From: a virus
Direction: 5' to 3' (one strand)
IMG/VR virus record: IMGVR_UViG_3300043436_003448
Coordinates: 1-64,000 of that record
DNA: 64,000 bases
Shown: positions 1 through 64,000 of the stretch, one piece after another
How positions within the stretch are numbered: the stretch's first letter is position 1
Layout: every line of letters begins with the position of its first letter
The notes under the pieces: model-generated
What the model was told of the DNA's origin: nothing
Databases searched by the model: none
Seen by the model: the letters and a program-made list of their open reading frames with translations, nothing else
Position numbers and translations under genes: made by a program

Positions 1-717
1 CATAAAACGCATGGTATCCCAACTACCGAACGCACCTGAGATGCGGATCGCGTTTGAGACGATCGTGGGCGTTGACCCGACGACCGTGAAGCTCGACATA
101 TTCGCCCAGCTTGTGACACCGTACCGACTCACTCCTCCGATGGTCACACTGTTGGAGTTTGCCTGACTGATCACCGTCCCAATATCTGTGACCAGCACCT
201 CGTAAGTCGAGGCGGTCTGCCCGCTGATTGCCGCTCCATCACGCAGCCACTGCCGAGCCGTCGTACTGGTAAGGATTTCGCCGGGAAACGCATTGCCGGT
301 GATGACCACAGCCGAAACTGTAAGAGTCGCTGTGTTGCTGGTTGTCGTGCCGCCTGCCCCAGTCACGACGCAGCGGTAAGCGTCAGTGTTGTCGCTGGCA
401 ACACTCAGCGTCCCTGTCGTGTAACTGGCTGATGTGGCTCCGGAAATATTGGTCCACGCTCCTGCTCCTGACTCCTGCTTCTGCCACTGGTAGCCTGTCG
501 CATTCGTTGCCGTCAATGTAAACGTCGCCGTATCACCTTCAAAAACACTGGCGTTGTCGGGCTGATCTGAAATCGACGGTGGAATACCGACACTCAGTGT
601 GATCACGCCGCCATCATTCCAGATCACGTTTGGTGCAATTGGCTCGGTCTCTGGGGCAAGCTCCAAAGCTCGGCCCATCCACGTCAACAACAACTCGTAT
701 GTCGGTCGTTCACTCAC
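1..717 (-). CDS. Ig-like domain virion surface protein (partial)
   Basis: Reads off the left edge, so only the N-terminal ~239 residues are visible. The GTG start at 717 is chosen because GGAG lies about 6 nt upstream. Residues ~48-130 form an Ig-like domain: ISDQPDNASVFEGDTATFTL, then YQWQK and a YRC pair typical of I-set folds. A second beta-rich segment follows. Such domains decorate phage tails and capsids and bind cell-surface sugars. It is the last visible gene of the leftward virion arm, after the PAS gene. A surface or adhesion role is inferred. Confidence 0.75.
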   Translation of the reverse strand, partial: MSERPTYELLLTWMGRALELAPETEPIAPNVIWNDGGVITLSVGIPPSISDQPDNASVFEGDTATFTLTATNATGYQWQKQESGAGAWTNISGATSASYTTGTLSVASDNTDAYRCVVTGAGGTTTSNTATLTVSAVVITGNAFPGEILTSTTARQWLRDGAAISGQTASTYEVLVTDIGTVISQANSNSVTIGGVSRYGVTSWANMSSFTVVGSTPTIVSNAIRISGAFGSWDTMRFM

Positions 718-777
718 AAAACTCTCCAATGAGCAGCGGAGTCACTTTTTCACGAATTCCAATGTTTTCGAGGGACA

Positions 778-795
778 GCGGATCAACAGATCCGC
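778..795 (-). repeat. Stop-linked intergenic hairpin
   Basis: Perfect 7-bp stem GCGGATC/GATCCGC with a 4-nt loop, 2 nt after the TAA of the PAS gene. The context TAAACGCGGA is the same as in the hairpins of the 40-46.7 kb array, so the element is not confined to that array. Confidence 0.7.
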
Positions 796-797
796 GT

Positions 798-1475
798 TTA
801 CTCAGTTACTGTTTCGATCTTCACTGGAAGCGAAACAAAGCCCGTCTTTTGCAGTAGTGACAACACGTTGTTCAGCCCAAAAATTGAAAGTGCTATCGCT
901 GCAAATGCGGCCACTTTTCTGGGGTTTCGTTGAATCATCCGAAGCCCTCTAATAACCCATTCCTCTTCATCAGTCCTGCCCGTTACTGTCTTGATTTCAA
1001 TGTGCATTTCCTCAAGCCTTTTATTGACGGTCCCAATAGATTCCATCGCCATTGCGAAAGCAGTAGCGGTTCCATTCTTCAAAGGATCCCACGTACACAA
1101 GCAGCATTCGATTTCGCCCATTAGCGGATATCGCATCACGGACAGTTGGCCCCATTCCGGCTGACTCTGCTTAGGCTGATACTGCTTCAGAACAGTGTAA
1201 GACGGGTTGTAAGCATCCAAAGTCTTGGTTTCGTCATCGCCTTCAAGGTTCTTGTCGGGAACCGAGATTTCTCGCCACGTTAAACGCCGCAATTCATTCA
1301 ACGTATAATGAGACCATTCACAGAACGCGGCATTCGCCCAAAGGATCTTTCCGTCCATCGATGTGACCAACTTCATCGCCGGACAATGCTTAATCCACGC
1401 CCTCAAATGCGCGTCCGTTGCAATATCGTCAATCCACATTATTTCTGGTTTCCTGATAACGTCCTCTTCAGGCAT
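798..1475 (-). CDS. PAS-domain membrane protein
   Basis: 225 aa. Residues ~22-120 match a PAS fold: DGKILWANAAFCEWSHYTLN, then WREISVPDKNLEGD and a closing LSVMRYP strand. PAS domains bind small ligands or mediate sensing and dimerisation. Residues ~185-212 are hydrophobic (AAFAAIALSIFGLNNVL), suggesting one membrane segment. No kinase or output domain is present. The ATG at 1475 has no clear ribosome site; an alternative ATG at 1439 follows AGGA. A PAS protein in a phage virion operon is unusual and its job is unknown. Confidence 0.75.
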   Translation of the reverse strand: MPEEDVIRKPEIMWIDDIATDAHLRAWIKHCPAMKLVTSMDGKILWANAAFCEWSHYTLNELRRLTWREISVPDKNLEGDDETKTLDAYNPSYTVLKQYQPKQSQPEWGQLSVMRYPLMGEIECCLCTWDPLKNGTATAFAMAMESIGTVNKRLEEMHIEIKTVTGRTDEEEWVIRGLRMIQRNPRKVAAFAAIALSIFGLNNVLSLLQKTGFVSLPVKIETVTE

Positions 1476-1497
1476 TTCTGTCTGAGAGTTTTAACCA

Positions 1498-1515
1498 TGT
1501 CACTTCCATGTGACA
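1498..1515. promoter_or_regulatory. TGTCACATGCATGTGACA-type palindrome (site a)
   Basis: TGTCACTTCCATGTGACA matches the palindrome at 16 of 18 positions and ends 23 nt before the PAS gene start. Confidence 0.6.
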
Positions 1516-1540
1516 AGATAGGGGGAAACATTCAGGCAAA

Positions 1541-1879
1541 TCATTGATAGAACAGATTGACCGCCACCTCTCCGGCCGGCGTTAATGTCGCTCCAGCATT
1601 CGGCATCGTTGTTACCGATCGAACTGACAGACCGGCATCAAATAGAACCCCGCCCGGGACAGACATTGAAACCGTTTGGCCCGCCGGGATCCCGATTCGG
1701 ATGACAGGAACATCTGAAGCCGTAGGAGCCGTTGCCTTGTTGTAAAGCTTCACAAACTGAACTGACCCGCCGGAATTTGTGATCGACCAGCCGCAGAGAA
1801 GAGTCTTTTTTGCCTGGGCAACCAGACCAGTATCGCCAGCAACCAGAGTTTGATAGGAATTCAGAATTTCAGGGATCAT
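1541..1879 (-). CDS. Small virion protein, unknown
   Basis: 112 aa, beta-rich, Ala/Val/Thr-rich, no Cys cluster or membrane segment. It resembles small phage structural proteins in composition (GGSVQFVKLYNKATAPTASD, then IPAGQTVSMSVPGG), a pattern seen in fibre or decoration-type jelly-roll proteins. It sits between the 1833-aa polyvalent gene and the PAS gene in the leftward arm. The function is not recognised. Confidence 0.6.
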   Translation of the reverse strand: MIPEILNSYQTLVAGDTGLVAQAKKTLLCGWSITNSGGSVQFVKLYNKATAPTASDVPVIRIGIPAGQTVSMSVPGGVLFDAGLSVRSVTTMPNAGATLTPAGEVAVNLFYQ

Positions 1880-1938
1880 CGAAAGAAACCTTTCTTCGGG
1901 AAAGAGATTTTCACACTCAGTCAGAAATCAAAGAAAAA

Positions 1939-4900
1939 TCAGGCAATTCCAGCCAGTCTCATATACCTGTCAACAATCAAATCAACAACAGATTTTCGGT
2001 GAAACGGGGTGTAATCCACATCGCCCACCTCGCCGCTGACGGGACCAGCATCAGCGTATTCAAACCCCTCTTCTTCGGCCGGAGAGGAGGAAGGCCCGGA
2101 TTCTGATAGCCGTTTGGCCACTCGATTGACCAAGTCTTCATCGCTGGCCGACGGCGGATCCTGCGCCCCTTCACGGGAAAGATCCCACATTTTAGCGACC
2201 CATTCAGATTCGTCTGAACCGGCGATTTCTGGGAACATGCCCGCCCATTCACTGGCAACCTGATCAAACTGCGTTGAACTCGAGTCAATCCCCCGATCTT
2301 CCGCCTGATCAATTCGCCGAGAGTTCCAGCCCATTTTGCTGATGTACTTCCGAGCTTCTTCGCGCCGATTGTGATATGGAAGTAACATGGCAATCTCTTC
2401 ATCAACCGCCGCCCGCAGATCATCGTGATTCAGATCATTCTGCCCGGCAATCTCTGGGATCAGGTCCGCGTTCGCCCGTTTCTTGATAGTCGCCTGTTTT
2501 GCGCCGGTTGACCGATTGTGCTTCTCGACTGCCTTTTCATAGTCTTTGGCTGAATCGAAATCCTCCTCCTTTGGAGCTTCTCCAGCTGGCTCAACATCGT
2601 CGGCCATTGGTGTTTCGAGTTCCGCAGGATTAAAGGAAGTCGCTTTGGCCAGTTCTTTGGCCTGCTTCTTTTCGGCTTTGGCGGATTCCTTCTTTTCAGC
2701 AACCTGCTGGGCCATTCCCTGAAGATGTTGTTCCCATGCTGCTTTCCGGGATTGACGAACTGGGGGATCAATCGACCGTTCCGGAGGCGAATAGTTGGTT
2801 TGCTCGCTGGCAGGTTTATTGAGGTTGTCAGGGTAATTGCGGGGTGAAGGAGTTTCTGAATCGCCGACGGCCGGAGAGGAAGAGTCTGCCGGCGCGGATT
2901 CACCCGATGAAGATCCTGATTCAGCACCATTCTTCGGGGCAAACTCGCCGCCCCGGCTTTCACTCGCCCCCGCTGGTTGTCGCGGGTGATCGGAGTTGCT
3001 GAAGTTTCCGCCGCCAGAATCGCCGGGATCCCGCAACGGTCGAACCCCTGCCTTTCCGGCCGCCTGCGTTTGTTGTTGCGTTACTGCTGGAGTTTGTGCC
3101 TGCTGCTGAGATCCCTGAGCCGGACCAACAACAACCCGTCCAGGAATACCCGCCGCATTTGCCCCAGACAAAGGCCGAACACCCGGAACCCCTGCCTTCC
3201 CGGCCGCCGCTGCTGAAACTGAATGAGCAGCAGTCTGAGCAGGCGAGGGAGGAGCATTTGCCGCCGCCTGAGTATTGGCAGCATGTTGGTTAATGGCATT
3301 TTGAATGATCTGATTGACAACATTGTTTCCCATTTGCTGCTTTTGAAATGCAGACGCTGGAGGAGAAACAGTAGCCACATTTGCGGCCGGAGAGGAAGGA
3401 GCCTGCGCGGGCTGAATCCCATTCGCTGCCATCGCTGATTGCATCCAAGCCGCCATCGCCGCCCCGATCGCTGCATGAGCTACAGAACGAAGAGGACCGG
3501 AACGGAAGGCTTTGTTCGCGAGAGCCATTGCACCAGCGCCGACGGCTGCATGGATGAGCGGGTGAGCGTATTTATCAACCTGAACTTCCGACATTTCCGG
3601 CCGGACATACCGATCAATCACACCGTTCATCGTTTCGTAAATGTGCAAACGAGAATACTTTTCAGCCCCGGGAGCTTCTGGTTTCTTCAAAATCACCAGA
3701 GAGGTATTCACACCGGTTTGTCTTGGCGCGTCACTCCCGGCAAAAGAGGATTCTGGAAGTTCCTCAAACTCTCCATGTTCATCAACAAATTCTGAAAATT
3801 CCGTTCTCTTCTTTCGGCTTGCTTCACGGTAAAGACGATCGCCGCCGGGAACAACCGCCACCAGTTTCCCGCCAGGCTTCAACAGACTGAAGGCGTGTTT
3901 TACGTGATCAATCGCCTGATCGTTTTCAAACGGTGGATTCATCACGATTCGATCGTATTCCCCTTTGTGCTCCAGAAAATCGCTGTGGTCAACATCATGG
4001 CCCTTCATCTTCAGGAGATCCTGAAGGCTTGAATGATGTTCAATTCCCTTCAACGTGACAGAATCACCGTGAGCAGCCTTCACCGCGTCCATGATTCGAC
4101 CGGAGCCCGCTGAAGGTTCCAGAACGCTTTGGCCGTCGCGAATGTCGGCATGTTCCATCAGCCGATCGATCACGCGAGGAGGAGTTGGATAGAAACCCTG
4201 TTCCCGATGTTCTCGGTGGATCTTCTTTTCAAGTTCCTTCACTGGATCTTTCTGGACGCTGCCATGTCGTTTCGCCTGATGTGGAGCCAGTTCTCGGAGA
4301 GCGGATCTCAATTCATGATCTTCCTGAATCCCCATCGCATAGAGTCGCTGGAAGTCGTCCTTGCTGCTAAACCCGCTCCAATCATGTTTCACGCCCTTTG
4401 ACTTTGCACGATTCGCAAAGTCGAACCAATCTTTGGTCGATTGTTTGTTCAGGGTGATTCCGCGGTCTTCTGGATCTGAATGAGAATTCAATAACTTTTT
4501 CCACTTCGTTGCCTCTTGTTTCAGGCCTGGCGTATTGGCAGCAGCATCCAAAAACTTGCCGACATTGGACGGGTAGATAATCTGACGAGGCATCTTTGCA
4601 AATGCCGCAGAATCAGCAGTCACGCCAGCCTGATACGTGTTTTCACGTTCCTGATAAGTAGCGTTCTTGCTCCAGTCGTCGCCGTATTTGTCTTTCAGTT
4701 TCTGTTCTTCATGCTTTCGCTGGGCCTGTTTCCAGATTCGCTGAAGGGATTCCAGTTGAGTCAGGGCATTCATGCCGCGAAGGTGTTTTACTTCCCCGTT
4801 CTCCATCGCTTCAGAGATTGAGCGAAGACGAACAGCCTGATTCAAGTCGTGTTCCGCCGATGCCCGCGCACTGGCAGCCTGACCTGCTCGCTTATTTGTG

Positions 4901-7440
4901 TTTTCCTTCCGTTCGGCCGAGTAGGAAGCTGCCGCGCGTTCCTCGAGACGTTCGGCATGATCGGCCAACTTTTCCCCAACCGTCTTTTCACGTTCTTCCT
5001 GCTTTGCTCCAAGGATGTCCGACCGATCAACCTTTTCGCCGGCCATAGCCTGCAGGAACCGGTTTCGCTTGTCTTCGTCCGGGAAGTGGAAGCCGCCAGG
5101 AGTTCCGCCGAACTGCTTGTAGTACCAGCCGCCAAGACGTTTAGCCGCCGTGTTCATTTTGTCGTATTCGTCGCGCTCGACTCGGTTTTTCGGCGATGCC
5201 GTGAAAATATCCTGGCCGCGTTTCGAGTGAAAATTCTTAGTGAGTTCGAACCCGCCATGATCGCCGGAAACATTAACCTGAACTGCAGTTGGCTTCTTTA
5301 CTTCTTCCCGGCCGGAACGAGTCTTTTCAGACAGCAGGTTGTCATAGGCTTCTTGTTGCTCTGAGGTGAGTTTTTCGTAGCTGCCGACTTTCTTGATTGC
5401 CAGTTCGAAGTCTTTCAGGGTTTTCGGGTTTGCCGCTGCTTCCTCATTGGCTGCATTTGCTGCCTTCCAATCCGCAATGTTCTTTGCTTCCTTCTCGACG
5501 TGAGCCGCCAAGGATTCAGGAGTTTGTTTTGCAACGTGAGCAGCCAGCCGACGGACGGCAGCGCCATTCATTCCGCCAGCACCCCTGATATCGGAATCGG
5601 AGTAGATGTTTGAGATCCCATCGCCAACATTGAACGCTCGACTCATCATCGTTGCATAGACAGATTCCGCGTTCTCGCCTTTCTTGCTTTCACCGCGGAT
5701 TGCTCGCCAATCACCGAGATTCGCTGCCATGTTCCGAAGTTGTTTTGCGTCGTATCGTTTCCCGAGATCCGCAACAAAGGCTTCTTTGTTGTCGGTGTAG
5801 AATTTGTGGGCCTGCTGGAACTCATCAAAAGGAAGCTCGCCGGAATCGATCTTCCGGCTGAGTTGCATCAGGGACCGGTAATCGCCGTGCGTTTCGGGAT
5901 TGAACGAGCCGGAGAAATCTGAGTTTGATTTTTCTGGTTCTGACTGAGGCTCAGGTTCTGATTGCTGTTCAGGTTCAGGATCGGCCGGAGAGGAGGAAGC
6001 TTCCGGCGCTGGCTGTTCTTCTTCGTCTCGATGCCATCGGCCATCACGGAAAACCAGCCCTTCGGCGTTTGTGTCGCCGTCGTTTGGGCCGTCATCAGCT
6101 TTTGGCGTTTCCTGCCCATTCTTCCAGTCATTCACCGCAGAAATAACTTCCTTTGGAGTCATCGGTTTGCCGTCTTTCAACGGGACCAAATCTTGATACA
6201 TCCATTTCGATCCGCCCTCAGACGTGATTCCGGTTTTGTTTACCCGCTTCACTGTTACAGAGTTTGAGGGGTTTTCGGCCAACGCCAATGAATCACCGGG
6301 CTTCAACGTTGCCTTCAGATATTCAGCATGAGAATCCCAGAAGTTTTGAACGGACTGTTTTTTCTCCTGACTCTTCGCCAGTTGTTCAGCGTCTTTCTGC
6401 TTTCCGAGTTCCGTTCTTCCGCCATGCTGATCAATCTCGCCACGGTCAAAGGCATCTGCCTTGCCCTGCAATAAGTTGGCTTGTTTGCGAACTTCAATTG
6501 ACTTCAGGGCATTGTTTACCGATTGATCAATCCGCTTTGCTGCCTGCTTGCTGGTTCGCTGGGAAGACGCATTTCCGGAGCGACCAACGCCGAGCGGAAA
6601 GGCAGACGCCATTGATTTGTCGAATGCAGAACCGCCAGGAGTCAGGGAGTCAGCTTTGTGGTTCAGTGAATCCATTTTTTCGCGGAATGGATTAACCCGA
6701 TTCTCCATCGTCTTCGGGTTATTCAGATCCCCGGCATCCGAGTTGAACAACAGTTCCTGCCCCTTCAGATCCCCAGTCCCCTTGCCGGTATCGAACAGCG
6801 CCCCCTGTTTCGTGGCAGCATCCGGCTTGCTGAAATCAACAGGTTTCGCGGGTGAAGGTTCTGGCGTGGAATCGAGCTCAAATGATTCACTCTCAGAATC
6901 ACCAGTTGAATCATCAACGAAAATATCGGCCGGAGAGGAAGGATCTTCAGCCATCGCCTCTTCGAAGTCTTTCCCCATCGCCTCTTCAAAATCCATCGGC
7001 TCAACAGTCTTGAAATCCTCATCTTCATCGTCTTCAAACTTGAAGCCGGGATTCAGTTCCTCAAACAGTTTTCCCTGTCGATTATCAGGCCGACCACCCG
7101 AGATCCGCCCCATTTCCGCCAATGGCTTTGGTTTTGGCGCTGGCCCTTCCTCTCCGGCCGCCCCTTCCTTCTCAATCTGCTCCTTCGTCTTCCCCATCAG
7201 AGCCTTTGGCCCCTTCATGATCCGGCCATCTTCCCCGCTGATGAATACGCGAGCCCCGCGCATCGTTACCCATTTCCCGGACTCATCATCGACCCGCTTC
7301 GAGAATAGCGGCTTCTGGCGTTCTTCTGGCTTCTCAAACAGTCCCAATTGACCGGCCGCCGGTTTTTGTCTCCGAGCGTATTCGTCGACGATGGCGTTTA
7401 TCGTGTCACGGATTGAGAATTGAGCAGTTGAAGCCGTCAT
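1939..7440 (-). CDS. Giant polyvalent protein with N6-adenine methyltransferase domain
   Basis: 1833 aa. A DNA methyltransferase domain lies near residues 1080-1250: FYPTPPRVIDRL, motif I LEPSAGSG (~1107) and catalytic motif IV NPPF (~1168), typical of N6-adenine enzymes. Residues ~735-800 (AKRLGGWYYKQF...GGFHFPD) match the domain recurring in large phage polyvalent proteins. After the enzyme come hydrophobic Ala-rich helices (~1290-1345), then long Pro/Gln/Ser/Glu linkers. A short [IV]DxYxR motif occurs at the N-terminus (INAIVDEYARR), after the methyltransferase (VIDRYVRP) and at the C-terminus (LIVDRYMRL). It directly follows the portal gene. By analogy with polyvalent proteins it may be packaged and injected to protect incoming DNA; this is inferred. 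Confidence 0.85.
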   Translation of the reverse strand: MTASTAQFSIRDTINAIVDEYARRQKPAAGQLGLFEKPEERQKPLFSKRVDDESGKWVTMRGARVFISGEDGRIMKGPKALMGKTKEQIEKEGAAGEEGPAPKPKPLAEMGRISGGRPDNRQGKLFEELNPGFKFEDDEDEDFKTVEPMDFEEAMGKDFEEAMAEDPSSPADIFVDDSTGDSESESFELDSTPEPSPAKPVDFSKPDAATKQGALFDTGKGTGDLKGQELLFNSDAGDLNNPKTMENRVNPFREKMDSLNHKADSLTPGGSAFDKSMASAFPLGVGRSGNASSQRTSKQAAKRIDQSVNNALKSIEVRKQANLLQGKADAFDRGEIDQHGGRTELGKQKDAEQLAKSQEKKQSVQNFWDSHAEYLKATLKPGDSLALAENPSNSVTVKRVNKTGITSEGGSKWMYQDLVPLKDGKPMTPKEVISAVNDWKNGQETPKADDGPNDGDTNAEGLVFRDGRWHRDEEEQPAPEASSSPADPEPEQQSEPEPQSEPEKSNSDFSGSFNPETHGDYRSLMQLSRKIDSGELPFDEFQQAHKFYTDNKEAFVADLGKRYDAKQLRNMAANLGDWRAIRGESKKGENAESVYATMMSRAFNVGDGISNIYSDSDIRGAGGMNGAAVRRLAAHVAKQTPESLAAHVEKEAKNIADWKAANAANEEAAANPKTLKDFELAIKKVGSYEKLTSEQQEAYDNLLSEKTRSGREEVKKPTAVQVNVSGDHGGFELTKNFHSKRGQDIFTASPKNRVERDEYDKMNTAAKRLGGWYYKQFGGTPGGFHFPDEDKRNRFLQAMAGEKVDRSDILGAKQEEREKTVGEKLADHAERLEERAAASYSAERKENTNKRAGQAASARASAEHDLNQAVRLRSISEAMENGEVKHLRGMNALTQLESLQRIWKQAQRKHEEQKLKDKYGDDWSKNATYQERENTYQAGVTADSAAFAKMPRQIIYPSNVGKFLDAAANTPGLKQEATKWKKLLNSHSDPEDRGITLNKQSTKDWFDFANRAKSKGVKHDWSGFSSKDDFQRLYAMGIQEDHELRSALRELAPHQAKRHGSVQKDPVKELEKKIHREHREQGFYPTPPRVIDRLMEHADIRDGQSVLEPSAGSGRIMDAVKAAHGDSVTLKGIEHHSSLQDLLKMKGHDVDHSDFLEHKGEYDRIVMNPPFENDQAIDHVKHAFSLLKPGGKLVAVVPGGDRLYREASRKKRTEFSEFVDEHGEFEELPESSFAGSDAPRQTGVNTSLVILKKPEAPGAEKYSRLHIYETMNGVIDRYVRPEMSEVQVDKYAHPLIHAAVGAGAMALANKAFRSGPLRSVAHAAIGAAMAAWMQSAMAANGIQPAQAPSSPAANVATVSPPASAFQKQQMGNNVVNQIIQNAINQHAANTQAAANAPPSPAQTAAHSVSAAAAGKAGVPGVRPLSGANAAGIPGRVVVGPAQGSQQQAQTPAVTQQQTQAAGKAGVRPLRDPGDSGGGNFSNSDHPRQPAGASESRGGEFAPKNGAESGSSSGESAPADSSSPAVGDSETPSPRNYPDNLNKPASEQTNYSPPERSIDPPVRQSRKAAWEQHLQGMAQQVAEKKESAKAEKKQAKELAKATSFNPAELETPMADDVEPAGEAPKEEDFDSAKDYEKAVEKHNRSTGAKQATIKKRANADLIPEIAGQNDLNHDDLRAAVDEEIAMLLPYHNRREEARKYISKMGWNSRRIDQAEDRGIDSSSTQFDQVASEWAGMFPEIAGSDESEWVAKMWDLSREGAQDPPSASDEDLVNRVAKRLSESGPSSSPAEEEGFEYADAGPVSGEVGDVDYTPFHRKSVVDLIVDRYMRLAGIA

Positions 7441-7475
7441 TGAAAACCACCTATCCAGATTTCAAAAATCACACA

Positions 7476-7493
7476 TATCACATGCATGTCACA
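7476..7493. promoter_or_regulatory. Palindrome site b
   Basis: TATCACATGCATGTCACA, between the portal stop and the polyvalent gene, 36 nt upstream of its ATG. Confidence 0.6.
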
Positions 7494-7500
7494 ACAAAGA

Positions 7501-9816
7501 TTAGCATTCAACTTTGGCCAATGACTTAGCCCGCATCGGCCCACCCTTGGCAATCCACTTTTTGAACAATTCAGCCGTCATGCTCGCCGCCGGCCCGCAC
7601 TTCCAGCCCTTCGGATAATTGGCCAGATACAACTTTTTGGCTTCTTTCCGATTCAGGCACCCAACAACAACTTTGAATTCATCAAAATCCCCATCCTGAT
7701 CAACCTGCTTGATCACCAGCACGAAATCTGAATCAGGGTGATTCCCAACGTAAACGTCCAGATTATCGCCGTCATTTGCTGCAGTCCGACGGAAATAGCC
7801 GTAGTGGCTGGACATTGTCCGAGACCATTCACGGCCGGAATCTGAGCAGCCCGAGCGAGTTGAGCCCTTCGGATTCTCGATGGCAATTTCCAGCCCCTTC
7901 CAAGGGAAGATTCCCTTTGAGTAGTTCCCGGCTTCTCGCTGGGCGGGAGTTGGGGAAGTGTGGGTTTCACTGGCCGCGCTGTTCAGGAGTCGGGAAGATC
8001 GGCGTTGATATTGATCAGGTTTTGCGGCCGGAGAGGAAGGAGGCCCGGATTCTTCGCCCTGATCCCCATTCACCTTACCCGCCACATGATCAATTACTCC
8101 CTGTTTCGCCGCCTTCACCTCTCCGGCCGCCTTCACATGCTCATGAGCAGCATCAATCTGGTTTCCGAACCCAGTTCCTTTCGGGAATTGCATCCCGTTA
8201 TTCATCCCGGCCGCAGCAGCCGCCGCATCCTGATCAGACTTCCTCAGCATTCTCTCATTCGGATTGTCTAGGCTCACCCCGATTGCCTCAGCAACATCCT
8301 TTTCAGGAATCCCGAGCCCCATTTCCCAAGCCGTCCGATACCCGTCCAACTTGTCTTTGACGTTGTCACTTTCCAACTCATGCTTCAGATCAAACTGCCA
8401 ACTTTCCGTTTCCGGCCAATTCGCCAGCTGGATCGGGCGCACCAATTCATGGGTCAACGTTTCCTGAAGATTGTTGCTGTCATACATCACAATCTGAGCC
8501 AACGAATCTTTCTGGAAGTCAGCCACTGAACTCCCCAAACCCGTCGCATCCGCTTCCGTGCTCAATGTCTGCCCGATGATGTATCGCTTGATCCGATGGC
8601 CGAAATACTTGTCCTGGATGTTTACGAGCATATCCATGCCCGCAAAACCCGGCTCCACGATCCGCAAATCGTAAACAGCTGAATCCATGCCCAGAGGCTT
8701 CGGGAAGAAGATTTGATTCCTTCCGAACGCCATTCGGTTTTTCGCCGCTTCCATCACTGAGCGTTTCGCCTCAGCATCCCCGGACGGGTATTCATAAATT
8801 TCAATGCCGCCGGCCGAGCGTTCCATGTACTCCATCAGGAAGCCAAGAATCTCCTGCTTCAGGAACCATTCGTTGTAAATTCGGTCCCTGATCCCGACGC
8901 CGTGAATTCGACCGGCCTTCCGAGGATTGTGGTATTCCGCATCTTCAATCATGTGCTTGTGGCAAATGATCGTTTGGCGTTCGGCCGGAGAGAGGAAGAT
9001 TGCCGCGCCGCTGTTCGTGTACTCAATATTTTGAATGCCGCGGATTCGGGCATCCTTCGGAATCACTGGAGAAACGCGGACGCCCATTTGATCGGGAAAG
9101 GCACCGGGAGGCATTTTTTCGCCGTCATCATACCGAAAAACAACCTTATCCCCGTGAATGTGCTTCCAGCCGTTCGAATCAGCATGTTTCGCGCGCGGGT
9201 AGCAGTACATTTTCCCGCCGATGTTCCCGTGCCCGTAGGTATGCTGAATTGCCGATCGGCCAATCCAAATCCCATCCATTAGGCAACGACGGTATTCCGT
9301 CCAACGGCGAATTCGCTTGATGATCTTTGTCAGTTCGGCCGCCACAGACTTCTGAGCAGGGCTCTTTGTGTCTTCCGGGACGATTGACCAATCCAGAAGT
9401 GCCGTCATTCGCTGGCGAATCTCCAGGCATTCCATAATGCCCAGATCCTTGCGCATCAACAGGGCATCATTCGGATTCGCTTCCAAAGACTCATCGGACG
9501 GGAGGTAAGTTTTGGCCTGACTCCCGATCTTGCTGGCAAACGTCATCGCATGAGGGGCAACGTCCTGGCCGAACAATGGAGGAGCCCCGGGAATATCGCT
9601 CGCCGGATCTTTGGTTCTTTCAATCCAGTTGTTGACGAAGCTTGCAACCTTTTCCCGCTCGCCAGCATTTTTCCCGCCGCCGTAGCCATCAGGATTCAGG
9701 CGAAACGCGATTCCTCCGGGAGCATCGAAAACATGGTCGGCAGACTTATTGAGCAAAGCCGCCGCGCTGAAGGATTCCGCACGGTTGAATTTGTTGGAAT
9801 TTCCTGAAGTATTCAT
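7501..9816 (-). CDS. Portal protein (Mu gp29/DUF935-like) fused to inorganic-pyrophosphatase-like domain
   Basis: 771 aa from the ATG at 9816; a TTG five codons upstream is possible. Residues ~70-560 have the layout of Mu gp29-type portals, the dodecameric DNA gate of the capsid: MECLEIRQRMTALLDWSIVP, a helical stem, then QTLSTEADATGLGSSVAD. The last ~120 residues (GLEIAIENPKGSTRSG, HYGYFRRTAANDGDNLDVYVG, FDEFKVVVGC) match the inorganic-pyrophosphatase-like domain often appended to Mu-type phage proteins. A Ser/Pro linker joins the two. It lies ~21 kb downstream of the terminase, far from the usual adjacency. Confidence 0.8.
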   Translation of the reverse strand: MNTSGNSNKFNRAESFSAAALLNKSADHVFDAPGGIAFRLNPDGYGGGKNAGEREKVASFVNNWIERTKDPASDIPGAPPLFGQDVAPHAMTFASKIGSQAKTYLPSDESLEANPNDALLMRKDLGIMECLEIRQRMTALLDWSIVPEDTKSPAQKSVAAELTKIIKRIRRWTEYRRCLMDGIWIGRSAIQHTYGHGNIGGKMYCYPRAKHADSNGWKHIHGDKVVFRYDDGEKMPPGAFPDQMGVRVSPVIPKDARIRGIQNIEYTNSGAAIFLSPAERQTIICHKHMIEDAEYHNPRKAGRIHGVGIRDRIYNEWFLKQEILGFLMEYMERSAGGIEIYEYPSGDAEAKRSVMEAAKNRMAFGRNQIFFPKPLGMDSAVYDLRIVEPGFAGMDMLVNIQDKYFGHRIKRYIIGQTLSTEADATGLGSSVADFQKDSLAQIVMYDSNNLQETLTHELVRPIQLANWPETESWQFDLKHELESDNVKDKLDGYRTAWEMGLGIPEKDVAEAIGVSLDNPNERMLRKSDQDAAAAAAGMNNGMQFPKGTGFGNQIDAAHEHVKAAGEVKAAKQGVIDHVAGKVNGDQGEESGPPSSPAAKPDQYQRRSSRLLNSAASETHTSPTPAQREAGNYSKGIFPWKGLEIAIENPKGSTRSGCSDSGREWSRTMSSHYGYFRRTAANDGDNLDVYVGNHPDSDFVLVIKQVDQDGDFDEFKVVVGCLNRKEAKKLYLANYPKGWKCGPAASMTAELFKKWIAKGGPMRAKSLAKVEC

Positions 9817-9841
9817 AGATTCAGCTTTCAAATACCGTGCA

Positions 9842-9859
9842 GATTACATGCATGTGACA
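9842..9859. promoter_or_regulatory. Palindrome site c
   Basis: GATTACATGCATGTGACA, 26 nt upstream of the portal ATG and directly after the stop of the small gene to its right. Confidence 0.6.
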
Positions 9860-10093
9860 TCAGGAGTCGAACAAAAGGCACGTTTCACAGACAGCCAAAT
9901 TCTGCTTCAGTTCTTTCACGCCCACCTTTTCGGCCGAAGAGGAGTGGCGACGATCAATTTCGCGCTCAAAATCAATGGAATCTCTGACGGTGCTCATGTT
10001 CTGGAGTTGACAGCGAAAGATAGTGATTGTCGCACCGCAGGAACAGGCGTTTGTGGCAACTACGCCTCCAAGATAGCCGCATTTCTTGGCCAT
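9860..10093 (-). CDS. Small Cys-containing protein, unknown
   Basis: 77 aa. Cysteines occur as C, CSC, C and a terminal CETC, so metal binding is possible. The middle is helical and charged (STVRDSIDFEREIDRRH). It contains SSSAEK, encoded by one copy of the dispersed CGGCCG word. No good ribosome site is seen, so the start is uncertain. It fits the leftward operon ahead of the portal. The gene call itself is moderate. Confidence 0.45.
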   Translation of the reverse strand: MAKKCGYLGGVVATNACSCGATITIFRCQLQNMSTVRDSIDFEREIDRRHSSSAEKVGVKELKQNLAVCETCLLFDS

Positions 10094-10200
10094 TTTTACA
10101 TTTCATTTATGTTGCATGGTTGTTATTATGTTGTCATGTGGGCGGGTTGTGCATGTGTTAAACGCGGTTGATTGTGTGCCTTTTTAAGAGGGTTTTTGAG

Positions 10201-10449
10201 ATGGCTGGCAAGATTTCATTAGGTGTCATAATTCTGGCCTGTGCGTTTGGACTTGGATGGTATCGACGAGAAAGCACAAAGATAGAATTTGAAGTAATCA
10301 ACGTTGTCCACGAACTCCCGGAAGGCCACGTAAACACACGAGGAATCGACCCGCCGTTTACAGTCGTCGGGCGAAACCTAAAGGCCGAAACTCACATTCT
10401 CCCCGGAGTGCTCGGACAAAAGGGCGAGACGGTTAAGATTCACCAGTAG
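10201..10449 (+). CDS. Small single-pass membrane protein, unknown
   Basis: 82 aa from the ATG at 10201, preceded by AAGAGGG. The N-terminal ~20 residues are hydrophobic (ISLGVIILACAFGLGW), a signal anchor; the rest is soluble. It is the only plus-strand gene inside the minus-strand virion block and converges with the glycosyltransferase gene, overlapping it by 17 nt. A TAAACGCGG element like the stop-linked hairpins lies upstream at 10160. A possible late-acquired extra gene. Confidence 0.6.
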   Translation: MAGKISLGVIILACAFGLGWYRRESTKIEFEVINVVHELPEGHVNTRGIDPPFTVVGRNLKAETHILPGVLGQKGETVKIHQ

Positions 10450-11122
10450 CGAACCGGGATGAAAGCCCCTTGCCTTCTGGCTTCCACGAATTCGATAGAT
10501 TAGCCGTCCTGAAGTAGTTCAGGTTTTCCTCGTCGAGATTTTCACAGTCCAGATACCACGGCATATGCCTAGCTGTGTAAGGCATCGCTGAGCGTACTGT
10601 TTTGATTCCGCCAATACTCATTGCAAGCCTATGAGGCAAATCACTGCGATACATGCAAAGCGTCGTATCGATTATCGCCCAGTAATATCGATTGTCTGGA
10701 GTTGGTTTTTTCCAGAAACGTTGCTCCCAAGTAACAACGCCACTTTGCCATTCCGGAAGATCGTCAATTCTCAGACTAATCCCTGACTTTTCCGCGATGC
10801 CTGCACGTAGCGGTTCGCGAAGGACTTCCATCAGATCGAGCGGAACGCCGGCCAGATCCAAATCGCAGTCTGTCACGCAGTAAAACGCTTTGTCGGCATA
10901 CTGATCGACAGCGCCGCATTTCCACGGTGCATGATGCCCAATGTTTTCCTCAAGCCTGATTACTTCATGCGGGCAGTCTGTATCGTACCAGTTCAGGAGA
11001 GGAGCCCAATCAGAGTTGTTATCAACGATCACCACTCGCACATCTGGCATTTCAGCCAACTGGCTGCAAAGAGTCAGCGTAGTGGTCAGTCGATTGAAGA
11101 CGTTGACGAAAACAGGAATCAT
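10433..11122 (-). CDS. GT-A fold (family 2-like) glycosyltransferase
   Basis: 229 aa. The N-terminus (IPVFVNVFNRLTTTLTL, VVIVDNNSD) is the nucleotide-sugar-binding start of family 2 enzymes, and VTDCDLDL supplies the metal-binding DxD. It should transfer a sugar from an NDP donor. The ATG overlaps the TGA of the upstream gene (ATGA), and the run 16820-10433 is a chain of such overlaps, so it is made together with virion proteins. Modification of tail or fibre proteins is the likely role, but the acceptor is unknown. Confidence 0.75.
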   Translation of the reverse strand: MIPVFVNVFNRLTTTLTLCSQLAEMPDVRVVIVDNNSDWAPLLNWYDTDCPHEVIRLEENIGHHAPWKCGAVDQYADKAFYCVTDCDLDLAGVPLDLMEVLREPLRAGIAEKSGISLRIDDLPEWQSGVVTWEQRFWKKPTPDNRYYWAIIDTTLCMYRSDLPHRLAMSIGGIKTVRSAMPYTARHMPWYLDCENLDEENLNYFRTANLSNSWKPEGKGLSSRFATGES

Positions 11123-12666
11123 CTTGCCGCCTTCCAGAAATCAAACTCCGATTCGATCGTCTTCCAGTCTGCCAGAATATCACGGTCCATATGATCGAAA
11201 AACAGACACGCCGCATCGGCTTTGTCGCAAACGATCTCCGGCCAGGCTTCGATATACCATCGCGTCGGCTCAGTTCGCTCCCAGTCTCGCTGAAAGATTT
11301 CGCGGTTCCTGAACCAATAGAATGTTCCCGCATAGAACCATTCGCCCTTTCGATTCGCGACGAGCGGCCTGTGGCACTTCAATGCTCCAGCCATCGTATG
11401 TGATGCCAACGCGTCTTCAACGCTCTGGATGTCCATACAGGCCCGCCACATCATTTCTGCCCACGGCTGCTCAATCCCGTCTTTTCGGTGAGTCACGCCC
11501 TTGCAGTGTCCTCGAAAGGTGATCGTGTTCGGATCATCCGTTTTGACGATCCGCAGCAGGTCAGTCATCGTGACGGTTTCGCCAAGTCTGGTGTTCTCCG
11601 CGATGACCCAATCAGTGACGCGGATTCCGTCCATGAGTCTTGTTACGTTTTCAGGGGCCGCCAGTCCTTTCCCGGTTACAACTGCGATGGCAATTTTCCC
11701 GTTGAACAAGTGCTGATGTCTGCGAATGCGATCAATGTGTTCGTGCCAATTCCATTCGGCACCCAGTTTCGGGTAAATGTGGAAAATCAGATTTCGCGTC
11801 GGGTTTATCAACGGACGGTAATTGTCGCCGTGAGTATGCCATTTGTAAGCCGGACAGTAAGCCGATCGGGCTTTGACTTTGAGTGCGAGATTGCAACCGC
11901 ATCCACCGCGTTCCTGATCACAGGTTCCGTTGTTGTAAATCGGGCAGGATTTGCAGATTTCCAGCCGTTTAGCCTGCTGTTCATCACTAGCAACCGTCAT
12001 GCCATCTTGCCAGAAATCAATGGCCGCATTCTTCAAGTTGGTGAGTCGATCAACTTGCTTTCCAACCCATGAGCGGCGTTTCTCGATTCTCTTCGCGACA
12101 ACATCGGATGAAGCACCGCCCCCACATGCTGAACAACCAGTGATCTTCTCGCCCGTGAATACGTTCAGTCTTTTTTCACGACGATCGGCAATGATCTTTT
12201 CGCATTCATCAATTGCGAGGACAATATCTTCCGCAATTCGAGCAGCGAAGGTTTCCGAAATTCGATTTTCCGCCACCCATGAGGACACATGAGGCGTCAG
12301 ATCCTCCGTGATTGTCTCCAGTTGTGCGCGGCATCCAGACACGCCCCAATTGTTCATCTGCTGAAACAGGTCTTTTGCGAGGTCGTATGATTCAATGCCG
12401 GCTGCCTGGTAGATTCGTTGCAGCTCAGTTCCCGGCCCGTAGATATTGCTGGCAACAAACGAATTCGGATCACTGATCGAATGACCGTGAAAAATGAACT
12501 CGGTTGAATCAACGGGCTTCGGTTCGCTGATGATTTCAAGCAGAGGCGGGAGCCCCCATTGAACTCGGTATGCATTTGTTTTGTGAGGCGTAAGCCCGGC
12601 TTCATTTCGGCAGATTTTCCACCGCCTGCTGCCAACCTCGAACACCTCACATTCAGCCAGGCTCAT
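11119..12666 (-). CDS. Zinc-cluster protein with glycosyltransferase-like C-terminal half
   Basis: 515 aa. The N-terminal ~170 residues are helical and unassigned. The middle has CSACGGG, then CKSC, CDQ, CGC and a final C, a metal-binding cluster. The C-terminal ~230 residues start NLIFHIYPK and contain FYAGTFYWFRNREIFQRDW and YIEAWPEIV, features of an uncharacterised glycosyltransferase-like group. It is coupled by ATGA overlaps to both neighbours. It may act with the GT-A enzyme next to it on the same virion substrate; this is inferred. Confidence 0.55.
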   Translation of the reverse strand: MSLAECEVFEVGSRRWKICRNEAGLTPHKTNAYRVQWGLPPLLEIISEPKPVDSTEFIFHGHSISDPNSFVASNIYGPGTELQRIYQAAGIESYDLAKDLFQQMNNWGVSGCRAQLETITEDLTPHVSSWVAENRISETFAARIAEDIVLAIDECEKIIADRREKRLNVFTGEKITGCSACGGGASSDVVAKRIEKRRSWVGKQVDRLTNLKNAAIDFWQDGMTVASDEQQAKRLEICKSCPIYNNGTCDQERGGCGCNLALKVKARSAYCPAYKWHTHGDNYRPLINPTRNLIFHIYPKLGAEWNWHEHIDRIRRHQHLFNGKIAIAVVTGKGLAAPENVTRLMDGIRVTDWVIAENTRLGETVTMTDLLRIVKTDDPNTITFRGHCKGVTHRKDGIEQPWAEMMWRACMDIQSVEDALASHTMAGALKCHRPLVANRKGEWFYAGTFYWFRNREIFQRDWERTEPTRWYIEAWPEIVCDKADAACLFFDHMDRDILADWKTIESEFDFWKAAR

Positions 12667-14609
12667 TCCGTAATCTCCGCTTCCCAGCGATGGAAGATCG
12701 TAGCCGTATCTCCGAAGAAACAGTTCTGAAGTGAAGCCAACGTGAAGTAATAACCGTAATACGGATTGCAGGTTTCGGTATCGAGAGAAATGAACTTCTC
12801 AGCCCCGGCCGCATTACCGGGACCAATGTACGTTCTTGTGATCCGAAGCTGTCCAAGATTCAGTTTGGCCGTTATCAGGAATGGGCCTGACGATGGTAAA
12901 CCAGTGACAGTATCGGTGAAAAACGAATTCACTACCGCATACCCAATGTACTCGCAGGTGATCAGAATTCCCGACCCTGACACGACAACGGTTTGGTAGT
13001 AAATCAGATCCATTTCCAAGGTACATGAACCAGTCGCGGGTGGTGGCGGAATATCACTCGGAAGCGACCACCCGTACAATCGTAAATGCAGAATTGGGGG
13101 ATGAGATCCGCAATCTGCGTAACATGGAGTTGCGGTTACGCATGTCAGCAGCAATTCACAATCGCCATCGAATGACGTTGTAAGGTTCAGTGTGAAATAG
13201 TCATCCATCGCATAATTTGCGCCAGACAACGTACCGCTGATAACCGTGTTGGTGTCCCCAATTACGGCCGAAGAGATGGAGTAATCTTCGTAGTCCACCG
13301 ACAACTGGCATTGACCCTCATCGTTCTGAGTGAGGCACACATGCAGATCAAATGGCATCGGTGAATCATCGAGATCGACACCGCCAGATGAAACCCAGCA
13401 CTTTAACGAGTTGCTCCAGGTAAAGAGGATGTTGCGATACAGAGTTTGATTAACGTACAGGAAGCCGCAAAGGTACTTCGGAACGCATCGTCGCTTGCCG
13501 CAGTGATAGTCCCAGCATCCGCACCGACCGCCGCGGATGTCGATTCCTGCCAGATCCTCAGCGATGGATTGCCCAGGTAGCGACGGTGGTGAAGGATCGT
13601 CGACCGGCCGAACGTCCAAACTCTTGAAGTCACATCCGCAGCTTGTGAGGGGAACTCGCTGGTAGGTTTCGCCTTCCCCGTCCGTTGTTGCTGGAGATTC
13701 GAAATCCGGCTGAAGAAACGTGCTCCCGTACAAATCCTGAATCAAATGCAAATGCTGAACGAATGCCGTCGTATCTTTTGGATTATGAATCCATCGGCCA
13801 ATAATCCACTCCTGCTGATCTTCGTCAAATCGCGGTTCAAAATACTCATCCCATGCGAAATCTCGCCACCATTCGATTTCCCAAGATATCCGAGGCGATC
13901 GAATTCGATTGATTCGATTGTGTTTCTTTGTGATGCAGATGTACCTTGGCAGGTCAGTACATTCGTAGGTTTCAAACCCTTCTGGAAACGGCACCGTGAT
14001 GCTAAGAGTGTCGTCCACTGAATCAGATGGAAATCGCGTTCTGAATGGCACCTTCACTGTGGCGTAATTGTTGAGTGAAATGGTCCCGACGCATCCATCA
14101 TAGGCCGTCACTCCCGTTACTGAAATCGCCGGTACTCCAAGGCACGTCACAACTGTGTGATCAATGCTAACTTCCTCACTGATCCCAAGCGATGGAATCA
14201 AAATCGTCCATCGGCACCCTGTGTCGTACAGGTCCGCATATGCTCCAATTGCGGCATTCGAGAGGTAAATCGTGATACTGTGCCCGACGATCGAGCCAGA
14301 ATAGACAATGACATCTTCGCCGCCTGTTGTTCCAACTCCGGCCAACATCGGCACCACGACATTTCGACAACATGCATTGCCATTGGTCGCAGTGAACTTC
14401 GCAAGAATCAACCGAGGCAGACACCGGCAACAATGCCGCAATTCCGGTTCTGTTGCACTTTCATTCTTCCGAACGTAGTTACATGGATCGCAACAACAGC
14501 AGTAATCCTTGATTCCCGTCCTCACTCCCGCATGGTGAGACGCGCAGCCGGGATGGATGTTGAACCGGTCCGGCCCATTGCTTTCACGGACTGTGTCAAT
14601 TCTAGCCAC
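12663..14609 (-). CDS. Cysteine-rich virion protein, unknown
   Basis: 648 aa from a GTG at 14609 with AGAGGAAA upstream; the GTG overlaps the previous stop by 8 nt, which is better than the far ATG at 14645. It is very rich in Cys (CCCCDPC, CCRC, CGCD, CGCWDYHCGKRRC) and in beta-prone Thr/Ser/Tyr stretches. It suggests a disulphide- or metal-stabilised exported particle protein, perhaps a baseplate or fibre part given the tail context. No family recognised. Confidence 0.65.
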   Translation of the reverse strand: MARIDTVRESNGPDRFNIHPGCASHHAGVRTGIKDYCCCCDPCNYVRKNESATEPELRHCCRCLPRLILAKFTATNGNACCRNVVVPMLAGVGTTGGEDVIVYSGSIVGHSITIYLSNAAIGAYADLYDTGCRWTILIPSLGISEEVSIDHTVVTCLGVPAISVTGVTAYDGCVGTISLNNYATVKVPFRTRFPSDSVDDTLSITVPFPEGFETYECTDLPRYICITKKHNRINRIRSPRISWEIEWWRDFAWDEYFEPRFDEDQQEWIIGRWIHNPKDTTAFVQHLHLIQDLYGSTFLQPDFESPATTDGEGETYQRVPLTSCGCDFKSLDVRPVDDPSPPSLPGQSIAEDLAGIDIRGGRCGCWDYHCGKRRCVPKYLCGFLYVNQTLYRNILFTWSNSLKCWVSSGGVDLDDSPMPFDLHVCLTQNDEGQCQLSVDYEDYSISSAVIGDTNTVISGTLSGANYAMDDYFTLNLTTSFDGDCELLLTCVTATPCYADCGSHPPILHLRLYGWSLPSDIPPPPATGSCTLEMDLIYYQTVVVSGSGILITCEYIGYAVVNSFFTDTVTGLPSSGPFLITAKLNLGQLRITRTYIGPGNAAGAEKFISLDTETCNPYYGYYFTLASLQNCFFGDTATIFHRWEAEITE

Positions 14610-16251
14610 TGATAATTTCCTCTTCGGAACAGCACAGCGTGTCAATCATCCAGATGCACGGCACCGCTCTGATTTCATCAAGGCAATAAAGGACATAGTC
14701 CAAACCGGCTTGATAGTTCTCGCTTTTCATCAGCGTGGCCGTTCCGCTTAGGCCAACCAGCAGTTCGATCGGTAAATTGAAATGGCAATACTCGGGATCG
14801 TAAACCTTCTTTTCATCTCCAACCGCTACGCCAGTTCCACCGCATGAAACATGCTTAACGAGCACAACAACGTGATCACAGCCGAGAGCGCCAAGGCCAA
14901 CCGTGAACGAGGCGGAAAGAATCGTAAACCTCATGCGAGGCGCACCAGAACCAGCAACCGCCCGCGGCTGCTCAGGCAACAAATTATGCTGCCAACTTCT
15001 TAGCCTGCTCTGAACCCTCATTCCTTCCGGAAACATTGCCTGACTCAATATCAGACAATCATCAAACGCCGTCGGCTGCCACTTCTGAATTCCGCTGAAC
15101 GTGTAATCGTGAACCTTGTAAAATCGGTTGTAGTAGTCTTTCGCCGCCTGAGTCGCGATCTCATCCGTCACTTCGTCATAGTAGACCCGCAAAACGGCAG
15201 ACGTTCCCGCAACAGTCTTGACATCCGATAGCCCCAGCCCCGTAGCGGTCTTCTCGTAATACTCTGAACTATCGGCACCTTTTGGGATTAGGATCTTTGC
15301 CGGAAGGAAGGCGCTTCCCTGGCTGGAAGTCGACATCTGGCCGCCCATCTTCTGATTCGGGAAACCAACGTCCTCAAACCCGGAATCAGGAGAAGTCACA
15401 GTTCCATAAACATCCCGAGCGCCAAGATTTATCCCAACCTTGCCCTGCAAATTGTTCTCGTGAATAACCCTTGAGTCATCCACTGAGATGAACGCGAAAT
15501 TGGTATCGGCCAATGATGGAGTTCGGCCATTCGTTTCACTGATCTCAGGGATAATCTGGCACCCAATGTGCCACGCCAGAGTTTCAATGAAAACTGCCAT
15601 GTTCTCGTAATCGTTACTTTCACGGATGTCCGGCAAGCTCGAGTATTTGTCGTTCTCGCAAGTCATCCACAGATCGCCCGTGTCGTTCATTCTGTCGTTC
15701 AGGTAGTCAATGATTGCCTGAACGTCTGCAAACTCTTCACCGCTGATTGCTTCAACGTTCAGCCACTGCCACCAATACCGCTGATCAACCAAAGGCAACA
15801 ACCAGCAGTTTTGAACGTCGACATTTTCAGGTAGCCCCGTCGGGGTGATCGGCCGAGGAGGAAGGGGGCTCACGGTCAGCGACAAATCGGGCGACCAGTT
15901 TTCCGAGCCTTCCGGCTGAACTTTCCAGTTGTCGCGGCTGGAGAATCTCAGTTTGAGCTTGTTCGAATTGGCCGCCGCTTCAGTAAGAATCGCTTCCTTC
16001 TGGAGCGTATTGACCAGAAAAATCCCGTAGCTCCAGCGAGTTGCGCCCGTCGGAATAACAAGCTGATTCAATTTCGGTCGAGGCAGTTCCGGATAGTTCG
16101 GGAAAAGCAGATTCCGCCCGCGCGGAGTGTTCACGGCAGCAGGCTTGCCAAAGAACCGCATCATGTCCAACGAATGGTGAGACTCGATGTAGCGGTCAAT
16201 TGCTCCAGTCGGATCCTGCAGAAGAATAGGAGTTTCGCCAACCTTGATCAT
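14602..16251 (-). CDS. Tail-region structural protein, unknown
   Basis: 549 aa. A soluble mixed alpha/beta protein with aromatic-rich segments (QRYWWQWLNVEAISGEEF). Start ATG overlaps the previous gene stop (ATGA), and it is coupled to the Cys-rich gene below. Position after the tail tube, tape measure and fibre genes suggests a tail-tip or baseplate protein. No named family recognised. The dispersed purine word here reads PPRP rather than the usual SSPA. Confidence 0.6.
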   Translation of the reverse strand: MIKVGETPILLQDPTGAIDRYIESHHSLDMMRFFGKPAAVNTPRGRNLLFPNYPELPRPKLNQLVIPTGATRWSYGIFLVNTLQKEAILTEAAANSNKLKLRFSSRDNWKVQPEGSENWSPDLSLTVSPLPPRPITPTGLPENVDVQNCWLLPLVDQRYWWQWLNVEAISGEEFADVQAIIDYLNDRMNDTGDLWMTCENDKYSSLPDIRESNDYENMAVFIETLAWHIGCQIIPEISETNGRTPSLADTNFAFISVDDSRVIHENNLQGKVGINLGARDVYGTVTSPDSGFEDVGFPNQKMGGQMSTSSQGSAFLPAKILIPKGADSSEYYEKTATGLGLSDVKTVAGTSAVLRVYYDEVTDEIATQAAKDYYNRFYKVHDYTFSGIQKWQPTAFDDCLILSQAMFPEGMRVQSRLRSWQHNLLPEQPRAVAGSGAPRMRFTILSASFTVGLGALGCDHVVVLVKHVSCGGTGVAVGDEKKVYDPEYCHFNLPIELLVGLSGTATLMKSENYQAGLDYVLYCLDEIRAVPCIWMIDTLCCSEEEIISG

Positions 16252-16820
16252 GGGGCAGTAATTCCCTCAGGCTCATTGTCGCTGTCGCCTTCAAGGTTCC
16301 ATTTGAAGTCAACGGAGAAATCAATAGCCAATGTCGCCTTCTGGACCGTCGCGCCCTTACCCTCTCCCTTTCCGGCCGATTGCGGTTGAGTGTCCGACAT
16401 AGGCTTGATGCAATCGATCAGGCAAGGCGTGTAACCATCGCCGCCGGCTTCCAGTTCCTGCAAATAGCTTCCCATCAATGCTTTCAGAATCTTCGTTTGA
16501 AGTCTCAGCAATCCACGGCCGGAGAGGGTGAGCATGCCCGTTGAAACGCCAGATCTATCAACGCGATTTGCCGACCATATTGCTACTCTCAGAGTGCCTT
16601 GATACGGGAGGACAGCAGCCCCACCGCCGGACATGGCGCCGAAGTCAAACGTGCCGCCAGTAATCTGGACCGTCAGCACTTCGTTGTTCTGAAGTGATTG
16701 AGGAATTTCGTCTTCAATAACGATGTGGATTCGATTGGCAAATTCCGGAAGCTTTGATTGAAGCAAAGAAGATGCCCGGAGCAGGACTTCGGCTTTTGTT
16801 GTCGAGCTTGCACCGGGCAT
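16248..16820 (-). CDS. Tail completion or minor tail protein, unknown
   Basis: 190 aa. Size, fold pattern (helix, then VLTVQITGGTF and LRVAIWSANRVDRSG strands) and location resemble tail-completion proteins of the Mu gp37 or tail-terminator kind. The C-terminus is charged. First gene of an ATGA-coupled chain running to 10433. The assignment is by context. Confidence 0.5.
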   Translation of the reverse strand: MPGASSTTKAEVLLRASSLLQSKLPEFANRIHIVIEDEIPQSLQNNEVLTVQITGGTFDFGAMSGGGAAVLPYQGTLRVAIWSANRVDRSGVSTGMLTLSGRGLLRLQTKILKALMGSYLQELEAGGDGYTPCLIDCIKPMSDTQPQSAGKGEGKGATVQKATLAIDFSVDFKWNLEGDSDNEPEGITAP

Positions 16821-16849
16821 AGGTCACCAATGTTTAAGAAATCGCAGGA

Positions 16850-16868
16850 CGGCCGGAAAGAAGGGAGG
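16850..16868. repeat. Intergenic copy of the CGGCCGGAGAGGAGG word
   Basis: CGGCCGGAAAGAAGGGAGG lies in the 53-nt gap between two genes, so this copy is not explained by a conserved peptide. Confidence 0.6.
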
Positions 16869-16873
16869 CCTGA

Positions 16874-17401
16874 TCAAACTTCCATGTTCGTGGCAAGCAC
16901 TTCCATCAGGTCAACAACATTCTCTTTGAACATGTCGCCGCCCATTGGGTGAAGAGTCTTGCGGGCAAACTCCTCAACTTCCGTCAGAGTCCGAACCGGA
17001 GAACCACCAGTCATTGACAGAGTTGTCGTGACGGTGATGTCCGCTTTTGTTCCCTTGAACTGAATCGTGTGAGTGAAGTTCGGCGTTGAACCCGTCGCGC
17101 TGACAGCCGTTGTGCTGAGTCCTTCACCGGAAAGCAAACGCAGAGCAGCCTGAACAGTCGCCGCGCTGGCGTTGTAGGCCAATGCTGACGTGGTTCGAGC
17201 GCCGTTGACATCATCCGTCAGAGTGATGGTGTATGTGCCACCTGTTGGCGTTCCAGCAATCTGCAAAGTCCATTGCTGAGTATCACCCGACACTGCCTCA
17301 TCAATCGCCGCCAACAAAGCATCAGCAGCCGCGATGATGGCCGTTTTGTCGTCCGAGGAAGGGGCAAGGCTCATTGCCTGGGTAGGAGTTTTCGCGACCA
17401 T
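16874..17401 (-). CDS. Virion protein with planctomycete-type beta repeat
   Basis: 175 aa. Residues ~40-130 (QQWTLQIAGTPTGGTYTITL, LAYNASAATVQAALRLLSG, TPNFTHTIQFKG) form a domain that also occurs in the next gene upstream. In bacteria this domain recurs in surface proteins, especially in Planctomycetota. Short N- and C-terminal extensions are helical. Likely a fibre or decoration subunit paralogous to part of the 545-aa protein. Confidence 0.65.
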   Translation of the reverse strand: MVAKTPTQAMSLAPSSDDKTAIIAAADALLAAIDEAVSGDTQQWTLQIAGTPTGGTYTITLTDDVNGARTTSALAYNASAATVQAALRLLSGEGLSTTAVSATGSTPNFTHTIQFKGTKADITVTTTLSMTGGSPVRTLTEVEEFARKTLHPMGGDMFKENVVDLMEVLATNMEV

Positions 17402-17445
17402 CTTTCAAGTTCCTTTCAGTTCAACAATCAATCAGTAAATCGAAA

Positions 17446-19083
17446 TCAAAGCGGGGTGAAATCCGCAATAGTTCCCGTCGGATCAGTCGGAATCAGAATC
17501 CCGAGTCTTCGCATTCCAAAATTCCGCTCCATACCCCAATGCATGGTTCCGCCGAAATCATTCGCGACCGCAACGGCCCAGCTATCTCCAGTCGTGAAAC
17601 CAACCGGACCTGTGAATGCAACCAGATAGACACCGCCCGCATACAAGGGCGAAATTTCCGCACAGACAGGGTTCTCAACAAACACCTTTCGGGTATTCGG
17701 AAGAGTTGTTGAACATCGAATTCGAAGGTAAACAGAAGCTGGAAGCTGAAACGGAGTCATGAACACCGGGGAGCCGCTGGCCGCATTGTCAGCCGCCGCC
17801 TTAAACGCCGTCCCGAGGCTTGTCGCCGCAACCGTGTATTTCAGATCATTTCCAGCATCGTCCTGGATGACCGAACCCCCGACGCCATTCGTTAGCGATA
17901 TTTCAACGACACCGGACGCCGCCGCAGTATTGACCGCCAGCCACGCGTTCACAGCGTATGGCGTATTGACTTTCAGGTGAGTCAGAAGATGACTCACGGA
18001 AACCAGCGTAGACCCATCAGATACGAGGACCAGCGGAGAACTGCCAAGACTCGGAGACGCAAACGCCGTCGGAGTGGCAACTACAAAGCTTCCGGAATCG
18101 GTTGATTCAATGACCGCCGTCGTGACCGCTTCCCGCATCCCATAGAATTTGATTGTGTGGACGTAGTTCGGGGAAGTTCCTGTTGCCGAAACACTGACTT
18201 TCGAGAACCCGGAAAGCTGAGCCAGAGCAGCCGCTACCGTTGATGGCGTTGCATCGTAATTCAGATTGCCCGTTGATTGAGTGCCGAGAATCGAGGTTGT
18301 AACCGTGATTCGATACGTTCCAGAAGTTGCCGTTCCGGTAATCGTGATTGTGTCAGTTTGTGGCTGACCGCTCAAAACGGCAGTCCCAAGAACCCCGACA
18401 TTCGCAATCCAACTGCCAGGCAGAACGCTGTCCGATGTTGTGAATGAATTCAGCGAGCCGCTTCCCGTCAATCCGGTAAACACGGTGAAAACAGAAAGGG
18501 AAGTCTGAATTCCAGCGCCGCCAAAACCGTTCGGCGAAAGCCCATCAGAACTCGCATCACAATTAACCTGAAGATACCCGCCAGAAACCGCCACAACATC
18601 AATGGATTCAGGCAATAACTGAGGGTTATCAATTCCCTTGATCGTCTTTTTACTGGACACCAAGATGCAATCGCCAGCATTCCCGCCATCAGGCGTCACA
18701 CCCACGCTAACAGTCGGAGCAATCAGGGACTCAGTCCGATCGTCCATCTGGAATGCCAGTTCGACCAAAGCATCCGTGACCGTCTTTGATGGCAGGCTAA
18801 CGGCTTCATCGACTTTCAGAATCAGGATTTGTTCCGCCACTGTCTTCAACGCGGAAACAGCACTTGAAACCGTCGATTCTTCGTTCGCAATCGCCTTTTC
18901 GGCCGAAGAGAGGGAGGCCAACCACGCGGAGGTTGAAAACTCAGCAGTAACGGCAGTAGCAACGGAATCCCATGCGGTTCGGCGATCCTCAACCGAGGAA
19001 TCAACCTGAGTTTGCAGCGCGAACACCTGGCCGAGCAGGTCAAAAAGCCCGTCCGTCCCATTTTCTAAGGTGATGTCTGCCAT
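17446..19083 (-). CDS. Tail fibre-like protein with the same beta repeat
   Basis: 545 aa. N-terminal ~120 residues are helical (coiled-coil-like), the rest beta-rich. Residues ~240-330 (TDTITITGTATSGTYRITVT, LNYDATPSTVAAALAQLSG, SPNYVHTIKFYG) match the domain in the 175-aa neighbour. The helical stalk followed by beta domains suits a fibre or tail-spike. SLSSAEK near residue 60 is one copy of the dispersed word. Starts its own unit below palindrome site d. Confidence 0.65.
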   Translation of the reverse strand: MADITLENGTDGLFDLLGQVFALQTQVDSSVEDRRTAWDSVATAVTAEFSTSAWLASLSSAEKAIANEESTVSSAVSALKTVAEQILILKVDEAVSLPSKTVTDALVELAFQMDDRTESLIAPTVSVGVTPDGGNAGDCILVSSKKTIKGIDNPQLLPESIDVVAVSGGYLQVNCDASSDGLSPNGFGGAGIQTSLSVFTVFTGLTGSGSLNSFTTSDSVLPGSWIANVGVLGTAVLSGQPQTDTITITGTATSGTYRITVTTSILGTQSTGNLNYDATPSTVAAALAQLSGFSKVSVSATGTSPNYVHTIKFYGMREAVTTAVIESTDSGSFVVATPTAFASPSLGSSPLVLVSDGSTLVSVSHLLTHLKVNTPYAVNAWLAVNTAAASGVVEISLTNGVGGSVIQDDAGNDLKYTVAATSLGTAFKAAADNAASGSPVFMTPFQLPASVYLRIRCSTTLPNTRKVFVENPVCAEISPLYAGGVYLVAFTGPVGFTTGDSWAVAVANDFGGTMHWGMERNFGMRRLGILIPTDPTGTIADFTPL

Positions 19084-19123
19084 GATCTCAATCCGAAAGA
19101 TTCGAAGAAGGAAAACCCATGAA

Positions 19124-19141
19124 TCTCACATGCATGTTGCA
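19124..19141. promoter_or_regulatory. Palindrome site d
   Basis: TCTCACATGCATGTTGCA, 41 nt upstream of the 545-aa fibre-like gene and just after the stop of the tail gene at 19168. Confidence 0.6.
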
Positions 19142-19167
19142 TGGATGTCAATAGAGTATCAGGTTTT

Positions 19168-21129
19168 TCAGACCATTGGATGATCGGACTTGTAAATGTT
19201 GGTCAAACTGAACGAATACGGGCCAGTCCCATATTGCCCAGAGGACACCACCGGATCGTAATCAGGAACTCCGAAGTGCAATTCAGTCGGAGCTTTCGCC
19301 AGCCCGTATTTGTATTCAGCGCGAACGATGTAATCCTTTGTGTCATCCGGAAGCCGCTGGGGTTCGCAGGTCAATTCCGTTTTTGACAGCAGAACATGAA
19401 GGTTGTTTTTGAAATCCCGAAACGTCGCTCTTGGTTCAGACAGGCGAGGCGGGGCGTTGTGCCGCTTTGCCACAACTCTGACAATTCGCTCCCACTGCGA
19501 AGGACCGAGACGCATGAAAACCGTCGAATCTCCATCTTCCGGAGTTGTGCTTGAGCCCGGAGACGATGGAGACCCGGACCCCGGAGAAGTACCAAACGGA
19601 TCCAGCCCGAGCGATGACGGAGACATCGGAGCCGAGAAGTACAACGGGCGCTCAGTTGTTTGAACGTCGATTTCAAACGTCTGATAAATGCCGTCTTTTG
19701 TGTGCGATTCGTTGAACGTTGTATCCGGCAAAGGCTGGATTTCAGGGACCGTTTCAATGACAACTTCCGGCAACGTCGGACGAGCTCCAGTTGAATCCTT
19801 CAAGCCATAATCGTAATCCGAGGATCCGGGGTAGTTCTTCGACTGAACCCCTGAGTTCATCGAGAAGTCTTTTGTGCAGGCTCCCTGAAGATGTGCAGCA
19901 AATGCCCCAGCAACAGTGATTCCGCCCATGATGTCAGGGGATTCATTGTTGCGATTTCCACGCGTCAAAGTGTTGTTGTAATCAGGAATCATCGTTCCGT
20001 CGATTTTCAGGCCGAACCGGCGAGTAATCCCAATTAACCCGTTCGGATCCTGTGGATTCGGCAGGGGATTCGCCTTTTCTGTGATTCGCTTCGTGTTGTA
20101 AACAACCGTGACCTGGCTATCCTGAGACGTGCCGGACTCATCGGACATTTCATAGCGAATCAACCGGAACGTCTTATTGTTCAGTAAGTCAGTTCTGAGT
20201 TTCCCGTCAGCAATCCGAGCAGCCAAACCCACCAAATCCGACTTTTTAACGTCCCGCGGCCCTTTCAGGGTAATTGCCAAAACTTCGTCAATCTCAATGG
20301 CGTATTCCGCATGAGAAACCTTGTGAGAGATCCTCAAACTTGTTGCCGGATGTGGCGCGGTAACATGCACTTCCTCATGAACTACAGTGTACTGCAGATT
20401 GAGTTGATCCTGAGATTGGCGGAAGGACATTGACTTCAACCGCATTCCAGGACTGATTGCCGGAACAACCAGTTCCCGGAAGTCATGAGGATTCTTCAGG
20501 GGATTTGCGAGCTTCAATTCCCCCACAAAAACACGACTTTTCAGGTAGAGGTTTTCGTCGATGTCATCCGCACAGGTCCATCGATTCGACAGAATGCCCT
20601 TCCGTCGCTGGATGGTATCGGAAACAGAACCAAAATTCGTGCAATCAGGAGAGACGCAGACAGTCACCTCCCAGACAACTTTAATCGCCGCATTCCCGGC
20701 AATGTGCTCGACTGACAAGACTTTGGGAATCGGTCCACCCTGACAATCAAATTCCTGCGAAAACTCATCGTCCGTCGAGGACATTGGTTTTGCCTGCAGA
20801 ATGGTTGTCGGGTTCAATCCCGTGACGCCCAATGTCATTTTGAAGTTTTGACGGGGTTTCGCCAGCAGATCACGAAGTTTCAAGTGCTGGCTTCCGGCCG
20901 TCTGAGCCGTCGCGCCCTGCATTGCTCCCATTTGTGGCTGAATCATCACATAGGCTTCAGTCTGGGCGAGGAAGTAGCCACTGACTCTAACCAGAAACCT
21001 GTCATAGATGTGGACCAACCCAGAGGCATCGTGAACCGCCTCTTGCTTGAATTCCAACGTCTGACAGTTTGAGATTTTCACCGGGTTTGTCGGAGGCCCG
21101 TATTCAATTTCCGTGTATCCGTCAGACAT
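19168..21129 (-). CDS. Large tail protein downstream of tape measure
   Basis: 653 aa from ATG 21129, 2 nt after the tape measure stop. Beta-rich start (SDGYTEIEYGPPTNPVKISN) and a Gly/Ser/Pro linker (SPGSGSPSSPG) near residue 560. Directly follows the tape measure, where distal-tail and baseplate hub genes lie in most tailed phages. No specific family recognised, so hub or distal-tail protein is inferred from order. Confidence 0.6.
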   Translation of the reverse strand: MSDGYTEIEYGPPTNPVKISNCQTLEFKQEAVHDASGLVHIYDRFLVRVSGYFLAQTEAYVMIQPQMGAMQGATAQTAGSQHLKLRDLLAKPRQNFKMTLGVTGLNPTTILQAKPMSSTDDEFSQEFDCQGGPIPKVLSVEHIAGNAAIKVVWEVTVCVSPDCTNFGSVSDTIQRRKGILSNRWTCADDIDENLYLKSRVFVGELKLANPLKNPHDFRELVVPAISPGMRLKSMSFRQSQDQLNLQYTVVHEEVHVTAPHPATSLRISHKVSHAEYAIEIDEVLAITLKGPRDVKKSDLVGLAARIADGKLRTDLLNNKTFRLIRYEMSDESGTSQDSQVTVVYNTKRITEKANPLPNPQDPNGLIGITRRFGLKIDGTMIPDYNNTLTRGNRNNESPDIMGGITVAGAFAAHLQGACTKDFSMNSGVQSKNYPGSSDYDYGLKDSTGARPTLPEVVIETVPEIQPLPDTTFNESHTKDGIYQTFEIDVQTTERPLYFSAPMSPSSLGLDPFGTSPGSGSPSSPGSSTTPEDGDSTVFMRLGPSQWERIVRVVAKRHNAPPRLSEPRATFRDFKNNLHVLLSKTELTCEPQRLPDDTKDYIVRAEYKYGLAKAPTELHFGVPDYDPVVSSGQYGTGPYSFSLTNIYKSDHPMV

Positions 21130-21131
21130 GA

Positions 21132-23216
21132 TCAATTCCCCCCGAGTGGTGGCAATGGCGGCCGAGGAGGAGCAGCAGCCGGCAGATTGGCGAACAGGTT
21201 GTGCAATGGAGCCGCTTCAAGGTTTCGCTGAGGACCGTTACCGTTTTTCAAGTCTTCCAATGCCTTCACCATGTTGTCATTGATGAAATCAAACCCTAAT
21301 CCCTTTTCGATCTCATTGAATGCTTTGACGATTCCAATACTTGAATTCCTGACAGCTTCAAACACATTATTGACCATGTTCAGGCCAAACGTCAGAGCGT
21401 GCAAACCGGCCAACATCGCCCCGTCAGTGATCGGCCGCAAGTTTTCCTCGAGCCGGTTGATTGCTTCCATGTGATTTGCCCCGGCATTGCTCAGGGTTCT
21501 TGATGTCTGGATGTCTCGGAGTAGTCTCGAAACATCCAATTGAGCTTTTGCCGCGGTCAATCCGCCGTCCAGATGCGCAACGCGGAGAGCAGTTTCGTAA
21601 CCCTGCTTGCCAAGTTTCATCAGTGCGTAAACTGCAATGCCAATAGCAGCAACAAAGGCGACAACAGCAAGAACTGCGCCAGCCGCAACGGCACCACCTG
21701 CAGCAACTCCACCACCTCCGGCCGCCGCTCCTGCTCCAGCGCCACCGCCTCCCGCAGCAGCCCCGCCACCACCAGCACCACCACCAAACATCCGAGCGAA
21801 GAAACCACCACCGCCGCCGGCACCGCCACCAGTTCCCGCAGCCCCGCCACCAGTCGCCCCGCCAGTTCCACCAGCACCACGCATCAGCCGCCGCCCGTTC
21901 ACAACGCCGCGACGAAACCGACGAGCCAGAATCCTCCGACCTGCCCGGCCAATTCTCGTTCGAATTTGATTCTTCAGACCACGAAAGAACCCTTGCCCTG
22001 AGTTCCCCTGATTGTTTCCACCATCATCATTACCGTCATCATTCCCATCATCACCGCCGCCATTGTTCCCGCCGCCGGACCCACCAGACCCACTAGAACT
22101 ATTGCCGGAGCTACTCGCGCCCGAGCTTCCCCCACTCCCGGCCGACATGCCGCGAAACATTCCCCAGGACTGAGCCAGCAGCTTATCAAAGGATTCTCCG
22201 ATTCGGCCGGAAAGAGAGGAGGCCCCGCCGCCGCCAGAAACATTCCCAGCGCCACCATTGGCCGAAAACCCGCCATTCAGCAGACCGCCGACATTCGCCG
22301 TCATCGACTTCAAGGATTGACCGACATTTCCAATCATTGCCCGCATGGAATCTGCGATCGAGGAAGAGTTGAGCCAGTTCTGAACAGGCCCAGCGTTTCC
22401 AGCATTTCCAGAGGACGGAAGAAACGCAGAAGCCGTCGGCCATGAGCCCCAAGGAATCACGCCGGCCATTGGTCGAGATCTCCCGACGCTGGTTCCGGCC
22501 GGAGAGGAAGGGGCTTCGCTTCTCGCTGAATCTATCCCGTCGTGCTCCCCAAACCACGAAGCAAAGGACTTTGGAGCCTTCAGGATCTTTCTCACTGCCG
22601 CAGTAACAGCCCCGTCGACAGAGTTACTCTGTCCTGCCTGTGACGCCCCGGTAGATGGATCACCTCCCTTCCCTATTCCAGAGATTTGAGAAACAATCGA
22701 ACTGGCCATCTTTGCGAGAGGACCAGTCACAGAGTCAATTGCAGGAGCCGCCCCGCCAGCTGAGTCGGCCATTTCCGTAACAGCATCTTTGAACGCATTC
22801 GCTGCTTCAGGGATTCCGCTGAATGCCCTGCCAGCCGCCGCAATCTGCTGAATCACAGCAGTCCCAGCACCGCCGACCGTTCCGAGGACATTCATGTCAT
22901 CGGCAAGGGTTGTTTTCCTGTGACGATCGGCCGGAGAGGAGGAGAATTCGCCATCGGCTGAGTTAGGCCCAGAATTGCCATCATCGACCGGAGAGGGCAA
23001 TTGATTTTGAGACAGTTGAGCCCGCTGAGCCATCGCCGCCGCAGTGCTGGCCGATCGGATGTTCTCAAGAGCCGACGCCGCCTGCTGAAGATGACTCACA
23101 GAACCGGAATCTGGATCACGCAACGGCCGTTTGCCAGTCGCAACGACAACCCTTTGAGCAGTCGTCTCAGCAGCATTCTGGAGAACGCGGTTCAGGATGT
23201 CGTTGAGACTATCCAT
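21132..23216 (-). CDS. Tape measure-like protein
   Basis: 694 aa from ATG 23216 (MDSLNDILNRVLQN), overlapping the end of the frameshifted chaperone by 8 nt. Helical Ala-rich N-terminal half, a long Gly/Ser/Asn-rich middle, and a hydrophobic segment (VAAGAVLAVVAFVAAIGIAV) near residue 535, then helices. Position after the G/GT chaperone and the membrane segment support a tape measure that sets tail length and inserts in the membrane. It is short for the role and unusually Gly-rich. SSSPAD and SSPAG are dispersed-word copies. Confidence 0.65.
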   Translation of the reverse strand: MDSLNDILNRVLQNAAETTAQRVVVATGKRPLRDPDSGSVSHLQQAASALENIRSASTAAAMAQRAQLSQNQLPSPVDDGNSGPNSADGEFSSSPADRHRKTTLADDMNVLGTVGGAGTAVIQQIAAAGRAFSGIPEAANAFKDAVTEMADSAGGAAPAIDSVTGPLAKMASSIVSQISGIGKGGDPSTGASQAGQSNSVDGAVTAAVRKILKAPKSFASWFGEHDGIDSARSEAPSSPAGTSVGRSRPMAGVIPWGSWPTASAFLPSSGNAGNAGPVQNWLNSSSIADSMRAMIGNVGQSLKSMTANVGGLLNGGFSANGGAGNVSGGGGASSLSGRIGESFDKLLAQSWGMFRGMSAGSGGSSGASSSGNSSSGSGGSGGGNNGGGDDGNDDGNDDGGNNQGNSGQGFFRGLKNQIRTRIGRAGRRILARRFRRGVVNGRRLMRGAGGTGGATGGGAAGTGGGAGGGGGFFARMFGGGAGGGGAAAGGGGAGAGAAAGGGGVAAGGAVAAGAVLAVVAFVAAIGIAVYALMKLGKQGYETALRVAHLDGGLTAAKAQLDVSRLLRDIQTSRTLSNAGANHMEAINRLEENLRPITDGAMLAGLHALTFGLNMVNNVFEAVRNSSIGIVKAFNEIEKGLGFDFINDNMVKALEDLKNGNGPQRNLEAAPLHNLFANLPAAAPPRPPLPPLGGN

Positions 23217-23535
23217 TTTTGTCGGCCTTCTCCCGTTCAGCCAGAGCCATCGCCTCTTGGACTTGGAATTCGTTTTCAATCAAGGCTCGAATGAACTCTT
23301 CAGACATTCCGCCAAACGCCGCACCAACGCCGAGCGAAATTGGTAGGGCTTTTACAAAGTTGATTCGGTAACAGTTGAGGAACAGGCCGAACTTTCGTTC
23401 GTGCTTTTCTGCTCTTGTGAGTCGCTCACTGGGACTGGTGGCATCGTTGTAGGTGGCAACGATATCTGATTCGATTCGCCATTTTTTTTTACAGCGTTCA
23501 TGAACTCGCTGAACTGAGTCAGCAGGTTCACGCAT
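23209..23535 (-). CDS. Tail assembly chaperone, T extension (-1 frame)
   Basis: An open frame overlapping the G gene in the -1 frame. Only the part after the A9 slippery run (about 23480 to 23209) is expected to be translated, as a fusion to G: from KWRIESDIVATYND to the final ADKNG, ~90 residues, ending 8 nt inside the tape measure gene. In phage lambda the T part of gpGT binds the tail tube protein. The apparent ATG at 23535 is probably not used. Confidence 0.7.
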   Translation of the reverse strand: MREPADSVQRVHERCKKKWRIESDIVATYNDATSPSERLTRAEKHERKFGLFLNCYRINFVKALPISLGVGAAFGGMSEEFIRALIENEFQVQEAMALAEREKADKNG

Positions 23536-23813
23536 TCCAGTTCCGCCAATCCGCCTTTCTCGAATGGTTTCAGGTTGAAGATTTCCCGGACACCTTCAGC
23601 GATGTAGGAAATTTTCTTCGAGATGATCTTTGGGTCAGGGATCTGCAAATCTTTGATATCATTGTCCGGGTCAAACTTTTCAGTGTTGACCAAGGCCCGA
23701 AAGATCACAAAAGGATCTGCAGAAACGTACCGGCTTCCGTCCCAGTAACGGAACAGAAGCCGATGTTTGTTGATGACAGTTCGGAATAGCCAGTTCTTAA
23801 AAAACTCAATCAT
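23352..23813 (-). CDS. Tail assembly chaperone, G protein
   Basis: 153 aa, helical, with a Ser/Thr/Pro-rich unstructured tail after the frameshift point (VKKNGESNQISLPP onward). Its place between the tail tube gene and the tape measure, plus a second overlapping frame, identify it as the G-type chaperone that coats the tape measure during tail assembly. Sequence families here are poorly conserved, so the call rests on architecture. Confidence 0.7.
   Translation of the reverse strand: MIEFFKNWLFRTVINKHRLLFRYWDGSRYVSADPFVIFRALVNTEKFDPDNDIKDLQIPDPKIISKKISYIAEGVREIFNLKPFEKGGLAELECVNLLTQFSEFMNAVKKNGESNQISLPPTTMPPVPVSDSQEQKSTNESSACSSTVTESTL
23482..23490 (-). other. Programmed -1 frameshift slippery run (A9)
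   Basis: On the coding strand the G gene reads GTA AAA AAA AAT, containing the classic A AAA AAA heptamer. Slipping back one base gives AAA TGG and joins G to the T frame. Confidence 0.75.
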
Positions 23814-23858
23814 TTCAGCCAGCCAGTTTGAATTTCAGTTGGTTAATCGATTCAAAAA

Positions 23859-24440
23859 TTATGTCGCCGCAATTGTGCGATTCCAGAGAACCACATTACC
23901 GCTGACAACTCCCTGACGAGCTTTAAGCGTCAGGCTCGCTCGAGCGTATCTTGATCCAACATTCCGCGAAGTCGCGTCAACCACTTCGCAAAACGGATAG
24001 TTGCGAGGCGTCAACAGTTCCACAGTCGCGACAGTCGCCGCCACCGCCGCAATATCCAGAATGCCGTTCAGTAGACATCGAACAAGCCCACCGCCAGCAG
24101 TATTTGAAAACTTCAATGTACCAGGCGTCAGGATCTGACCGGGAGCAGACGCCGCCAGAGAGTTCCGAGGCATCCGGCTTTCGAGCATGTGAAAATACTC
24201 TGCATTGAACTCAGTCAGATTCAGCCGAATGATTGCTTCCCGGCCGAGACTCTGAACGTCAGCAGGCGGCCCCTGTTCGCCGCCGTAACGATCGGTTTTA
24301 CATTCGATGGTGAATTCTCGTTCTTCGATTTCAACCCCGTCGTTCGTGTAACCAAGGCTTGCGAGCCCGGAAACTCCAGACAGACCCTCAATCTTCACGT
24401 CAATGGCACCTGGCACATTGAATTTCACAGAACTGGCCAT
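23859..24440 (-). CDS. Tail tube-like protein
   Basis: 193 aa. Beta-rich with EEREFTIECKTDRYGGEQGP and a long central strand-rich region, as in tail tube proteins, which form the hollow tail shaft. Just upstream of the G/GT chaperone, as usual for tail tubes. Start ATG overlaps the previous stop as TAATG. The family call is by context and pattern. Confidence 0.6.
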   Translation of the reverse strand: MASSVKFNVPGAIDVKIEGLSGVSGLASLGYTNDGVEIEEREFTIECKTDRYGGEQGPPADVQSLGREAIIRLNLTEFNAEYFHMLESRMPRNSLAASAPGQILTPGTLKFSNTAGGGLVRCLLNGILDIAAVAATVATVELLTPRNYPFCEVVDATSRNVGSRYARASLTLKARQGVVSGNVVLWNRTIAAT

Positions 24441-24952
24441 TAGTAATTTCTCCCGTTGGGATAAACGCGACTAGGGAAGTATCGGGACCGATCGCGGACC
24501 ATATTGAGGTTCGCTGTTTCGCCGAGCGTCGCGCCATCGATTGACGGACGAGACGCAGAATCATCAGTGTTTTCATCAGCAAGGATCATGTTTCCTTGCT
24601 GCAGTCGCTCCAGCCATTGACTGCGAATTTTCTCGTGTCGCTCAAGGTCTTCTGAGCTAAGATCAGGCCGACGGACAATCAAATTGATCATCGCAATTTC
24701 GGCAATCACACGCTTCAGAAACGATTGAGCAGATCCCGTCAGAAGAGACAGAGAATCAATTGTGTACCGGCCAAAAGCCTGCAGGTTTCCAACAACTTCG
24801 CCTTCAGCATCTTCCAGGGCAATCAAAACCTTTGGATGATTCGCAACAGCAGACTCTGCAACGGGAGATCCGCTATCCGAAACGAGATCCGCAATTGTGC
24901 GGGCATCCTTCCGGGCAGTCAGATCAGATCCGTTTATGAGAGTTGCTGCCAT
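24440..24952 (-). CDS. Head-tail connector (Mu gp36/DUF1320-like)
   Basis: 170 aa, mostly helical (DARTIADLVSDSG, AQSFLKRVIAEIAMINLIVR, HEKIRSQWLERLQQGN). Length and the run of helices with a Tyr/Arg-rich tail fit the DUF1320 connector group that joins capsid vertex to tail. It begins the tail section after a terminator. Confidence 0.6.
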   Translation of the reverse strand: MAATLINGSDLTARKDARTIADLVSDSGSPVAESAVANHPKVLIALEDAEGEVVGNLQAFGRYTIDSLSLLTGSAQSFLKRVIAEIAMINLIVRRPDLSSEDLERHEKIRSQWLERLQQGNMILADENTDDSASRPSIDGATLGETANLNMVRDRSRYFPSRVYPNGRNY

Positions 24953-24973
24953 TGACTTGAATCATCCAGATAT

Positions 24974-25001
24974 AAAAAAAGCCCGCCCATGAAGGACGGG
25001 C
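24974..25001 (-). terminator. Rho-independent terminator
   Basis: On the minus strand GCCCGTCC-TTCAT-GGGCGGGC followed by seven T. It ends the capsid transcript and separates it from the tail genes. Confidence 0.85.
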
Positions 25002-25023
25002 AACCGGTTTCATCCGGGAGGAA

Positions 25024-25398
25024 TTACTTTGCTTCCAGAGCCGCCAATCGAACTTCAAGAAGTTCAATCCGCTGAACCATCGTCAGAGCCGCAGGAGGCT
25101 CAACAAATGGCGAATTGAATCCACCGCCCGCTGCTGGTTCTTCCACTGGAGAAGGAGTTGCAGGCTCAACAATCGCAGGTTCGGCCGGAGAGGAGGGGGC
25201 TTCCGTTGCTCCCTCCTCGCTGGCCTTATCCTTCGAGGTAGGATCACTTGCAGGCTCAGGAAGATCAGGAGAAGAAGAGGCACTTGCATCCACGGAGACG
25301 GCTGGCTGGTCCATGGCCGCTGATGTAGTTGCCTCAGTTTCAGGAGCTTCGGAAACAACAGGTTCCGGAGCAGGATTCGTTGCAGCTTTCTTTGCCAT
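25024..25398 (-). CDS. Ala/Pro/Glu-rich low-complexity protein with C-terminal coiled coil
   Basis: 124 aa. Almost wholly Ala, Pro, Glu, Ser and Thr, acidic, likely disordered, ending in a short amphipathic helix (MVQRIELLEVRLAALEAK). The helix may trimerise or dock on the capsid. APSSPAE is a dispersed-word copy. It lies immediately after the major capsid gene; an outer-capsid or assembly role is possible. Confidence 0.55.
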   Translation of the reverse strand: MAKKAATNPAPEPVVSEAPETEATTSAAMDQPAVSVDASASSSPDLPEPASDPTSKDKASEEGATEAPSSPAEPAIVEPATPSPVEEPAAGGGFNSPFVEPPAALTMVQRIELLEVRLAALEAK

Positions 25399-25481
25399 TG
25401 TCAGTTCACTTTCAGATCAGAAAACAGGTTCAAGAAGAGAAAGGCCAGCCAGCCAAAAGACAGGACAAAGGCCAACAGAAA

Positions 25482-26525
25482 TCAGATCGCGTTGCCGAAG
25501 ATGATTCCGGTAGCTGGGGCAGTCATCACGAACGCCCAGTTTTCTTCGACAGCACCGTCAACCAGTTTGTTCCAGGTGTCAGTCTTCGCCTGAATGTCCA
25601 TTTCGGTGTGAGCGAAGCAGGTGATTGTTGAGAAGGACGGAGCCCCGTACTTCCCTTCAATTCCACCCGGACGGGCAGTGATAAACGGAGTGTCACCGGC
25701 CAGAACGTATGAGCTGGCCAGAGTTGCCCCGGGCTTGCTGGTTACGCGAACCGTGTCTTCAATGACCAGTTCAACGCCGAACAGATACTTCGGCAGGTCA
25801 TAGTCGACGTTTGGATTTTCGTTCATCGCTTCACCCTTCAAGCTCGCCAGGGCGAACGGGCTCTTTGCGATGAAGTCAACCACTTCCTGACACTCAGAAA
25901 TCTGAGAGGCACAGTCAGGACCGATAACCAACTGAAGATCCTTCTTCTTCACGGCACCCAGAGTGCTCTTGTGAATCTGCTTCACGGCCGCATTGATGGA
26001 CTTGCGGATCGTTCCGCGAGCCACCGTAGACGCGCCCCATCGGCTGGAGTCACCGGAGATCGAAGTAACGTCGATCTGATGAGACGAGGCATAGTTGCCA
26101 GTCGTCGTTGCCACCGCGATTGCTCGGGTAGCTCGATGAGTCATCGCCTTTTGCTGCTGAATGCGGGAGTGGCGTTCAACATTGTCCCAGCTTGCATTCT
26201 CGACGCCCAGCTGACCGAGCGTGAAACCGAAGTTCTTTCGGCGAGTGATGTAAGACAGGAACTCATGTTCCGCCGTACCATCGACACCGGAAGGACGCGG
26301 AGCCCCATCCGGCCAGTCGACTTCAAGGCCTGTTGCAGAAATGCGACCGGCCGCCGCAATATCCAGATTCAGGTAAAGGCCAACAGTTGGAGCATCAGGA
26401 ACAACCTGAACGTATCGGTTCAGCGGAAAGCTGGAAGGCTTTCGGGCGAAGTCGATAATCAGAGAGCGTTTCTGCTCGAAAGTTGGGACAAAGGTGTTAT
26501 TTCCACCTGGATGAACCATAGTCAT
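25482..26525 (-). CDS. Major capsid protein (Mu T-like)
   Basis: 347 aa. Size, the acidic/Gly-rich E-loop-like region and a conserved-looking C-terminus (WNKLVDGAVEENWAFVMTAP) fit an HK97-fold major capsid protein of the Mu-like group. It follows protease/scaffold and decoration genes. The N-terminus PGGNNTFVPTF repeats almost exactly inside the protease/scaffold protein. A second Met is at residue 3. Confidence 0.7.
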   Translation of the reverse strand: MTMVHPGGNNTFVPTFEQKRSLIIDFARKPSSFPLNRYVQVVPDAPTVGLYLNLDIAAAGRISATGLEVDWPDGAPRPSGVDGTAEHEFLSYITRRKNFGFTLGQLGVENASWDNVERHSRIQQQKAMTHRATRAIAVATTTGNYASSHQIDVTSISGDSSRWGASTVARGTIRKSINAAVKQIHKSTLGAVKKKDLQLVIGPDCASQISECQEVVDFIAKSPFALASLKGEAMNENPNVDYDLPKYLFGVELVIEDTVRVTSKPGATLASSYVLAGDTPFITARPGGIEGKYGAPSFSTITCFAHTEMDIQAKTDTWNKLVDGAVEENWAFVMTAPATGIIFGNAI

Positions 26526-26580
26526 GGCTGGAGATCCTTCAAAGTTTTCAGAGTTTCAAAGAGTGTTTTGGGGTGGCCTA

Positions 26581-26609
26581 TGTCACATCCCAGCCAGATG
26601 CATGTGACA
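26581..26609. promoter_or_regulatory. Palindrome site e (spaced half-sites)
   Basis: TGTCACAT and ATGTGACA face each other 13 nt apart, 56 nt upstream of the major capsid gene. The right part also reads as a full site with ATGCATGTGACA. Confidence 0.55.
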
Positions 26610-26636
26610 TATGCGATTCAGTTTCAGGGTTCAGGA

Positions 26637-27041
26637 TCAGGCAAGAATGCCGGAAATCGGGGTACAGCGAATGTATTCACCAGCCGCCCCGGATTCGTCA
26701 GCAATTGCCCCGTAATACTTGCCAGTCGTGCAAGTGATCGCCTTGCCGTCCGCATCCGGCATCAGGTGAGCACCGCGAGTAACACCACCGGAACCAACCA
26801 TGATCCAGACCGTTGAATCGTGGCCTTCACCGGACATGCCCGGTTGATGAACCTGAATCAATCCGCCGGAAGTTCCGGCAGCACTTGCAGCACCAACCAA
26901 AGGAGCCACTTCAGCCCATCGCTGAGAAACACCACAAGGGAACGAATCAGCATCAGCCTGCAATACCGTAAAGTCTGCAGCAGTGCTGCGCTTCACAAAT
27001 CGAGCAGGTTCGATTGTCCCACCACACGCAAAAGCTTTCAT
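26637..27041 (-). CDS. Head decoration protein (DUF2190-like)
   Basis: 134 aa, small and beta-rich. A first strand MKAFACGGTIEPARFVKRS and final GAIADESGAAGEYIRCTPIS resemble the DUF2190 capsid decoration group, which caps capsid trimers. It lies between the protease/scaffold and the major capsid gene, as in many such phages. Confidence 0.6.
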   Translation of the reverse strand: MKAFACGGTIEPARFVKRSTAADFTVLQADADSFPCGVSQRWAEVAPLVGAASAAGTSGGLIQVHQPGMSGEGHDSTVWIMVGSGGVTRGAHLMPDADGKAITCTTGKYYGAIADESGAAGEYIRCTPISGILA

Positions 27042-27126
27042 TTTTCAAACTCCAGATCGGCGAGAAACACTATCAAAAAACGGCTTCAATCAGCCGACGA
27101 TTTCACTTTTCAGATTGCCTGAGCAA

Positions 27127-28794
27127 TCAGGATTTCGCAGGAAATGACTTGTTGTTGCGAATGTAAAGTTCCTTCGCGTCCGCATAAGCCACGTCATACT
27201 CAATGCAGTATTTTTCGATCTTTGGAAGATCGGTTTTCGGATCGATTGAGTTCTCCGACTTCGCTGGGCCTGCATTGCCCTTACCAGTTGAAGAAACATC
27301 AACGCCATCAGACAGACCGGCATAGTCCGGCATGTTGGTAAGAGTTCGCTGATAGTTGTCAGTGATGATCTGAACGTGAGCGTCGAACTGCTCAGGCGTG
27401 TAGCCAGCAGTCCGGTCAAGTTCAACTTCAGGCTTCAGGATGTAATCCGTTGAAAGCTTCTCAAGGCGTGAGTAACGCTCAATCCGAGTCTTCTCGCCGT
27501 CAATCTGTGCAATCCTTGCGAGTGCATCAGCCAACTGCTTGCGAAGTTGGACGTTTGCATCCATCACGTCACGAAGATCACGAGAGTATTTGTCTTTATC
27601 GTTGTCTGGACCCATTGGAGGCATTCCGGGTTTAGGAGGAATCGGAGGAGCCCCCGCCGCCGGAGCAGTTGGAGCAGGTTTTTGAACAGGAGGAGCAGCA
27701 GCCGGAGCCGCTGGAGGTTCGGCCGGAGAAGGAGAGGCCATTTGCGCGGGAGCACCGCCACCACCGGCCGCAGCTGGATCAGGTTGACCCGCCGCATTCG
27801 GATCCTGACCAGCAGCACCGGGAGCCGGAGCAGTAGGATCAGGAGGAATCTCATTCGGAACCGCAGGATTAGGCATTCCGGATTGACCAGACTGCCGCAT
27901 CAGGCCCAACAGGAATTGCTGGGGCTGAGTTTCCATGAAGATTTCAAGGAACTCTTCCAAAGTCAGATCGGAGAGTTTTGTTCCGCCGCCGCTGCTGACC
28001 GGAGTTTGTGAAGGATTCGCGGAATACTGATCGGCCATTGGTTTCCGCCCATCGGGTGAAGGCTTGAACGATGGAACAAACGTGTTATTCCCGCCTGGGA
28101 AGACAGCCGAATAACACTCAACAAAAACCGGCGATTCATCCGCGGATCGTCGCGAATAGTGAGCCGGAGGGAGATTCAATCGAGGCATCTCTTCGCCGAG
28201 CGTTGCAATCGGATAAAAGAACCGATCACGCATCCGGGAGTAACGCCAAACTTCAGGAGACCGGCCGACTCGCTTTTTGAGTTCCGGAACCGCGTCTTTC
28301 ATGTGGTATTCGGTCCCAAAGATTGCCCATCGGGGATTCTTGCGACCGATCATTCCCAACTTGTACGGACCGGCAAACCCGAGAACCTCTGGCATTTGCC
28401 TGTCACCATCCTTCGCGCCCGGCTTTTGGCCGGTATGCCCGCGAGTGATCGGAGAAAATTCGTCATGGTCCAAAATTCGGTCATTCATCCCGTCAACCAT
28501 TTCGGCCAGTTCATCGCGGCCGTAATGCTGAGCAGGGACTTCTTTATCCTGAATCTTCTGAGCTGGCACAGTGTGTTCGTGGAACATCGCCACGTCATTC
28601 AGCCGCTGGTATTGATCAGGAGTAAACCGGGATTCAACGAGTTCGCTGATTGTTGGATCATCGCCGCGATGTTCATCCCAAGCAGCAAAACAAGCTTTGT
28701 TTCGCTTTGAGGTATCAGTCATTTCACCCGCCATCGCTTCATGAAAGCGAATCGCGAATTGAGGCTGAGTCTCGTTTTCGTTTGGAATGAGCAT
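27127..28794 (-). CDS. Prohead protease/scaffold (Mu I-like)
   Basis: 555 aa. The N-terminal ~220 residues have the layout of Mu gpI-type proteases: SPITRGHTGQKPG, PEVLGFAG, then SPEVWRYSR and FYPIATLGEEMPRL. A Pro/Ala-rich linker (~310-400) joins a helical coiled-coil scaffold part. Near residue 233 PGGNNTFVPSF matches the capsid N-terminus. Several KYSR or RYSR tripeptides recur, possibly processing sites. It should guide capsid assembly and then cut scaffold and coat. Confidence 0.7.
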   Translation of the reverse strand: MLIPNENETQPQFAIRFHEAMAGEMTDTSKRNKACFAAWDEHRGDDPTISELVESRFTPDQYQRLNDVAMFHEHTVPAQKIQDKEVPAQHYGRDELAEMVDGMNDRILDHDEFSPITRGHTGQKPGAKDGDRQMPEVLGFAGPYKLGMIGRKNPRWAIFGTEYHMKDAVPELKKRVGRSPEVWRYSRMRDRFFYPIATLGEEMPRLNLPPAHYSRRSADESPVFVECYSAVFPGGNNTFVPSFKPSPDGRKPMADQYSANPSQTPVSSGGGTKLSDLTLEEFLEIFMETQPQQFLLGLMRQSGQSGMPNPAVPNEIPPDPTAPAPGAAGQDPNAAGQPDPAAAGGGGAPAQMASPSPAEPPAAPAAAPPVQKPAPTAPAAGAPPIPPKPGMPPMGPDNDKDKYSRDLRDVMDANVQLRKQLADALARIAQIDGEKTRIERYSRLEKLSTDYILKPEVELDRTAGYTPEQFDAHVQIITDNYQRTLTNMPDYAGLSDGVDVSSTGKGNAGPAKSENSIDPKTDLPKIEKYCIEYDVAYADAKELYIRNNKSFPAKS

Positions 28795-28823
28795 CAGGAG
28801 TAAAACCCGTAATCCGTAAACGA

Positions 28824-28864
28824 CAAAAGCCCCATCAAAACCGGTTAAGGCTTTGATGGGGCTT
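28824..28864 (-). terminator. Rho-independent terminator
   Basis: Minus strand AGCCCCATCAAAG and TTTTGATGGGGCT form a 12-bp stem followed by TTTTG. It separates the packaging genes from the capsid transcript starting at 28794. Confidence 0.75.
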
Positions 28865-28940
28865 GCTGCTGACCATCATGTCAAAGTGTCAATCTGAAAT
28901 CTGAACATTCAGAAGGTATGCCTGAAACGCAAATTGCCTA

Positions 28941-28958
28941 CGTTCCATGCATGTGACA
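28941..28958. promoter_or_regulatory. Palindrome site f
   Basis: CGTTCCATGCATGTGACA: right half intact, left half degenerate. 147 nt upstream of the protease/scaffold gene, on the far side of the terminator. Confidence 0.5.
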
Positions 28959-28965
28959 TCCAAGT

Positions 28966-29295
28966 TCAGAGATGTTGAATAAATTCCGTTCGAGTGTCAA
29001 CAACACTGCCAAGAAAAAAAGAATATGTCACAGAAATTTCAGCATCCTCATTCGGAAGGCCGTCTTTCGGCAGATCCTTTTCCATGTCGCGGATGATTTC
29101 GGCCGGGAGGAGGAGCTTCGCGCGATCGGTCACAGGTTCACGATTCAGGACCGGACAAACGAGAACCCGGATTGTTGCTCGCCTTGACTTGGCATTCCGA
29201 TAGCAGACCCGGCATTCAATGATGCCGGTAAACTTCTTGCGTTCTGACCTGGCAATCGTTGCGGTCGAACGCTGAGTGAAAATCTGCCAATCCAT
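28966..29295 (-). CDS. Small structural-region protein, unknown
   Basis: 109 aa, mixed alpha/beta, with CRVCYRN near the N-terminus. ATG overlaps the stop of the membrane peptide upstream (TAATG). The dispersed word here encodes LLLPAE. No family recognised; a head-completion role is possible from position. Confidence 0.55.
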   Translation of the reverse strand: MDWQIFTQRSTATIARSERKKFTGIIECRVCYRNAKSRRATIRVLVCPVLNREPVTDRAKLLLPAEIIRDMEKDLPKDGLPNEDAEISVTYSFFLGSVVDTRTEFIQHL

Positions 29296-29447
29296 TATTT
29301 GTTTCCCGCAGCCTGATTATTCTGCTGATCTGCTTCCGGATTGTCTTTGAACCCCTGAGATGCCATCGCGATGAGCATGTAGATGATCAGGAAAATCCCG
29401 ATGAAAACACCCGCTGCAATCGCAACGATTTGCTTGAGAAGCTTCAA
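29295..29447 (-). CDS. 50-aa membrane peptide
   Basis: TTG start at 29447, overlapping the previous stop (TTGA), with GGAGAGGGAAA upstream. One hydrophobic helix (AIAAGVFIGIFLIIYMLIAM) then a polar tail. It starts with KLLKQ and ends AAGNK. Short coupling on both sides supports it as a real gene. Function unknown. Confidence 0.6.
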   Translation of the reverse strand: MKLLKQIVAIAAGVFIGIFLIIYMLIAMASQGFKDNPEADQQNNQAAGNK

Positions 29448-29758
29448 TTTCCCTCTCCCGGCCGAAACTTTCCAACCATGATATCGCGATGGCTCAGATA
29501 CTCTTGAATCATCGCCGTTAGCCCTTCGATCGCTTTGGAGTTCCTGGTAAACGTGATGATCGTGAGCCTATTGGAAAGGCCAATCTGTTTCCAGCAAGAC
29601 TGACAAACCGGAACCAATGTTGAGCCATCCGGCATGAATGGAGGGCACATTTCGAGGCAGCCTGCACACCGGTATTGATGGCCGGTCAGATTGGGCGCAC
29701 CCTGCTTGATTTTCTTCGGATTATGGGAATCCGGACCATTCGGAAGGCTGCCAGCCAT
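29444..29758 (-). CDS. Zinc-ribbon-like small protein
   Basis: 104 aa from ATG 29758 (TAGGG upstream). CAGCLEMC and CQSCW, two CxxC-type knuckles, suggest a zinc-bound ribbon. The C-terminal half is helical. Placed between the KTSC protein and the membrane peptide. DNA- or RNA-binding possible but unproved. Confidence 0.6.
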   Translation of the reverse strand: MAGSLPNGPDSHNPKKIKQGAPNLTGHQYRCAGCLEMCPPFMPDGSTLVPVCQSCWKQIGLSNRLTIITFTRNSKAIEGLTAMIQEYLSHRDIMVGKFRPGEGN

Positions 29759-29800
29759 TTTCAACCCTACCAACTGCAGCCATCTTGGCGATTTTTGTGC

Positions 29801-31054
29801 CTACCTCACTCGCTGAGGAGTACCACGCTCCAGCCGGCCGCGATCCATGTTCCCAACATTCGGCCGATGGGCAGTTGGAGAATATCGCCCCACTACAGCA
29901 TTGGGCAATGGACTTGTCAGGGTTTCCGTCCTTCCATCGGAATAAACCGCCGTCCGGGTTCGCCGCTGAAATCGCTGAATCCCCATGTTGACCAGAGCCC
30001 GCCGAGGCAAATACCCCTGCGCCGCTCGCGTCAGATTGTACGTGAACTGGTGACCTGCGACCGTTCCCCGGATCCTGAGACGATCCCAGACCCATTTGCC
30101 TTTTGATCCCGCCTGCTGCAGATCATCAAACCAATCCGGATGAACATCATCGTATTCGTATGTTGGCCCGCCGACGGTCCCGGAGCGACCTGAACGCCGA
30201 TCCTTTTGCTTGTAGCGAATGATGAGTTTGGATTTCAGGGGATAATCCAGGTTAAACCTGAATCCGATTGAATGCACGTTGCTCGACTGAACGGCAATCA
30301 TCACACCGGTCAAAACCGGATCGTCCGGGACCAAGATTCTGTGATACCCGGGACCGCGAATCTCCCATCGGCCATCTGACAGAATCCTGACATTCGGATG
30401 AGGCCCGAGAGCGTAATCGGTAGCAGGAGGCAGGCGATTTGCCCCGTTAAATGGAACATTCCCACCATTTCCAGAACCGCCGGAGTTTCGGCCGGGAGGA
30501 GAGGGGGAATTCTGGCGCGGAGGATTCGGTTGTCGTGGCTGCCGAGGCTGAATCGGAGGCAGATCAGGAACATTAGCCCCCTCAAACCAGTCTTCCACTC
30601 TCCGGCCGCCCGCCTGTTCAGGGCTGACAGGTTCTTCGGACAACTGAGGAGCAAACTGGCTCAACATGTTCAGAGCCTGCTGAACATTCTGGCGCATAGG
30701 ATTCAGGGACTGAGACCCTTCCCGTCCCCGAAGCCACGATTGAAGCAGTTGGCCCGGAGTTCCCAGAGAATTCAGAACCTGAGAGACCAGAGAATTCGCC
30801 TGCTCCCTGGCTAATCGTTCCACCGATTCGGCCATTCGGACCAACTGAGAACCGACCGGCAGAGCGCCGCCAGTTCCCCGCAAGGCCGATGCCAGCTGGC
30901 GGGAATCGGATTGCAGTTGCTGAGCAGTCTGAGAAGTCGGGTATTGCAGAGCCCGTTTCATCCGCTCGAGTATTTCCGTTGCTCGCTGGGCGTTTTCGCG
31001 AGCCTGAGCGTTTCTGTTTGAGTTCGGGAATAGTTTGTTGTTTCGCATGGCCAT
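29801..31054 (-). CDS. KTSC-domain structural protein
   Basis: 417 aa from ATG 31054, which overlaps the terminase stop (TGATG). Helical N-terminal half (NAQARENAQRATEILERMKR), a Pro/Gly linker, then a KTSC-like domain: SSNVHSIGFRFNLDY, PTYEYDDVHPDWFDDLQQAG, SKGKWVWDRLRIRG. KTSC domains occur in many phages, function unsettled. The spot after the terminase is where the portal normally is. A minor head role is inferred. Confidence 0.65.
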   Translation of the reverse strand: MAMRNNKLFPNSNRNAQARENAQRATEILERMKRALQYPTSQTAQQLQSDSRQLASALRGTGGALPVGSQLVRMAESVERLAREQANSLVSQVLNSLGTPGQLLQSWLRGREGSQSLNPMRQNVQQALNMLSQFAPQLSEEPVSPEQAGGRRVEDWFEGANVPDLPPIQPRQPRQPNPPRQNSPSPPGRNSGGSGNGGNVPFNGANRLPPATDYALGPHPNVRILSDGRWEIRGPGYHRILVPDDPVLTGVMIAVQSSNVHSIGFRFNLDYPLKSKLIIRYKQKDRRSGRSGTVGGPTYEYDDVHPDWFDDLQQAGSKGKWVWDRLRIRGTVAGHQFTYNLTRAAQGYLPRRALVNMGIQRFQRRTRTAVYSDGRTETLTSPLPNAVVGRYSPTAHRPNVGNMDRGRLERGTPQRVR

Positions 31055-32901
31055 CAATAATTCTCCTCTTGCTGATTCCCCTTCTTCCCCCGGCCGTACC
31101 TCCCGCCGAAAGAAGTTTCCATTCCACCGCCAGCCAGAAGATCCCGCCAATTGCCGTTACTCTTCGCGACACTTTGAGCCGCTTTGGAGCTCGACCGAGC
31201 CGACTCGATTGTCAGTCCGATCTGAGAATCATCAGAAAACGTAAGATACCTCAGAGCATCCATGCAGTGATCATCAAACTTCAGGGGCTCAGGCCGAGGA
31301 TTCAAAGGATTGTCGCTTTGACCGTCGGCGCCCGATCCCTTCACCCACCGATATTTCTTCATTTCCCTGATTGTGTTCACGCACGAATAGTGAACAAACA
31401 ACCGAGGCCGCTGAATCATCGATTCGGTGAACTCATTCCATTCCGGGATTGATCGTTTCAGCAACCACTGAACATGCTCAATGCCTTCAATCACAGCATT
31501 CCGAGCCATCGACATGTTCAGGTTTGGAATTTCCTCGCCCATCTGCCTTGTGAGTCTTCCCAACTGCTGGGCAAGACGAATGTTCCCTGGCGAAGCAGGA
31601 TCAGCGTAAGTCGTCCCGTACCAAGGCTGATTCGGCCAGGGATGCCGCTTCGTCACATCGATCAGGTGATCGACCGTCGTTTTCTCCTGATCAGTCGAAT
31701 AGAGTTCATCATAAACAAACCATTGAGACAGACGATTTCGAGCGCCCCACAAGCAGACGAAAGCATTTTGAGGACCGGCACCCCAGTCAATCGCCCGCCG
31801 ATGGCTGCAATTCCCGGACAGAATCCAATCAAAGATTTCATCCCCGACCACATGAACAGTCGGATCAAATGTCTTGTAAATCACTCCTTCAAAGGCTGCA
31901 AAGAGACCTTTCAGCCGCATCCCGAGCGATTCTTTTGGAATCATCCCAAAGTATTCGTCGAACCACTCTTTCGAGACGTGGCCCGCTTCCATCGCACATT
32001 CAGTGTTCGCATGGAAAACTTCCCAGTCATCGGGAAGGTGTTTCATATTTGAACGAAGAGTGATCTTCTCAGACTTGCCGTCTTCAGGTTTCGGCCGCTT
32101 CCCGTTCTGAATCATCTCCTCAATATCACCGGACAAATCCGGATCGACCGGCGTATACTCGACCATCTTGGAGCCGGGAAGATTGTATTCACGGCATCCG
32201 CGGAGAACTTCAGTAAACACGCCCCAAGGAAATTGCTCGACAAAGGCGAAACCGCCAATGGATCGAGCCATCATCTGGTGAGCACCCTGTTGCCAGCTTT
32301 TGAACTCCAGAGACCAATTACCCAGAGCAGTGTAAGGGTATTGGTCAGGGATCAGTTTTCGGAAGAGTTCCTTATCAGCCTGGCAGGCAGTTGGAAGCAA
32401 GGGAACACGGTAGGGCAATTGCTGTTTCGGCCGATACCACGAAACACGGTCCCAGTCGATATCTTCATCCAGAATATGCCCGTGTCCGTAGAGCTTTTCC
32501 TTCCAGCATGTTTCCATCGACTGTTCATAAGAACCGCCGATCACCCAAAACGGAGTATCAACGCGAGGGGCTGGAGTGTTCAGAACGAACTTGGCGACTT
32601 TGGCCATAGTCGTTTCGGTTGTGCCGGCACCGTTTCCGCCGAGTAACCACACAACCCCGCGCGAGGGGCAATTGTAGAACGCAGTTTGCTGGTCGTATCG
32701 CTCAGGTTGATCCTTCCGGGGCTGCCATTTCAGTTGCGCCGGGAGTTCGATTCCAAATGCTGCTTCAGCGAGTTCCGCGAGTTCAGCGAGTTCGAATGAA
32801 TCAGGATTTGCGTTGAAAAGCTTGTCAAAGAATTCGTCGTCAAGTTCCGGGAACTCCGGAAGTACGGCCGAGGAGGAAGGGGGACCGGCGAGGGCGATCA
32901 T
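31054..32901 (-). CDS. Terminase large subunit
   Basis: 615 aa. Packaging motor ATPase plus nuclease. Walker A-like region at residues 88-97 reads GGNGAGTTET, lacking the usual lysine. RNase H-like nuclease acids: RRAIDWGAG, YADPASPG and the FDDHCMDALRY end. It translocates and cuts DNA at the portal. No small terminase is obvious nearby. The missing P-loop lysine is notable (see findings). Confidence 0.85.
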   Translation of the reverse strand: MIALAGPPSSSAVLPEFPELDDEFFDKLFNANPDSFELAELAELAEAAFGIELPAQLKWQPRKDQPERYDQQTAFYNCPSRGVVWLLGGNGAGTTETTMAKVAKFVLNTPAPRVDTPFWVIGGSYEQSMETCWKEKLYGHGHILDEDIDWDRVSWYRPKQQLPYRVPLLPTACQADKELFRKLIPDQYPYTALGNWSLEFKSWQQGAHQMMARSIGGFAFVEQFPWGVFTEVLRGCREYNLPGSKMVEYTPVDPDLSGDIEEMIQNGKRPKPEDGKSEKITLRSNMKHLPDDWEVFHANTECAMEAGHVSKEWFDEYFGMIPKESLGMRLKGLFAAFEGVIYKTFDPTVHVVGDEIFDWILSGNCSHRRAIDWGAGPQNAFVCLWGARNRLSQWFVYDELYSTDQEKTTVDHLIDVTKRHPWPNQPWYGTTYADPASPGNIRLAQQLGRLTRQMGEEIPNLNMSMARNAVIEGIEHVQWLLKRSIPEWNEFTESMIQRPRLFVHYSCVNTIREMKKYRWVKGSGADGQSDNPLNPRPEPLKFDDHCMDALRYLTFSDDSQIGLTIESARSSSKAAQSVAKSNGNWRDLLAGGGMETSFGGRYGRGKKGNQQEENY

Positions 32902-32903
32902 GG

Positions 32904-33140
32904 TTATTCACTACCCTTGAGTTCCACAGGCTCCACAGGTTCAACCAGCAGAGCCCCAGAAGGACATTCTTTGACCTGCTCAGTAATCTTCTCAGTCGTC
33001 GCGCCTTCCATATTGACCCACGGCCGCAGATCAGGATTGAAAACCTCCGGGAGGCCCAGCCAGCAACTTTTGCAGTGAACGCAAAGATCAGAGTTCCACA
33101 GGACGTTGATTTCGCCGTTTGTGTATGTCCGTTCGGCCAT
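32904..33140 (-). CDS. YjdI-like ferredoxin (Fer4_19)
   Basis: 78 aa from ATG 33140 (MAERTYTNGEINVLWNSD), overlapping the previous stop as TAATG. CVHCKSC and a later CPSGAL match the divergent 4Fe-4S mono-cluster ferredoxin of the YjdI type, including LPEVFNPDLRPW. Immediately precedes the terminase. An electron carrier in a virion-operon is strange; a structural cluster is equally possible. Confidence 0.7.
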   Translation of the reverse strand: MAERTYTNGEINVLWNSDLCVHCKSCWLGLPEVFNPDLRPWVNMEGATTEKITEQVKECPSGALLVEPVEPVELKGSE

Positions 33141-33331
33141 TACTTCAAAACCTCTGGAATGCGATCCTTCGCGAGTTCGGATTTCATTTCCCTGATCACT
33201 TCCATTCGGCCGACCGTCTTTCCGTGTTGGAATGAGCAATTGGCGTACTTCTGGCCAAACTTAAACCCAACGAATATCCAGATTGAATTGCATAGCAAGA
33301 TGACCGAAACAATCAGGATTTTTTCTCTCAT
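33140..33331 (-). CDS. Small membrane protein
   Basis: 63 aa from ATG 33331, overlapping the previous stop (ATGA). Residues 4-24 (KILIVSVILLCNSIWIFVGF) form one membrane helix, then a basic soluble tail. Coupled to the ferredoxin. Function unknown. Confidence 0.55.
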   Translation of the reverse strand: MREKILIVSVILLCNSIWIFVGFKFGQKYANCSFQHGKTVGRMEVIREMKSELAKDRIPEVLK

Positions 33332-33792
33332 ACCCATGTTTCATGATCCTTGTCAGGTTCATCATCCCCTTCATCCGGACCAATCGCCCACTGCTTCAGA
33401 AGCTCCATCAGGAACGGCAGCACAAACCACCGAATGAACATCCAACCGAAACCAGTTGGCAGAATTCCGACCTGTTGAAGCTGGCCAACAATCTTTGTCC
33501 GCTGGTTCTTCAGTTCTTTAAGCTGAATCTTCCGCCGGACTTTCGAGTTTACTTTTCTTCCCGGAGCCAGATCGACAACCGATTCAAACGCTGTCGCGAG
33601 CATCCCCGTTTTGTAAATCTCTGCAGCCGCGCAGAGGCACATATTGAACATCGAATCCGGGACATCGATCAGGCATTCGTTGACGATCTTCTGATACGTC
33701 GGAAGGCCGCAGATTATCGTTGTTGCTTCAATGGCAGACTTGGCGAATGTTGCCCTGGGGAAGTCGATGTGGGATGAGTGAAATTCGGTCAT
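33328..33792 (-). CDS. Unknown protein with C-terminal membrane helix
   Basis: 154 aa. Helical, Cys-containing N-terminal two thirds, a basic stretch (VRRKIQLKELKNQRTKIV), then a hydrophobic segment (WMFIRWFVLPFLMELL) and an acidic tail. It could be a membrane anchor near the packaging genes. No family recognised. Confidence 0.55.
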   Translation of the reverse strand: MTEFHSSHIDFPRATFAKSAIEATTIICGLPTYQKIVNECLIDVPDSMFNMCLCAAAEIYKTGMLATAFESVVDLAPGRKVNSKVRRKIQLKELKNQRTKIVGQLQQVGILPTGFGWMFIRWFVLPFLMELLKQWAIGPDEGDDEPDKDHETWV

Positions 33793-33795
33793 GGT

Positions 33796-33918
33796 TCACC
33801 AAACAATCGGAATGCCGCAAAGCATCAAAGGTAAAGAATGTTCGGCCGCCAACTCCACATCGAAAGGCTTCGACGCATCAGGCGACCAAATGAACCGACG
33901 CCAAGCTGAACGACTCAT
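33796..33918 (-). CDS. 40-aa ORF, unknown
   Basis: ATG 33918 overlaps the stop of the 42-aa ORF upstream (ATGA); stop lies 3 nt before the next gene. Begins MSRSAWRRFIWSPDASKPF. Coupling on both sides supports translation. No function seen. It carries AAEHS near one degenerate CGGCCG word. Confidence 0.4.
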   Translation of the reverse strand: MSRSAWRRFIWSPDASKPFDVELAAEHSLPLMLCGIPIVW

Positions 33919-34043
33919 GACGTGCAACCAACATAAATCAGGAACAAGATCCACAACAAAAACGGGATGACATAACAAGACCCATCATCACCGGGAGTCA
34001 TCTGAGGAGGTGGCGGAATCGGAGGTGGTGGCGGGCAATTCAT
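33915..34043 (-). CDS. 42-aa Pro-rich membrane peptide
   Basis: ATG 34043 overlaps the stop of the thioredoxin-like gene (ATGA). Pro-rich start (NCPPPPPIPPPP), then CYVIPFLLWILFLIYVG, one membrane helix, and CTS end. Short but well coupled. Unknown. Confidence 0.45.
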   Translation of the reverse strand: MNCPPPPPIPPPPQMTPGDDGSCYVIPFLLWILFLIYVGCTS

Positions 34044-34993
34044 TTCAAGATCACTTTCAAATCCGGAATCAATCGACCGCCCATCCGAACAACCACTTCC
34101 CGGCCGTTGACCTCAATAGCTTTCACCGTCGCCGACACTTCCAGAATCTTCCGGTAACTCACATCAATCGGAGGATCGAAACTCACAACCCGCTTCCCGG
34201 CTGGCCAACTGATCTTTCCGCCGCCGAGTGTCATCCCTTCCCGAGACAAAAGCCCGTCCAGGACTTTCAACAATGGATCGTCCAAATCAACGTCGATTTC
34301 CGGCAGCCACGCTGAAGCAACGGCACCAGAGGGAGAAAGCTTCCCAGCCTTCATCAACTCAGATCGAGCCACGTTTTCCAGCATCGCGGCAATGACGGCC
34401 GAAGAGGAGGAGCCATCGACTTTCACGATCTGAAATCCTTTGACCTCTATTTCTTCCCCCGCATCTTTCGAAACTTCCGCTCCCGCTTTCTCCTGGTGTT
34501 CGCCAATCCACTTTTCGAGGGTTTTGGTGTCCATTGCACCGCTGAACGTTGTTCCGTCCGGCGCGAGCCAACAGGGGCAGGCTCCAGAGGGAGACGGCCC
34601 CGCCGCTGGGACCGGGATTGTCGTGAAGGCGAATTTTGGCTTAGAGGCTGAAAGATTCCTTGTTTGAATGTCACATGAACCGCACGGCCATGTGCCATCC
34701 GTAGTAAAAAGAGTTGCGGTTTTCCGCCCTGCCTTTCCGGCCGAATCTTCCGCATCATCCTTCACCACTTCCGGCGGGATAAACTCCATCCACTGAGCCG
34801 ACAGCCGCGGAGGATCATTCTTCGCGAAGTCATCCGGCAGAACGGGAGCTTCCTCTTCAATGGCCTGCTGGACCGACAAATCAACGTCGATCAGCACTTT
34901 TGGAGGCGGCCCGCTTGCAATGCAGGTTCCCAGAGCGAGCCCGAAGACGAAGAAGAACACAATGCCGATAAGAATGATTTCAGATAACTTCAT
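34040..34993 (-). CDS. Membrane-anchored thioredoxin-like protein
   Basis: 317 aa. N-terminal signal anchor (IILIGIVFFFVFGLALG); a Cys at residue 24 makes a non-standard lipobox. TWPCGSC at 102-107 is a thioredoxin-type CxxC, and FTTDGTWPC and the following CPCW with WIGEH fit a thioredoxin-like fold. The C-terminal third is beta-rich. It may make or reshuffle disulphides at the cell surface, which would suit the Cys-rich virion protein, but that is speculative. Confidence 0.6.
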   Translation of the reverse strand: MKLSEIILIGIVFFFVFGLALGTCIASGPPPKVLIDVDLSVQQAIEEEAPVLPDDFAKNDPPRLSAQWMEFIPPEVVKDDAEDSAGKAGRKTATLFTTDGTWPCGSCDIQTRNLSASKPKFAFTTIPVPAAGPSPSGACPCWLAPDGTTFSGAMDTKTLEKWIGEHQEKAGAEVSKDAGEEIEVKGFQIVKVDGSSSSAVIAAMLENVARSELMKAGKLSPSGAVASAWLPEIDVDLDDPLLKVLDGLLSREGMTLGGGKISWPAGKRVVSFDPPIDVSYRKILEVSATVKAIEVNGREVVVRMGGRLIPDLKVILK

Positions 34994-36003
34994 GATGCCA
35001 GCCTTTCCATTTCACTGACTGATCGAGTTCCAGTTTCAGAGCTTCCATCAACCCTGTATTCCTGCCCTGGGCGAACGCAAATTGCATGAGCATCCCACCA
35101 CTGAGACCGCCGCTGGGCTTTGATGAACTCACGTTCCTTCACCCCGTAGCATCCGGGAGGAAGCTTCACTTTTGTTCCATCCTTCAGAACAATCTCTTCC
35201 GGCCCGGACGGCATATTGTCGCCCCACGACTGAGCATCAACGAAACAATCCTCGCCGTCCTGATCCACGTAAACACCGATAACAGCCTGACAGTGAGCGC
35301 CGGTATCAGACGCAACACACTGGCCGTTTTTGTCGCGATTGCCGAACAACGTATCCCAGCACCGGAACACACCGAAGTAGCTGGCGATTGCATCCGCAAT
35401 CTGATCATTCGAGCGAGTGGAATGAACTGAGCAAGTATGCTGCTGGAGTTCCGCCATCAGTTCGGCAGGCATCCGCTGATTCTTCGAACTGTACGAGACG
35501 GCCCAACTCTCATTGTTCTGACTCAAATCTGCCGAACCATAAACGCCGCGTTTCGCAAACCCGCCAACGCCATTGATACCGGCCAGAAACTCAGCGATCC
35601 ACGGACCGCATGATCCGTCGCCGCTTCCCAACTGACCCTTGCCAACGATGATTCGCGAGCCGACGTAAGCAGGCTCCCACGCGATTTCAACCGGCTTGCC
35701 AAACGCCAGTTTGTTGCCGAGCGAATGAAGATAGCTCGCATTCAATGCAGTATCAGCCCCACGGCCAACGCACGTTCCCCGGCGCTGGTGGTGAGGCTTA
35801 TACGGCCGAAACTTCATCCACTGATTCCAGAGGAAGACACCAAGAACACCTTTTGCCTTGAGAGCTTCCCACCGGCCATTGAACTGCGATTGACCAACTC
35901 GGAACTCAACCTTGATCCCGGCATCGGCCATTCTTTGATCAACTGCCTCAGCGTAAGCCTGAGAGAGGATGCAGCCGAGTAGCGATTGATCGATTTTGGC
36001 CAT
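34990..36003 (-). CDS. Papain-like cysteine peptidase
   Basis: 337 aa. Papain-type order of catalytic motifs: RRGTCVGRG (Cys78), GAHCQAVIGVY (His237) and DAQSWG at 256-261, where the usual Asn is Gln. No signal peptide. ATGA-coupled to the thioredoxin-like gene. Could cut virion proteins or cell-wall peptides in lysis or entry. Fold call is good, role is inferred. Confidence 0.65.
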   Translation of the reverse strand: MAKIDQSLLGCILSQAYAEAVDQRMADAGIKVEFRVGQSQFNGRWEALKAKGVLGVFLWNQWMKFRPYKPHHQRRGTCVGRGADTALNASYLHSLGNKLAFGKPVEIAWEPAYVGSRIIVGKGQLGSGDGSCGPWIAEFLAGINGVGGFAKRGVYGSADLSQNNESWAVSYSSKNQRMPAELMAELQQHTCSVHSTRSNDQIADAIASYFGVFRCWDTLFGNRDKNGQCVASDTGAHCQAVIGVYVDQDGEDCFVDAQSWGDNMPSGPEEIVLKDGTKVKLPPGCYGVKEREFIKAQRRSQWWDAHAICVRPGQEYRVDGSSETGTRSVSEMERLAS

Positions 36004-36029
36004 GATTGTTTGTTCCGGGTTTGGTCAAA

Positions 36030-36047
36030 TGTTACATGCAGGTCACA
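36030..36047. promoter_or_regulatory. Palindrome site g
   Basis: TGTTACATGCAGGTCACA, 27 nt upstream of the peptidase gene and just before the small gene at 36062. Confidence 0.6.
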
Positions 36048-36061
36048 TGACAGGCAGTTGA

Positions 36062-36277
36062 TCAGGTTTTATCAGCCTGCTCAAAATGATCCAGAAGTTT
36101 CGTTGCCGCTTCATGACTGATCGGAATAACCATCTGGTTATTGTCTTCAGTTCTGACCGCCATTGTGCTTGATGTTAAGGAAGCAGCGCCCATCCCAGCA
36201 GAATTGGCTTCATGCCCACGGGAAACCAGAATCACAGTCGACGGATCAACAACCACGTCAGCAAATCGTTTCAACAT
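36062..36277 (-). CDS. Small protein, unknown
   Basis: 71 aa from ATG 36277 with GGAG 8 nt upstream. Mixed sequence (FADVVVDPSTVILVSRGHEA) ending in an amphipathic helix (EAATKLLDHFEQADKT). No cysteine or membrane segment. Last gene of the small cluster before the peptidase transcript. Confidence 0.5.
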   Translation of the reverse strand: MLKRFADVVVDPSTVILVSRGHEANSAGMGAASLTSSTMAVRTEDNNQMVIPISHEAATKLLDHFEQADKT

Positions 36278-36326
36278 TGAAATAACTCCAGCCAGAGAAA
36301 TTAGAAAACCAACATCAACAAAACGA

Positions 36327-36785
36327 TCAATTCCCGCGCAACTTATTGGCAATAAAATGCCTGTTCGCGTCCGTGACTTCTGAGCGTTTCGCCTGGTACT
36401 CTTTCACCCGTGAATCGTCTTTGATGTTCTTCAAAGCCTTCTGGGATTCAACCACCATAACAATCTGTTCGGTGTTCGAGACTCGCCCGGCTTCAACGAG
36501 ATCCGCCAGAGCGTTCCAGTAATCGGCTTCCGTGTATTCAAGAGGCTTCGGAGGTTCTGGTTTTGGCGGCTCAGGCTTCGGGAATGGCTCAGGCAACGGA
36601 TCAGGAGAGGGAGCCGGGCCGGGATCAGGCTTCACGTCCTGATCATCTTTGTCCGGCTTGTCCGGCAATGAGTTGAGCAGATTGCAACCGGACATTCCGC
36701 CGGACATGCCAGCCAGCAGAAAGGCAACAATCAGGAGACGTGCTAAGGAACTATTGCACTGCTGAAGGTGGATTTTTCCTATCAC
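36327..36785 (-). CDS. Proline-rich lipoprotein (possible outer spanin)
   Basis: 152 aa from a GTG at 36785 with CAGGAGA 8 nt upstream. A signal sequence (LARLLIVAFLLAGMSGGMSG) precedes a lipobox Cys, then a repetitive Pro/Lys/Glu/Asp stretch and a helical C-terminus. Pro-rich lipoproteins in a lysis neighbourhood resemble o-spanins, which pair with an inner-membrane partner; the gene upstream could be it. Confidence 0.5.
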   Translation of the reverse strand: MIGKIHLQQCNSSLARLLIVAFLLAGMSGGMSGCNLLNSLPDKPDKDDQDVKPDPGPAPSPDPLPEPFPKPEPPKPEPPKPLEYTEADYWNALADLVEAGRVSNTEQIVMVVESQKALKNIKDDSRVKEYQAKRSEVTDANRHFIANKLRGN

Positions 36786-36852
36786 CGCGCCGTCTCCTGA
36801 TTGGTGTTCGCTTTGAATGAATGACTGAAATGAAAATGAATGAAGGACAGGT

Positions 36853-37386
36853 TTACGATTGTTTCTGAACGTCGGATGTTTGACCAGGTGGGGCAGGCTG
36901 AGCAGGCGGAACGGACCAAATCGCTTCATTTAGAGTCTTCCGGATAACCTCAGCAACTGCAGGATCCATCTTTACCGCCGGAACATTGATCACGTTGACC
37001 GGCCGATTCTTCTCCAGCCATTCCGCTTTCGCTCGCCTGTTCTCCGCCAGCAACAAATCACCGGCCATATCCGCCAAATGACTCGCATGGTCCGGCGAAA
37101 CATCCGGATCCCGAGCGAGCCCGAAAAGATTGTCCAGCCGCTCCCAGAGTTCCGGGCTCATGCCCTGCTTGACCGAGCGAGTTACCACCGTCCGACCGTT
37201 GAGCCACTTAACGCCGAGAGTCCCGCTGGATGCAGCCGCCACAAGAGCCGAGAACATCACCGAGATGTCCCGAGGCGACTTCCCGTTTCGCATCCCCACC
37301 GCCGCATCGGCCGAAGAGAGGAGGCCAATGATTGCGAGGATCACATTCAGCCAGTTGGATTTGAGTTTCTGGAGGAGGTTTTGCAT
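36853..37386 (-). CDS. Membrane protein, possible spanin partner
   Basis: 177 aa. N-terminal segment WLNVILAIIGLLSSADAAVG and a second weak hydrophobic patch (VMFSALVAAASSG), then a helical domain and a Pro/Gln tail. Transcribed just before the lipoprotein. An inner-membrane role is inferred from topology. Confidence 0.5.
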   Translation of the reverse strand: MQNLLQKLKSNWLNVILAIIGLLSSADAAVGMRNGKSPRDISVMFSALVAAASSGTLGVKWLNGRTVVTRSVKQGMSPELWERLDNLFGLARDPDVSPDHASHLADMAGDLLLAENRRAKAEWLEKNRPVNVINVPAVKMDPAVAEVIRKTLNEAIWSVPPAQPAPPGQTSDVQKQS

Positions 37387-37425
37387 ATCAGCCAGCTTTC
37401 AGCTTTCAAGGTTCAGGGAAGAGGA

Positions 37426-37443
37426 CGGCCGGAGAGAGGGAGG
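37426..37443. repeat. Intergenic copy of the CGGCCGGAGAGGAGG word
   Basis: CGGCCGGAGAGAGGGAGG between two small genes; another copy (CGGCCGGATAGGGAAGG) lies at 37780 in the leader of the gene to its right. Confidence 0.6.
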
Positions 37444-37457
37444 AACGCGAAAATTGA

Positions 37458-37763
37458 TCAGACAGCTGCAGGCGTCTCGATGACTTCAATGCCAATGGCC
37501 TTGCACTTCTCGACAGCGAAGTCAAAAGCCTGCTCGAAGTTGTCGCCCTGATCATGCAGTTTCAACGAGTGACCATCCTTCACGGTATCGATCACGCCAG
37601 AAACTTGCCGATGCATGTGATCGTTCTCGGTCCCAAGTTTCGCTTCACTCATCCAGTTCGGCCAAAGCTTGAACTGCCAGAAGTTGAAAAACATAATGAC
37701 ATCGGCCGGATTGCCGGAGACTTCACCGAGCTTGCCGCCATGAGTTTTGATCGCACGAATCAT
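37458..37763 (-). CDS. Small protein, unknown
   Basis: 101 aa from ATG 37763. A longer reading frame to 37874 would run through the tRNA-like gene, so the inner start is chosen. Trp-rich centre (FNFWQFKLWPNWMSEAK) and an alpha/beta C-terminus. No family recognised. Confidence 0.5.
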   Translation of the reverse strand: MIRAIKTHGGKLGEVSGNPADVIMFFNFWQFKLWPNWMSEAKLGTENDHMHRQVSGVIDTVKDGHSLKLHDQGDNFEQAFDFAVEKCKAIGIEVIETPAAV

Positions 37764-37808
37764 CGAAGAGTTTCTTTCGGCCGGATAGGGAAGGGCACGT
37801 TTCGGAAA

Positions 37809-37889
37809 TAGCCAGAGCAGGAATCGAACCTGCGATCTTTCAGGAAGATGTTTCGCTTCCGAATGCTCTACCAACTGAGCTACCTGGCC
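37809..37889 (-). tRNA. tRNA-like gene with expanded anticodon loop
   Basis: 81 nt. Acceptor GGCCAGG/TCTGGCT (two GU pairs), D arm GCTC-AGTTGGTA-GAGC and T arm GCAGG-TTCGATT-CCTGC are all intact. The anticodon stem TTCGG/CTGAA closes a 15-nt loop instead of 7 nt, itself able to form an inner AAG/CTT stem. No U33-anticodon arrangement is clear, so the identity cannot be read. No CCA encoded. Either a decayed phage tRNA or an altered tRNA-like RNA. Confidence 0.7.
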
Positions 37890-37899
37890 GATTGCAAAA

Positions 37900-38091
37900 T
37901 CAAATCACCTGTTCGGTCTTACCGATCGCACTTCGGATAGCGAGCAGCCCAGCCGCTTCGAGCCATCGGAAGATTTCCTGCCCAGTTGAAACATCGATGT
38001 AGCCCATCGACTGAGCGAAGGCCACCCCGCCCATCGCCAGAGCAGTGATGATTGTTTTCTTGCCCTGCAGGAACTTCCAAACTTTGCCCAT
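37900..38091 (-). CDS. Small membrane protein, holin-like
   Basis: 63 aa from ATG 38091 (MGKVWKFLQGKKT). One hydrophobic stretch (IITALAMGGVAFAQSMGYI), then amphipathic helix EIFRWLEAAGLLAIRSAIG. Size, basic start and position first in a possible lysis group resemble small holins, but one or two weak segments do not prove it. Confidence 0.5.
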   Translation of the reverse strand: MGKVWKFLQGKKTIITALAMGGVAFAQSMGYIDVSTGQEIFRWLEAAGLLAIRSAIGKTEQVI

Positions 38092-38115
38092 ATCGCACCA
38101 GCCCTGATCTTTGAA

Positions 38116-38146
38116 ACAAAAAGGCGACCGGCAACACACCGGCCGC
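38116..38146 (-). terminator. Terminator-like hairpin
   Basis: Minus strand GGCGGCCGG and CCGGTCGCC with TTTTTG after it. It sits upstream of the first leftward gene, so it may stop read-through from the control region or attenuate the operon. Confidence 0.65.
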
Positions 38147-38224
38147 CCGTACTGTTATTCCCCAACTCGTTAGAGCTAGAGTCGCGGCAGATCATGCCTC
38201 CTATCGGCATAGTTTGTCAATCCA

Positions 38225-38242
38225 TGCTCCATGCATGTGACA
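38225..38242. promoter_or_regulatory. Palindrome site h
   Basis: TGCTCCATGCATGTGACA, 134 nt upstream of the first leftward gene, beyond the terminator-like hairpin. Confidence 0.55.
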
Positions 38243-39008
38243 TGGATTGTGCAAAAGTTTCCGAGAAGCGATCGAGAGGAAGAGAAAGACAGGCAGAGAT
38301 TCCGGCAGGCGGATGAGGCTTCACGGCGCGGACGGCCGGAGAGGTGAGGAGCCAGCTCGCTGGACACAAGCAACAACCGTTCCCAAATAAACTCCTACTG
38401 AACAGGTGTCTCTGGCACAGATCATCTGTGCGCGCGTAAGTCCTAGAGGCTCTAGGGAAAAAAACTTGAAAATAGTCAAAAAGAGCCGCGCACACTTTTT
38501 TTCTAATTGTAAACCGGTTCACAAAAATAGCACTTGTTCACTATCTCATTTTCTACCCATTACTCCCCCTCTACGAATCGTACCCACTATACCAAACTGC
38601 TGTGAATCTAAGAAGTTTCCAATATAATCTGTGCTTCTGTGCTGAATGTTTGTAAGTGTAAGTATTGTATAGGGTTATGGCTGCACAGATATGGCACAGA
38701 TCGAGCACAGTTTAAGGGTGGCATCTGTGCGAACGCTGGGAAATCTGGGTTTAGTCGAACGATGGGTAAAACAGGAAAGCGAATCAGAAATGAGAATGAA
38801 CGTTTTGAATGGTTTTGTTTTACCGGCGAATGTGGGTGAAAGTTGTGATTTTTATGTAACATGGATGTTGCAAGCATGGTCGATAGTTGTAATTATCCAT
38901 GTCTGATATTGATGAGTTGAATGAGGTTGGTTGAAGTTAAACGGAGTGGCAAACGGAGTTGAAGAACCTCACGGATGATTCCCCTGGAATCTTTATGTGA
39001 GTTGTTAA
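38243..39008. other. Non-coding control region with ATCTGTGC repeats
   Basis: About 765 nt without a convincing gene between the divergent arms. GGCACAGATCATCTGTGC (38414-38431) is a palindrome of the same word; further ATCTGTGC or GCACAGAT copies occur near 38628, 38694 and 38725. Also CCTAGAGGCTCTAGG (38442-38456) and an intergenic CGGCCG word at 38333. An A/T-rich stretch lies at 38460-38660. Could hold promoters, an origin, or binding sites of the adjacent recombinase. Confidence 0.5.
38855..38872. promoter_or_regulatory. Palindrome site i
   Basis: TGTAACATGGATGTTGCA, 136 nt upstream of the atypical recombinase; first site on the rightward arm. Confidence 0.55.
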
Positions 39009-40226
39009 ATGTCAGCGGTTCTCAGTGATTTTCATTTCACGTTCGATGCAAGTTGTGCCGGCCAGATGCCTTTCAGGGTTTTCTCTGAGCCTCAATCAAA
39101 AGTGATTGAAGTTGTTGAAGTTGTGAAACCTGAAGTCGTGGATAACCGGAGTTTGGTGGATCTCTACAACGAGTTATTGGCGGCCAGTGACAAGGAAAAG
39201 CGAGTGTCAGTCAAGACGATCCAAGACAATCGATCTGCGCTGGACAAGTTTGAGACTTGGGGAAAGGCTCAACATAGAGTCGTCGCCGGTAGACCGCTGA
39301 GCTTGCTCGAGCAGCCGAAGATTCTGAGGACATACGCGGAGGTTCTTCGAGCGAAGCCGAAGGGCAATTCTTCGGCGATGGCCAGCAAAGCCTGCAGTTC
39401 AATTGGCAAGCTGGCTGCGGCATGTGTTCGGGCGGAACTGATCAAGCAGAAGCCTGAGACAGTCAGTAAATCAACGATCAACCTAATGAGGCCGCTGAGC
39501 GAGGAGCAGAGAAGAGTTAAGGCCGTTCCGGTCACGGTGGCTGAGCTCCAAGCGATGTTGTCAGTCGTCGACGGGTGTAAGTGGCCGAGACTTGGCAAGG
39601 TGAAGCCATCAGTATTCTGGCAGACTAACTTGTTGTCGCACTATGTGTACGGGTTCCGGTCCCAAGACTGGTTCGCCGCGCGATCGGCAGTGAAGCAGGG
39701 TTTGCTGTGGTCTGGAGTCATCACAGAGAGTCAATGTCCTTTTCTTGATGATCTCCACAATGAAGCAGGGTGGGCGTTGTACTTAGTCCACAAGACTGCG
39801 AACAAAGATGAGGCTGCTGATCGACCGTCAGACGTGTTGGTCCCGCTGTCGTCGAAGATGAGGAGTCTGATTGAGCAGTTCCGCGGCTTGAATTCCGAGC
39901 GAGTGTTTCCGATGAAAAACAATTCACGGACATACTCACAAGAGTTTTCAAAGATTCTCGAACGTGCAGGCCTGTCGGATGAGATGAGACGCAAGGATAA
40001 AAAGCCGATCATCCGCCTGAGTTTAGGGCAACGGAAAGTGGCGAGTTTCCGGAAGGGATCGTCGGCCATGTGGGCGAAGTATGTCAGCAGGGCGGCTTCG
40101 AGCTACATGCTTCATCATGCTGTGAGCGAAGAGGGCGTTGCGAAGATGACTCAGGAATCGTACCTGCAGAACGAAGAGATTCTTCGGGACATCTGCGCGA
40201 AGATTGAAACGCTTCCGATCTGGTAA
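39009..40226 (+). CDS. Atypical tyrosine recombinase
   Basis: 405 aa. The N-terminal half resembles a SAM-like core-binding domain (KTIQDNRSALDKFETWGK). Catalytic half: YGFRSQDW (Arg I), FRKGSSAMW (Arg II, with the usual preceding His absent) and ESYLQN near the end (nucleophile Tyr). Unlike the P4-type integrase at 50.4 kb, it has no DUF4102 start. It lies at the head of the hairpin-linked small-gene array, so it may act on that array or resolve dimers. Start ATG has no visible ribosome site. Confidence 0.6.
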   Translation: MSAVLSDFHFTFDASCAGQMPFRVFSEPQSKVIEVVEVVKPEVVDNRSLVDLYNELLAASDKEKRVSVKTIQDNRSALDKFETWGKAQHRVVAGRPLSLLEQPKILRTYAEVLRAKPKGNSSAMASKACSSIGKLAAACVRAELIKQKPETVSKSTINLMRPLSEEQRRVKAVPVTVAELQAMLSVVDGCKWPRLGKVKPSVFWQTNLLSHYVYGFRSQDWFAARSAVKQGLLWSGVITESQCPFLDDLHNEAGWALYLVHKTANKDEAADRPSDVLVPLSSKMRSLIEQFRGLNSERVFPMKNNSRTYSQEFSKILERAGLSDEMRRKDKKPIIRLSLGQRKVASFRKGSSAMWAKYVSRAASSYMLHHAVSEEGVAKMTQESYLQNEEILRDICAKIETLPIW

Positions 40227-40292
40227 TGAGATCGAAATGAACATCCGCTGTTGATTGGTTTCGTTATGTGGAACACTAAGGAGTCGATTGAA

Positions 40293-40496
40293 ATGTGGGC
40301 GTGGATTAAAGCACTGTTGACGAGTCGGAAACCGAAAAAATCTATTGTTCCGCCAGTGGGGCGAAAGCAGTGGACACTCGACCAAATGCCTCCTGGAGAT
40401 CCAATGATGCGAGAGGTCATGATGAGGGCATTGAATTCTGGAGAGCCAACGTTTGCCAGTCGCGACGATAAGGGCAAGGTGACGTATCACGAGTAA
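40293..40496 (+). CDS. Small protein, unknown
   Basis: 67 aa from ATG 40293, with AAGGAG 9 nt upstream; an ATG at 40266 has none. Basic N-terminus (MWAWIKALLTSRKPKKS) and acidic/polar C-terminus. First cassette of the array. TAA begins the hairpin that follows. Confidence 0.55.
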   Translation: MWAWIKALLTSRKPKKSIVPPVGRKQWTLDQMPPGDPMMREVMMRALNSGEPTFASRDDKGKVTYHE

Positions 40497-40519
40497 CAGA
40501 GGTAATTGCATCCGCTGTT
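40495..40519 (+). repeat. Stop-linked hairpin
   Basis: AACAGAGG pairs with CCGCTGTT (7 of 8 pairs) around a 9-nt loop. It starts inside the TAA of the preceding gene. Confidence 0.65.
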
Positions 40520-40541
40520 CCTGAAAACATTGGAGATTTTA

Positions 40542-41336
40542 ATGCGTGTTCTTTCGTTTGGTGCTGGCGTTCAATCAACAGCATTGCTGCACATGATGAT
40601 TGAAGGATTGATAAATCCAGTCGACCTGATCGTGTTTGCTGACACTGGATGGGAGCCGGAATCGGTGTATTCTCACGTCGAACAGTGCAGAATCATTGCC
40701 GATGAGTATGGAATCGAGTGGTCGACAGTCTCAAACGATCTAGGCAATGCGGAACTGTCCGCAGTAGCAGGCGACGCCAATGGTGTTCACGTTCCATATT
40801 TCACTCGGTTCAGTGGCAAATCTGGAATGGTGCGGCGGACGTGTACGCGGCTATTCAAAATCGAGCCAATTCGCCGTGAGATCAAACGTCGCATGGGTCT
40901 TCAGAAAGGCGAGCGAGTCAAAGAGAGCGTCGAAATGGTAATCGGTATTAGCTCAGACGAAAAACAGCGAATGACTCAGCCTGTCGAGAAGTGGCTCAAG
41001 CATGATTACCCGCTCGTGAACATGAGAATGACGCGACTGCAGTGCTTGGACTGGATGCGTGATCGCGGAATCACAATCCCTGCGAAAAGTGCGTGCGTGT
41101 TTTGCCCATACAAGAAGCGGGCAGACTGGCACGAGATGAAAATGAATGATCCGGAGTCGTGGCGAAAAGCAGTCAGTTTTGACAATGCGATGCGTGATAG
41201 GACCAATGACGAATCGCAGTTATTTTTGTTGGCGAGTCTTGAACCACTGGAAACCGCCAAGCTGATCACCAGTACGCGAGAGGCGCAAACGGAGTTTGGT
41301 TTTGTTGACGAATGTGAAGGCATGTGCGGCGTCTGA
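40542..41336 (+). CDS. PP-loop ATPase (PAPS-reductase-like)
   Basis: 264 aa from ATG 40542 (GGAG upstream). SFGAGVQST at 5-13 is the PP-loop that binds ATP. Then DTGWEP, CTRLFKIEPIRREIKRRMG and a C-terminal CVFCPYKKRADWHEMK zinc-like motif, all typical of phage PAPS-reductase-like proteins, a group that adenylylates or sulphur-modifies substrates and includes DndC. Substrate unknown: tRNA or DNA modification are both plausible. Confidence 0.75.
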   Translation: MRVLSFGAGVQSTALLHMMIEGLINPVDLIVFADTGWEPESVYSHVEQCRIIADEYGIEWSTVSNDLGNAELSAVAGDANGVHVPYFTRFSGKSGMVRRTCTRLFKIEPIRREIKRRMGLQKGERVKESVEMVIGISSDEKQRMTQPVEKWLKHDYPLVNMRMTRLQCLDWMRDRGITIPAKSACVFCPYKKRADWHEMKMNDPESWRKAVSFDNAMRDRTNDESQLFLLASLEPLETAKLITSTREAQTEFGFVDECEGMCGV

Positions 41337-41381
41337 AAGTAACAGCGGAACTTGTATTCGATAGTCGTTGAAAGGGCATTT

Positions 41382-41651
41382 ATGACACTGTGCATCGTTG
41401 TGTTTGATGATGAAAACGGGCTGTGCGTCCCGATGACTGCTGACGCTGATTGCGAGGGAGCAATCGAGGCCGGTTCTGGTCCGGTCATCGTGTTTGCAAA
41501 TCGGGAAGCTGCTCGCAAGGCAATCAAAATTTCAAAGGCAAAAGCCGAGTTATTGAAGGCTCAAGGCAAACCTGCCAACGAAGACTTCTTGGCATCCTGC
41601 AAGTGCCTGAAGATCCGGCAAGTGACATCATGGATCGTGTCAGGACAATGA
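41382..41651 (+). CDS. Small array protein, unknown
   Basis: 89 aa from ATG 41382 (GAAAGGGC upstream). Alpha/beta start (LCIVVFDDENGLCVPMTAD), then helical basic segment and CKCLK. No family recognised. Followed by TGAGCAGCGG hairpin variant. Confidence 0.55.
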   Translation: MTLCIVVFDDENGLCVPMTADADCEGAIEAGSGPVIVFANREAARKAIKISKAKAELLKAQGKPANEDFLASCKCLKIRQVTSWIVSGQ

Positions 41652-41689
41652 GCAGCGGTATTCCGTTCCGATCGTCAAAAGGGACTATT

Positions 41690-41938
41690 GTGTCTGAATT
41701 CGTTTACCTCGTGAATCTCTGTCACTCAATGGATGACATTCCGATGCGAATGTTTGCCGATGTCGACGCTGCGTTTGAGTACGCGAAGCTGATCGACTGG
41801 GAAGTTCCAGACGAGATGTACAAAAGGCTAGAATTGCCAGCGTGCTCAACGCCGGTTTGTGTGACTGTGACAACGTTCTGTAACGGGGTTCCGATGAGTC
41901 GGGTGGTTGTTCGGTCGTTCGATGAAGATGATGAGTAA
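41690..41938 (+). CDS. Small array protein, unknown
   Basis: 82 aa from a GTG at 41690 with AAAGGGA upstream. Alternating strands and helices (FVYLVNLCHSMDDIPMRMF, VCVTVTTFCNGVPMSRVVV), acidic end. No family recognised. Its TAA opens the next AACAGCGG hairpin. Confidence 0.55.
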   Translation: MSEFVYLVNLCHSMDDIPMRMFADVDAAFEYAKLIDWEVPDEMYKRLELPACSTPVCVTVTTFCNGVPMSRVVVRSFDEDDE

Positions 41939-41974
41939 CAGCGGTTGTCGATGTCCGATCGTCTCAGGGAGTTG

Positions 41975-42193
41975 ATGATGCAAAAGGCAGCAGTTAAGAG
42001 GTGGTGCAAACGTGGCGACACAATCAGAACGGTCAAGCCTTTGCATTTAGCTCCGGGGCGGCATTTGCACAGCATTTGCGACACTGCAGATTCCTGTGCG
42101 TATGCCAATGAATTGATCGCAAAGGGGCGGTGGGAAGTTAGTGCCTGTGGCTTGTGCGGTCGCAGCGTTGACTATTGCGACTGCGAGCAATGA
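41975..42193 (+). CDS. Small Cys-rich array protein
   Basis: 72 aa from ATG 41975 (AGGGAG upstream; ATG 41978 also fits). Basic start (KAAVKRWCKRGDTIR) and a cluster CGLCGRSVDYCDC at the end, a likely zinc site. DNA/RNA or protein binding possible. Confidence 0.55.
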   Translation: MMQKAAVKRWCKRGDTIRTVKPLHLAPGRHLHSICDTADSCAYANELIAKGRWEVSACGLCGRSVDYCDCEQ

Positions 42194-42235
42194 GCAGCGG
42201 TGTTGGTGTTCGCGTTTACTTTTGGGAGGTGAATT

Positions 42236-42454
42236 GTGGCAGTGGCAGCAAAGGTAAAGAGACCGTTTCAGAAGCTGAAAGGTGTAACGAAAGAGAATGA
42301 CGAATACGCTATGTTCAACGATCGTCGTCCGTTCGTGTTCTCGATGGTGTTCCGGGACGGGAGCAAGGTTGAGAGTGAGGGCAGTGTCAGGCCAGAAGAC
42401 TGCAAGCGGTTGGCGGAGATTTTCAAAGAGTTGATGGCGTTGGCGAAAAAGTAA
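42236..42454 (+). CDS. Small basic array protein
   Basis: 72 aa from a GTG at 42236, GGGAGGTG upstream. Pattern KVKRPFQKLKGV, then SMVFRDGSKVES and a helix. Strong ribosome site. No family recognised. Confidence 0.55.
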   Translation: MAVAAKVKRPFQKLKGVTKENDEYAMFNDRRPFVFSMVFRDGSKVESEGSVRPEDCKRLAEIFKELMALAKK

Positions 42455-42456
42455 AC

Positions 42457-42473
42457 GCGGTATGTTGGTCCGC
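42457..42473 (+). repeat. Stop-linked hairpin
   Basis: GCGG-TATGTTGGT-CCGC, 3 nt after a TAA. Confidence 0.55.
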
Positions 42474-42502
42474 TCGCATTGAAAGTTGAAAGACGGTGAT
42501 TT

Positions 42503-42667
42503 ATGTATGAATTTGGCATCTATTGGGTGTGGTTTTACAACCACGCGGAACCACGAGTCATGAAGTTTTCGTCCGGTGGCTGGGAGAGTTTCCGCAGTGA
42601 TCGGTTTATCCGTGACGAGATTGATTTTACTGAGCGAAAGCCTCAGAGGATCAGTGTTCCGGAGTAA
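42503..42667 (+). CDS. 54-aa array protein
   Basis: ATG 42503. Aromatic start (MYEFGIYWVWFYNHAEPR), then RFIRDEIDFTERKP. Stop TAA is followed by GTGCGGACTTG, another element of the family. Unknown. Confidence 0.45.
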   Translation: MYEFGIYWVWFYNHAEPRVMKFSSGGWESFRSDRFIRDEIDFTERKPQRISVPE

Positions 42668-42697
42668 GTGCGGACTTGTAGTTATGGAGGTGATCAA

Positions 42698-43012
42698 ATG
42701 TCCGAGGCCAACACAGCAGTGAAGACGCAAGAGCACAAGCCAGATCTTTCACGACTTCCAGTCTGCGGAGGCGGCTGGCAACCGATGGACGCAAAGCGAT
42801 CCTGGAATGATGGGACACAGGTACTCGTAGCCGTCCCAGTGCATAGCAAAATTCGGAACAGCAGAATGCGTGCTGTTGATGACTGGTTTTACGAGTTCTC
42901 TGTGATTGTGATCCGATGCGATGAGGACTACTTTGAGATCGAGACGGCTGACGGTGATGCCTGGGGCTGGGATCTTGACAGCGTTGATTTCTATGTGATC
43001 CTCAGTGAGTAA
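42698..43012 (+). CDS. Small array protein, unknown
   Basis: 104 aa from ATG 42698, with GGAGGTGATC upstream, the best ribosome site of the region. Alpha/beta, with acidic C-terminus rich in aromatic residues (DAWGWDLDSVDFYVIL). No family recognised. Confidence 0.55.
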   Translation: MSEANTAVKTQEHKPDLSRLPVCGGGWQPMDAKRSWNDGTQVLVAVPVHSKIRNSRMRAVDDWFYEFSVIVIRCDEDYFEIETADGDAWGWDLDSVDFYVILSE

Positions 43013-43058
43013 CTGAGGATAGGATCTGCACTCCGCTAGGCGCGGGAAGGGTAATAAA

Positions 43059-43301
43059 ATGCTAGGTCACGTCGTTCAGTTAACGTACTCCCAGAACGTT
43101 AAGCAGTGGGAATTTCCGCCGTCGAAATTTGTCACCTACACGAAATCCGATGAAGCCTGGGCAAGGCCGCTCGGGTTCGGTCGAGAAGTCACAGTCCTGA
43201 GAGTGTTTACGATTCCTCGTGCGGTCTGTGTTGGGCATGAGAACCACACATACAATTTCCGAGCGTTGTTCTCTGATTCGGTGACCGGCGTTCAGGTTTG
43301 A
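43059..43301 (+). CDS. Small array protein, unknown
   Basis: 80 aa from ATG 43059. Beta-rich (HVVQLTYSQNVKQWEFPPSK). The hairpin before it contains TCCGCTAGGCGC. Unknown. Confidence 0.5.
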   Translation: MLGHVVQLTYSQNVKQWEFPPSKFVTYTKSDEAWARPLGFGREVTVLRVFTIPRAVCVGHENHTYNFRALFSDSVTGVQV

Positions 43302-43307
43302 AGTAAA

Positions 43308-43326
43308 CGCGGAGCACACTACCGCG
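43308..43326 (+). repeat. Stop-linked hairpin
   Basis: CGCGG-AGCACACTA-CCGCG, a perfect 5-bp stem 6 nt after the TGA. Confidence 0.65.
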
Positions 43327-43341
43327 TGTCAGGGGTCAATT

Positions 43342-43569
43342 ATGAGCAGGCTATTTTGGATTGAGCCAGCAGAACCGAAGCCAAGGCAAAAGCCTCGCAA
43401 ACTGATGCACGTCATTGACGCTGGTGGTGGTGACTGCGGCGGAATGGAACGCGGCAAGCATCTTGTGCGGTTCGGGTGCGGGACATGCAAGCATAAAACC
43501 GAGTGGCAGACTGTGAAGAATATCACTGAGGGAAAGCGTGGGATTCCCTGTCCGAAGTGCAATGAGTGA
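43342..43569 (+). CDS. Zinc-ribbon array protein
   Basis: 75 aa, ATG 43342 after AGGGG. CGTC and CPKC at the C-terminal half form a zinc ribbon. The start is Pro/Lys-rich. Likely nucleic-acid or protein binding. Confidence 0.55.
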   Translation: MSRLFWIEPAEPKPRQKPRKLMHVIDAGGGDCGGMERGKHLVRFGCGTCKHKTEWQTVKNITEGKRGIPCPKCNE

Positions 43570-43607
43570 TATCGGTTGAGCGTTCCGCTGCTCATTGGGG
43601 TTTCTGT

Positions 43608-43823
43608 ATGCGATACGAGCAAAAGGCAGTGATAGAAAAAGCCGCCCCGCGAAAACTGATCGCGGGGGCACGGGGTCGGTATCGCGTTAAGTGTCTGTGT
43701 GGCAGGACGAGTATTTTCGACGCTTTCTCGTGGGCCGGTCACGGAGCACTGAGGTGCAAAGGGTGTAGGCGGTACATCAGCCAGGCTGGTGTGATTGCTG
43801 ATAATCGAAGCGAGTTAAAGTAG
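43608..43823 (+). CDS. Zinc-ribbon array protein
   Basis: 71 aa from ATG 43608. Basic (AGARGRYRVKCLCGRTSIFD) with CLC and CKGC pairs, a zinc ribbon related in layout to the preceding protein. Unknown. Confidence 0.55.
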   Translation: MRYEQKAVIEKAAPRKLIAGARGRYRVKCLCGRTSIFDAFSWAGHGALRCKGCRRYISQAGVIADNRSELK

Positions 43824-43861
43824 CATCGGAATCGTGTTCCTCTAGGCGCTGTGGTGCAAAC

Positions 43862-44089
43862 ATGATGGCAGACCTGAAATGGATTCAGCCAGGATACGTT
43901 GTGGAACTGCATACGGGATGCTGGTTGAAGCAGGCTGGTGTCAATCACACAACAACACTGGAACTGAAGTGGGCAACGCGTTGGCCGACTGAACGGTCAG
44001 CCAAAAGAGCATTGAGCCGAACGCGGAAAGCATCAATGAAGAATTTTGCAGGCGCAAAGATTTACGGCACGGATTTGGATAAAGAGTAA
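43862..44089 (+). CDS. Small basic array protein
   Basis: 75 aa from ATG 43862 or 43865. Strand-rich then basic helix (TERSAKRALSRTRKASMKNF). The hairpin before it ends TCCTCTAGGCGC. Confidence 0.5.
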   Translation: MMADLKWIQPGYVVELHTGCWLKQAGVNHTTTLELKWATRWPTERSAKRALSRTRKASMKNFAGAKIYGTDLDKE

Positions 44090-44115
44090 ACGCGGATCGT
44101 GGTTCCTCTAGGCGC
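44087..44115 (+). repeat. Stop-linked element with CTCTAGGCGC tail
   Basis: TAAACGCGGATCGTGGTTCC and then TCTAGGCGC; the same tail occurs at 43840 and 45219 and, as CGCTAGGCGC, at 43033. Confidence 0.65.
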
Positions 44116-44129
44116 AGAAAGGTTGAGTG

Positions 44130-44402
44130 ATGGACGACCGAACGACGTGTAAAAAATGTGGATACTCCACCTATGTTTGCCTCGAAGTGGTCGACGGCGT
44201 TCGGCTGTGCAGGGTGTGTAAGTCAAAGACTCTGCATCCACACTGGCCGCGAGGTCGCTGGAACGGCCAGAGGATCATGGGCGCTTCGGTGCGATGTGCG
44301 ATCGATCTGGCCTATTGTCGCTGGAAGCCGCGATGGGATAAATACTCACATTGTTTTTCGTGGCTGTGGTTCCGAATGTGGCTTGAAGCGGTTTACGAAT
44401 AA
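44130..44402 (+). CDS. Zinc-finger array protein
   Basis: 90 aa from ATG 44130 (GAAAGG upstream). CKKC and CRVC, two zinc knuckles in the first 35 residues, then aromatic and basic C-terminal part (WDKYSHCFSWLWFRMWLEAV). Unknown. Confidence 0.55.
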   Translation: MDDRTTCKKCGYSTYVCLEVVDGVRLCRVCKSKTLHPHWPRGRWNGQRIMGASVRCAIDLAYCRWKPRWDKYSHCFSWLWFRMWLEAVYE

Positions 44403-44434
44403 CAGAGGACTGGTACTCCGATAGTGAGGTTCAA

Positions 44435-44740
44435 ATGTTTGAAATCGTTGTATTGATGTCCAATCTCGTAGTCATTGGCCTGCTGTCGTGGCATTGCTTT
44501 CAGCAGTCCGAGCGGATTGCAGAACTGAATAAAGACTACGATGCAGTTTTGATGGATACGCTGGGACTCAATGAGGAAATCGCGTACTACGACACCTGCA
44601 TTAAAGAGATCGAAGGCGAGCGTGAGAGGCTGCAGCAGATGTGGGATGAACGGCCCGGAATGGTCGAACATCGTGCCGCAGAGTCAATTCTGGATGCGTT
44701 GGACTTATTGAAGCGGCAGTTGAATTCAACAGAGGTGTGA
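44435..44740 (+). CDS. Membrane-anchored coiled-coil array protein
   Basis: 101 aa. One N-terminal membrane helix (EIVVLMSNLVVIGLLSW), then long amphipathic helices. No ribosome site is strong. A spanin-like topology, but no lipoprotein partner nearby. Confidence 0.55.
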   Translation: MFEIVVLMSNLVVIGLLSWHCFQQSERIAELNKDYDAVLMDTLGLNEEIAYYDTCIKEIEGERERLQQMWDERPGMVEHRAAESILDALDLLKRQLNSTEV

Positions 44741-44744
44741 GTCA

Positions 44745-44960
44745 ATGAAGAAGACGAGGCGGAAACGCAGGCAAGAGCGAGAAAAGCTGATAAGGATGTG
44801 TGAGGCGGCGGCGAAAAAGATCGGGCGTCTGTGGGCCGGTCACATACTCGGTCGACCATGTATCGTTTGTGGACAGGCTGGAACAGGAATTGGCGACGGG
44901 TTCGTGTACTGTCAGTCACATTGGAATGAAGCGTTCGCGGCCAAAGTAAACGCGGAGTGA
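44745..44960 (+). CDS. Small basic zinc protein
   Basis: 71 aa, ATG 2 nt after the preceding TGA codon plus a few bases. Very basic start (KKTRRKRRQEREKL), then CIVCG and YCQSHW, a zinc-like pair. Nucleic-acid binding is likely. Confidence 0.5.
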   Translation: MKKTRRKRRQEREKLIRMCEAAAKKIGRLWAGHILGRPCIVCGQAGTGIGDGFVYCQSHWNEAFAAKVNAE

Positions 44961-44993
44961 CGCTACCTCTGTTCTTTTGAAAGGTTGTTTGAG

Positions 44994-45203
44994 ATGGGTT
45001 TTAAACGATATGACCTGATTGTGAGGCAGTCCGGAACTCGCATGGAAGAGAGGACGGATGGCGATTTCGTTCTTGCCGATGAGGCTCAGGCGGAAATTGA
45101 TCGGTACAGAGCCAAACTTGCAGCAATCCGTGCCGTTCATGATTCGGCACAAGATGACGAAGCGGTATGCCTGGAGATTGGTTTGATTCTGAGTAAAGAG
45201 TAA
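44994..45203 (+). CDS. Small array protein, unknown
   Basis: 69 aa from ATG 44994 (GAAAGG upstream). Strand then helices (QAEIDRYRAKLAAIRAV), acidic end. Its TAA is the first base of the next element. Confidence 0.5.
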   Translation: MGFKRYDLIVRQSGTRMEERTDGDFVLADEAQAEIDRYRAKLAAIRAVHDSAQDDEAVCLEIGLILSKE

Positions 45204-45228
45204 ACGCGGAATAACTGCCCTCTAGGCG
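45201..45228 (+). repeat. Stop-linked element with CTCTAGGCGC tail
   Basis: TAAACGCGGAATAACTGCCC then TCTAGGCG, right before the RNA ligase ribosome site. Confidence 0.6.
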
Positions 45229-45257
45229 CGCAGAATTAAGAAAACAAAGGAGTTCTT

Positions 45258-46319
45258 GTGGCAGATTCGATAACACTGATGCCTCCGCATCTTGATTGCC
45301 TGACCATCGATCCGCACGCAATTCGTAAAGAAATCGAGGCTGGATACATTTCAGAGCAGCATCATCCTGAGTGGTCCTTGCGAATCCTGAACTACACTCA
45401 GCGGTGTCAGTTCGATTGGCGGTGGAATCCTCAGACCATGCAGTGTCGCGGCCTGATCGTCGATGATGCGTGGAATATCATCGCCAGGCCGTTTCCAAAG
45501 TTCTTCAGCGTAGAGCAGTTGGGCGGAGTCGTTCCTGTTGAACCGTTTGAGGCTTACGAGAAGCTCGATGGTTCGCTTGGAATCCTATATTTCGTCGACG
45601 GCAAACCGCAGATGGCCAGCCGGGGCAGCTTCATCAGTGAGCAGGCTCAGCGGGCTACGGAGATGCTGGAAACCAAGTACAAAGACGCGAAGCTTGATCC
45701 GTCATTTACATACCTGTTCGAGATCATTTACCCGGAAAATCGCATCGTCGTTGACTACGGCGGGCGAGAAGAACTGGTCCTGCTCGCTATTATTGAAACA
45801 GAAACCGGCGTCGAGTGGCCGCTACACGGCTTCGATTCAGTGTTTCCAGTGGTGAAGCGATATGACGGGTTCAGCCAGTTCGATGAGCTTCTGGCGAATC
45901 AGGACAGCAGCCGGGAAGGCTTCGTCGTCCGGTTCGAGTCAGGACAGCGAGTCAAAATCAAGTTCGACGAATACAAGCGGCTTCACAAGTTGCTGACCGG
46001 CGTCAGTCCAAAAGCAATCTGGGAAGTCCTGAAGTCTGGTTCTGACATCTCGAAGGTAATCGAGCGGGTTCCAGATGAGTTTTTCAAATGGGTCCGTGAG
46101 ACTGAGAACGATCTGCGCGGGGCGTTCGCCTCGATCGAATCGGATGCCAGGTCGGAAATGCGGTACGTCGGGACTCGGAAGGAACTGGCAGAGCATTTCA
46201 AGACGTGCCGCTATCCTGCGGTGATGTTCAACATGCTCGACAACCGGGACTATTCCGAAACAATCTGGAAGCTGATCAAGCCATCCGGGAAGGCGTTTCG
46301 GTGTGACATTGACGTGTAG
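45258..46319 (+). CDS. T4 RnlA-like RNA ligase
   Basis: 353 aa from a GTG at 45258 (AAGGAG upstream). The adenylylation motif EKLDG puts the active lysine at residue 102; further nucleotidyltransferase motifs are FEIIYPENRIVVDY (IIIa), SREGFVVRF (IV) and VKIKFDEYKRLH (V). The C-terminal helical domain is like T4 Rnl1. It would seal RNA breaks, for example tRNAs cut by host anticodon nucleases. It is the only large gene of the array apart from the PP-loop ATPase. Confidence 0.85.
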   Translation: MADSITLMPPHLDCLTIDPHAIRKEIEAGYISEQHHPEWSLRILNYTQRCQFDWRWNPQTMQCRGLIVDDAWNIIARPFPKFFSVEQLGGVVPVEPFEAYEKLDGSLGILYFVDGKPQMASRGSFISEQAQRATEMLETKYKDAKLDPSFTYLFEIIYPENRIVVDYGGREELVLLAIIETETGVEWPLHGFDSVFPVVKRYDGFSQFDELLANQDSSREGFVVRFESGQRVKIKFDEYKRLHKLLTGVSPKAIWEVLKSGSDISKVIERVPDEFFKWVRETENDLRGAFASIESDARSEMRYVGTRKELAEHFKTCRYPAVMFNMLDNRDYSETIWKLIKPSGKAFRCDIDV

Positions 46320-46368
46320 GGTGAGGAGCGGATAACCATACCGATTTCACTGAGAACAGGGGGGACAA

Positions 46369-46644
46369 ATGGCGGCAGCGAAACAAAAACAACGGTTCAA
46401 GTCGATCGAGTCGGCTGAACGAAGAATCAGATTGCTGGAAAAACGGTTCGCGGAACTGGACGGCATTTGCGATCAGTACGTGGCAGAACTGAAGGCGCAG
46501 AAAAAGGTCTCAGTTGCTCTCGCGAAACTGGCATCAAAAGGCCCGGCGTTTTCGAATCCGCTTGACGCATGGGAAGCGGAGCAGTGCAGGGATTTGATTC
46601 TGTCGCAGTGTGGTCTGAATCCAGACGGCACGGTCAAACAATAG
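46369..46644 (+). CDS. Small coiled-coil protein
   Basis: 91 aa. Basic helical start (KQKQRFKSIESAERRIRLLE), then coiled coil and a polar end. AACAGGGG precedes the ATG. Unknown; layout is like a nucleic-acid-bound helical pair. Confidence 0.55.
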   Translation: MAAAKQKQRFKSIESAERRIRLLEKRFAELDGICDQYVAELKAQKKVSVALAKLASKGPAFSNPLDAWEAEQCRDLILSQCGLNPDGTVKQ

Positions 46645-46661
46645 CGGATGACCATCACCGC
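46644..46661 (+). repeat. Stop-linked hairpin
   Basis: GCGG-A-TGA / TCA-CCGC with a 3-nt loop and one bulged A, overlapping the TAG. Confidence 0.65.
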
Positions 46662-46687
46662 GTTTACTTTTTTTGGAGAGTCAATCA

Positions 46688-46909
46688 ATGGGTATTTGTG
46701 CGGCTATCGATCATAAGTCGTTCCCAGAGCAGTCATCGTCCAGCCCGCCCGGAACAAAGGTGCGAGTGTGCTTCAAATATAACACTGGCTACATGATTGA
46801 CGGTGAAATCGTCAGGAACGACATCGAAGAGCCAGGCGTTGGAATCATTCGTCTCAGTGACGGAAGGCATGTATTGTTCACCGAGTGCATGTATTCGATC
46901 GTGAGATGA
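46688..46909 (+). CDS. Small protein, unknown
   Basis: 73 aa from ATG 46688 (GGAG upstream). Beta-rich, SH3-like pattern (GTKVRVCFKYNTGYMIDGEI, IIRLSDGRHVLF). Possibly a small barrel. Last member of the array. Confidence 0.5.
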   Translation: MGICAAIDHKSFPEQSSSSPPGTKVRVCFKYNTGYMIDGEIVRNDIEEPGVGIIRLSDGRHVLFTECMYSIVR

Positions 46910-46947
46910 GTAGCGTATCCGGAATGCTCTTTCACTTCAAACCAATA

Positions 46948-46965
46948 TGTAACTTACAGGTAACA
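46948..46965. promoter_or_regulatory. Palindrome site j
   Basis: TGTAACTTACAGGTAACA, 33 nt upstream of the coiled-coil gene. Confidence 0.55.
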
Positions 46966-46998
46966 TCCCTTTTTTTAACCATGAAAAGGCTGGCAAGC

Positions 46999-48099
46999 AT
47001 GACACTCACGAAAGAAACCGCGACGATCGAGAAGATTGATCCATCAAAACCCTTGGAAGTTTCCACGCCAGAAACGGCCATGAAGCTTTTCGAACCAGTA
47101 ACGGCCGAACTGGGGATTGCCAAGATTCAGGAGTTCAAGGGGCTGACTCTGGAACTCAACGGGATCGACAAAGTGAAGGCCAGCCGAATACTGGCAAAGA
47201 AAGCTCGCTGTGCTGTTACCAATCGCCAGAAGGAACTGGTTGAAGGTGCAAAGAAATTCCAGAAGGATGTCGACGGAGCCGCCAAAAAGATCATCGGACT
47301 AATTGAACCCGTTGAAACTTACCTGGAAGGCGAGGAAGCCAAGCACCAGAGAATTCTCGACGAAGAACGGAAGAAGGAAGAGGCGAAGAAGGCCGCCATT
47401 CTTCAGGAACGCTGCGATAGGCTGGCAAAGGCTGGTATTCCGGCTGGAAATCTCGTTGCCCTCGGAAACATGACTGACGAGCTTTTCGAATGGCATTACA
47501 AGGATCAGGTTGAAAAGGCTGAAGCCGCCAGGGTGAAAGCTGAAGAGGAGAGAATTCAGCGGGAGAAAGAGCAGAAGGAACGAGAGGAGGCACTTCGGAA
47601 GCAGCAGGCAGAGTTGAAGGCCCAGAGGGAACAGCTGGCGGCCGAAGAGGAGAGGCTTCGACAAATCGAATTGAGCAGGGTGAATGCTGCTCCTTCCTCT
47701 CCGGCCGAAGAAGAGGATGTTTTTGAGATTGAAGACGATGAACCGGCAGAAGTGTTGATTCACAAGTCACAGGGATGGACATCGCAGAAGGTCTACACGG
47801 AACCGCTGATTCCAGTTGAACCGAACGTTCCGCCCTCCTCTTTCCGGCCGATACCGGAGCCAGCACCAATTGCCCCTGAAAATCCAATTCATACCGGTCG
47901 CAATCAGGTGTTTTTCCCGGCAGACATCGTTGACCAGTTGAGCCAGGCCGAAACATTAGCTCGAGCCAATAAGAAAGAGGGGATTGCAAATCTGATGAGA
48001 GCGGCGAAGTTTGAGATTCAGAGACTCAGGAAATTACTCACTGAGAATTCTCAGCAGACTCAGCCGCCTGTTCTCGCTGGAGCTCAATCCTCTTCTTGA
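46999..48099 (+). CDS. Long coiled-coil protein
   Basis: 366 aa from ATG 46999, with AAAAGGCTGG upstream, as at 53235. Residues ~130-260 are a charged coiled coil (EEERIQREKEQKEREEALRK), followed by an acidic linker holding SSPAEEEDVFEIEDDE and a helical end. The 5' part recalls phage proteins encoded next to RecT-type recombinases, but no family can be named. The 3' end overlaps the convergent gene by 62 nt. Confidence 0.6.
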   Translation: MTLTKETATIEKIDPSKPLEVSTPETAMKLFEPVTAELGIAKIQEFKGLTLELNGIDKVKASRILAKKARCAVTNRQKELVEGAKKFQKDVDGAAKKIIGLIEPVETYLEGEEAKHQRILDEERKKEEAKKAAILQERCDRLAKAGIPAGNLVALGNMTDELFEWHYKDQVEKAEAARVKAEEERIQREKEQKEREEALRKQQAELKAQREQLAAEEERLRQIELSRVNAAPSSPAEEEDVFEIEDDEPAEVLIHKSQGWTSQKVYTEPLIPVEPNVPPSSFRPIPEPAPIAPENPIHTGRNQVFFPADIVDQLSQAETLARANKKEGIANLMRAAKFEIQRLRKLLTENSQQTQPPVLAGAQSSS

Positions 48100-48844
48100 T
48101 CAGATCCAAAATCTTATGCTTTCGAACATCGCCGCCGGCCGGGACATCCAGAATCACTCTGGCGTTCTGAGCCGGTTTCATTTTTTCCGCCCACTTCATT
48201 TCCATTTCCAGAAGACTCTGGGCGACCGCGATAGCACCTGAATCACCTTTTCCGGAGGTGATTTTCTTTGTCTTTAGCTTCCCGTTTTCATCGTAAGTGC
48301 ATTCGATTTTCGGCTTGATTGACTGCTCGACAACCAGTTGAGCAATTGCAGACAACCAACTAATACGGACAGGAAGATATCGAGCCGCGCCGGAATGCCA
48401 GTTTGCCAATGCTGATTGATATTGATCCGGACCCGATACCGAAATATCGTTTGCCGTCGGAAGAAAGTCTTGATTCGTGCGAAGGAGAGATTCGCCGTAT
48501 TCTTCAGCCTGAGCCCTGAACCGCGGATCCCCAAGGTGATCGAAGAAATTTGCCGGGATTTTGAAATCTGCCGGAATCCCGGAAGGTGTTTCAATTTTTA
48601 CTTTCCTCTGAGGAGCCTTCTCCTTTTTAGCTGGCTTCTTATTTTCTACTGGTGGTTTCTCAACTGGTGGTTTCCGTGATGCTGGCCGCCCCTTCTTTCC
48701 GGCTGCCTGCAATTTCTTTTGTTCCTGCTGCCTCTTCTGTTCAGCTAACAATTCGTGAAAGCCCGAAACGCCAACAGGACGGCCCGCCGGTTTCCCGTTG
48801 TTCCGTCCTGTCTGTTCGTTTTGGTTGTCGTTCGTGCCCGCCAT
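48038..48844 (-). CDS. Basic N-terminal linker plus helical domain, unknown
   Basis: 268 aa. N-terminal ~90 residues Lys/Pro/Gln-rich and disordered, then a folded part (PANFFDHLGDPRFRAQAEEY) and a C-terminal helical tail. Runs leftward, opposed to the genes on its left, and follows the 404-aa minus gene. A regulator or DNA-bound factor is possible; nothing is recognised. Confidence 0.5.
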   Translation of the reverse strand: MAGTNDNQNEQTGRNNGKPAGRPVGVSGFHELLAEQKRQQEQKKLQAAGKKGRPASRKPPVEKPPVENKKPAKKEKAPQRKVKIETPSGIPADFKIPANFFDHLGDPRFRAQAEEYGESLLRTNQDFLPTANDISVSGPDQYQSALANWHSGAARYLPVRISWLSAIAQLVVEQSIKPKIECTYDENGKLKTKKITSGKGDSGAIAVAQSLLEMEMKWAEKMKPAQNARVILDVPAGGDVRKHKILDLIKKRIELQREQAAESAENSQ

Positions 48845-48866
48845 CAGCCGCCAGCTTCAGGATTGA

Positions 48867-50081
48867 TCAGGACTGAGATTCTGATTCATTGCTCGCTGGG
48901 ATTGTAGCAGATGGCCGAGCCCGCATAGCAGCCAACTTTCTCCCAACTGCCTGACCTGTGATCGTAATGCCAGCAGTCTTTAAGGCCTGCATAGCCCTCG
49001 GGGTGTCAATATCCGGGTTCGCTTCATAGAGCCGGGCTAAAAGATCATCAGGTGAATCGACCGAGCCAGCTTCTTCATCACTGATTTCCGGAGGATCGGC
49101 AACAACTGAGACTTCGGCCGGAGAGGAGGGAAGCTCAGGAATTTGAACTTCAGCCTTCATCAGTTCACCGGATCCGCCGGAAGTGTCATCGGCGCCGATC
49201 ATCGATTCACGATAAACGTGATCGTCGGCCGCTCCCTGAAGTTGGGCCTTCTGATACAGATCCTCCTTTGACAAAGCAGTGATCTTCAGCCGATCGGCGA
49301 CCGCTCGCACTTCATCCTCAGAAACTTTCTTCACTCGAGCAATCACGGAAACAAATTGCCCTTGTCGAAGTAGCTCCTCAATCGTTGCTGGATCCTCCGG
49401 AGCTTCCTGAATCTTGCCCTGGGCTTTCAAGTGCTGGCGGATGCGTGACAATGCTGATCCTGAATCGGCAATGATATTCTTCCGAGTCTTCTCGTTTTCG
49501 TCTTCTGGATGCCAGCCAGCCGGGACAACGGAACCGGGCTCCCGGGCTTCCTGTTCAATCAGGAACTGCATCACATTCCCATTCTGGAAGAACGGACCGC
49601 GCCAAACGTGATCTTCGCCGGACTTGTCGAGCCAACCGTAATCACGAGCGATGTACTGCCATTTCCGCCCGCCGTCGTTTTTGTACTCTTCCAAAAGCTC
49701 TTTCACCGGTCGCAGGCTTCGAGTCTTTGAAACGTCCATGCTTTTCATCTGGACTTCAACAGATTCGAACAGCGCCCAGAACTGCCGCCCAGGGATGCCG
49801 GTTTTCTGGTCGAGGCCTTCCCCGTCGGTAACGATCCATCCCCATGCGTCGGCCAGCCGGACACAAGCAGTATGAATCTTGATGCAGCTTGCCGGGACAT
49901 CGCCATTTAATGCGATGTTCAACGCCGCTGAAATGGCATTCTCAAGCCAGTCCGGGAAAAACCGATCTTCTGAGAGCGACCATTTTCGTTTCGCGTCGAT
50001 CATGGTTTTTAAGGCCGATTTGATTTCCGTTTCACGGTTTACGGCCGGAGAGGAGGGGGTTGAGATCGTGCCAGCAGACAT
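48867..50081 (-). CDS. Unknown regulator-like protein next to attP
   Basis: 404 aa from ATG 50081 with GGAG 8 nt upstream. A longer frame to 50288 reads antisense through the tRNA-derived att core and is rejected. Mixed helical protein with two low-complexity linkers (SSPAV, SSPAE) and a C-terminal helix-rich part (DIDTPRAMQALKTAGITI), the last resembling a small HTH. Divergent from integrase. A lysogeny-related role is inferred from place only. Confidence 0.55.
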   Translation of the reverse strand: MSAGTISTPSSPAVNRETEIKSALKTMIDAKRKWSLSEDRFFPDWLENAISAALNIALNGDVPASCIKIHTACVRLADAWGWIVTDGEGLDQKTGIPGRQFWALFESVEVQMKSMDVSKTRSLRPVKELLEEYKNDGGRKWQYIARDYGWLDKSGEDHVWRGPFFQNGNVMQFLIEQEAREPGSVVPAGWHPEDENEKTRKNIIADSGSALSRIRQHLKAQGKIQEAPEDPATIEELLRQGQFVSVIARVKKVSEDEVRAVADRLKITALSKEDLYQKAQLQGAADDHVYRESMIGADDTSGGSGELMKAEVQIPELPSSPAEVSVVADPPEISDEEAGSVDSPDDLLARLYEANPDIDTPRAMQALKTAGITITGQAVGRKLAAMRARPSATIPASNESESQS

Positions 50082-50251
50082 TGAATGTGCTCCAGAGTGC
50101 TTCAAAACTGAGAATGCGAGTTTCCCCGCTGAGTAGCACATAAGTAGCACAGAACCAATGCAATTGCAATAACATTGGCAAAACGCAGCAAACCCACTGA
50201 CTCTTAATCCGTAGGTCGTAGGTTCGAGTCCTACTGGGAGCACCTCAAAAG

Positions 50252-50285
50252 AAGCTGGGAAATCGCAAGGTTTTCCAGCTTTTTT
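50252..50285 (+). terminator. Terminator after the tRNA-derived core
   Basis: AAGCTGGGAAA and TTTTCCAGCTT with a T run. It probably restores termination of the host tRNA after integration. Confidence 0.75.
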
Positions 50286-50320
50286 CATGCGCCGAACGGT
50301 TTTTTGGCCTTCCGACGCAA

Positions 50321-50338
50321 TGTCACATACATGCTACA
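50321..50338. promoter_or_regulatory. Palindrome site k
   Basis: TGTCACATACATGCTACA, between attP core and integrase, 95 nt before its ATG. Confidence 0.55.
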
Positions 50339-50433
50339 AGATGCGATTGGATAGCACTAGATAAGCCTCGCCAGTAGCATTTTGGTAGCACAGACGCACA
50401 AGGTAGCACCAAAATTCAGCCAGAGACCTGCCC

Positions 50434-51663
50434 ATGACGGACAAAATAAAGCTGACAAAAGCTGTAATTGATAAACTGGAGCCCCCTTCCTCCGGCCGAA
50501 TCTTTGTTTATGACTCGACCATCACCGGGCTCTGCGTCTGCCTGACATCGACCGGAACAACTACCTGGTACCTTTACAAGAAGGTGAACGGAAAGCCTGT
50601 TCGCCTAAAACTAGGACGATGGCCGGAAGTCACCGTTGAAGCGGCCAAGAATCTCGCGACAGAGGCAGCCGGCCGGATGGCAGGAGGCGAGGACATCCAA
50701 GCCGCTCGAGCTGCCAAGCGAAAAAAGGAAATGACCTGGGGGGAATTGTTTGAAAAGTATCTGGCCGAACATGCGAAGATTCACAAGAAGACTTGGCGAG
50801 AGGATGAAGACAATAATCGCCGGAATCTATCAGACTGGGCCGAGCGCCCATTGTCCTCCTTCACCCGGCCGGTCATCGCCGAGAAACATCGCCAGATCGG
50901 AGCCACCGGAGCCACCACCACCGCCAACAGGATCCTGAGTTTGGTTTCCAAGGTGTTCAGCTTTGCCGACGAGGCTGGACTTTGGGACAAAAGGAATCCG
51001 TGCAAGGGAATCAAGAAATTCAAAGAGGTGGAACGGGATAGATTCGTCCAGCCGAACGAGATGCCGGTTTTGCTGCTCCAGATTCAGAAATATCCGAATC
51101 CTACCCTGAGAGATTACTTCCTGATGTGCCTGCTGACCGGCGCCCGTCGTGCAAACGTCTTCACGATGAAATGGGTGGACGTGGACCTGCAGGAAGGTAT
51201 CTGGAGAATTCCGGATACAAAGTCAGGTCAGGCAGTCAGGATCGCACTCGCCCCGGAAGCACAAACTATTTTGTGCGAGCGTAAGAAAATTTGTGTGGCG
51301 GAAGGAGGATCTGAATACGTCTTCCCCGGCCGATACGGGAAGAGTCACCTGAAGGAGCCCAAAAAAGCCTGGGCGAAGATTCTGGAGAACTCCGGGTTGA
51401 AGGATTTGAAGATCCACGATCTGAGGCGAACGCTGGGAAGCTGGCAGGCGGCAGCCGGGGTAAGCTTGCCAATCATCGGAAAGAGTCTCGGTCATCGCAC
51501 GACGACAGCCACGGCCATTTATGCAAGGATGAATCTGGATCCTGTTAGGCAAAGCGTATCGGCTGCAGTGACTGCGATGATGACGGCTGGAAAGAAGGCC
51601 GCCAAGAAGAAGGGAGCCAAACCACAAGATCCTGGGGTCAATAAAAATACCGACCGATCCTAA
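50434..51663 (+). CDS. int: P4-type integrase (tyrosine recombinase)
   Basis: 409 aa. N-terminal arm-binding DUF4102 domain (LTKAVIDKLEPPSSGRIFVY onward), core-binding helices ~95-190, then catalytic residues: TGARRANVF (Arg), IHDLRRTLGSW (His/Arg), LGHRTTTATAIYAR (His, Tyr). It should recombine the tRNA-Lys attP just upstream with the host tRNA gene. PPSSGRIF is one copy of the dispersed word. C-terminus Lys-rich. An excisionase-like HTH is at 52.97 kb. Confidence 0.9.
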   Translation: MTDKIKLTKAVIDKLEPPSSGRIFVYDSTITGLCVCLTSTGTTTWYLYKKVNGKPVRLKLGRWPEVTVEAAKNLATEAAGRMAGGEDIQAARAAKRKKEMTWGELFEKYLAEHAKIHKKTWREDEDNNRRNLSDWAERPLSSFTRPVIAEKHRQIGATGATTTANRILSLVSKVFSFADEAGLWDKRNPCKGIKKFKEVERDRFVQPNEMPVLLLQIQKYPNPTLRDYFLMCLLTGARRANVFTMKWVDVDLQEGIWRIPDTKSGQAVRIALAPEAQTILCERKKICVAEGGSEYVFPGRYGKSHLKEPKKAWAKILENSGLKDLKIHDLRRTLGSWQAAAGVSLPIIGKSLGHRTTTATAIYARMNLDPVRQSVSAAVTAMMTAGKKAAKKKGAKPQDPGVNKNTDRS

Positions 51664-51939
51664 AAATGAAAGTTGACAGGGAAAGGCAAGAGATTATCCT
51701 CTCAGAATACAAATTGCGGAACAACTGGACCGGTTTGGCCAGTGACATAAGGTGATGTTCATCATGCGGAACTTTGATCCACGCTGGCAGGCAATCGCCA
51801 TCAAACGAGAATTCGCGGGCGACCGCTGGAGTTCTCCTCCCCCTTCCAGTCACTCGACTAGATCACGTCGAAAATCTCTTTCTCACCTTGCCTAGCTCTC
51901 TCTAATCATTCCCACGATTCGCAAACAGAAAGCACTTCC

Positions 51940-52185
51940 ATGACGGAAAGCATCCCGGCATTCATTGCGCCCGCATTTGCTGTTTTTGAAGACCGGCAAT
52001 CCAAAACTCCAATCTTCCTTGTTGCAGGAACTGAACAAGAATCTTCTTTTCAACAGGCCGCCGCATTTGCCAGAGGCTTCAATGGTGATCGCAAAACCAG
52101 CAAGGCGATCGTTCGCCGAGCATCGGCGCGAGTAATTTTCGGTCGAGTAGAAGCAACCAGCGATAATCAGCTTCCAAATTGCTGA
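51940..52185 (+). CDS. Small protein, unknown
   Basis: 81 aa, ATG after CACTTCC. Hydrophobic start (IPAFIAPAFAVF), basic C-terminal half. Overlaps the 3' end of the convergent gene by 19 nt. The 276 bases between integrase and this gene show no other feature. A weak call. Confidence 0.35.
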   Translation: MTESIPAFIAPAFAVFEDRQSKTPIFLVAGTEQESSFQQAAAFARGFNGDRKTSKAIVRRASARVIFGRVEATSDNQLPNC

Positions 52186-52532
52186 TCAGTCAGAGCCCGA
52201 TTGAGATTCGCGGTAAATTCAGCGATGAGCTTTTTGCCGCGATTCCCTTTCGTTATTCCGTCTACCCGATCACAGGTAGAGATAGCCAGCCGCTCCATAT
52301 TCTTCGCGATACCATTTAGCGTTTGAGCTTGGCCGATCAAGAAATCAGCCAGTTCACGCACTTCCGTGAGCGTCACCACTCCGCGCCGCAAATGAGACGG
52401 GTGATTGGATTCCTCGCGATAATCAATCTGGACTTCTTCAATTTCCGCAACTGCTGGCATTTTGCTTTTCCCTGTCTTCTTTCCGGCCGTCTGTGGTCGT
52501 GGTTGTGGCTGTGCTTTCCCAGTCTTCTTCAT
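52167..52532 (-). CDS. Helical basic protein, possible regulator
   Basis: 121 aa from ATG 52532. Basic Gln/Pro/Lys tail at the N-terminus (KKTGKAQPQPRPQTAGKKTG), then a helical domain (VRELADFLIGQAQTLNGI). Opposed to integrase and early genes with palindrome site l 20 nt upstream, as would suit an autoregulated factor. Speculative. Confidence 0.5.
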   Translation of the reverse strand: MKKTGKAQPQPRPQTAGKKTGKSKMPAVAEIEEVQIDYREESNHPSHLRRGVVTLTEVRELADFLIGQAQTLNGIAKNMERLAISTCDRVDGITKGNRGKKLIAEFTANLNRALTDQQFGS

Positions 52533-52551
52533 TGCATGAATTCCAACAGCA

Positions 52552-52569
52552 TGTAATAGGAATGTGACA
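52552..52569. promoter_or_regulatory. Palindrome site l
   Basis: TGTAATAGGAATGTGACA, 19 nt before the leftward gene; right half exact, left degenerate. Confidence 0.5.
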
Positions 52570-52665
52570 TCATGCAACATTTTGTTTTACAAATGTCATA
52601 TTTGCAACGCAAAATCTGTGCCCGCAATGCCTTGCGACTATTGCGTTTTTCTTTTGTGATTTCTA

Positions 52666-52683
52666 TGTTACATGCAGTTGACG
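52666..52683. promoter_or_regulatory. Palindrome site m
   Basis: TGTTACATGCAGTTGACG, 56 nt upstream of the zinc-knuckle gene; divergent with site l. Confidence 0.5.
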
Positions 52684-52739
52684 TATATGCCGCGTCTTTG
52701 TAATCTTAGATAACGTTGCGTTGCAGGAGATGACGATAG

Positions 52740-53036
52740 ATGAGCGCTACCAAGAAGGAGTTCCGGAAATGTCTTGTTCCGGAGTGTGACAGCGAAGGAA
52801 CGAGGCGCGGGCTTTGTAGTTCCTGCCGAAATGCCGCAAAGCGTCAAATTGATGCCGGGCATACAACCGAGGATGAATTGATTAAACGGCAGTTGCTGCT
52901 CCCGAAAGGCAGGAAAGGGAAGCTTGCGGCTGCCCTAGACAACCGCAGAAAGAAAGAGAGTGAAAGCAATGTCAGTGTCAGTGACTCAACCGGAGCTTCT
53001 GACTCCGAGGCAGGCAGCCGAAAAACTTCAGGTTGA
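52740..53036 (+). CDS. Small zinc-knuckle protein
   Basis: 98 aa with AGGAG upstream. CLVPEC...CSSC (C-x4-C, C-x2-C) in the first 30 residues forms a zinc knuckle; then basic helix and a Ser/Thr/Asp tail that overlaps the next gene. First of the rightward early genes. Nucleic-acid binding is likely. Confidence 0.6.
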   Translation: MSATKKEFRKCLVPECDSEGTRRGLCSSCRNAAKRQIDAGHTTEDELIKRQLLLPKGRKGKLAAALDNRRKKESESNVSVSDSTGASDSEAGSRKTSG

Positions 53037-53178
53037 TGTGCAATTGCTCAACCAGTGGCGATCGGCGAGGAAAGGCCCCAGCTTCATAAAGCTGGGCCGA
53101 TTCATCAGGTACAAGTCTGATGAGCTTCAGGAATGGATTGACAAGCGACAAGTTAAGACGAATCTGAAGTTGGTTTGA
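52969..53178 (+). CDS. Excisionase/MerR-like helix-turn-helix protein
   Basis: 69 aa. LLTPRQAAEKLQVDVQLLNQ and the wing WRSARKGPSFIKLGRFIRYK are the winged HTH of the excisionase/HTH_17 group; DELQEWIDKR closes it. An ATG nearby at 52960 is equally possible. It may direct integrase towards excision or control early genes. Confidence 0.75.
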   Translation: MSVSVTQPELLTPRQAAEKLQVDVQLLNQWRSARKGPSFIKLGRFIRYKSDELQEWIDKRQVKTNLKLV

Positions 53179-53234
53179 GATTTGATTGTTCCATTGGTTA
53201 TTCAATTGTTTTTTACTTTGAAAGGCTGGCTGCC

Positions 53235-54251
53235 ATGAGTGTTTCTCCCGGAACAAGTGTTGAAGATGATTTCCGTCTGGATGATGATTTTGAGTTCGAT
53301 ATTGACCTGTCAGCGATCCAAACGACAGTTCGCCCCGAAGCAGTGATGAGCGACCGAAAGGCCGATGAAACCCTGTCAAATGTGGGCGAAATGGTGTCCG
53401 CGACGACTACGAGAATTCCTCTCTCTTCGGCCGGAGGAAGTGTGTTGTATGTCGACATCGAAACGATTCCGGACTATGAGCGTCAGCACTTGTTTGGGCT
53501 GGATCCGCTCCCCGTTGTTCCGCCAGAACTGACGACCGAAAACCTGATGACTCCGGCTGAATTCCTGAGTCAGACAATCACTGAAATCAATCAGTGGTTT
53601 TCGAAGAACAACCCGTGCGAGGAATGGCTTCAGCAGTTGGAAACTGTTGAGGCTGCAACCGGGGGAAAGAAGGGAAGCCGGAAGGGCGTCTTTGATTCGA
53701 TTAAGGAAGCCAGAGAATCGAAGAATGCTGTCGCAAAGGCGATCAAGGCCAATCGAAAGAAGATGAGCGTAACGCCCGAGATGGCTCAGATTGTTGCAAT
53801 TGGTTTCGCAATCGATGACGAACCCGTGATTGCATCAGTTCTTGGACAAGACGGAGCAACCGAAAAGGGAATGCTCGAAGCCTTCTGGTTTATGGCCAAA
53901 CGCTGCCAGCACATTTGCGGATTCAATGTTGCCGGGTTTGACCTGCCAACGATTTTCTTCCGCTCGATCATGCTTGGCATCCCAGCGACCAGGTTGGTTG
54001 ATTTGAGTCCATACAAGGATCATGTGATTGATCTGATGGTGAGCCGCTTCGGACGCAACGGCGAAAGGGGCATGGGGCTCAAAAACGTCGCAAAACTTTG
54101 TGACATCCAAGTTCCATGCGAGGGGGTTGACGGTTCTCAGGTTGAAGAACTGTTTCGGGCAAACCCGCCGCTTGTCGGCCAGTACGTTGCAAGTGACATC
54201 ATTGTCACGAGGAAATTGCACCGGCTTTATTCAGGGTTTTTCTGCGTTTGA
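53235..54251 (+). CDS. DEDD 3'-5' exonuclease (PolB exonuclease-like)
   Basis: 338 aa from ATG 53235, GAAAGGCTGG upstream. VLYVDIETIP gives DxE, FNVAGFDLPTIFF and YVASDIIVTRKLHRLY supply the other acidic residues of the DnaQ/PolB-like exonuclease. The first ~80 residues are disordered. Near RecT-like protein, it may provide resection or proofreading. Confidence 0.75.
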   Translation: MSVSPGTSVEDDFRLDDDFEFDIDLSAIQTTVRPEAVMSDRKADETLSNVGEMVSATTTRIPLSSAGGSVLYVDIETIPDYERQHLFGLDPLPVVPPELTTENLMTPAEFLSQTITEINQWFSKNNPCEEWLQQLETVEAATGGKKGSRKGVFDSIKEARESKNAVAKAIKANRKKMSVTPEMAQIVAIGFAIDDEPVIASVLGQDGATEKGMLEAFWFMAKRCQHICGFNVAGFDLPTIFFRSIMLGIPATRLVDLSPYKDHVIDLMVSRFGRNGERGMGLKNVAKLCDIQVPCEGVDGSQVEELFRANPPLVGQYVASDIIVTRKLHRLYSGFFCV

Positions 54252-54336
54252 GGCGAAAACCCGCTCTTTCCGGCCCATCTCAATTTCTAACTTCAATTTA
54301 TCCGAGTTTCTCCAAATTTTCTGAAAGTTTTTTCAC

Positions 54337-55434
54337 ATGAGCACAGCACTTTCAACCCAAACGCAACCGGCCGGAGAGGGAAGGCCAAATTCTGGCACGA
54401 TCACCCGCCCTGGCTTCAACTCTGCTGATTCTTACCGGCTTTGCCATCAGCTTTCGAAGGTATTCGCCGCGAGTCACCTGGTACCAACGTTGTACCGAGC
54501 CAGCGAAGCGAATTGCATGATTGCCATTAGCATGGCCAGTCGGATGCAAATGGATCCTCTGACCGTCATGCAGAACCTTTTCATCATCCAGGGCAAGCCG
54601 AGCTTTTCCGCTCAGTTCCTGATTGCCAGCTGGAACGCTTGCGGCCGTTTCTCGCCGATTCGCTACCAATGGACCGAGAAACGCGACGGATGCCGAGCGA
54701 CTTCCCGGGATCTTCAAACCGGCGAAGAGTTGGTTGGAACACTGGTCACAATCGCGATGGCAAAGGCTGAAGGCTGGTACGGAAAGCCGGGGAGCAAATG
54801 GCAGACGATGCCGGAACTGATGCTTCAGTATCGCGCCGCCGCGTTTCTGGTCCGCACGTATGGGGCTGAAATCGCTCTGGGAATGAGCACAACGGAAGAG
54901 GCTGAAGACGTTTCCGGGACGCGAGCCGTTGACCCGACCTCCGGCGATATGGTGAAATTGGCGGTTTCGCCAATCGAGCCGCCAACGGTGAAGGTTGAGG
55001 TTATTGAGTCAACTCCTGAGACGGCTGAAGTGATTGAAGCAACGGTTGAACCCTCTTCCTCTTCGGCCGTAACTGTCGTTGAAGCTCCTGTTCTTTCGTC
55101 CGTGACTCCTGTTGTTTCAAATGCTGCTCCTGTTGTTTCAACCGAATCAGTATCCGCATCAGCAGTTGAGGACGAAGCCCCCGTTTCCCCTGAAACGCTG
55201 GCCTACCTCGGTGAACTGGTTAAAGAGATCAATCCACCGAAAGAAAAATGGGTGGCAACACTCCATAAGAAATACGGTGTGACCTCCGCGAAACTGCTCA
55301 ATGAGAAGCAGGCTCAAGCCGTCGTGAAGTGGGCGAAATCTCAGGTTGAATCTCTTCGCCTCACAAAATGGACGGCTGGACAAGGCGAAGCGAGGGAGGC
55401 GAGCGCAGAGGCCGCCCCCTTTCAGACAACCTGA
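54337..55434 (+). CDS. RecT-like ssDNA annealing protein
   Basis: 365 aa. ISMASRMQMDPLTVMQNLFI and IQGKPSFSAQFLIASWNACG match the RecT family core; helix-rich followed by a long Val/Glu/Ser linker (PSSSSAVTVVEAPV) and an extra helical C-terminus (TLAYLGELVKEI). It anneals ssDNA during recombination or repair. ATG with no strong ribosome site. Confidence 0.75.
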   Translation: MSTALSTQTQPAGEGRPNSGTITRPGFNSADSYRLCHQLSKVFAASHLVPTLYRASEANCMIAISMASRMQMDPLTVMQNLFIIQGKPSFSAQFLIASWNACGRFSPIRYQWTEKRDGCRATSRDLQTGEELVGTLVTIAMAKAEGWYGKPGSKWQTMPELMLQYRAAAFLVRTYGAEIALGMSTTEEAEDVSGTRAVDPTSGDMVKLAVSPIEPPTVKVEVIESTPETAEVIEATVEPSSSSAVTVVEAPVLSSVTPVVSNAAPVVSTESVSASAVEDEAPVSPETLAYLGELVKEINPPKEKWVATLHKKYGVTSAKLLNEKQAQAVVKWAKSQVESLRLTKWTAGQGEAREASAEAAPFQTT

Positions 55435-55630
55435 GATTCTCGGAGTCAGCCGGGGAAAATACCCGACACGATTAGACCAATGGCCGACGCCGCTTCACGC
55501 TCTTGTTCAGTCCCGTGGAATGTATGTCGTTTATCAAAAAGGACTGGAAGCACTTGGATATCCGCCGACTTTGGCGACAGAAACCGAAGAAATCGTTTTG
55601 TTGGTTTCACATTTGAATAACTCCAATTGA
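55346..55630 (+). CDS. Small protein overlapping recT, unknown
   Basis: 94 aa, overlaps the recT 3' end by 89 nt in another frame. Beyond the overlap it reads PTRLDQWPTPLHALVQSRGM and continues protein-like, with a TGA before the SSB-like gene. Real start may lie inside the overlap. No ribosome site. Confidence 0.4.
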   Translation: MNLFASQNGRLDKAKRGRRAQRPPPFRQPEILGVSRGKYPTRLDQWPTPLHALVQSRGMYVVYQKGLEALGYPPTLATETEEIVLLVSHLNNSN

Positions 55631-55643
55631 GGGAATAAAGAAC

Positions 55644-56483
55644 ATGAACACAAGAACCGGAACTGGTATCACTGCAGACGACATGGAAGCAATTGATGAT
55701 CTTGGTGGTGACTTTGCACCGGGACCACAGGGAATCGATGAGAACTATGAGTTCGATTCCTCGGATGTTGATGAAAAGGAGTTGGATACGTCCGGCATTC
55801 TCGATCAGGAAGGCTGGTATCACTTCGAGATCACGAAAGTTGACTTGGTTCTCGGACTGTTGGGCGATGACGGCAAAGAGAATACGCCGCATATCAATGT
55901 GACGTGCAAGTCACTTAACAGTGTTCGCGGTCAGAGTCCGGTAGGCAGTGTTCTTTGGCACAAAATCTTCGTCGGAGCCAAAGGAGGCGGGCCACCAAAA
56001 CAGGGCTCAATTGATTCCATGTTCCGGTTCGGTGTTGGTGTCGGCCTGATGAAGTGGGGCAAAAAGACGAATCCAGACGGGACTGAAAAGTCTGTTTTGG
56101 TTCTCGCCAGCAATAACAGCACGAAGGTTCCGCCAGCAGTCTGGAAAACCATCGTCGGCGCTCAGTTCATCGCTCAGGTTCAGAAGGAAAAGCAGCAGGA
56201 AGGCTCAAACTACAAGCCTCAGTTCAAAATTCCAATGGGCAAAGCCTATCGCCCTGATCATCCGGACGTGAGCCACGTTCAGAAGAACATCGAAGCTCTG
56301 GAATCCATCGGCATTAAGATTTCGACGACTGCCCCGACCCAGACGGAGCAGAAGGCCAAAGCAGCCTACAAGACTGCAGCCGATACCGCTGGCCCTTCCT
56401 CTTCGGCCGGAGGAGGACAGCCGCCAGCTAAGGTTGCGACTGCTGCGCCTGCAGGTGATAGCTTCGACATGGATTCTCTTTGA
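55644..56483 (+). CDS. ssDNA-binding-like protein (DUF669-type)
   Basis: 279 aa. Beta-rich core (GWYHFEITKVDLVLG, INVTCKSLN, VLWHKIFVGAKGG, WKTIVGAQFIAQVQKEK) and an acidic-hydrophobic end DSFDMDSL, as in SSB tails. Such proteins coat ssDNA next to RecT-like recombinases. SSSAGGG is a dispersed-word copy. Family by pattern. Confidence 0.6.
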   Translation: MNTRTGTGITADDMEAIDDLGGDFAPGPQGIDENYEFDSSDVDEKELDTSGILDQEGWYHFEITKVDLVLGLLGDDGKENTPHINVTCKSLNSVRGQSPVGSVLWHKIFVGAKGGGPPKQGSIDSMFRFGVGVGLMKWGKKTNPDGTEKSVLVLASNNSTKVPPAVWKTIVGAQFIAQVQKEKQQEGSNYKPQFKIPMGKAYRPDHPDVSHVQKNIEALESIGIKISTTAPTQTEQKAKAAYKTAADTAGPSSSAGGGQPPAKVATAAPAGDSFDMDSL

Positions 56484-56508
56484 GATCCCTGATCCTTTCC
56501 CAGTCTCA

Positions 56509-56526
56509 TGCAACATGCAGGTAACA
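56509..56526. promoter_or_regulatory. Palindrome site n
   Basis: TGCAACATGCAGGTAACA, ending 2 nt before the ATG of the next gene, so a bound factor or RNA fold could mask the start. Confidence 0.55.
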
Positions 56527-56528
56527 TC

Positions 56529-56753
56529 ATGACTCGAACGACCACACGATCAGTTTCAAAGTTGCCGCCGATGCCGACTGTTGAGTTTGCAAAGAAGCAA
56601 CTGACGGAAGTGAAGATTCGCAAGGAATTCAAAGCCGTCTGGGGTTCTGATTGTGTGTTCATCGCCAGGCTTCATAAGGATCAGAGGAAGGATGTTCTGA
56701 CCGATGATTCTTACTGGCTGACGATCAGAGATCTGATGTTGCATGGGTACTGA
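56529..56753 (+). CDS. Small basic protein, unknown
   Basis: 74 aa from ATG 56529. Basic start (TRTTTRSVSKLPPMP), helix and a strand (VWGSDCVFIARLHK), like a small DNA-binding or regulatory protein. No ribosome site. Confidence 0.5.
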   Translation: MTRTTTRSVSKLPPMPTVEFAKKQLTEVKIRKEFKAVWGSDCVFIARLHKDQRKDVLTDDSYWLTIRDLMLHGY

Positions 56754-56836
56754 TTGACAACCTGACGGGCTGAATACGCCAGAAGTATTTCGCGGGGATT
56801 GCTCAAGAAAGTTCCGCGTAAAGGCACAGTTGAGCA

Positions 56837-57012
56837 GACTTTTGAAGCCGATGGCAAGCGGGAAGGCGGGGAACAAGCCGCCACGAAGTTCCGGGAATGA
56901 ACACAATCAAGCGGCCGGGGTTCAGCAGTTCGACCGAAAGGCGAGCGTAGCCACCCGAGCAGGAGCGTAGAAGAAGAGTCATTCCGACGTGGTTCGAATC
57001 CACGCAGAAGTC
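56837..57012 (+). ncRNA. tRNA/tmRNA-like structured RNA candidate
   Basis: GACTTTTG (56837) pairs with CAGAAGTC (57005) as an 8-bp acceptor; T arm CGTGG-TTCGAAT-CCACG (56988-57004) is intact; a D-like GCCGATGGCAAGCGG follows the acceptor; a hairpin GGCGG...CCGCC (56865-82) and a 7-bp helix GGAATGA/TCATTCC just before the T arm resemble P2 of tmRNA. 176 nt is too short for normal tmRNA and no tag frame is evident. It fills most of a 320-base gene-free gap. Confidence 0.4.
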
Positions 57013-57074
57013 TTTCAAATCGTTATTTCATTTCGTCACGTTCAGCCCATTTAGAAAAGGAGCCCTTCACCAAA

Positions 57075-57434
57075 ATGGAAACCCTCAAAACTTCAACCCT
57101 TCACCTTATCGCCAAAGGAATGCTTGCCGCATCATTCGACCAGCACTTGGCACTTGCACAACACGACATTTCCGATCGGCCGAAAGTCAAAGGCCCGCGG
57201 AAAGTCATCCTAGAACTTATCCTGACTCCGACCGACTCAGGCGAAGACGTGGTTGATGCCGTTGATGTCCAGTTCAATGTCGACTGGAAGAAGCCGAAAA
57301 CCACGATGAAAGGACGAATGGCAAGCTTCCCGAAAACCAAGTCATTCGGGTTTGAGACCGACACGAACAAGGTTACTCACGCGCCGAATCAGCGAGCATT
57401 CGCGATTGATAATTCGGCCGAAGAGGTGGATTGA
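57075..57434 (+). CDS. Small protein, unknown
   Basis: 119 aa, GGAG 12 nt upstream. Helical start (MLAASFDQHLALAQHDI), then a strand region with basic patch (KKPKTTMKGRMASFPKTK). Ends SAEEVD in a dispersed word. No family recognised. Confidence 0.5.
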   Translation: METLKTSTLHLIAKGMLAASFDQHLALAQHDISDRPKVKGPRKVILELILTPTDSGEDVVDAVDVQFNVDWKKPKTTMKGRMASFPKTKSFGFETDTNKVTHAPNQRAFAIDNSAEEVD

Positions 57435-57462
57435 TCGGCACTCAGTTTTCTGAATCCTGAAA

Positions 57463-57480
57463 TGTGACATCCAAGTATCT
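57463..57480. promoter_or_regulatory. Palindrome half-site o
   Basis: TGTGACATCCAAGTATCT keeps the left half only, 40 nt upstream of the gene at 57521. Confidence 0.35.
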
Positions 57481-57520
57481 TCCAAGTTTTGTTATTCCAA
57501 ATCTGAAAGCCCATTGACCC

Positions 57521-58321
57521 ATGAATGACCTACTCTCAAACGGACTGAAATCCATCGTTGAACTGGCCAGAACTGAAACCCTGAAACCAGCGTATGAGTG
57601 CGCTGAGCAGATCGTTTTCCTTGATCGATTCACCGGAAATCAAGTTGAAGTCGACAAGCAGAAGCCAACCACAAAACACACGCTCGACAACATTGATTCG
57701 CTGATTAACTTTATCGACCAGCGAGCGGACGAAGACGGACATGTGCCCTACATCTTCATCCGGCCAACCAGTATCGTCTGCATTCTGGACTACTCCGAAT
57801 TCCGCGTTCATCAGATCACAGTCCCTCTCTCTCAATCGCCAATTCTCTCCTACCTCTCAAAGGTCGCCGGGAATAACTTCGAGCCAAAAGAGGCAATCCG
57901 CTCGCTGAAGTACAACCTGAAATCGGCGATCCTGACCGATAACCCGATTCCATCCCTTCAGACGCTGAAATTCAGTTCCTCCTCTTCGGCCGAACATGAA
58001 ACCAACTGGACAAGCGAAGGCGTCTCGAAAAGCCTGCAATCGTCTGTCACCGGCGCGGCAACAGTCCCGGAAGAATTCTCGGTTCAGTTCGAGATGTATC
58101 CAGCAATCACCGTTGAACTGGAAGCCGCTGGTTCTGTCACCGTGGAAATGGAACTCCATGTTGACCCGACGAAGCAAACCCTCTCTTTCCGGCCGTTCCC
58201 CGGATCGATCGATCGGGCAATCTTGATGGCCCAGCAGGACGTTCAGAAAACAGTTGTAAAGAAGCTAATTGGCGCTCAACGCGAGCCGCTGTCTCACCTT
58301 GTCTTTCTCGGTCAGCCCTGA
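57521..58321 (+). CDS. DUF2303-like protein
   Basis: 266 aa. Order of segments (LINFIDQRADEDGHVPYIFI, ILDYSEFRVHQITVPL, then NFEPKEAIRSLKYNL) resembles the DUF2303 family of phage recombination modules, whose function is not known. SSSSSAEH is a dispersed-word copy. Medium confidence in the family, high in the gene. Confidence 0.55.
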   Translation: MNDLLSNGLKSIVELARTETLKPAYECAEQIVFLDRFTGNQVEVDKQKPTTKHTLDNIDSLINFIDQRADEDGHVPYIFIRPTSIVCILDYSEFRVHQITVPLSQSPILSYLSKVAGNNFEPKEAIRSLKYNLKSAILTDNPIPSLQTLKFSSSSSAEHETNWTSEGVSKSLQSSVTGAATVPEEFSVQFEMYPAITVELEAAGSVTVEMELHVDPTKQTLSFRPFPGSIDRAILMAQQDVQKTVVKKLIGAQREPLSHLVFLGQP

Positions 58322-58335
58322 TTATTGCTGATCTT

Positions 58336-58408
58336 CGCGGGGTGGAGAAGTTGGTAACTCGCCAGATTCATGTTCTGGAGATCGCAGGTTCGAATCCTGC
58401 CCCCGCAA
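58336..58408 (+). tRNA. tRNA-Met (CAT), initiator-type features
   Basis: 73 nt. Acceptor CGCGGGG/CCCCGCA with a C1-A72 mismatch, a mark of bacterial initiator tRNA; D arm GAGA-AGTTGGTAA-CTC (weak), anticodon arm CCAGA-TTCATGT-TCTGG with anticodon CAT, variable loop AGATC, T arm GCAGG-TTCGAAT-CCTGC. The three GC pairs of true initiators in the anticodon stem are absent. No CCA encoded. Sits just before csrA. Confidence 0.9.
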
Positions 58409-58464
58409 TGCCGTTTATCGGCTTTCACAGTTCATAGCCAAGCCCATTCAAGGACGTAGACATC

Positions 58465-58743
58465 ATGCTGGTTTTGTCTCGAAAACGTGGCGAGATTATC
58501 GACCTCCCGGAACTCGGAGTGTCATTCAAAATCATCGACTTCAAATCCGCTGGCATTGTTTCAGTCGGCATCGAAGCACCGGCAAACATTCGCGTTCACC
58601 GTCGCGAGATTCTTGAGAAGATCGAAGCTCAGGAAAACGACACGCCAGCCGCAGAAACTGAACCTGTTCAGCCCGCTCCACTCTGGGCGAAGAAGCAGAG
58701 ACGAAACAAGAAAGAGAACAATAAGGAAGGCCAGCGATCATGA
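58465..58743 (+). CDS. csrA: CsrA-family RNA-binding regulator
   Basis: 92 aa. MLVLSRKRGEIIDLPELG, VSVGIEAPANIRVHRREIL match the CsrA core; residues 56-92 are a charged Lys/Asn-rich extension. CsrA dimers bind GGA in RNA hairpins near ribosome sites and block or activate translation. AAGGA precedes the ATG. The stop overlaps the RecD-N start (ATGA). Targets could be host or phage mRNA. Confidence 0.9.
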   Translation: MLVLSRKRGEIIDLPELGVSFKIIDFKSAGIVSVGIEAPANIRVHRREILEKIEAQENDTPAAETEPVQPAPLWAKKQRRNKKENNKEGQRS

Positions 58744-60023
58744 CTCAGGAAACCCTCACGGGCGTACTGAGTAAGATTATTTGGTCCTCACCTGAAGACG
58801 GCAACGATTACAAAATTGCCAAGCTTTCAACCGGCCAAACAGTTCTCGGATATGCCCCGGAAAATGAATTTGTCATCGGGCAAACTTACACATTCCAAGG
58901 GAACTCGAAACTTGGAAAAGAATATCGTGGAGTGAAAGAACGTCAGTTCCATTTCACGAAATTCGAACGGCAGGAACCCCATTCACGGATCGGGCTGGTT
59001 CACTACCTTGAAAAGTTCTGTCCAGGAATCGGCCCCACACTGGCCGGAAGGATCTTTGACAAGTACCAGCAGGAAGCCGTCTCGAAGCTTCGCACCTCTC
59101 CGGCCGAAGTTGCTGAGGCTATTCCCGGCATTTCCTTTGAAGTCGCTCAGGCGGCATCTGAGGAGCTGCAGAAGAACGTGAAATTCGAGGAAACCCGGAT
59201 TGAGTTGAACCAGTTGTTCGCCGGCCGCGGATTCAGCAAACAACTGATCAACATGACTCTTAAGAAATGGGGAGTTCAGGCAGCCGCCAGAATTCGCCGA
59301 GATCCCTTTTGTTTATTGGTTGAAGGTTTCCCGTCCGCTGGCTTCGCTCGCTGCGATCGGCTTTACATCGAACAGGGCAAAAAGCTGTACCGGCTGAAAA
59401 GGTTGATGCTGTTCATCTGGCATCAGGTCAGGGAATCACTGGAAGGGCATACCTGGCATGATGCCAAAGAGATCATCAGCAAGTTGCGCCGAGACGCCTC
59501 AGTGAGCGATGAAGGCCGGGATTCAATGATATCGGCCGACAAGAGGATTCTTCGGGCGATTGAGTTGGGTGTCAGATCCGGTTGGCTAGCCATCAAGAAA
59601 ACGAGTCAGGGAATTTTCGTTGCCGAAGGTAAGTCGGCAGAGAATGAAAACACGATTTCCCAAGTCGTTTTGAACATCGTAAACGGCCGGGAAGAGGTGA
59701 GCCCGATTGAAGGGTTTTACTTGCTGACGGAGCAAAGAAGAATTGAGGAAGAGGCTGAGGAGGAGCAGGACGAATGGGAGGAATCTCAGAGGCCTGCTGA
59801 GGTCGAATTGTCGGCCGAGGAGAAGGCGGCAATTGGGCGCAAAACTGGGATCTGCCAGTTTTGCAATCGAGTTCTGACTCATCAGGAAAGCAAGGCCCGG
59901 GGATACGGCCCGACATGTGCGCAGAAAAACGGATTGCCCTGGTCTGCATGGATCGGGAATGGAGCTGACGGCTGGGCTGACGGGGTTTCTTTGAGTCTTC
60001 AAGCAGAAGTGGGAGCAGAGTAA
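58740..60023 (+). CDS. RecD2-like N-terminal half (OB and HhH domains)
   Basis: 427 aa. Residues ~1-75 resemble the OB-like barrel (TGVLSKIIWSSPEDGNDYKI), residues ~85-150 a helix-hairpin-helix set (FCPGIGPTLAGRIFDKY), both normal in RecD2. The helicase motor is missing and lies at 60573. The C-terminus adds a zinc module CQFCNRVLTHQESKARGYGP followed by TC, DUF6011-like. A split of one helicase into two proteins with two small genes between. Confidence 0.7.
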   Translation: MTQETLTGVLSKIIWSSPEDGNDYKIAKLSTGQTVLGYAPENEFVIGQTYTFQGNSKLGKEYRGVKERQFHFTKFERQEPHSRIGLVHYLEKFCPGIGPTLAGRIFDKYQQEAVSKLRTSPAEVAEAIPGISFEVAQAASEELQKNVKFEETRIELNQLFAGRGFSKQLINMTLKKWGVQAAARIRRDPFCLLVEGFPSAGFARCDRLYIEQGKKLYRLKRLMLFIWHQVRESLEGHTWHDAKEIISKLRRDASVSDEGRDSMISADKRILRAIELGVRSGWLAIKKTSQGIFVAEGKSAENENTISQVVLNIVNGREEVSPIEGFYLLTEQRRIEEEAEEEQDEWEESQRPAEVELSAEEKAAIGRKTGICQFCNRVLTHQESKARGYGPTCAQKNGLPWSAWIGNGADGWADGVSLSLQAEVGAE

Positions 60024-60025
60024 TT

Positions 60026-60277
60026 ATGAAAGTCAGAATCGAAGCAGTCATTTCAACCGCTGGCAATGATGAAGCCTATGTTGGGCATCATTTGGGGCTT
60101 GCCACCATCGGACGACCATTGAAGAAAATGGTTGTCACGTTTGAGGAAGATATCTCCCGTGAAGAACTGAAGAGCTTTCTGAAAGTCGATGCTGATCAAC
60201 TGGTGAAGTCGTTCGTCATGGGAGCAAACGCCATTCAGCTTCATTCCTTCTCTTTGCAGGTGATGCCGATCCAATGA
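60026..60277 (+). CDS. Small protein between the RecD2 halves
   Basis: 83 aa, 2 nt after the previous stop. Alpha/beta (VVTFEEDISREELKSFLKVD). Overlaps the next gene by 4 nt. Possibly a bridging or inhibitor subunit; no family recognised. Confidence 0.55.
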   Translation: MKVRIEAVISTAGNDEAYVGHHLGLATIGRPLKKMVVTFEEDISREELKSFLKVDADQLVKSFVMGANAIQLHSFSLQVMPIQ

Positions 60278-60576
60278 ACTTTGAATTACACAAAACCAAG
60301 AACACCACATTTCCGCTGGTTCAAGATACCAACGAAAAAATAATCCGAGCATGGCACAAGGCTGTTGAGGAGTTCCTTCAGGATCTCGGAATCAACCGAT
60401 TCAATGTCCATCAGTTTCGGATGCTGAAAAGTGAACATCTTGAGAAAGACAATTCAACAGAAACGTCAATCGAATTTGATGGCAAAATCATTGGTGTCAT
60501 TCGAAGCGAAATGAAACACACGGCCGCCGGTCTGAAATTCACCATCACCTGTCAAAAGGTTGTTCAACCAGCATGA
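60274..60576 (+). CDS. Small protein between the RecD2 halves
   Basis: 100 aa. Helical middle (KIIRAWHKAVEEFLQDLGI), strand-rich end. Coupled on both sides by ATGA. No family recognised. Confidence 0.55.
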   Translation: MNFELHKTKNTTFPLVQDTNEKIIRAWHKAVEEFLQDLGINRFNVHQFRMLKSEHLEKDNSTETSIEFDGKIIGVIRSEMKHTAAGLKFTITCQKVVQPA

Positions 60577-62009
60577 TCCAAGCTACATCCCCTTCCCTGG
60601 CCGTAAACCGCCGTAAGACACTTTGGCCGGACCCGGCCACCATCACCAACATTTCAGAGCACCAGCGAGAACGCCTTGCCCTCGCCCTGTCAACGCGTTT
60701 CGGAATTCTCGGAGGAACGCCAGGCACCGGGAAGACTCACACCACGATTGCCCTGATCAAAGCCCTAGCCCGGCTGCATGGCTCCCACATGATCGCATTC
60801 GTTGCGCCAACCGGGAAAGCTGCCAATCGTGGGGCTGAATTACTTTCTTCCCATTCCCTGACAATCCCGGCAACCACGATTCACCGGATCTTGGAGGTTG
60901 ACCGCAACGGCCGGGATGGAGAGGGCTGGAGCTTCAAGCGAAACAAATTCAACCGGCTGCAGCAGATGTTTTTCTTCGTCGATGAAATGTCGATGACAGA
61001 CACGGACACATTCGCCAGCTTCTGTGAAGCCCTGCCAGATGAAGCCCACGTTCTTCTGGTTGGTGATATCTACCAACTTCCACCCGTCGGACACGGTGCT
61101 CCTCTCCGTGATCTGATCAACTCCAATCAGGTTGGCTATGGAGAACTCACAGAGATCCGCCGCAACTCTGGTGACATCGTTATCGGATGCCAGAACCTGA
61201 AGAATGGCATCTACTTCCCGCCAAACACTTCCGGCCTGAATCTTGATCCCGAAGTAGGCATGAACTGGATTCACAAACCTTGCTCCCGGCCGGAGCAGCA
61301 GGTTCAAACAATGCTGAAGCTTCTGGCAACGGTCCCCAAGACATTTAACCCGATATTTGACATCCAAGTCATCTGCACGACAAATGGGAAGCTTGACCAG
61401 GCATCGGAGAAGGAGGAGAACAACCCGATCTCACGGAACGCCCTGAACAAGATTCTTCAGCCGGCATTGAATCCATCAAATCCGATCACGGGGAAAAACA
61501 GATTCGCCGTCCGGGACAAAGTGATCTGCACAAAGAACGCCATCTTTGAACTGGTGGACATCATCCGGACGGCCGGAGGAGTGGAGGTCGACGAAACCGG
61601 AACAAATGACATCGTAGCCAACGGTGAAATCGGGCAGGTCTGCGCGATTCAAGAAAAACGGGCGATCATCAAATTGATGTTCCCGCAGCGTTATATCTCC
61701 TGCCCATTGTCGGCCGGAGGAGGAGGGGGCAACGGGACCGCCGGCAACTCTGGATGTTTCGATCTTGGGTATGCAATCACATGCCACAAGAGCCAAGGAA
61801 GCCAAATGCCAATCGTGATGGTCATGCTGGACGACTCGAACGGAGCCAACTGGGTGACCAGCCGCGAATGGCATTACACCGCCATCAGCCGAGCCGAAAA
61901 AATCTGCATGACAATCGGAAAATGGGACACGTTGATGCGGCAGAGTAAGCGGGTGAGTCTGTCAGGCCGGAAAACGTTTCTCAGTGAAAAATTGCAGGGG
62001 GTAATGTGA
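60573..62009 (+). CDS. RecD-like SF1 helicase (C-terminal half)
   Basis: 478 aa. Walker A GGTPGTGKT (47-55), FFFVDEMSM (motif II), GDIYQLPPVGHG (motif III), TEIRRN (motif IV) and a UvrD-like end ITCHKSQGSQ with EWHYTAISRAE. It lacks the OB and HhH part found at 58740. A 5'-3' helicase expected to work on replication or recombination ends. LSAGGGGG is a dispersed word in reverse orientation. Confidence 0.85.
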   Translation: MIQATSPSLAVNRRKTLWPDPATITNISEHQRERLALALSTRFGILGGTPGTGKTHTTIALIKALARLHGSHMIAFVAPTGKAANRGAELLSSHSLTIPATTIHRILEVDRNGRDGEGWSFKRNKFNRLQQMFFFVDEMSMTDTDTFASFCEALPDEAHVLLVGDIYQLPPVGHGAPLRDLINSNQVGYGELTEIRRNSGDIVIGCQNLKNGIYFPPNTSGLNLDPEVGMNWIHKPCSRPEQQVQTMLKLLATVPKTFNPIFDIQVICTTNGKLDQASEKEENNPISRNALNKILQPALNPSNPITGKNRFAVRDKVICTKNAIFELVDIIRTAGGVEVDETGTNDIVANGEIGQVCAIQEKRAIIKLMFPQRYISCPLSAGGGGGNGTAGNSGCFDLGYAITCHKSQGSQMPIVMVMLDDSNGANWVTSREWHYTAISRAEKICMTIGKWDTLMRQSKRVSLSGRKTFLSEKLQGVM

Positions 62010-62173
62010 TGTTTTCAATTCTCAATCCAATGGAACTGTCAGACCTGCAATTCAACATTTTCCTGTCGCTCTTCGGCGGGATTTTCTTCCTCCTCCCGGC
62101 CGTCTTTACCCTGTACCTCCTTCACCTCACATGCAAAATCGAATCAACGAGAAAGGAAATCTCAGAACCATGA
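62009..62173 (+). CDS. 54-aa membrane peptide
   Basis: ATG overlaps the helicase stop (TGATG) and its own stop overlaps the next ATG (ATGA). One strong hydrophobic helix (IFLSLFGGIFFLLPAVFTLY) and a charged tail (CKIESTRKEISEP). A membrane peptide inside a replication operon. Unknown. Confidence 0.55.
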   Translation: MFSILNPMELSDLQFNIFLSLFGGIFFLLPAVFTLYLLHLTCKIESTRKEISEP

Positions 62174-62814
62174 GTATCCCACCAAACAGAGAAGAACGAT
62201 CAGGACGCCGCAGGGGAACTGCCAAATGCAAATCCGATCCAAAGCCCGATGATCCAACCGACATCGAATCCAGCCAGCCAGTTGTTTGCCCGTTCACGGT
62301 CATTGTGGATACCAGGGAACAATCGCCCTACCAGTTCCGCACGTTCAAGGCCGACGCGAAACACAAGACTCAATCCGGAATCATTCGTTCGTTATATATC
62401 CCGGTTGAAATAGCGACCCTGAGAACGGCCGACTATTCAGTTAAAGGCTTCGAAACTGAAATAGCGATCGAGAGAAAATCTCTCACGGACCTGTTCGGGA
62501 CTTTAGGATCCGGCCGCGAAAGGTTTGAGCGAGAACTGGAACGCCTCTCCGAATTCAAGGTCGCCCATATTGTGATTGAGGCTGACTGGAAAACGATCCT
62601 CGAGTCACCGCCGGAACGAACGAAGCTTTCTCCGAAGTCCGTTTTCCGCTCAATCAACGCATGGGAGCAGGAGTTTCCAACGATTCACTGGCAATTCATG
62701 TGGATCCGAGCCATCGCCGAGCACAAGACATTCCGCATTCTGGAAAGATTCTGGAACCAGAAGCAAAAGGCAATCGCGGAAGAAAATCGACCATTGGGCG
62801 TGACAAGTATGTGA
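62170..62814 (+). CDS. ERCC4-domain nuclease
   Basis: 214 aa from ATG 62170. VIVDTREQSPYQF, RTADYSVKGFETEIAIERKS and LGSGRERFERELERL contain the ERK-D motif of the XPF/ERCC4 nuclease core. Cuts branched DNA in recombination or repair. The N-terminal ~45 residues are basic and disordered. Confidence 0.85.
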   Translation: MSIPPNREERSGRRRGTAKCKSDPKPDDPTDIESSQPVVCPFTVIVDTREQSPYQFRTFKADAKHKTQSGIIRSLYIPVEIATLRTADYSVKGFETEIAIERKSLTDLFGTLGSGRERFERELERLSEFKVAHIVIEADWKTILESPPERTKLSPKSVFRSINAWEQEFPTIHWQFMWIRAIAEHKTFRILERFWNQKQKAIAEENRPLGVTSM

Positions 62815-62827
62815 CATCCATGTAACA
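62810..62827. promoter_or_regulatory. Palindrome site p
   Basis: TGTGACATCCATGTAACA, overlapping the ERCC4 stop, 86 nt upstream of the primase gene. Confidence 0.55.
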
Positions 62828-62913
62828 ATCGCGACCCCCTTTCCAATTCGCGCTGCTGACCGCCCGACGCTCCCGCTGGCTGCCTGACCGTCAATGCTCA
62901 GGAATGGACTTCT

Positions 62914-64000
62914 GATGGCCGATTATTCGCTCTTTCCGATCCTTTCGAAGTTTGAACGCCTCACATGGCGATCGGACAACCCCAATCTGGGGGAATGCCG
63001 TTGCCCTGGGCACGATGACTCAACAAATTCGCTGCACGTCACTATCAAACACTGTGACGATGGCGTGACAAAGTTGATGTTGAAGTGTCACGCGGGATGC
63101 CAGAACGGGGATATTCTTCGGGCAATGGGAGAGGTTTTTTCCTCGCTGTTTCCTGATCGGACAAGGCAATCGAAATCCGGAAACCCCTCCTCTTCGGCCG
63201 GAAAGGGAGGAGCCGCGAGCGCGGGCAAGAACGAGCCCAAACTGGTCAAAGTCTACGACTACCACGACTCAGACGGCCAGTTGCTCCATCAGACTCTACG
63301 CTGGGAACCAAAGCTTTTCACCCAAAGGCGCCGCGCTGAGCCGAACACCGTTTACCAGGTGAAGGGAGTTGACAGGAAATCCTTCAAAGATCCTCACGGA
63401 AACTGGTGGATCAATTCTCTCAGCGGAATTGAACCCGTCATTTACCGACTTCCCGAGATTCTTCGCGCTGACAATCGGAAATTCATCTTTCTTTGCGAAG
63501 GGGAAAAGGACGCCGATAATCTCAAGGCGAAATTCAATGTCTATTCAACCACCGTTCCAATGGGCGCAGGGAAGTGGCGACCGTCTTACACTCAGGTTTT
63601 CCGAGGCCGACGCGTAATCATCATTCCGGATACCGACAAGCCCCGGAAGGGACAAACGGATCCCGCCGCAAATGCTGGATACGATGGAGCTCGCCGAGTA
63701 GCCGCCGAACTTGTCAAAGTCGCTTTGGAAGTCCGGATTTGCTACCTCCCAAACGTCAACGACCAACTAAGCCCAAAATGGGACTTGTCAGATTGGCTTG
63801 CCGCGGGAGGCACAAAGGCCCAATTCCTTGACGCTTGCAACGATGCCCCAATTCTTCACCCCGGACATCCGGGATTGATCCCGGCAGGAATGACGGCCGC
63901 GGAGTCCGAATCAGCAATGCAGATGCCCCCGCAGTCTGATACCGCTGAATCCTCCTCCCAACTCCCGGCCGTCATTCCTCCTTTTGCTTTAGACGTATTC
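62914..64000 (+). CDS. Primase-like TOPRIM protein (partial)
   Basis: Open to the right edge, 362 codons visible. N-terminal zinc site CRCPGHDD...CHAGC, as in phage primases; then a TOPRIM fold: FLCEGEKDADNL (Glu) and VIIIPDTDK (DxD), and a following DLSDWLAAGG typical for primase-associated domains. SSSAGKGG and the final ESSSQLPAVIPP are linkers with the dispersed word or variants. It probably continues into a DUF3987 or helicase part. Confidence 0.8.

What the first reader, a model, noticed from the sequence alone, without database searches (positions are those of the whole stretch)
1565..63205. A 15-bp word, CGGCCGGAGAGGAGG, scattered about once per kb through the whole window
Seen directly: more than 40 copies or close variants on both strands, for example near 2077, 2868, 3384, 5983, 6929, 8028, 8983, 9930, 15850, 18898, 22204, 22497, 22929, 25181, 27720, 30489, 32862, 34397, 37307, 47641, 47694, 49114, 50041, 53418, 55053, 56395, 57976, 59095, 61711 and 63186. 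Most coding copies read CCTCCTCTCCGGCCG on the sense strand and switch strand with the genes, giving SSPA or SSSA in linkers. Others use different frames or orientation (PPRP at 15850, PPGR at 30489, LLLPAE at 29100, AEEER at 47641, AGEGR at 54367), and some are intergenic (16850, 37426, 37780, 38333). So the nucleic-acid word, not a peptide, seems to be kept. The sense form contains CCUCCU, the anti-Shine-Dalgarno sequence; the other orientation would create internal ribosome sites, which may explain the bias. Possible roles: a HIP1-like host word, a Chi- or packaging-type signal, or sites for a methyltransferase or RNA-binding factor.
Basis: partly seen in the sequence, partly recalled or inferred. 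Interest (0 to 1): 0.85.

Follow-up and report, generated by a model that had tools for sequence, protein, structure and literature searches.

The report
Dispersed purine-tailed word in phage genomes
One lineage of temperate phages carries, roughly once per kilobase and mostly inside its genes, a short DNA word (CGGCCG followed by 8-15 purines) that is preserved as a nucleic-acid signal rather than for the protein it encodes, and it was not enriched in any sampled bacterium or in any unrelated virus in two full catalogue scans, so a genome-wide signal of unknown reader is at work.

Summary
The word is real. It is better described as CGGCCG followed by 8-15 purines: 50 copies in the window, 64-67 by weight matrix against 2-5 in reversed sequence. 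It is not a peptide effect: synonymous-codon shuffles give 0.3 pyrimidine-sense copies against 31 seen, and in homologous genes codon identity at conserved residues is 0.72 inside words and 0.44 outside, with equal amino-acid identity. The core is fixed; inside the tail purine-purine changes are tolerated and transversions are not. Copies stay in place while linkers around them drift.

Three related phages share it. None of 84,980 bacterial/archaeal genomes, 392 Planctomycetota, or unrelated IMG/VR contigs is enriched, so a (planctomycete) host word is not supported. Most copies, and most conserved ones, carry the pyrimidine strand as mRNA sense, following genes even in a reversed gene island; Shine-Dalgarno avoidance does not explain this. 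An 8.8-kb accessory zone (38.33-47.10 kb) has none.

Best reading, at moderate confidence: recognition sites for a lineage-specific factor, working like mycobacteriophage stoperators but lying in genes; runner-up, an uptake-sequence-like word of an unsequenced host. It is not filed as a member of either family.

The parts
2065..2094 (.). two-sided word (purine tails on both strands from one CGGCCG)
2868..2884 (+). word
   Evidence: conserved in G001
3384..3401 (+). word
   Evidence: conserved in G001
5301..5314 (-). weak word, purine-sense, not conserved
5982..5999 (+). word
6927..6943 (+). word
7144..7160 (-). word, purine-sense, conserved in G001
8025..8043 (+). word
8982..8999 (+). word, absent from G001
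9931..9944 (+). word, intergenic
15850..15868 (+). word (frame PPRP), identical in G001
16360..16378 (-). word, purine-sense
16850..16868 (+). word, intergenic, conserved in G001
18900..18917 (+). word
21159..21172 (+). word
22204..22222 (+). word
22496..22513 (+). word
22928..22946 (+). word
25182..25199 (+). word, conserved in G001 and L121
27720..27737 (+). word, conserved in G001
29100..29115 (+). word (frame LLLPAE), conserved in three relatives
29448..29464 (-). word, purine-sense
30489..30509 (+). word (frame PPGR), conserved in G001
31076..31096 (-). word, purine-sense
32865..32884 (+). word near terminase start; tail drifts between phages but stays purine
34396..34412 (+). word, identical in G001 and L121
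37308..37324 (+). word, identical in G001 and L121
37426..37445 (+). word, intergenic, present in L121
38333..38347 (+). weaker word, intergenic; last CGGCCG before the word-free zone
38339..47101 (.). word-free zone (no CGGCCG); accessory content differs in every relative
47639..47655 (+). word (AEEER), purine-sense
47690..47717 (.). two-sided word
47833..47850 (-). word
49115..49133 (+). word in a linker predicted to be disordered, in a minus-strand gene island; conserved in G001
50042..50059 (+). word in minus-strand gene island; conserved in G001
50482..50498 (-). word at start of integrase gene
52475..52489 (-). weak word
53416..53433 (-). word, conserved in G001
54368..54384 (+). word (AGEGR), purine-sense, not conserved
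55051..55069 (-). word, conserved in G001
56393..56417 (.). two-sided word
57976..57992 (-). word
58179..58195 (-). word
59684..59697 (+). weak word, purine-sense
59812..59826 (+). weak word, purine-sense
61711..61729 (+). word, purine-sense
62082..62102 (-). word, intergenic
63184..63212 (.). two-sided word
48870..50081 (-). conserved gene next to integrase with helical, HTH-like C-terminal segments: one candidate reader, untested (mechanical ORF start at 50288 is probably wrong)
   Evidence: inference
50434..51663 (+). tyrosine integrase (temperate phage)
50173..50245 (+). partial tRNA-Lys(CTT) 3' half, probable attP
   Evidence: attP role inferred

Best explanation
Shown: a temperate-phage lineage keeps 50-65 copies of CGGCCG + 8-15 purines as a nucleic-acid signal, with an invariant core and a purine-only but otherwise free tail, preferentially with the pyrimidine strand as mRNA sense. 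Inferred: the copies are recognition sites for a sequence-specific DNA-binding factor that belongs to this phage lineage and acts with polarity relative to transcription. It would bind the CGGCCG core plus the purine tract and act on RNA polymerase passing through the genes, as mycobacteriophage repressors do at stoperators, to keep the resident lytic genes quiet or set their expression. Genes recently brought into the accessory zone have not yet acquired sites. The factor is not identified; the conserved gene beside the integrase (48870-50081) is only a candidate.
For: Nucleotide-level constraint: codon shuffles; codon identity 0.717 in words against 0.443 outside at equal amino-acid identity, P=6e-8; core 88.5% identical against about 68% in flanks, ts/(ts+tv) about 0.7 in the tail against about 0.42 outside. 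Position kept: 18 of 32 mapped sites have a same-strand word within 40 nt in G001, against 1.0 expected, with words masked for anchoring. Polarity: pyrimidine-sense 58:22 in coding and 6:0 in intergenic DNA; retention in G001 17/23 pyrimidine-sense against 1/9 purine-sense, P=0.004; words follow gene strand in the reversed 48.0-50.3 kb island. Lineage-specific: not enriched in unrelated viruses or sampled hosts. More distant terminase relatives have their own dispersed words: GCGTGACA, about 10-fold over codon shuffles in L167, and a GTGACGATATCGTCAC dyad in L174.
Against: About 90% of copies lie inside genes, whereas stoperators are described in short intergenic spaces (PMC9283540). Orientation bias is about 2.6:1, not near-absolute. 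No repressor was identified: Pfam and NCBIfam found no immunity-repressor family in the genes scanned, and the structure model of the candidate is low-confidence (pLDDT 57). Copies shared by relatives are not independent in the 58:22 count. Tail sequence is looser than expected of a typical operator.
Confidence: 0.38

Rival explanations
1. Uptake-sequence-like (DUS/USS) or other host recognition word: the phage is a long-term resident of a naturally transformable, unsequenced host whose own genome is full of the word, and the word accumulates in the prophage by biased uptake and recombination.
For: Density 781 per Mb, like the about 750 per Mb at which Hin-USS saturates in Pasteurellaceae hosts and prophages (PMC6776037). 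Core-rich and accessory-poor: 0.96 against 0.22 per kb, P=0.002, as reported for USS (PMC6776037). Strict core plus loose tract; tolerant frames and linkers; uptake sequences are also favoured in one orientation in reading frames (PMC2346458).
Against: A 19-mer form gives only singletons in 84,980 genomes; 392 Planctomycetota are at control level; no unrelated IMG/VR virus is enriched. Intergenic copies are also pyrimidine-sense (6:0 or 6:1), which coding tolerance does not predict. Without the empty zone the core/accessory difference is only P=0.08.
Confidence: 0.25
2. RNA-level element: the sense transcript carries a C/U tract followed by CGGCCG that is bound by a protein or a guanine/adenine-rich small RNA and controls mRNA fate.
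For: Pyrimidine-sense orientation and its better retention; transitions tolerated in the tract, which G-U wobble would allow; the phage encodes a CsrA-like RNA-binding protein.
Against: No local RNA structure beyond shuffles on either strand. CsrA binds GGA (from general knowledge), which lies on the purine strand, mostly antisense. Purine-sense and two-sided copies exceed chance, which RNA reading of the sense strand does not need.
Confidence: 0.15
3. Chi-like or other DNA-processing signal read by the phage's own recombination proteins (RecT, split RecD2-like helicase, exonuclease).
For: The phage encodes RecT and RecD2-like parts; polar asymmetric word; dispersed.
Against: Orientation follows genes, including the reversed island, rather than genome arms; known Chi sites are 5-8 nt and host-encoded (general knowledge); the word is not enriched in sampled hosts.
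Confidence: 0.1
4. Peptide-level linker motif (PSSPA) duplicated through the proteome, or plain composition.
For: 24 of 31 pyrimidine-sense copies are in the frame giving SSPA/SSSA.
Against: Codon shuffles keep the peptides and lose the words; 15 of 19 SPA peptides use TCT-CCG-GCC; synonymous sites are conserved; other frames, reverse orientation and intergenic copies exist.
Confidence: 0.02

Closest known systems
Stoperators of Cluster A mycobacteriophages (L5, Bxb1)
   Same: Dozens of asymmetric short sites across a temperate phage genome, orientation tied to transcription, consensus specific to the phage clade (PMC6550527, PMC9283540).
   Different: Here about 90% are inside genes rather than in short intergenic spaces; orientation bias is only about 2.6:1; core plus variable purine tract; no cognate repressor identified.
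DNA uptake sequences (Pasteurellaceae USS, Neisseria DUS) accumulated in prophages
   Same: Similar density (about 0.8 per kb), strict core with looser flank, in-gene copies in tolerant frames, orientation bias in reading frames, poorer in accessory genes (PMC6776037, PMC2346458).
   Different: No sampled host genome and no unrelated virus is enriched in it; restricted to one phage lineage in the collections searched.
HIP1 (GCGATCGC) of cyanobacteria
   Same: Overrepresented palindromic core found mostly inside genes.
   Different: HIP1 is a host-genome word and purely palindromic; here a polar purine tail goes with the core and the sampled hosts lack enrichment.
Chi sites / KOPS
   Same: Polar, purine/G-rich, dispersed.
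   Different: Longer and looser word, gene-strand rather than replichore orientation, not a host word in the genomes sampled.

Membership tests
Stoperators (Cluster A mycobacteriophages) | more than 20 dispersed asymmetric sites in a temperate phage | tested here: met
   50 sites, asymmetric tail, integrase present
Stoperators (Cluster A mycobacteriophages) | orientation follows transcription | tested here: inconclusive
   58:22 coding, 6:0 intergenic, better retention of that orientation; significant but not near-absolute
Stoperators (Cluster A mycobacteriophages) | sites lie in short intergenic spaces | tested here: not met
   60 of 67 weight-matrix sites lie inside genes
Stoperators (Cluster A mycobacteriophages) | bound by the phage's immunity repressor, blocking elongation | not testable with these tools
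   no repressor family found by Pfam or NCBIfam in the genes scanned
DNA uptake sequences (USS/DUS) | same word abundant in the host genome | tested here: not met
   no enriched genome among 84,980 or 392 Planctomycetota; the true host may be unsampled
DNA uptake sequences (USS/DUS) | density about 0.5-0.9 per kb, core genes richer than accessory genes | tested here: met
   781 per Mb; 0.96 against 0.22 per kb
DNA uptake sequences (USS/DUS) | preferential uptake by competent cells | not testable with these tools
   needs host culture
HIP1-like host palindrome | overrepresented in host genome with orphan methyltransferase | tested here: not met
   no enriched genome; methyltransferase link not tested
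Chi | orientation-dependent protection from recombination nuclease | not testable with these tools
   biochemistry needed
CsrA RNA sites | GGA in the loop of an RNA hairpin on the transcript | tested here: not met
   GGA strand is mostly antisense; no hairpin excess on either strand

The most novel reading that the evidence does not exclude
A so far undescribed type of phage-lineage signal: a fixed palindromic hexamer with a polypurine tail of free sequence, embedded in protein linkers throughout the genome and kept by selection on nucleotides, with each clade of the phage family carrying its own dispersed word and cognate reader.
Probability: 0.3. Interest if true: 0.82.

Novelty: new variant of a known kind. 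Interest (0 to 1): 0.66.

Why it matters
It shows strong nucleotide-level selection on dozens of in-gene sites in a phage, independent of the encoded peptide, with no counterpart in the sampled host genomes. Either reading is directly testable.

Tried and rejected
Chance and composition: rejected. Peptide linker: rejected. Shine-Dalgarno avoidance as the cause of polarity: not supported. Planctomycete or general host word: not supported. Local RNA hairpin with a GGCC stem: no signal. Even spacing: spacing is compatible with random. Bias to gene ends: none. Insertion of a mobile element: alignments with relatives show no clean empty sites. Host through terminase homologues in genomes and through the attP tRNA half: no host found. 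Structure of the candidate regulator: confidence too low, so no fold search was made. RecD-like protein as a bait for more relatives: none.
Full report
What is there. The window is most of a 66-kb IMG/VR record from a temperate tailed phage: integrase at 50434-51663, terminase at 31054-32901, Mu-type portal fused to a pyrophosphatase-like domain at 7501-9831, RecT at 54337-55434, and RecD2-like parts at 58740-62009. The reported 15-mer occurs 30 times with up to 2 mismatches, against 0.17 in shuffles. Listing every CGGCCG shows that the true unit is CGGCCG followed by a purine run: 43 of 218 flanks have 10 or more purines, against 0 or 1 for unrelated comparison words. There are 50 copies with 8 or more purines. 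The tail is usually 11-13 nt, rich in GAGAGGARG, and ends without a fixed sequence. Four cores (2076, 47702, 56404, 63195) are two-sided, with a purine tail on each strand.

It is not chance and not a peptide. Shuffling synonymous codons gives 0.31 pyrimidine-sense and 0.81 purine-sense copies, against 31 and 15 observed; CGGCCG itself is 99 against 31. SPA is written TCT-CCG-GCC in 15 of 19 cases and SSA is written TCT-TCG-GCC in 9 of 14. Of the pyrimidine-sense copies 24 of 31 use the frame giving SSPA/SSSA, but other frames, the opposite orientation and intergenic copies occur.

It is conserved as nucleic acid. The terminase found three relatives (L120 at 75%, L121 at 89%, and a 48.8-kb contig, G001, at 90%), all with the word. 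Aligned copies keep CGGCCG at 88.5% identity against about 68% in flanks. In the tail transitions are tolerated and transversions are not: ts/(ts+tv) is about 0.7 inside and about 0.42 outside. Codons inside words are identical in 71.7% of conserved degenerate residues, against 44.3% elsewhere, although amino-acid identity is the same (0.716 and 0.711; Fisher P=6e-8). With words masked before anchoring, 18 of 32 mapped sites have a same-strand word within 40 nt in G001, against 1.0 expected.

Polarity. In coding DNA the pyrimidine strand is sense 58 times and antisense 22 times over four phages, and 6 to 0 in intergenic DNA. These counts include orthologous copies and so are not independent. 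The orientation follows gene strand in a reversed island (48.0-50.3 kb). Pyrimidine-sense copies are retained in G001 in 17 of 23 cases, purine-sense in 1 of 9 (P=0.004). Shine-Dalgarno avoidance does not explain this: AGGAGG outside words is 11 sense and 9 antisense, only about half the genes have a 4-nt SD match, and codon shuffles would favour the purine-sense orientation. There is no extra RNA structure around the words.

Distribution. An 8.8-kb stretch, 38,333-47,102, has no CGGCCG at all. The corresponding stretch is also empty in L120 (6.3 kb) and L121 (5.5 kb), although the content differs. One gene in it (39009-40226) is 73% identical to a gene of a sister-clade phage, L165, that never uses the word. 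DNA shared with G001 carries 0.96 words per kb, DNA not shared 0.22 per kb (P=0.002; P=0.08 if the empty zone is left out). My reading is that long-resident genes carry the word and newcomers do not.

Host and taxonomic range. A 19-mer form finds only 39 scattered singletons in 84,980 genomes. In 392 Planctomycetota the word is at the level of the reversed control. Two complete IMG/VR scans with two forms of the word find only the relatives plus single copies in unrelated contigs. Caveat: a host whose own word is shorter (about 12 nt) could escape the 19-mer scan, and the true host may not be sequenced. The host is unknown; no terminase relative or attP tRNA half was found in Planctomycetota. 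The sister clade (terminase 48-53% identical) has no or almost no CGGCCG but its own dispersed 8-mer, GCGTGACA, in three frames. A third relative, L174, has a dispersed GTGACGATATCGTCAC dyad, often near gene boundaries.

Mechanism. Two known systems resemble it. Stoperators of Cluster A mycobacteriophages are dozens of asymmetric repressor sites, oriented with transcription and clade-specific (PMC6550527), lying in short intergenic spaces, and inactive when reversed (PMC9283540). Uptake sequences accumulate in Pasteurellaceae prophages to about 750 per Mb, more in core than in accessory genes (PMC6776037), and are favoured in one orientation in reading frames (PMC2346458). The present word shares lineage restriction, polarity and clade-specificity with the first, and density, core-plus-tract design and core/accessory contrast with the second. 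It fails a defining feature of each: it is not intergenic, and it is not enriched in sampled hosts. I therefore do not file it as a member of either. I judge a lineage-specific DNA-binding reader acting with transcriptional polarity the likeliest (0.38), an uptake-type word of an unsequenced host second (0.25), then RNA-level and Chi-like roles. Which protein reads it is unknown; the conserved gene beside the integrase is only a candidate, and its structure model is poor, though the word it contains lies in a linker predicted to be disordered.

Limits. Gene calls are mechanical or by hand. Two of the three relatives are fragments. Retention by orientation rests on one pair of phages and 32 mapped sites.

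Noticed in passing
38339-47101: Word-free accessory zone of small plus-strand genes starting just right of the divergent transcription point; gene 39009-40226 is 73% identical to a gene in sister-clade phage L165, suggesting exchange between clades.
   Followed up: partly
L164-L173 and L175: Sister-clade phages have zero or almost zero CGGCCG, CCGCGG and GCCGGC and strongly avoid GCGC (61 against 506 expected), as under restriction pressure.
   Followed up: partly
L167 and close relatives: Dispersed 8-mer GCGTGACA, 13 copies in 22.7 kb against 1.3 expected, in three reading frames, mostly on the gene strand.
   Followed up: partly
L174:849, 1790, 4329, 14380, 16790: Dispersed operator-like dyad GTGACGATATCGTCAC, often near gene boundaries; 32 matches with up to 2 mismatches in the 45-kb record against 3 for the reversed pattern.
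   Followed up: partly
58465-58743: CsrA-like RNA-binding protein encoded by the phage (TIGR00202 E=1.6e-11, below the curated cut-off); the sister clade has one too.
   Followed up: no
50134-50410: 3' half of a tRNA-Lys(CTT) gene flanked by repeated GTAGCAC motifs beside the integrase: probable attP with arm sites; a lead to the host.
   Followed up: partly
48867-50288: The ORF's first 68 residues (..VGLEPTTYGLR..) are antisense translation of the tRNA half; the real start is probably near 50081.
   Followed up: yes
58740-62009: RecD2-like helicase apparently split into two genes: OB/HHH part (58740-60023) and AAA/UvrD_C part (60573-62009).
   Followed up: no
7501-9831: Mu-type portal protein fused to an inorganic-pyrophosphatase-like domain (PF06074 + PF18823).
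   Followed up: no
62131-62814: ERCC4-type nuclease whose only phage-collection relatives are in a Halorubrum tailed virus.
   Followed up: no
37809-37889: tRNA-like gene on the minus strand with an abnormal four-base anticodon call.
   Followed up: no

What the first reader, a model, noticed from the sequence alone, without database searches (positions are those of the whole stretch)
40220..46670. Cassette-like array of small genes joined by stop-linked hairpins
About 17 mostly tiny genes follow the atypical recombinase. Nearly every gap begins at the stop codon with TAA-C/A-A/G-GCGGA (or GAGGA), 7-10 variable bases, then TCCGC or TCCTC, several ending CTAGGCGC (near 43033, 43840, 44110 and 45219). 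Perfect stems occur at 43308 and 778 and good ones at 40495, 42457 and 46644. Copies outside the array are at 778 and 10160. The pattern of one gene plus one related hairpin recalls gene cassettes with recombination sites, or processing/translation-control hairpins. The stem GGA could also be a CsrA target, as a CsrA gene is carried at 58465.
Basis: partly seen in the sequence, partly recalled or inferred. Interest (0 to 1): 0.85.

Follow-up and report, generated by a model that had tools for sequence, protein, structure and literature searches.

The report
Address-coded gene cassettes in phages
A group of uncultured phages keeps its small accessory genes in slots separated by short DNA tags that are different for every slot but come in the same order in unrelated-looking phages, which appears to let phages swap genes between genomes without scrambling them.

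Summary
The repeated stop-linked elements are real, but they are not RNA hairpins. Each is a symmetric pair of about 10-nt half-sites around a 9-10 nt 'word'. The words are the discovery. About 20 words recur in about 35 viral contigs in the same orientation and order, although the genes between them are nearly all different. Of 993 ordered word pairs, 26 were discordant, mostly pattern-matching errors, against 456 expected; four contigs fetched afterwards were 16/16 concordant. In same-word sites with unrelated flanks, the 7-nt core is 94-100% identical, while half-sites are little more alike than those of different words. Nearly identical blocks shared between otherwise different contigs start and stop at these sites (35 of 50 ends; about 11% for random positions). 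The same cassette, half-sites included, also turns up at different addresses. An atypical tyrosine recombinase heads this array and 10 related ones, and was not found in any other setting. Best reading: heterospecific recombination sites through which phages exchange single-gene cassettes in register, a natural counterpart of recombinase-mediated cassette exchange. Exchange at the sites is shown. The enzyme is inferred. Short-homology annealing (a RecT-like protein is encoded) is the main rival.

The parts
39009..40226 (+). Atypical tyrosine recombinase (405 aa) at the head of the array; candidate catalyst
   Evidence: Weak Pfam PF00589 (E 0.027) for this protein and PF13102 (E 0.001) for one relative; hhalign to canonical phage integrases aligns R217, K262, R348, H370, with conserved Y385 in A2; Foldseek top 11 hits all tyrosine recombinases, best Tn1549 Int 6en2 E 4e-4 (low-confidence model).
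40226..40254 (+). Site W01, word AATGAACAT (left half-site degenerate, GA instead of GG)
   Evidence: Sequence; same word directly after the recombinase stop in G002 and G017 and with the variant AATGAACAT in G003, G023, G041.
40493..40521 (+). Site W02, word TAATTGCAT
40542..41336 (+). Cassette gene, PAPS-reductase family protein
   Evidence: PF01507 E 1.7e-7; phrog_424 E 4.4e-42
41339..41367 (+). Site W03, word AACTTGTAT
41649..41677 (+). Site W04, word TATTCCGTT
41935..41964 (+). Site W05, word TTGTCGATGT (10 nt)
42191..42220 (+). Site W05a, word TGTTGGTGTT
   Evidence: same relative position in G014, G027 and G013
42451..42479 (+). Site W05b, word TATGTTGGT
   Evidence: also in G013 in order
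42664..42692 (+). Site W05c, word ACTTGTAGT (right half-site degenerate)
   Evidence: also in G013, G014 in order
43014..43042 (+). Site W06, word ATCTGCACT
43303..43331 (+). Site W07, word AGCACACTA
43566..43594 (+). Site W08, word TTGAGCGTT
43820..43848 (+). Site W09, word AATCGTGTT
44086..44114 (+). Site W10, word ATCGTGGTT
44399..44427 (+). Site W11, word ACTGGTACT
44946..44975 (+). Site W12, word AGTGACGCTA (10 nt)
45200..45228 (+). Site W13, word AATAACTGC
45258..46319 (+). Cassette gene, T4-type RNA ligase
   Evidence: PF09511 E 2.5e-14; phrog_562 E 2.1e-67
46322..46350 (+). Site W14, word ATAACCATA
46638..46667 (+). Site W14-like, word ATGACCATCA
   Evidence: sequence
46906..46934 (+). 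Site W15a-like, word TATCCGGAAT (degenerate half-sites)
   Evidence: sequence; cf. ATCCGGAAT in G041
772..801 (-). Outlying site W16, word ATCTGTTGAT
   Evidence: same word after the W15 end of the array in G007, G015, G020; variants ATCGTTGAT in G002, G013, G017, G021

Best explanation
The array is a set of about 20 slots bounded by site-specific recombination sites. Each site has two inverted half-sites that bind a recombinase and an asymmetric spacer ('word') that serves as the crossover (overlap) sequence and as the address of the slot. Sites with the same word in two co-infecting genomes (or phage and prophage) recombine. Two such exchanges at two different addresses swap the cassettes between them and leave order and orientation intact. 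Copies of one word within one genome would delete what lies between them, which keeps each word single. The half-sites carry the stop codon of the upstream gene and the start of the leader of the next, so any cassette fits any neighbour. Shown: site anatomy, word conservation and order, exchange of blocks at the sites, half-sites travelling with cassettes. Inferred: that a tyrosine recombinase, most likely the one at 39009-40226 or a relative in trans, cuts at the word edges.
For: Order: in about 35 contigs, 993 ordered word pairs gave 26 discordant, mostly false pattern hits; permutation mean 456 and minimum 362 of 10,000 on the 32-array non-redundant subset. Contigs fetched after the order was fixed: 16/16 pairs concordant. 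Words in forward orientation 206, reverse 0. Word core 94-100% identical in 1,501 same-word pairs whose flanks are unrelated, half-sites close to the different-word control, nothing beyond +/-14 nt. Left and right half-sites share one consensus but do not pair with each other. 1,620 same-word pairs have no flank in common, 95 share exactly one flank, 16 share both. Recent blocks: G009 and G002 share 2.3 kb at 99.3% from W06 to W13 and nothing else over 100 bp; G001 and G002 are 99.8% identical starting at W01, unrelated before it; 35 of 50 block ends at sites in both contigs, random 11% in one. One cassette with its own half-sites sits at W08-W09, W06-W07 and W04-W10. Recombinase is followed by array sites in all 11 loci with enough downstream sequence and had no relative in 84,980 bacterial and archaeal genomes at the sensitivity of the scan. 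The window and G017 each carry a separate canonical integrase.
Against: Most arrays (about 19 with upstream sequence) do not have this recombinase next to them, nor any PF00589 match in the fragment (G004 has a canonical integrase elsewhere). Half-sites are variable for a recombinase site. Words are not more different from each other than column-shuffled words, so no selection for orthogonality is seen. Cassettes found at different addresses need some recombination between unlike words. No excised circle or hybrid intermediate was seen. The recombinase model has low confidence (pLDDT 57) and the first H of the HxxR motif is not evident.
Confidence: 0.58

Rival explanations
1. The words are short homology linkers used by general phage recombination (RecT-type annealing), in the sense of the modular-evolution linkers proposed for lambdoid phages. 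Order is kept because exchange between like words is in register; half-sites are conserved for another reason, such as stop codon plus protein or ribosome signals.
For: The window encodes a RecT-like protein (54337-55434) and an exonuclease (53175-54251). Some same-word pairs share 25 nt or more (6.5%). All order and block evidence fits equally well.
Against: Contiguous identity at same-word sites with unrelated flanks has median 15 nt, 79% under 20 nt; conservation is a 7-nt block, not a graded homology; a symmetric half-site pair at constant spacing is not needed for annealing; RecT found in only 1 of 33 records and ERF in none, though these are fragments.
Confidence: 0.3
2. RNA hairpins at gene ends for mRNA processing or translation coupling.
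For: Position at stop codons, mostly one per gene; some perfect stems by eye.
Against: No covariation: pairing equals within-word shuffles and is lower than overall shuffles; does not explain words or order; no Rfam match in the array.
Confidence: 0.05
3. Arrays are simply inherited from one ancestor and the words are leftover ancestral sequence, with genes replaced by illegitimate recombination.
For: Common order implies a common ancestral scaffold.
Against: Breaks fall at sites far more often than chance, words are conserved while everything around them is replaced, blocks at 99% identity sit in otherwise different contigs.
Confidence: 0.05
4. CsrA/RsmE binding sites controlling the array, through the CsrA-like gene at 58465.
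For: A CsrA-like protein is encoded (phrog_9500 E 1.3e-8); GG in all elements detected here (part of the search pattern).
Against: Base after GG is A or T about equally; no hairpin; words unexplained.
Confidence: 0.01

Closest known systems
dif modules / pdif sites of Acinetobacter plasmids (XerC/XerD), e.g. PMC13141974
   Same: Gene modules bounded by tyrosine-recombinase sites of two half-sites and a short variable spacer; spacer identity decides which sites recombine; a single module can be exchanged by cointegrate formation and resolution.
   Different: pdif sites alternate in orientation, have a 6-bp spacer and distinct XerC and XerD arms. Here all sites have one orientation, a 7-nt conserved core in a 9-10 nt spacing, symmetric arms, stop codon inside the half-site, phage-borne, and spacers form a fixed ordered series shared by many phages.
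Engineered heterospecific lox/rox sites and RMCE (e.g. PMC4777119)
   Same: Spacer variants recombine with themselves and not with others; two heterospecific sites allow in-register cassette swap.
   Different: Engineered, two or a few sites; here about 20 natural addresses.
Integron gene cassettes (attC/IntI)
   Same: Array of small promoterless genes, mostly one per recombination site, with a tyrosine recombinase at the head.
   Different: attC core motifs absent (RYYYAAC 1/248, GTTRRRY 1/248, both 0), sites about 29 bp, no folded-stem conservation, order of addresses fixed and not free.
Mycobacteriophage cluster K SAS/ESAS (PMC3203893)
   Same: Repeated intergenic inverted repeats with variable spacer in a phage genome, gene-linked.
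   Different: ESAS lie at start codons, 17-bp repeats with 4-13 bp spacer; the passages read describe no positional code or boundary exchange; function unknown.
Lambdoid-phage module linkers (modular theory; from memory)
   Same: Conserved short sequence at exchangeable module boundaries.
   Different: Few junctions, no common half-site, no serial word code.

Membership tests
Integron cassette array | attC core motifs RYYYAAC and GTTRRRY | tested here: not met
   1, 1 and 0 of 248 elements
Integron cassette array | Site folds as a conserved imperfect hairpin | tested here: not met
   No pairing beyond within-word shuffles
Integron cassette array | IntI-type integrase beside the array | tested here: inconclusive
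   Tyrosine-recombinase fold; the integron integrase structure 2a3v is only the 10th Foldseek hit, E 0.05; IntI-specific patch not tested
dif modules (pdif) | Sites alternate in orientation | tested here: not met
   206 forward words, 0 reverse
dif modules (pdif) | 6-bp spacer between distinct XerC and XerD arms | tested here: not met
   9-10 nt between GG and CC; both arms share one consensus
dif modules (pdif) | Recombination requires near-identical spacer | tested here: inconclusive
   Fits the in-register block exchange but some cassettes changed address
Tyrosine recombinase | R-K-H/K-R-H/W-Y catalytic residues | tested here: inconclusive
   R217, K262, R348, H370 aligned with canonical integrases and conserved Y385; the first H of HxxR is not evident
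Tyrosine recombinase | Fold | tested here: met
   Foldseek hits with E < 0.1 are exclusively tyrosine recombinases, best E 4e-4, on a low-confidence model
Tyrosine-recombinase core site | Inverted half-sites around an asymmetric 6-8 bp overlap | tested here: met
Tyrosine-recombinase core site | Cleavage and strand exchange at the overlap by the enzyme | not testable with these tools
   needs biochemistry
CsrA regulon sites | ANGGA in a hairpin loop | tested here: not met
   GGA in 58% only, no hairpin

The most novel reading that the evidence does not exclude
A third class of natural gene-cassette platform beside integrons and dif modules: a population-wide, order-fixed code of about 20 heterospecific recombination sites run by a dedicated recombinase, which lets phages trade single genes or runs of genes at defined addresses without scrambling.
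Probability: 0.45. Interest if true: 0.95.

Novelty: new variant of a known kind. Interest (0 to 1): 0.9.

Why it matters
Phage mosaicism is usually explained by illegitimate recombination followed by selection, or by occasional linker homology. Here the boundaries are marked and numbered, and the numbering is shared across many phages, so phage module exchange becomes directly testable. If a recombinase reads the words, it would be a natural multi-address cassette exchange system with about 20 sites and a potential DNA-assembly tool. It also gives a way to find accessory phage genes: most of the slot genes tested had no known family.

Tried and rejected
Hairpin covariation: tested and absent. 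Inverted elements at 42191 and 46638: first thought to be reversed copies, but the words read forward. Orthogonality of words: tested, not above random. CsrA: GGA not conserved. attC: motif absent. The element at 10160: only one half-site. Named relatives or hosts: no recombinase match in annotated phages or in genomes; a 17-mer scan of genomes gave 20 matches, none with an array of words around it, so the host is unknown. Recombinase profile found nothing in PDB sequences. Array DNA against annotated phages gave only the RNA ligase gene. RecT and ERF searches in relatives: only the window is positive for RecT, but records are fragments. Literature searches found no description of such an array; preprints and most subscription papers are not covered.
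Full report
What was checked. The window is most of a 66,368-base virus record. From the stop codon of a 405-aa recombinase gene (39009-40226) to about 46935 there are 19 small genes, most separated by one short element overlapping the stop codon of the upstream gene.

The variable bases are not variable in the ordinary sense. Relatives of the recombinase carry quite different genes downstream, separated by elements with the same 9-10 nt spacers, in the same order. Pattern scans of viral contigs for the half-sites or for single words gave about 35 more or less independent contigs. Whole contigs or long stretches were read. The ordered words are: W01 (AGT)GGAACAT or AATGAACAT, W02 TAATTGCAT, W03 AACTTGTAT, W04 (A/T)ATTCCGTT, W05 (A/T)TGTCGATGT, W05a TGTTGGTGTT, W05b TATGTTGGT, W05c (A/T)CTTGTAGT, W06 (A/T)TCTGCACT, W07 AGCACACTN, W08 (A/T)TGAGCGTT, W09 (A/T)ATCGTGTT, W10 (A/T)TCGTGGTT, W11 TCTGGTACT, W12 (A/T)GTGACGCTA, W13 AATAACTGT, W14 ATAACCATN and variants, W15a CGGAAA-type, W15 (A/T)TCGGAACT. 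Further out come W16 (ATCTGTTGAT or ATCGTTGAT) and W17 AACTGGACT.

Order test. Among 993 ordered pairs of different words in the same array, 26 are discordant; most of these come from a loose pattern for W15a and one for W01 matching by chance. Permutation of the 32-array non-redundant subset gives 456 on average and never fewer than 362 in 10,000. The real exceptions seen are a W04/W03 swap in G029, a duplication W04-W10-W04-W10 in G033, and W07 in G026. The order was partly derived from these arrays, so four contigs fetched afterwards are the cleaner test: all 16 pairs agree. Inside the arrays words are forward 206 times and reverse never. Pattern density is 230 per 173 kb in arrays against 15 per 1,840 kb elsewhere.

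Anatomy. Left half-sites have consensus A-N-N-A-[GT]-[CA]-G-G, and right half-sites give the same when reverse-complemented (the GG of the left half-site is imposed by the search). The two halves of one element do not match each other better than halves shuffled among elements of the same word (3.045 vs 3.023 +/- 0.038 of 6 pairs, p = 0.30) and match less than halves shuffled overall (3.20), so the symmetry is of binding-site type and not of stem type. In 1,501 same-word pairs whose flanks are unrelated, word positions 2-8 are 94-100% identical (control 20-31%), first and last positions less, half-sites are close to the different-word control, and nothing is shared beyond 14 nt on either side. 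That is a 7-nt conserved block inside a symmetric pair, which is what a tyrosine-recombinase core site looks like (overlap 6-8 bp, established knowledge).

Cassettes. Of 214 intervals between neighbouring sites, 164 hold exactly one gene; median length 319 nt; the genes fall in 195 families. Some intervals are empty: in G003 W02 and W03, and in G010 W01 and W02, are only about 33 nt apart.

Exchange at the sites. Of same-word pairs, 1,620 share neither flank, 57 only the left, 38 only the right, 16 both. Blocks of at least 94% identity between contigs that are otherwise different end at a site in both contigs in 35 of 50 cases; a random position in one contig lies that near a site in 11%. Two cases are plain. 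G009 and G002 share 2.3 kb at 99.3% running from W06 to W13, and no other stretch over 100 bp. G001 and G002 are 99.8% identical from W01 onward for 500 bp and again for 5 kb from W04/W05, while before W01 one has a helicase-primase-like region and a small gene of ribbon-helix-helix type (both by eye), and the other has the recombinase. A cassette whose gene ends in ...GTAAACGCGG and whose leader begins TAGGCGC or TAGTCGC sits at W08-W09 in G020, W06-W07 in G013 and W04-W10 in G018 and G030: the half-sites travel with the gene, the words stay.

The recombinase. Pfam gives PF00589 at E 0.027 for the window protein and PF13102 at 0.001 for a relative. hhalign against canonical integrases of the same phages aligns the catalytic R, K, R and H motifs, and a conserved Y385 follows. 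A model of low confidence (pLDDT 57) still gives only tyrosine recombinases as its hits below E 0.1: Tn1549 Int, Cre, XerH, VchIntIA. It is not the phage's ordinary integrase: the window has a canonical one at 50434-51663 (PF00589 E 1.2e-23), and G017 also has one. In all 11 recombinase loci with enough downstream sequence the array follows. About 19 other arrays have no such gene beside them; their contigs are fragments.

Mechanism. Shown: ordered addresses, exchange at the sites, half-sites moving with cassettes. Inferred: a tyrosine recombinase binds the half-sites and exchanges strands at the word. Pairs of same-word exchanges between two genomes would swap one or several cassettes and keep order, as in engineered cassette exchange with heterospecific sites (PMC4777119). 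Any duplicated word would be lost again by recombination between its copies, so arrays stay sorted. Relocation of cassettes between addresses needs occasional exchange between unlike words; the nearest structural hit, Tn1549 Int, belongs to a family known for tolerating unlike crossover sequences (established knowledge). Annealing recombination at short homology is the main rival: a RecT-like protein and an exonuclease are encoded in the window. Against it, contiguous identity at same-word sites is 15 nt in the median and under 20 nt in 79%, and symmetric half-sites would be unexplained.

Known systems. dif modules are nearest in working principle: spacer identity governs exchange (PMC13141974). 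But those sites alternate in orientation, have different arms and a 6-bp spacer, and that report describes extensive shuffling and not a common order. Integron attC motifs are absent. Cluster K ESAS share inverted repeats with variable spacer but sit at start codons (PMC3203893). No description of such an array was found in the searches. The finding is rated a new variant of a known kind because site-specific cassette exchange is known; the serial address code shared across phages is, to my knowledge, not.

Limits. All sequences are uncultured viral fragments, so absence of a gene in a record means little. Host unknown. Several contigs are close relatives and were counted once where this was plain; contigs that share blocks are not fully independent. 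The word list and order were built by hand from the data.

Noticed in passing
window 54337-55434 and 53175-54251 (+): RecT-like annealing protein and a PolB-type exonuclease, a likely phage recombination pair.
   Followed up: partly
window 50434-51663 (+): Second, canonical tyrosine integrase, so this phage carries two tyrosine recombinases.
   Followed up: partly
window 37809-37889 (-): tRNA-like gene for which ARAGORN reports an unresolved four-base anticodon (aaac).
   Followed up: no
window 45258-46319 (+): T4-type RNA ligase carried as one cassette; nearest DNA in annotated phages is from actinobacteriophages.
   Followed up: no
contigs with W01 but no recombinase (G001, G010, G012, G015, G016, G018): W01 follows a short conserved gene (MKKKASKGRPKHPAGMRAKV...) that looks like a ribbon-helix-helix protein; possibly an alternative array-associated factor.
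   Followed up: partly
G033 (L195) 9231-10400: W04-W10-W04-W10: a duplicated pair of addresses, perhaps a trapped intermediate.
   Followed up: no
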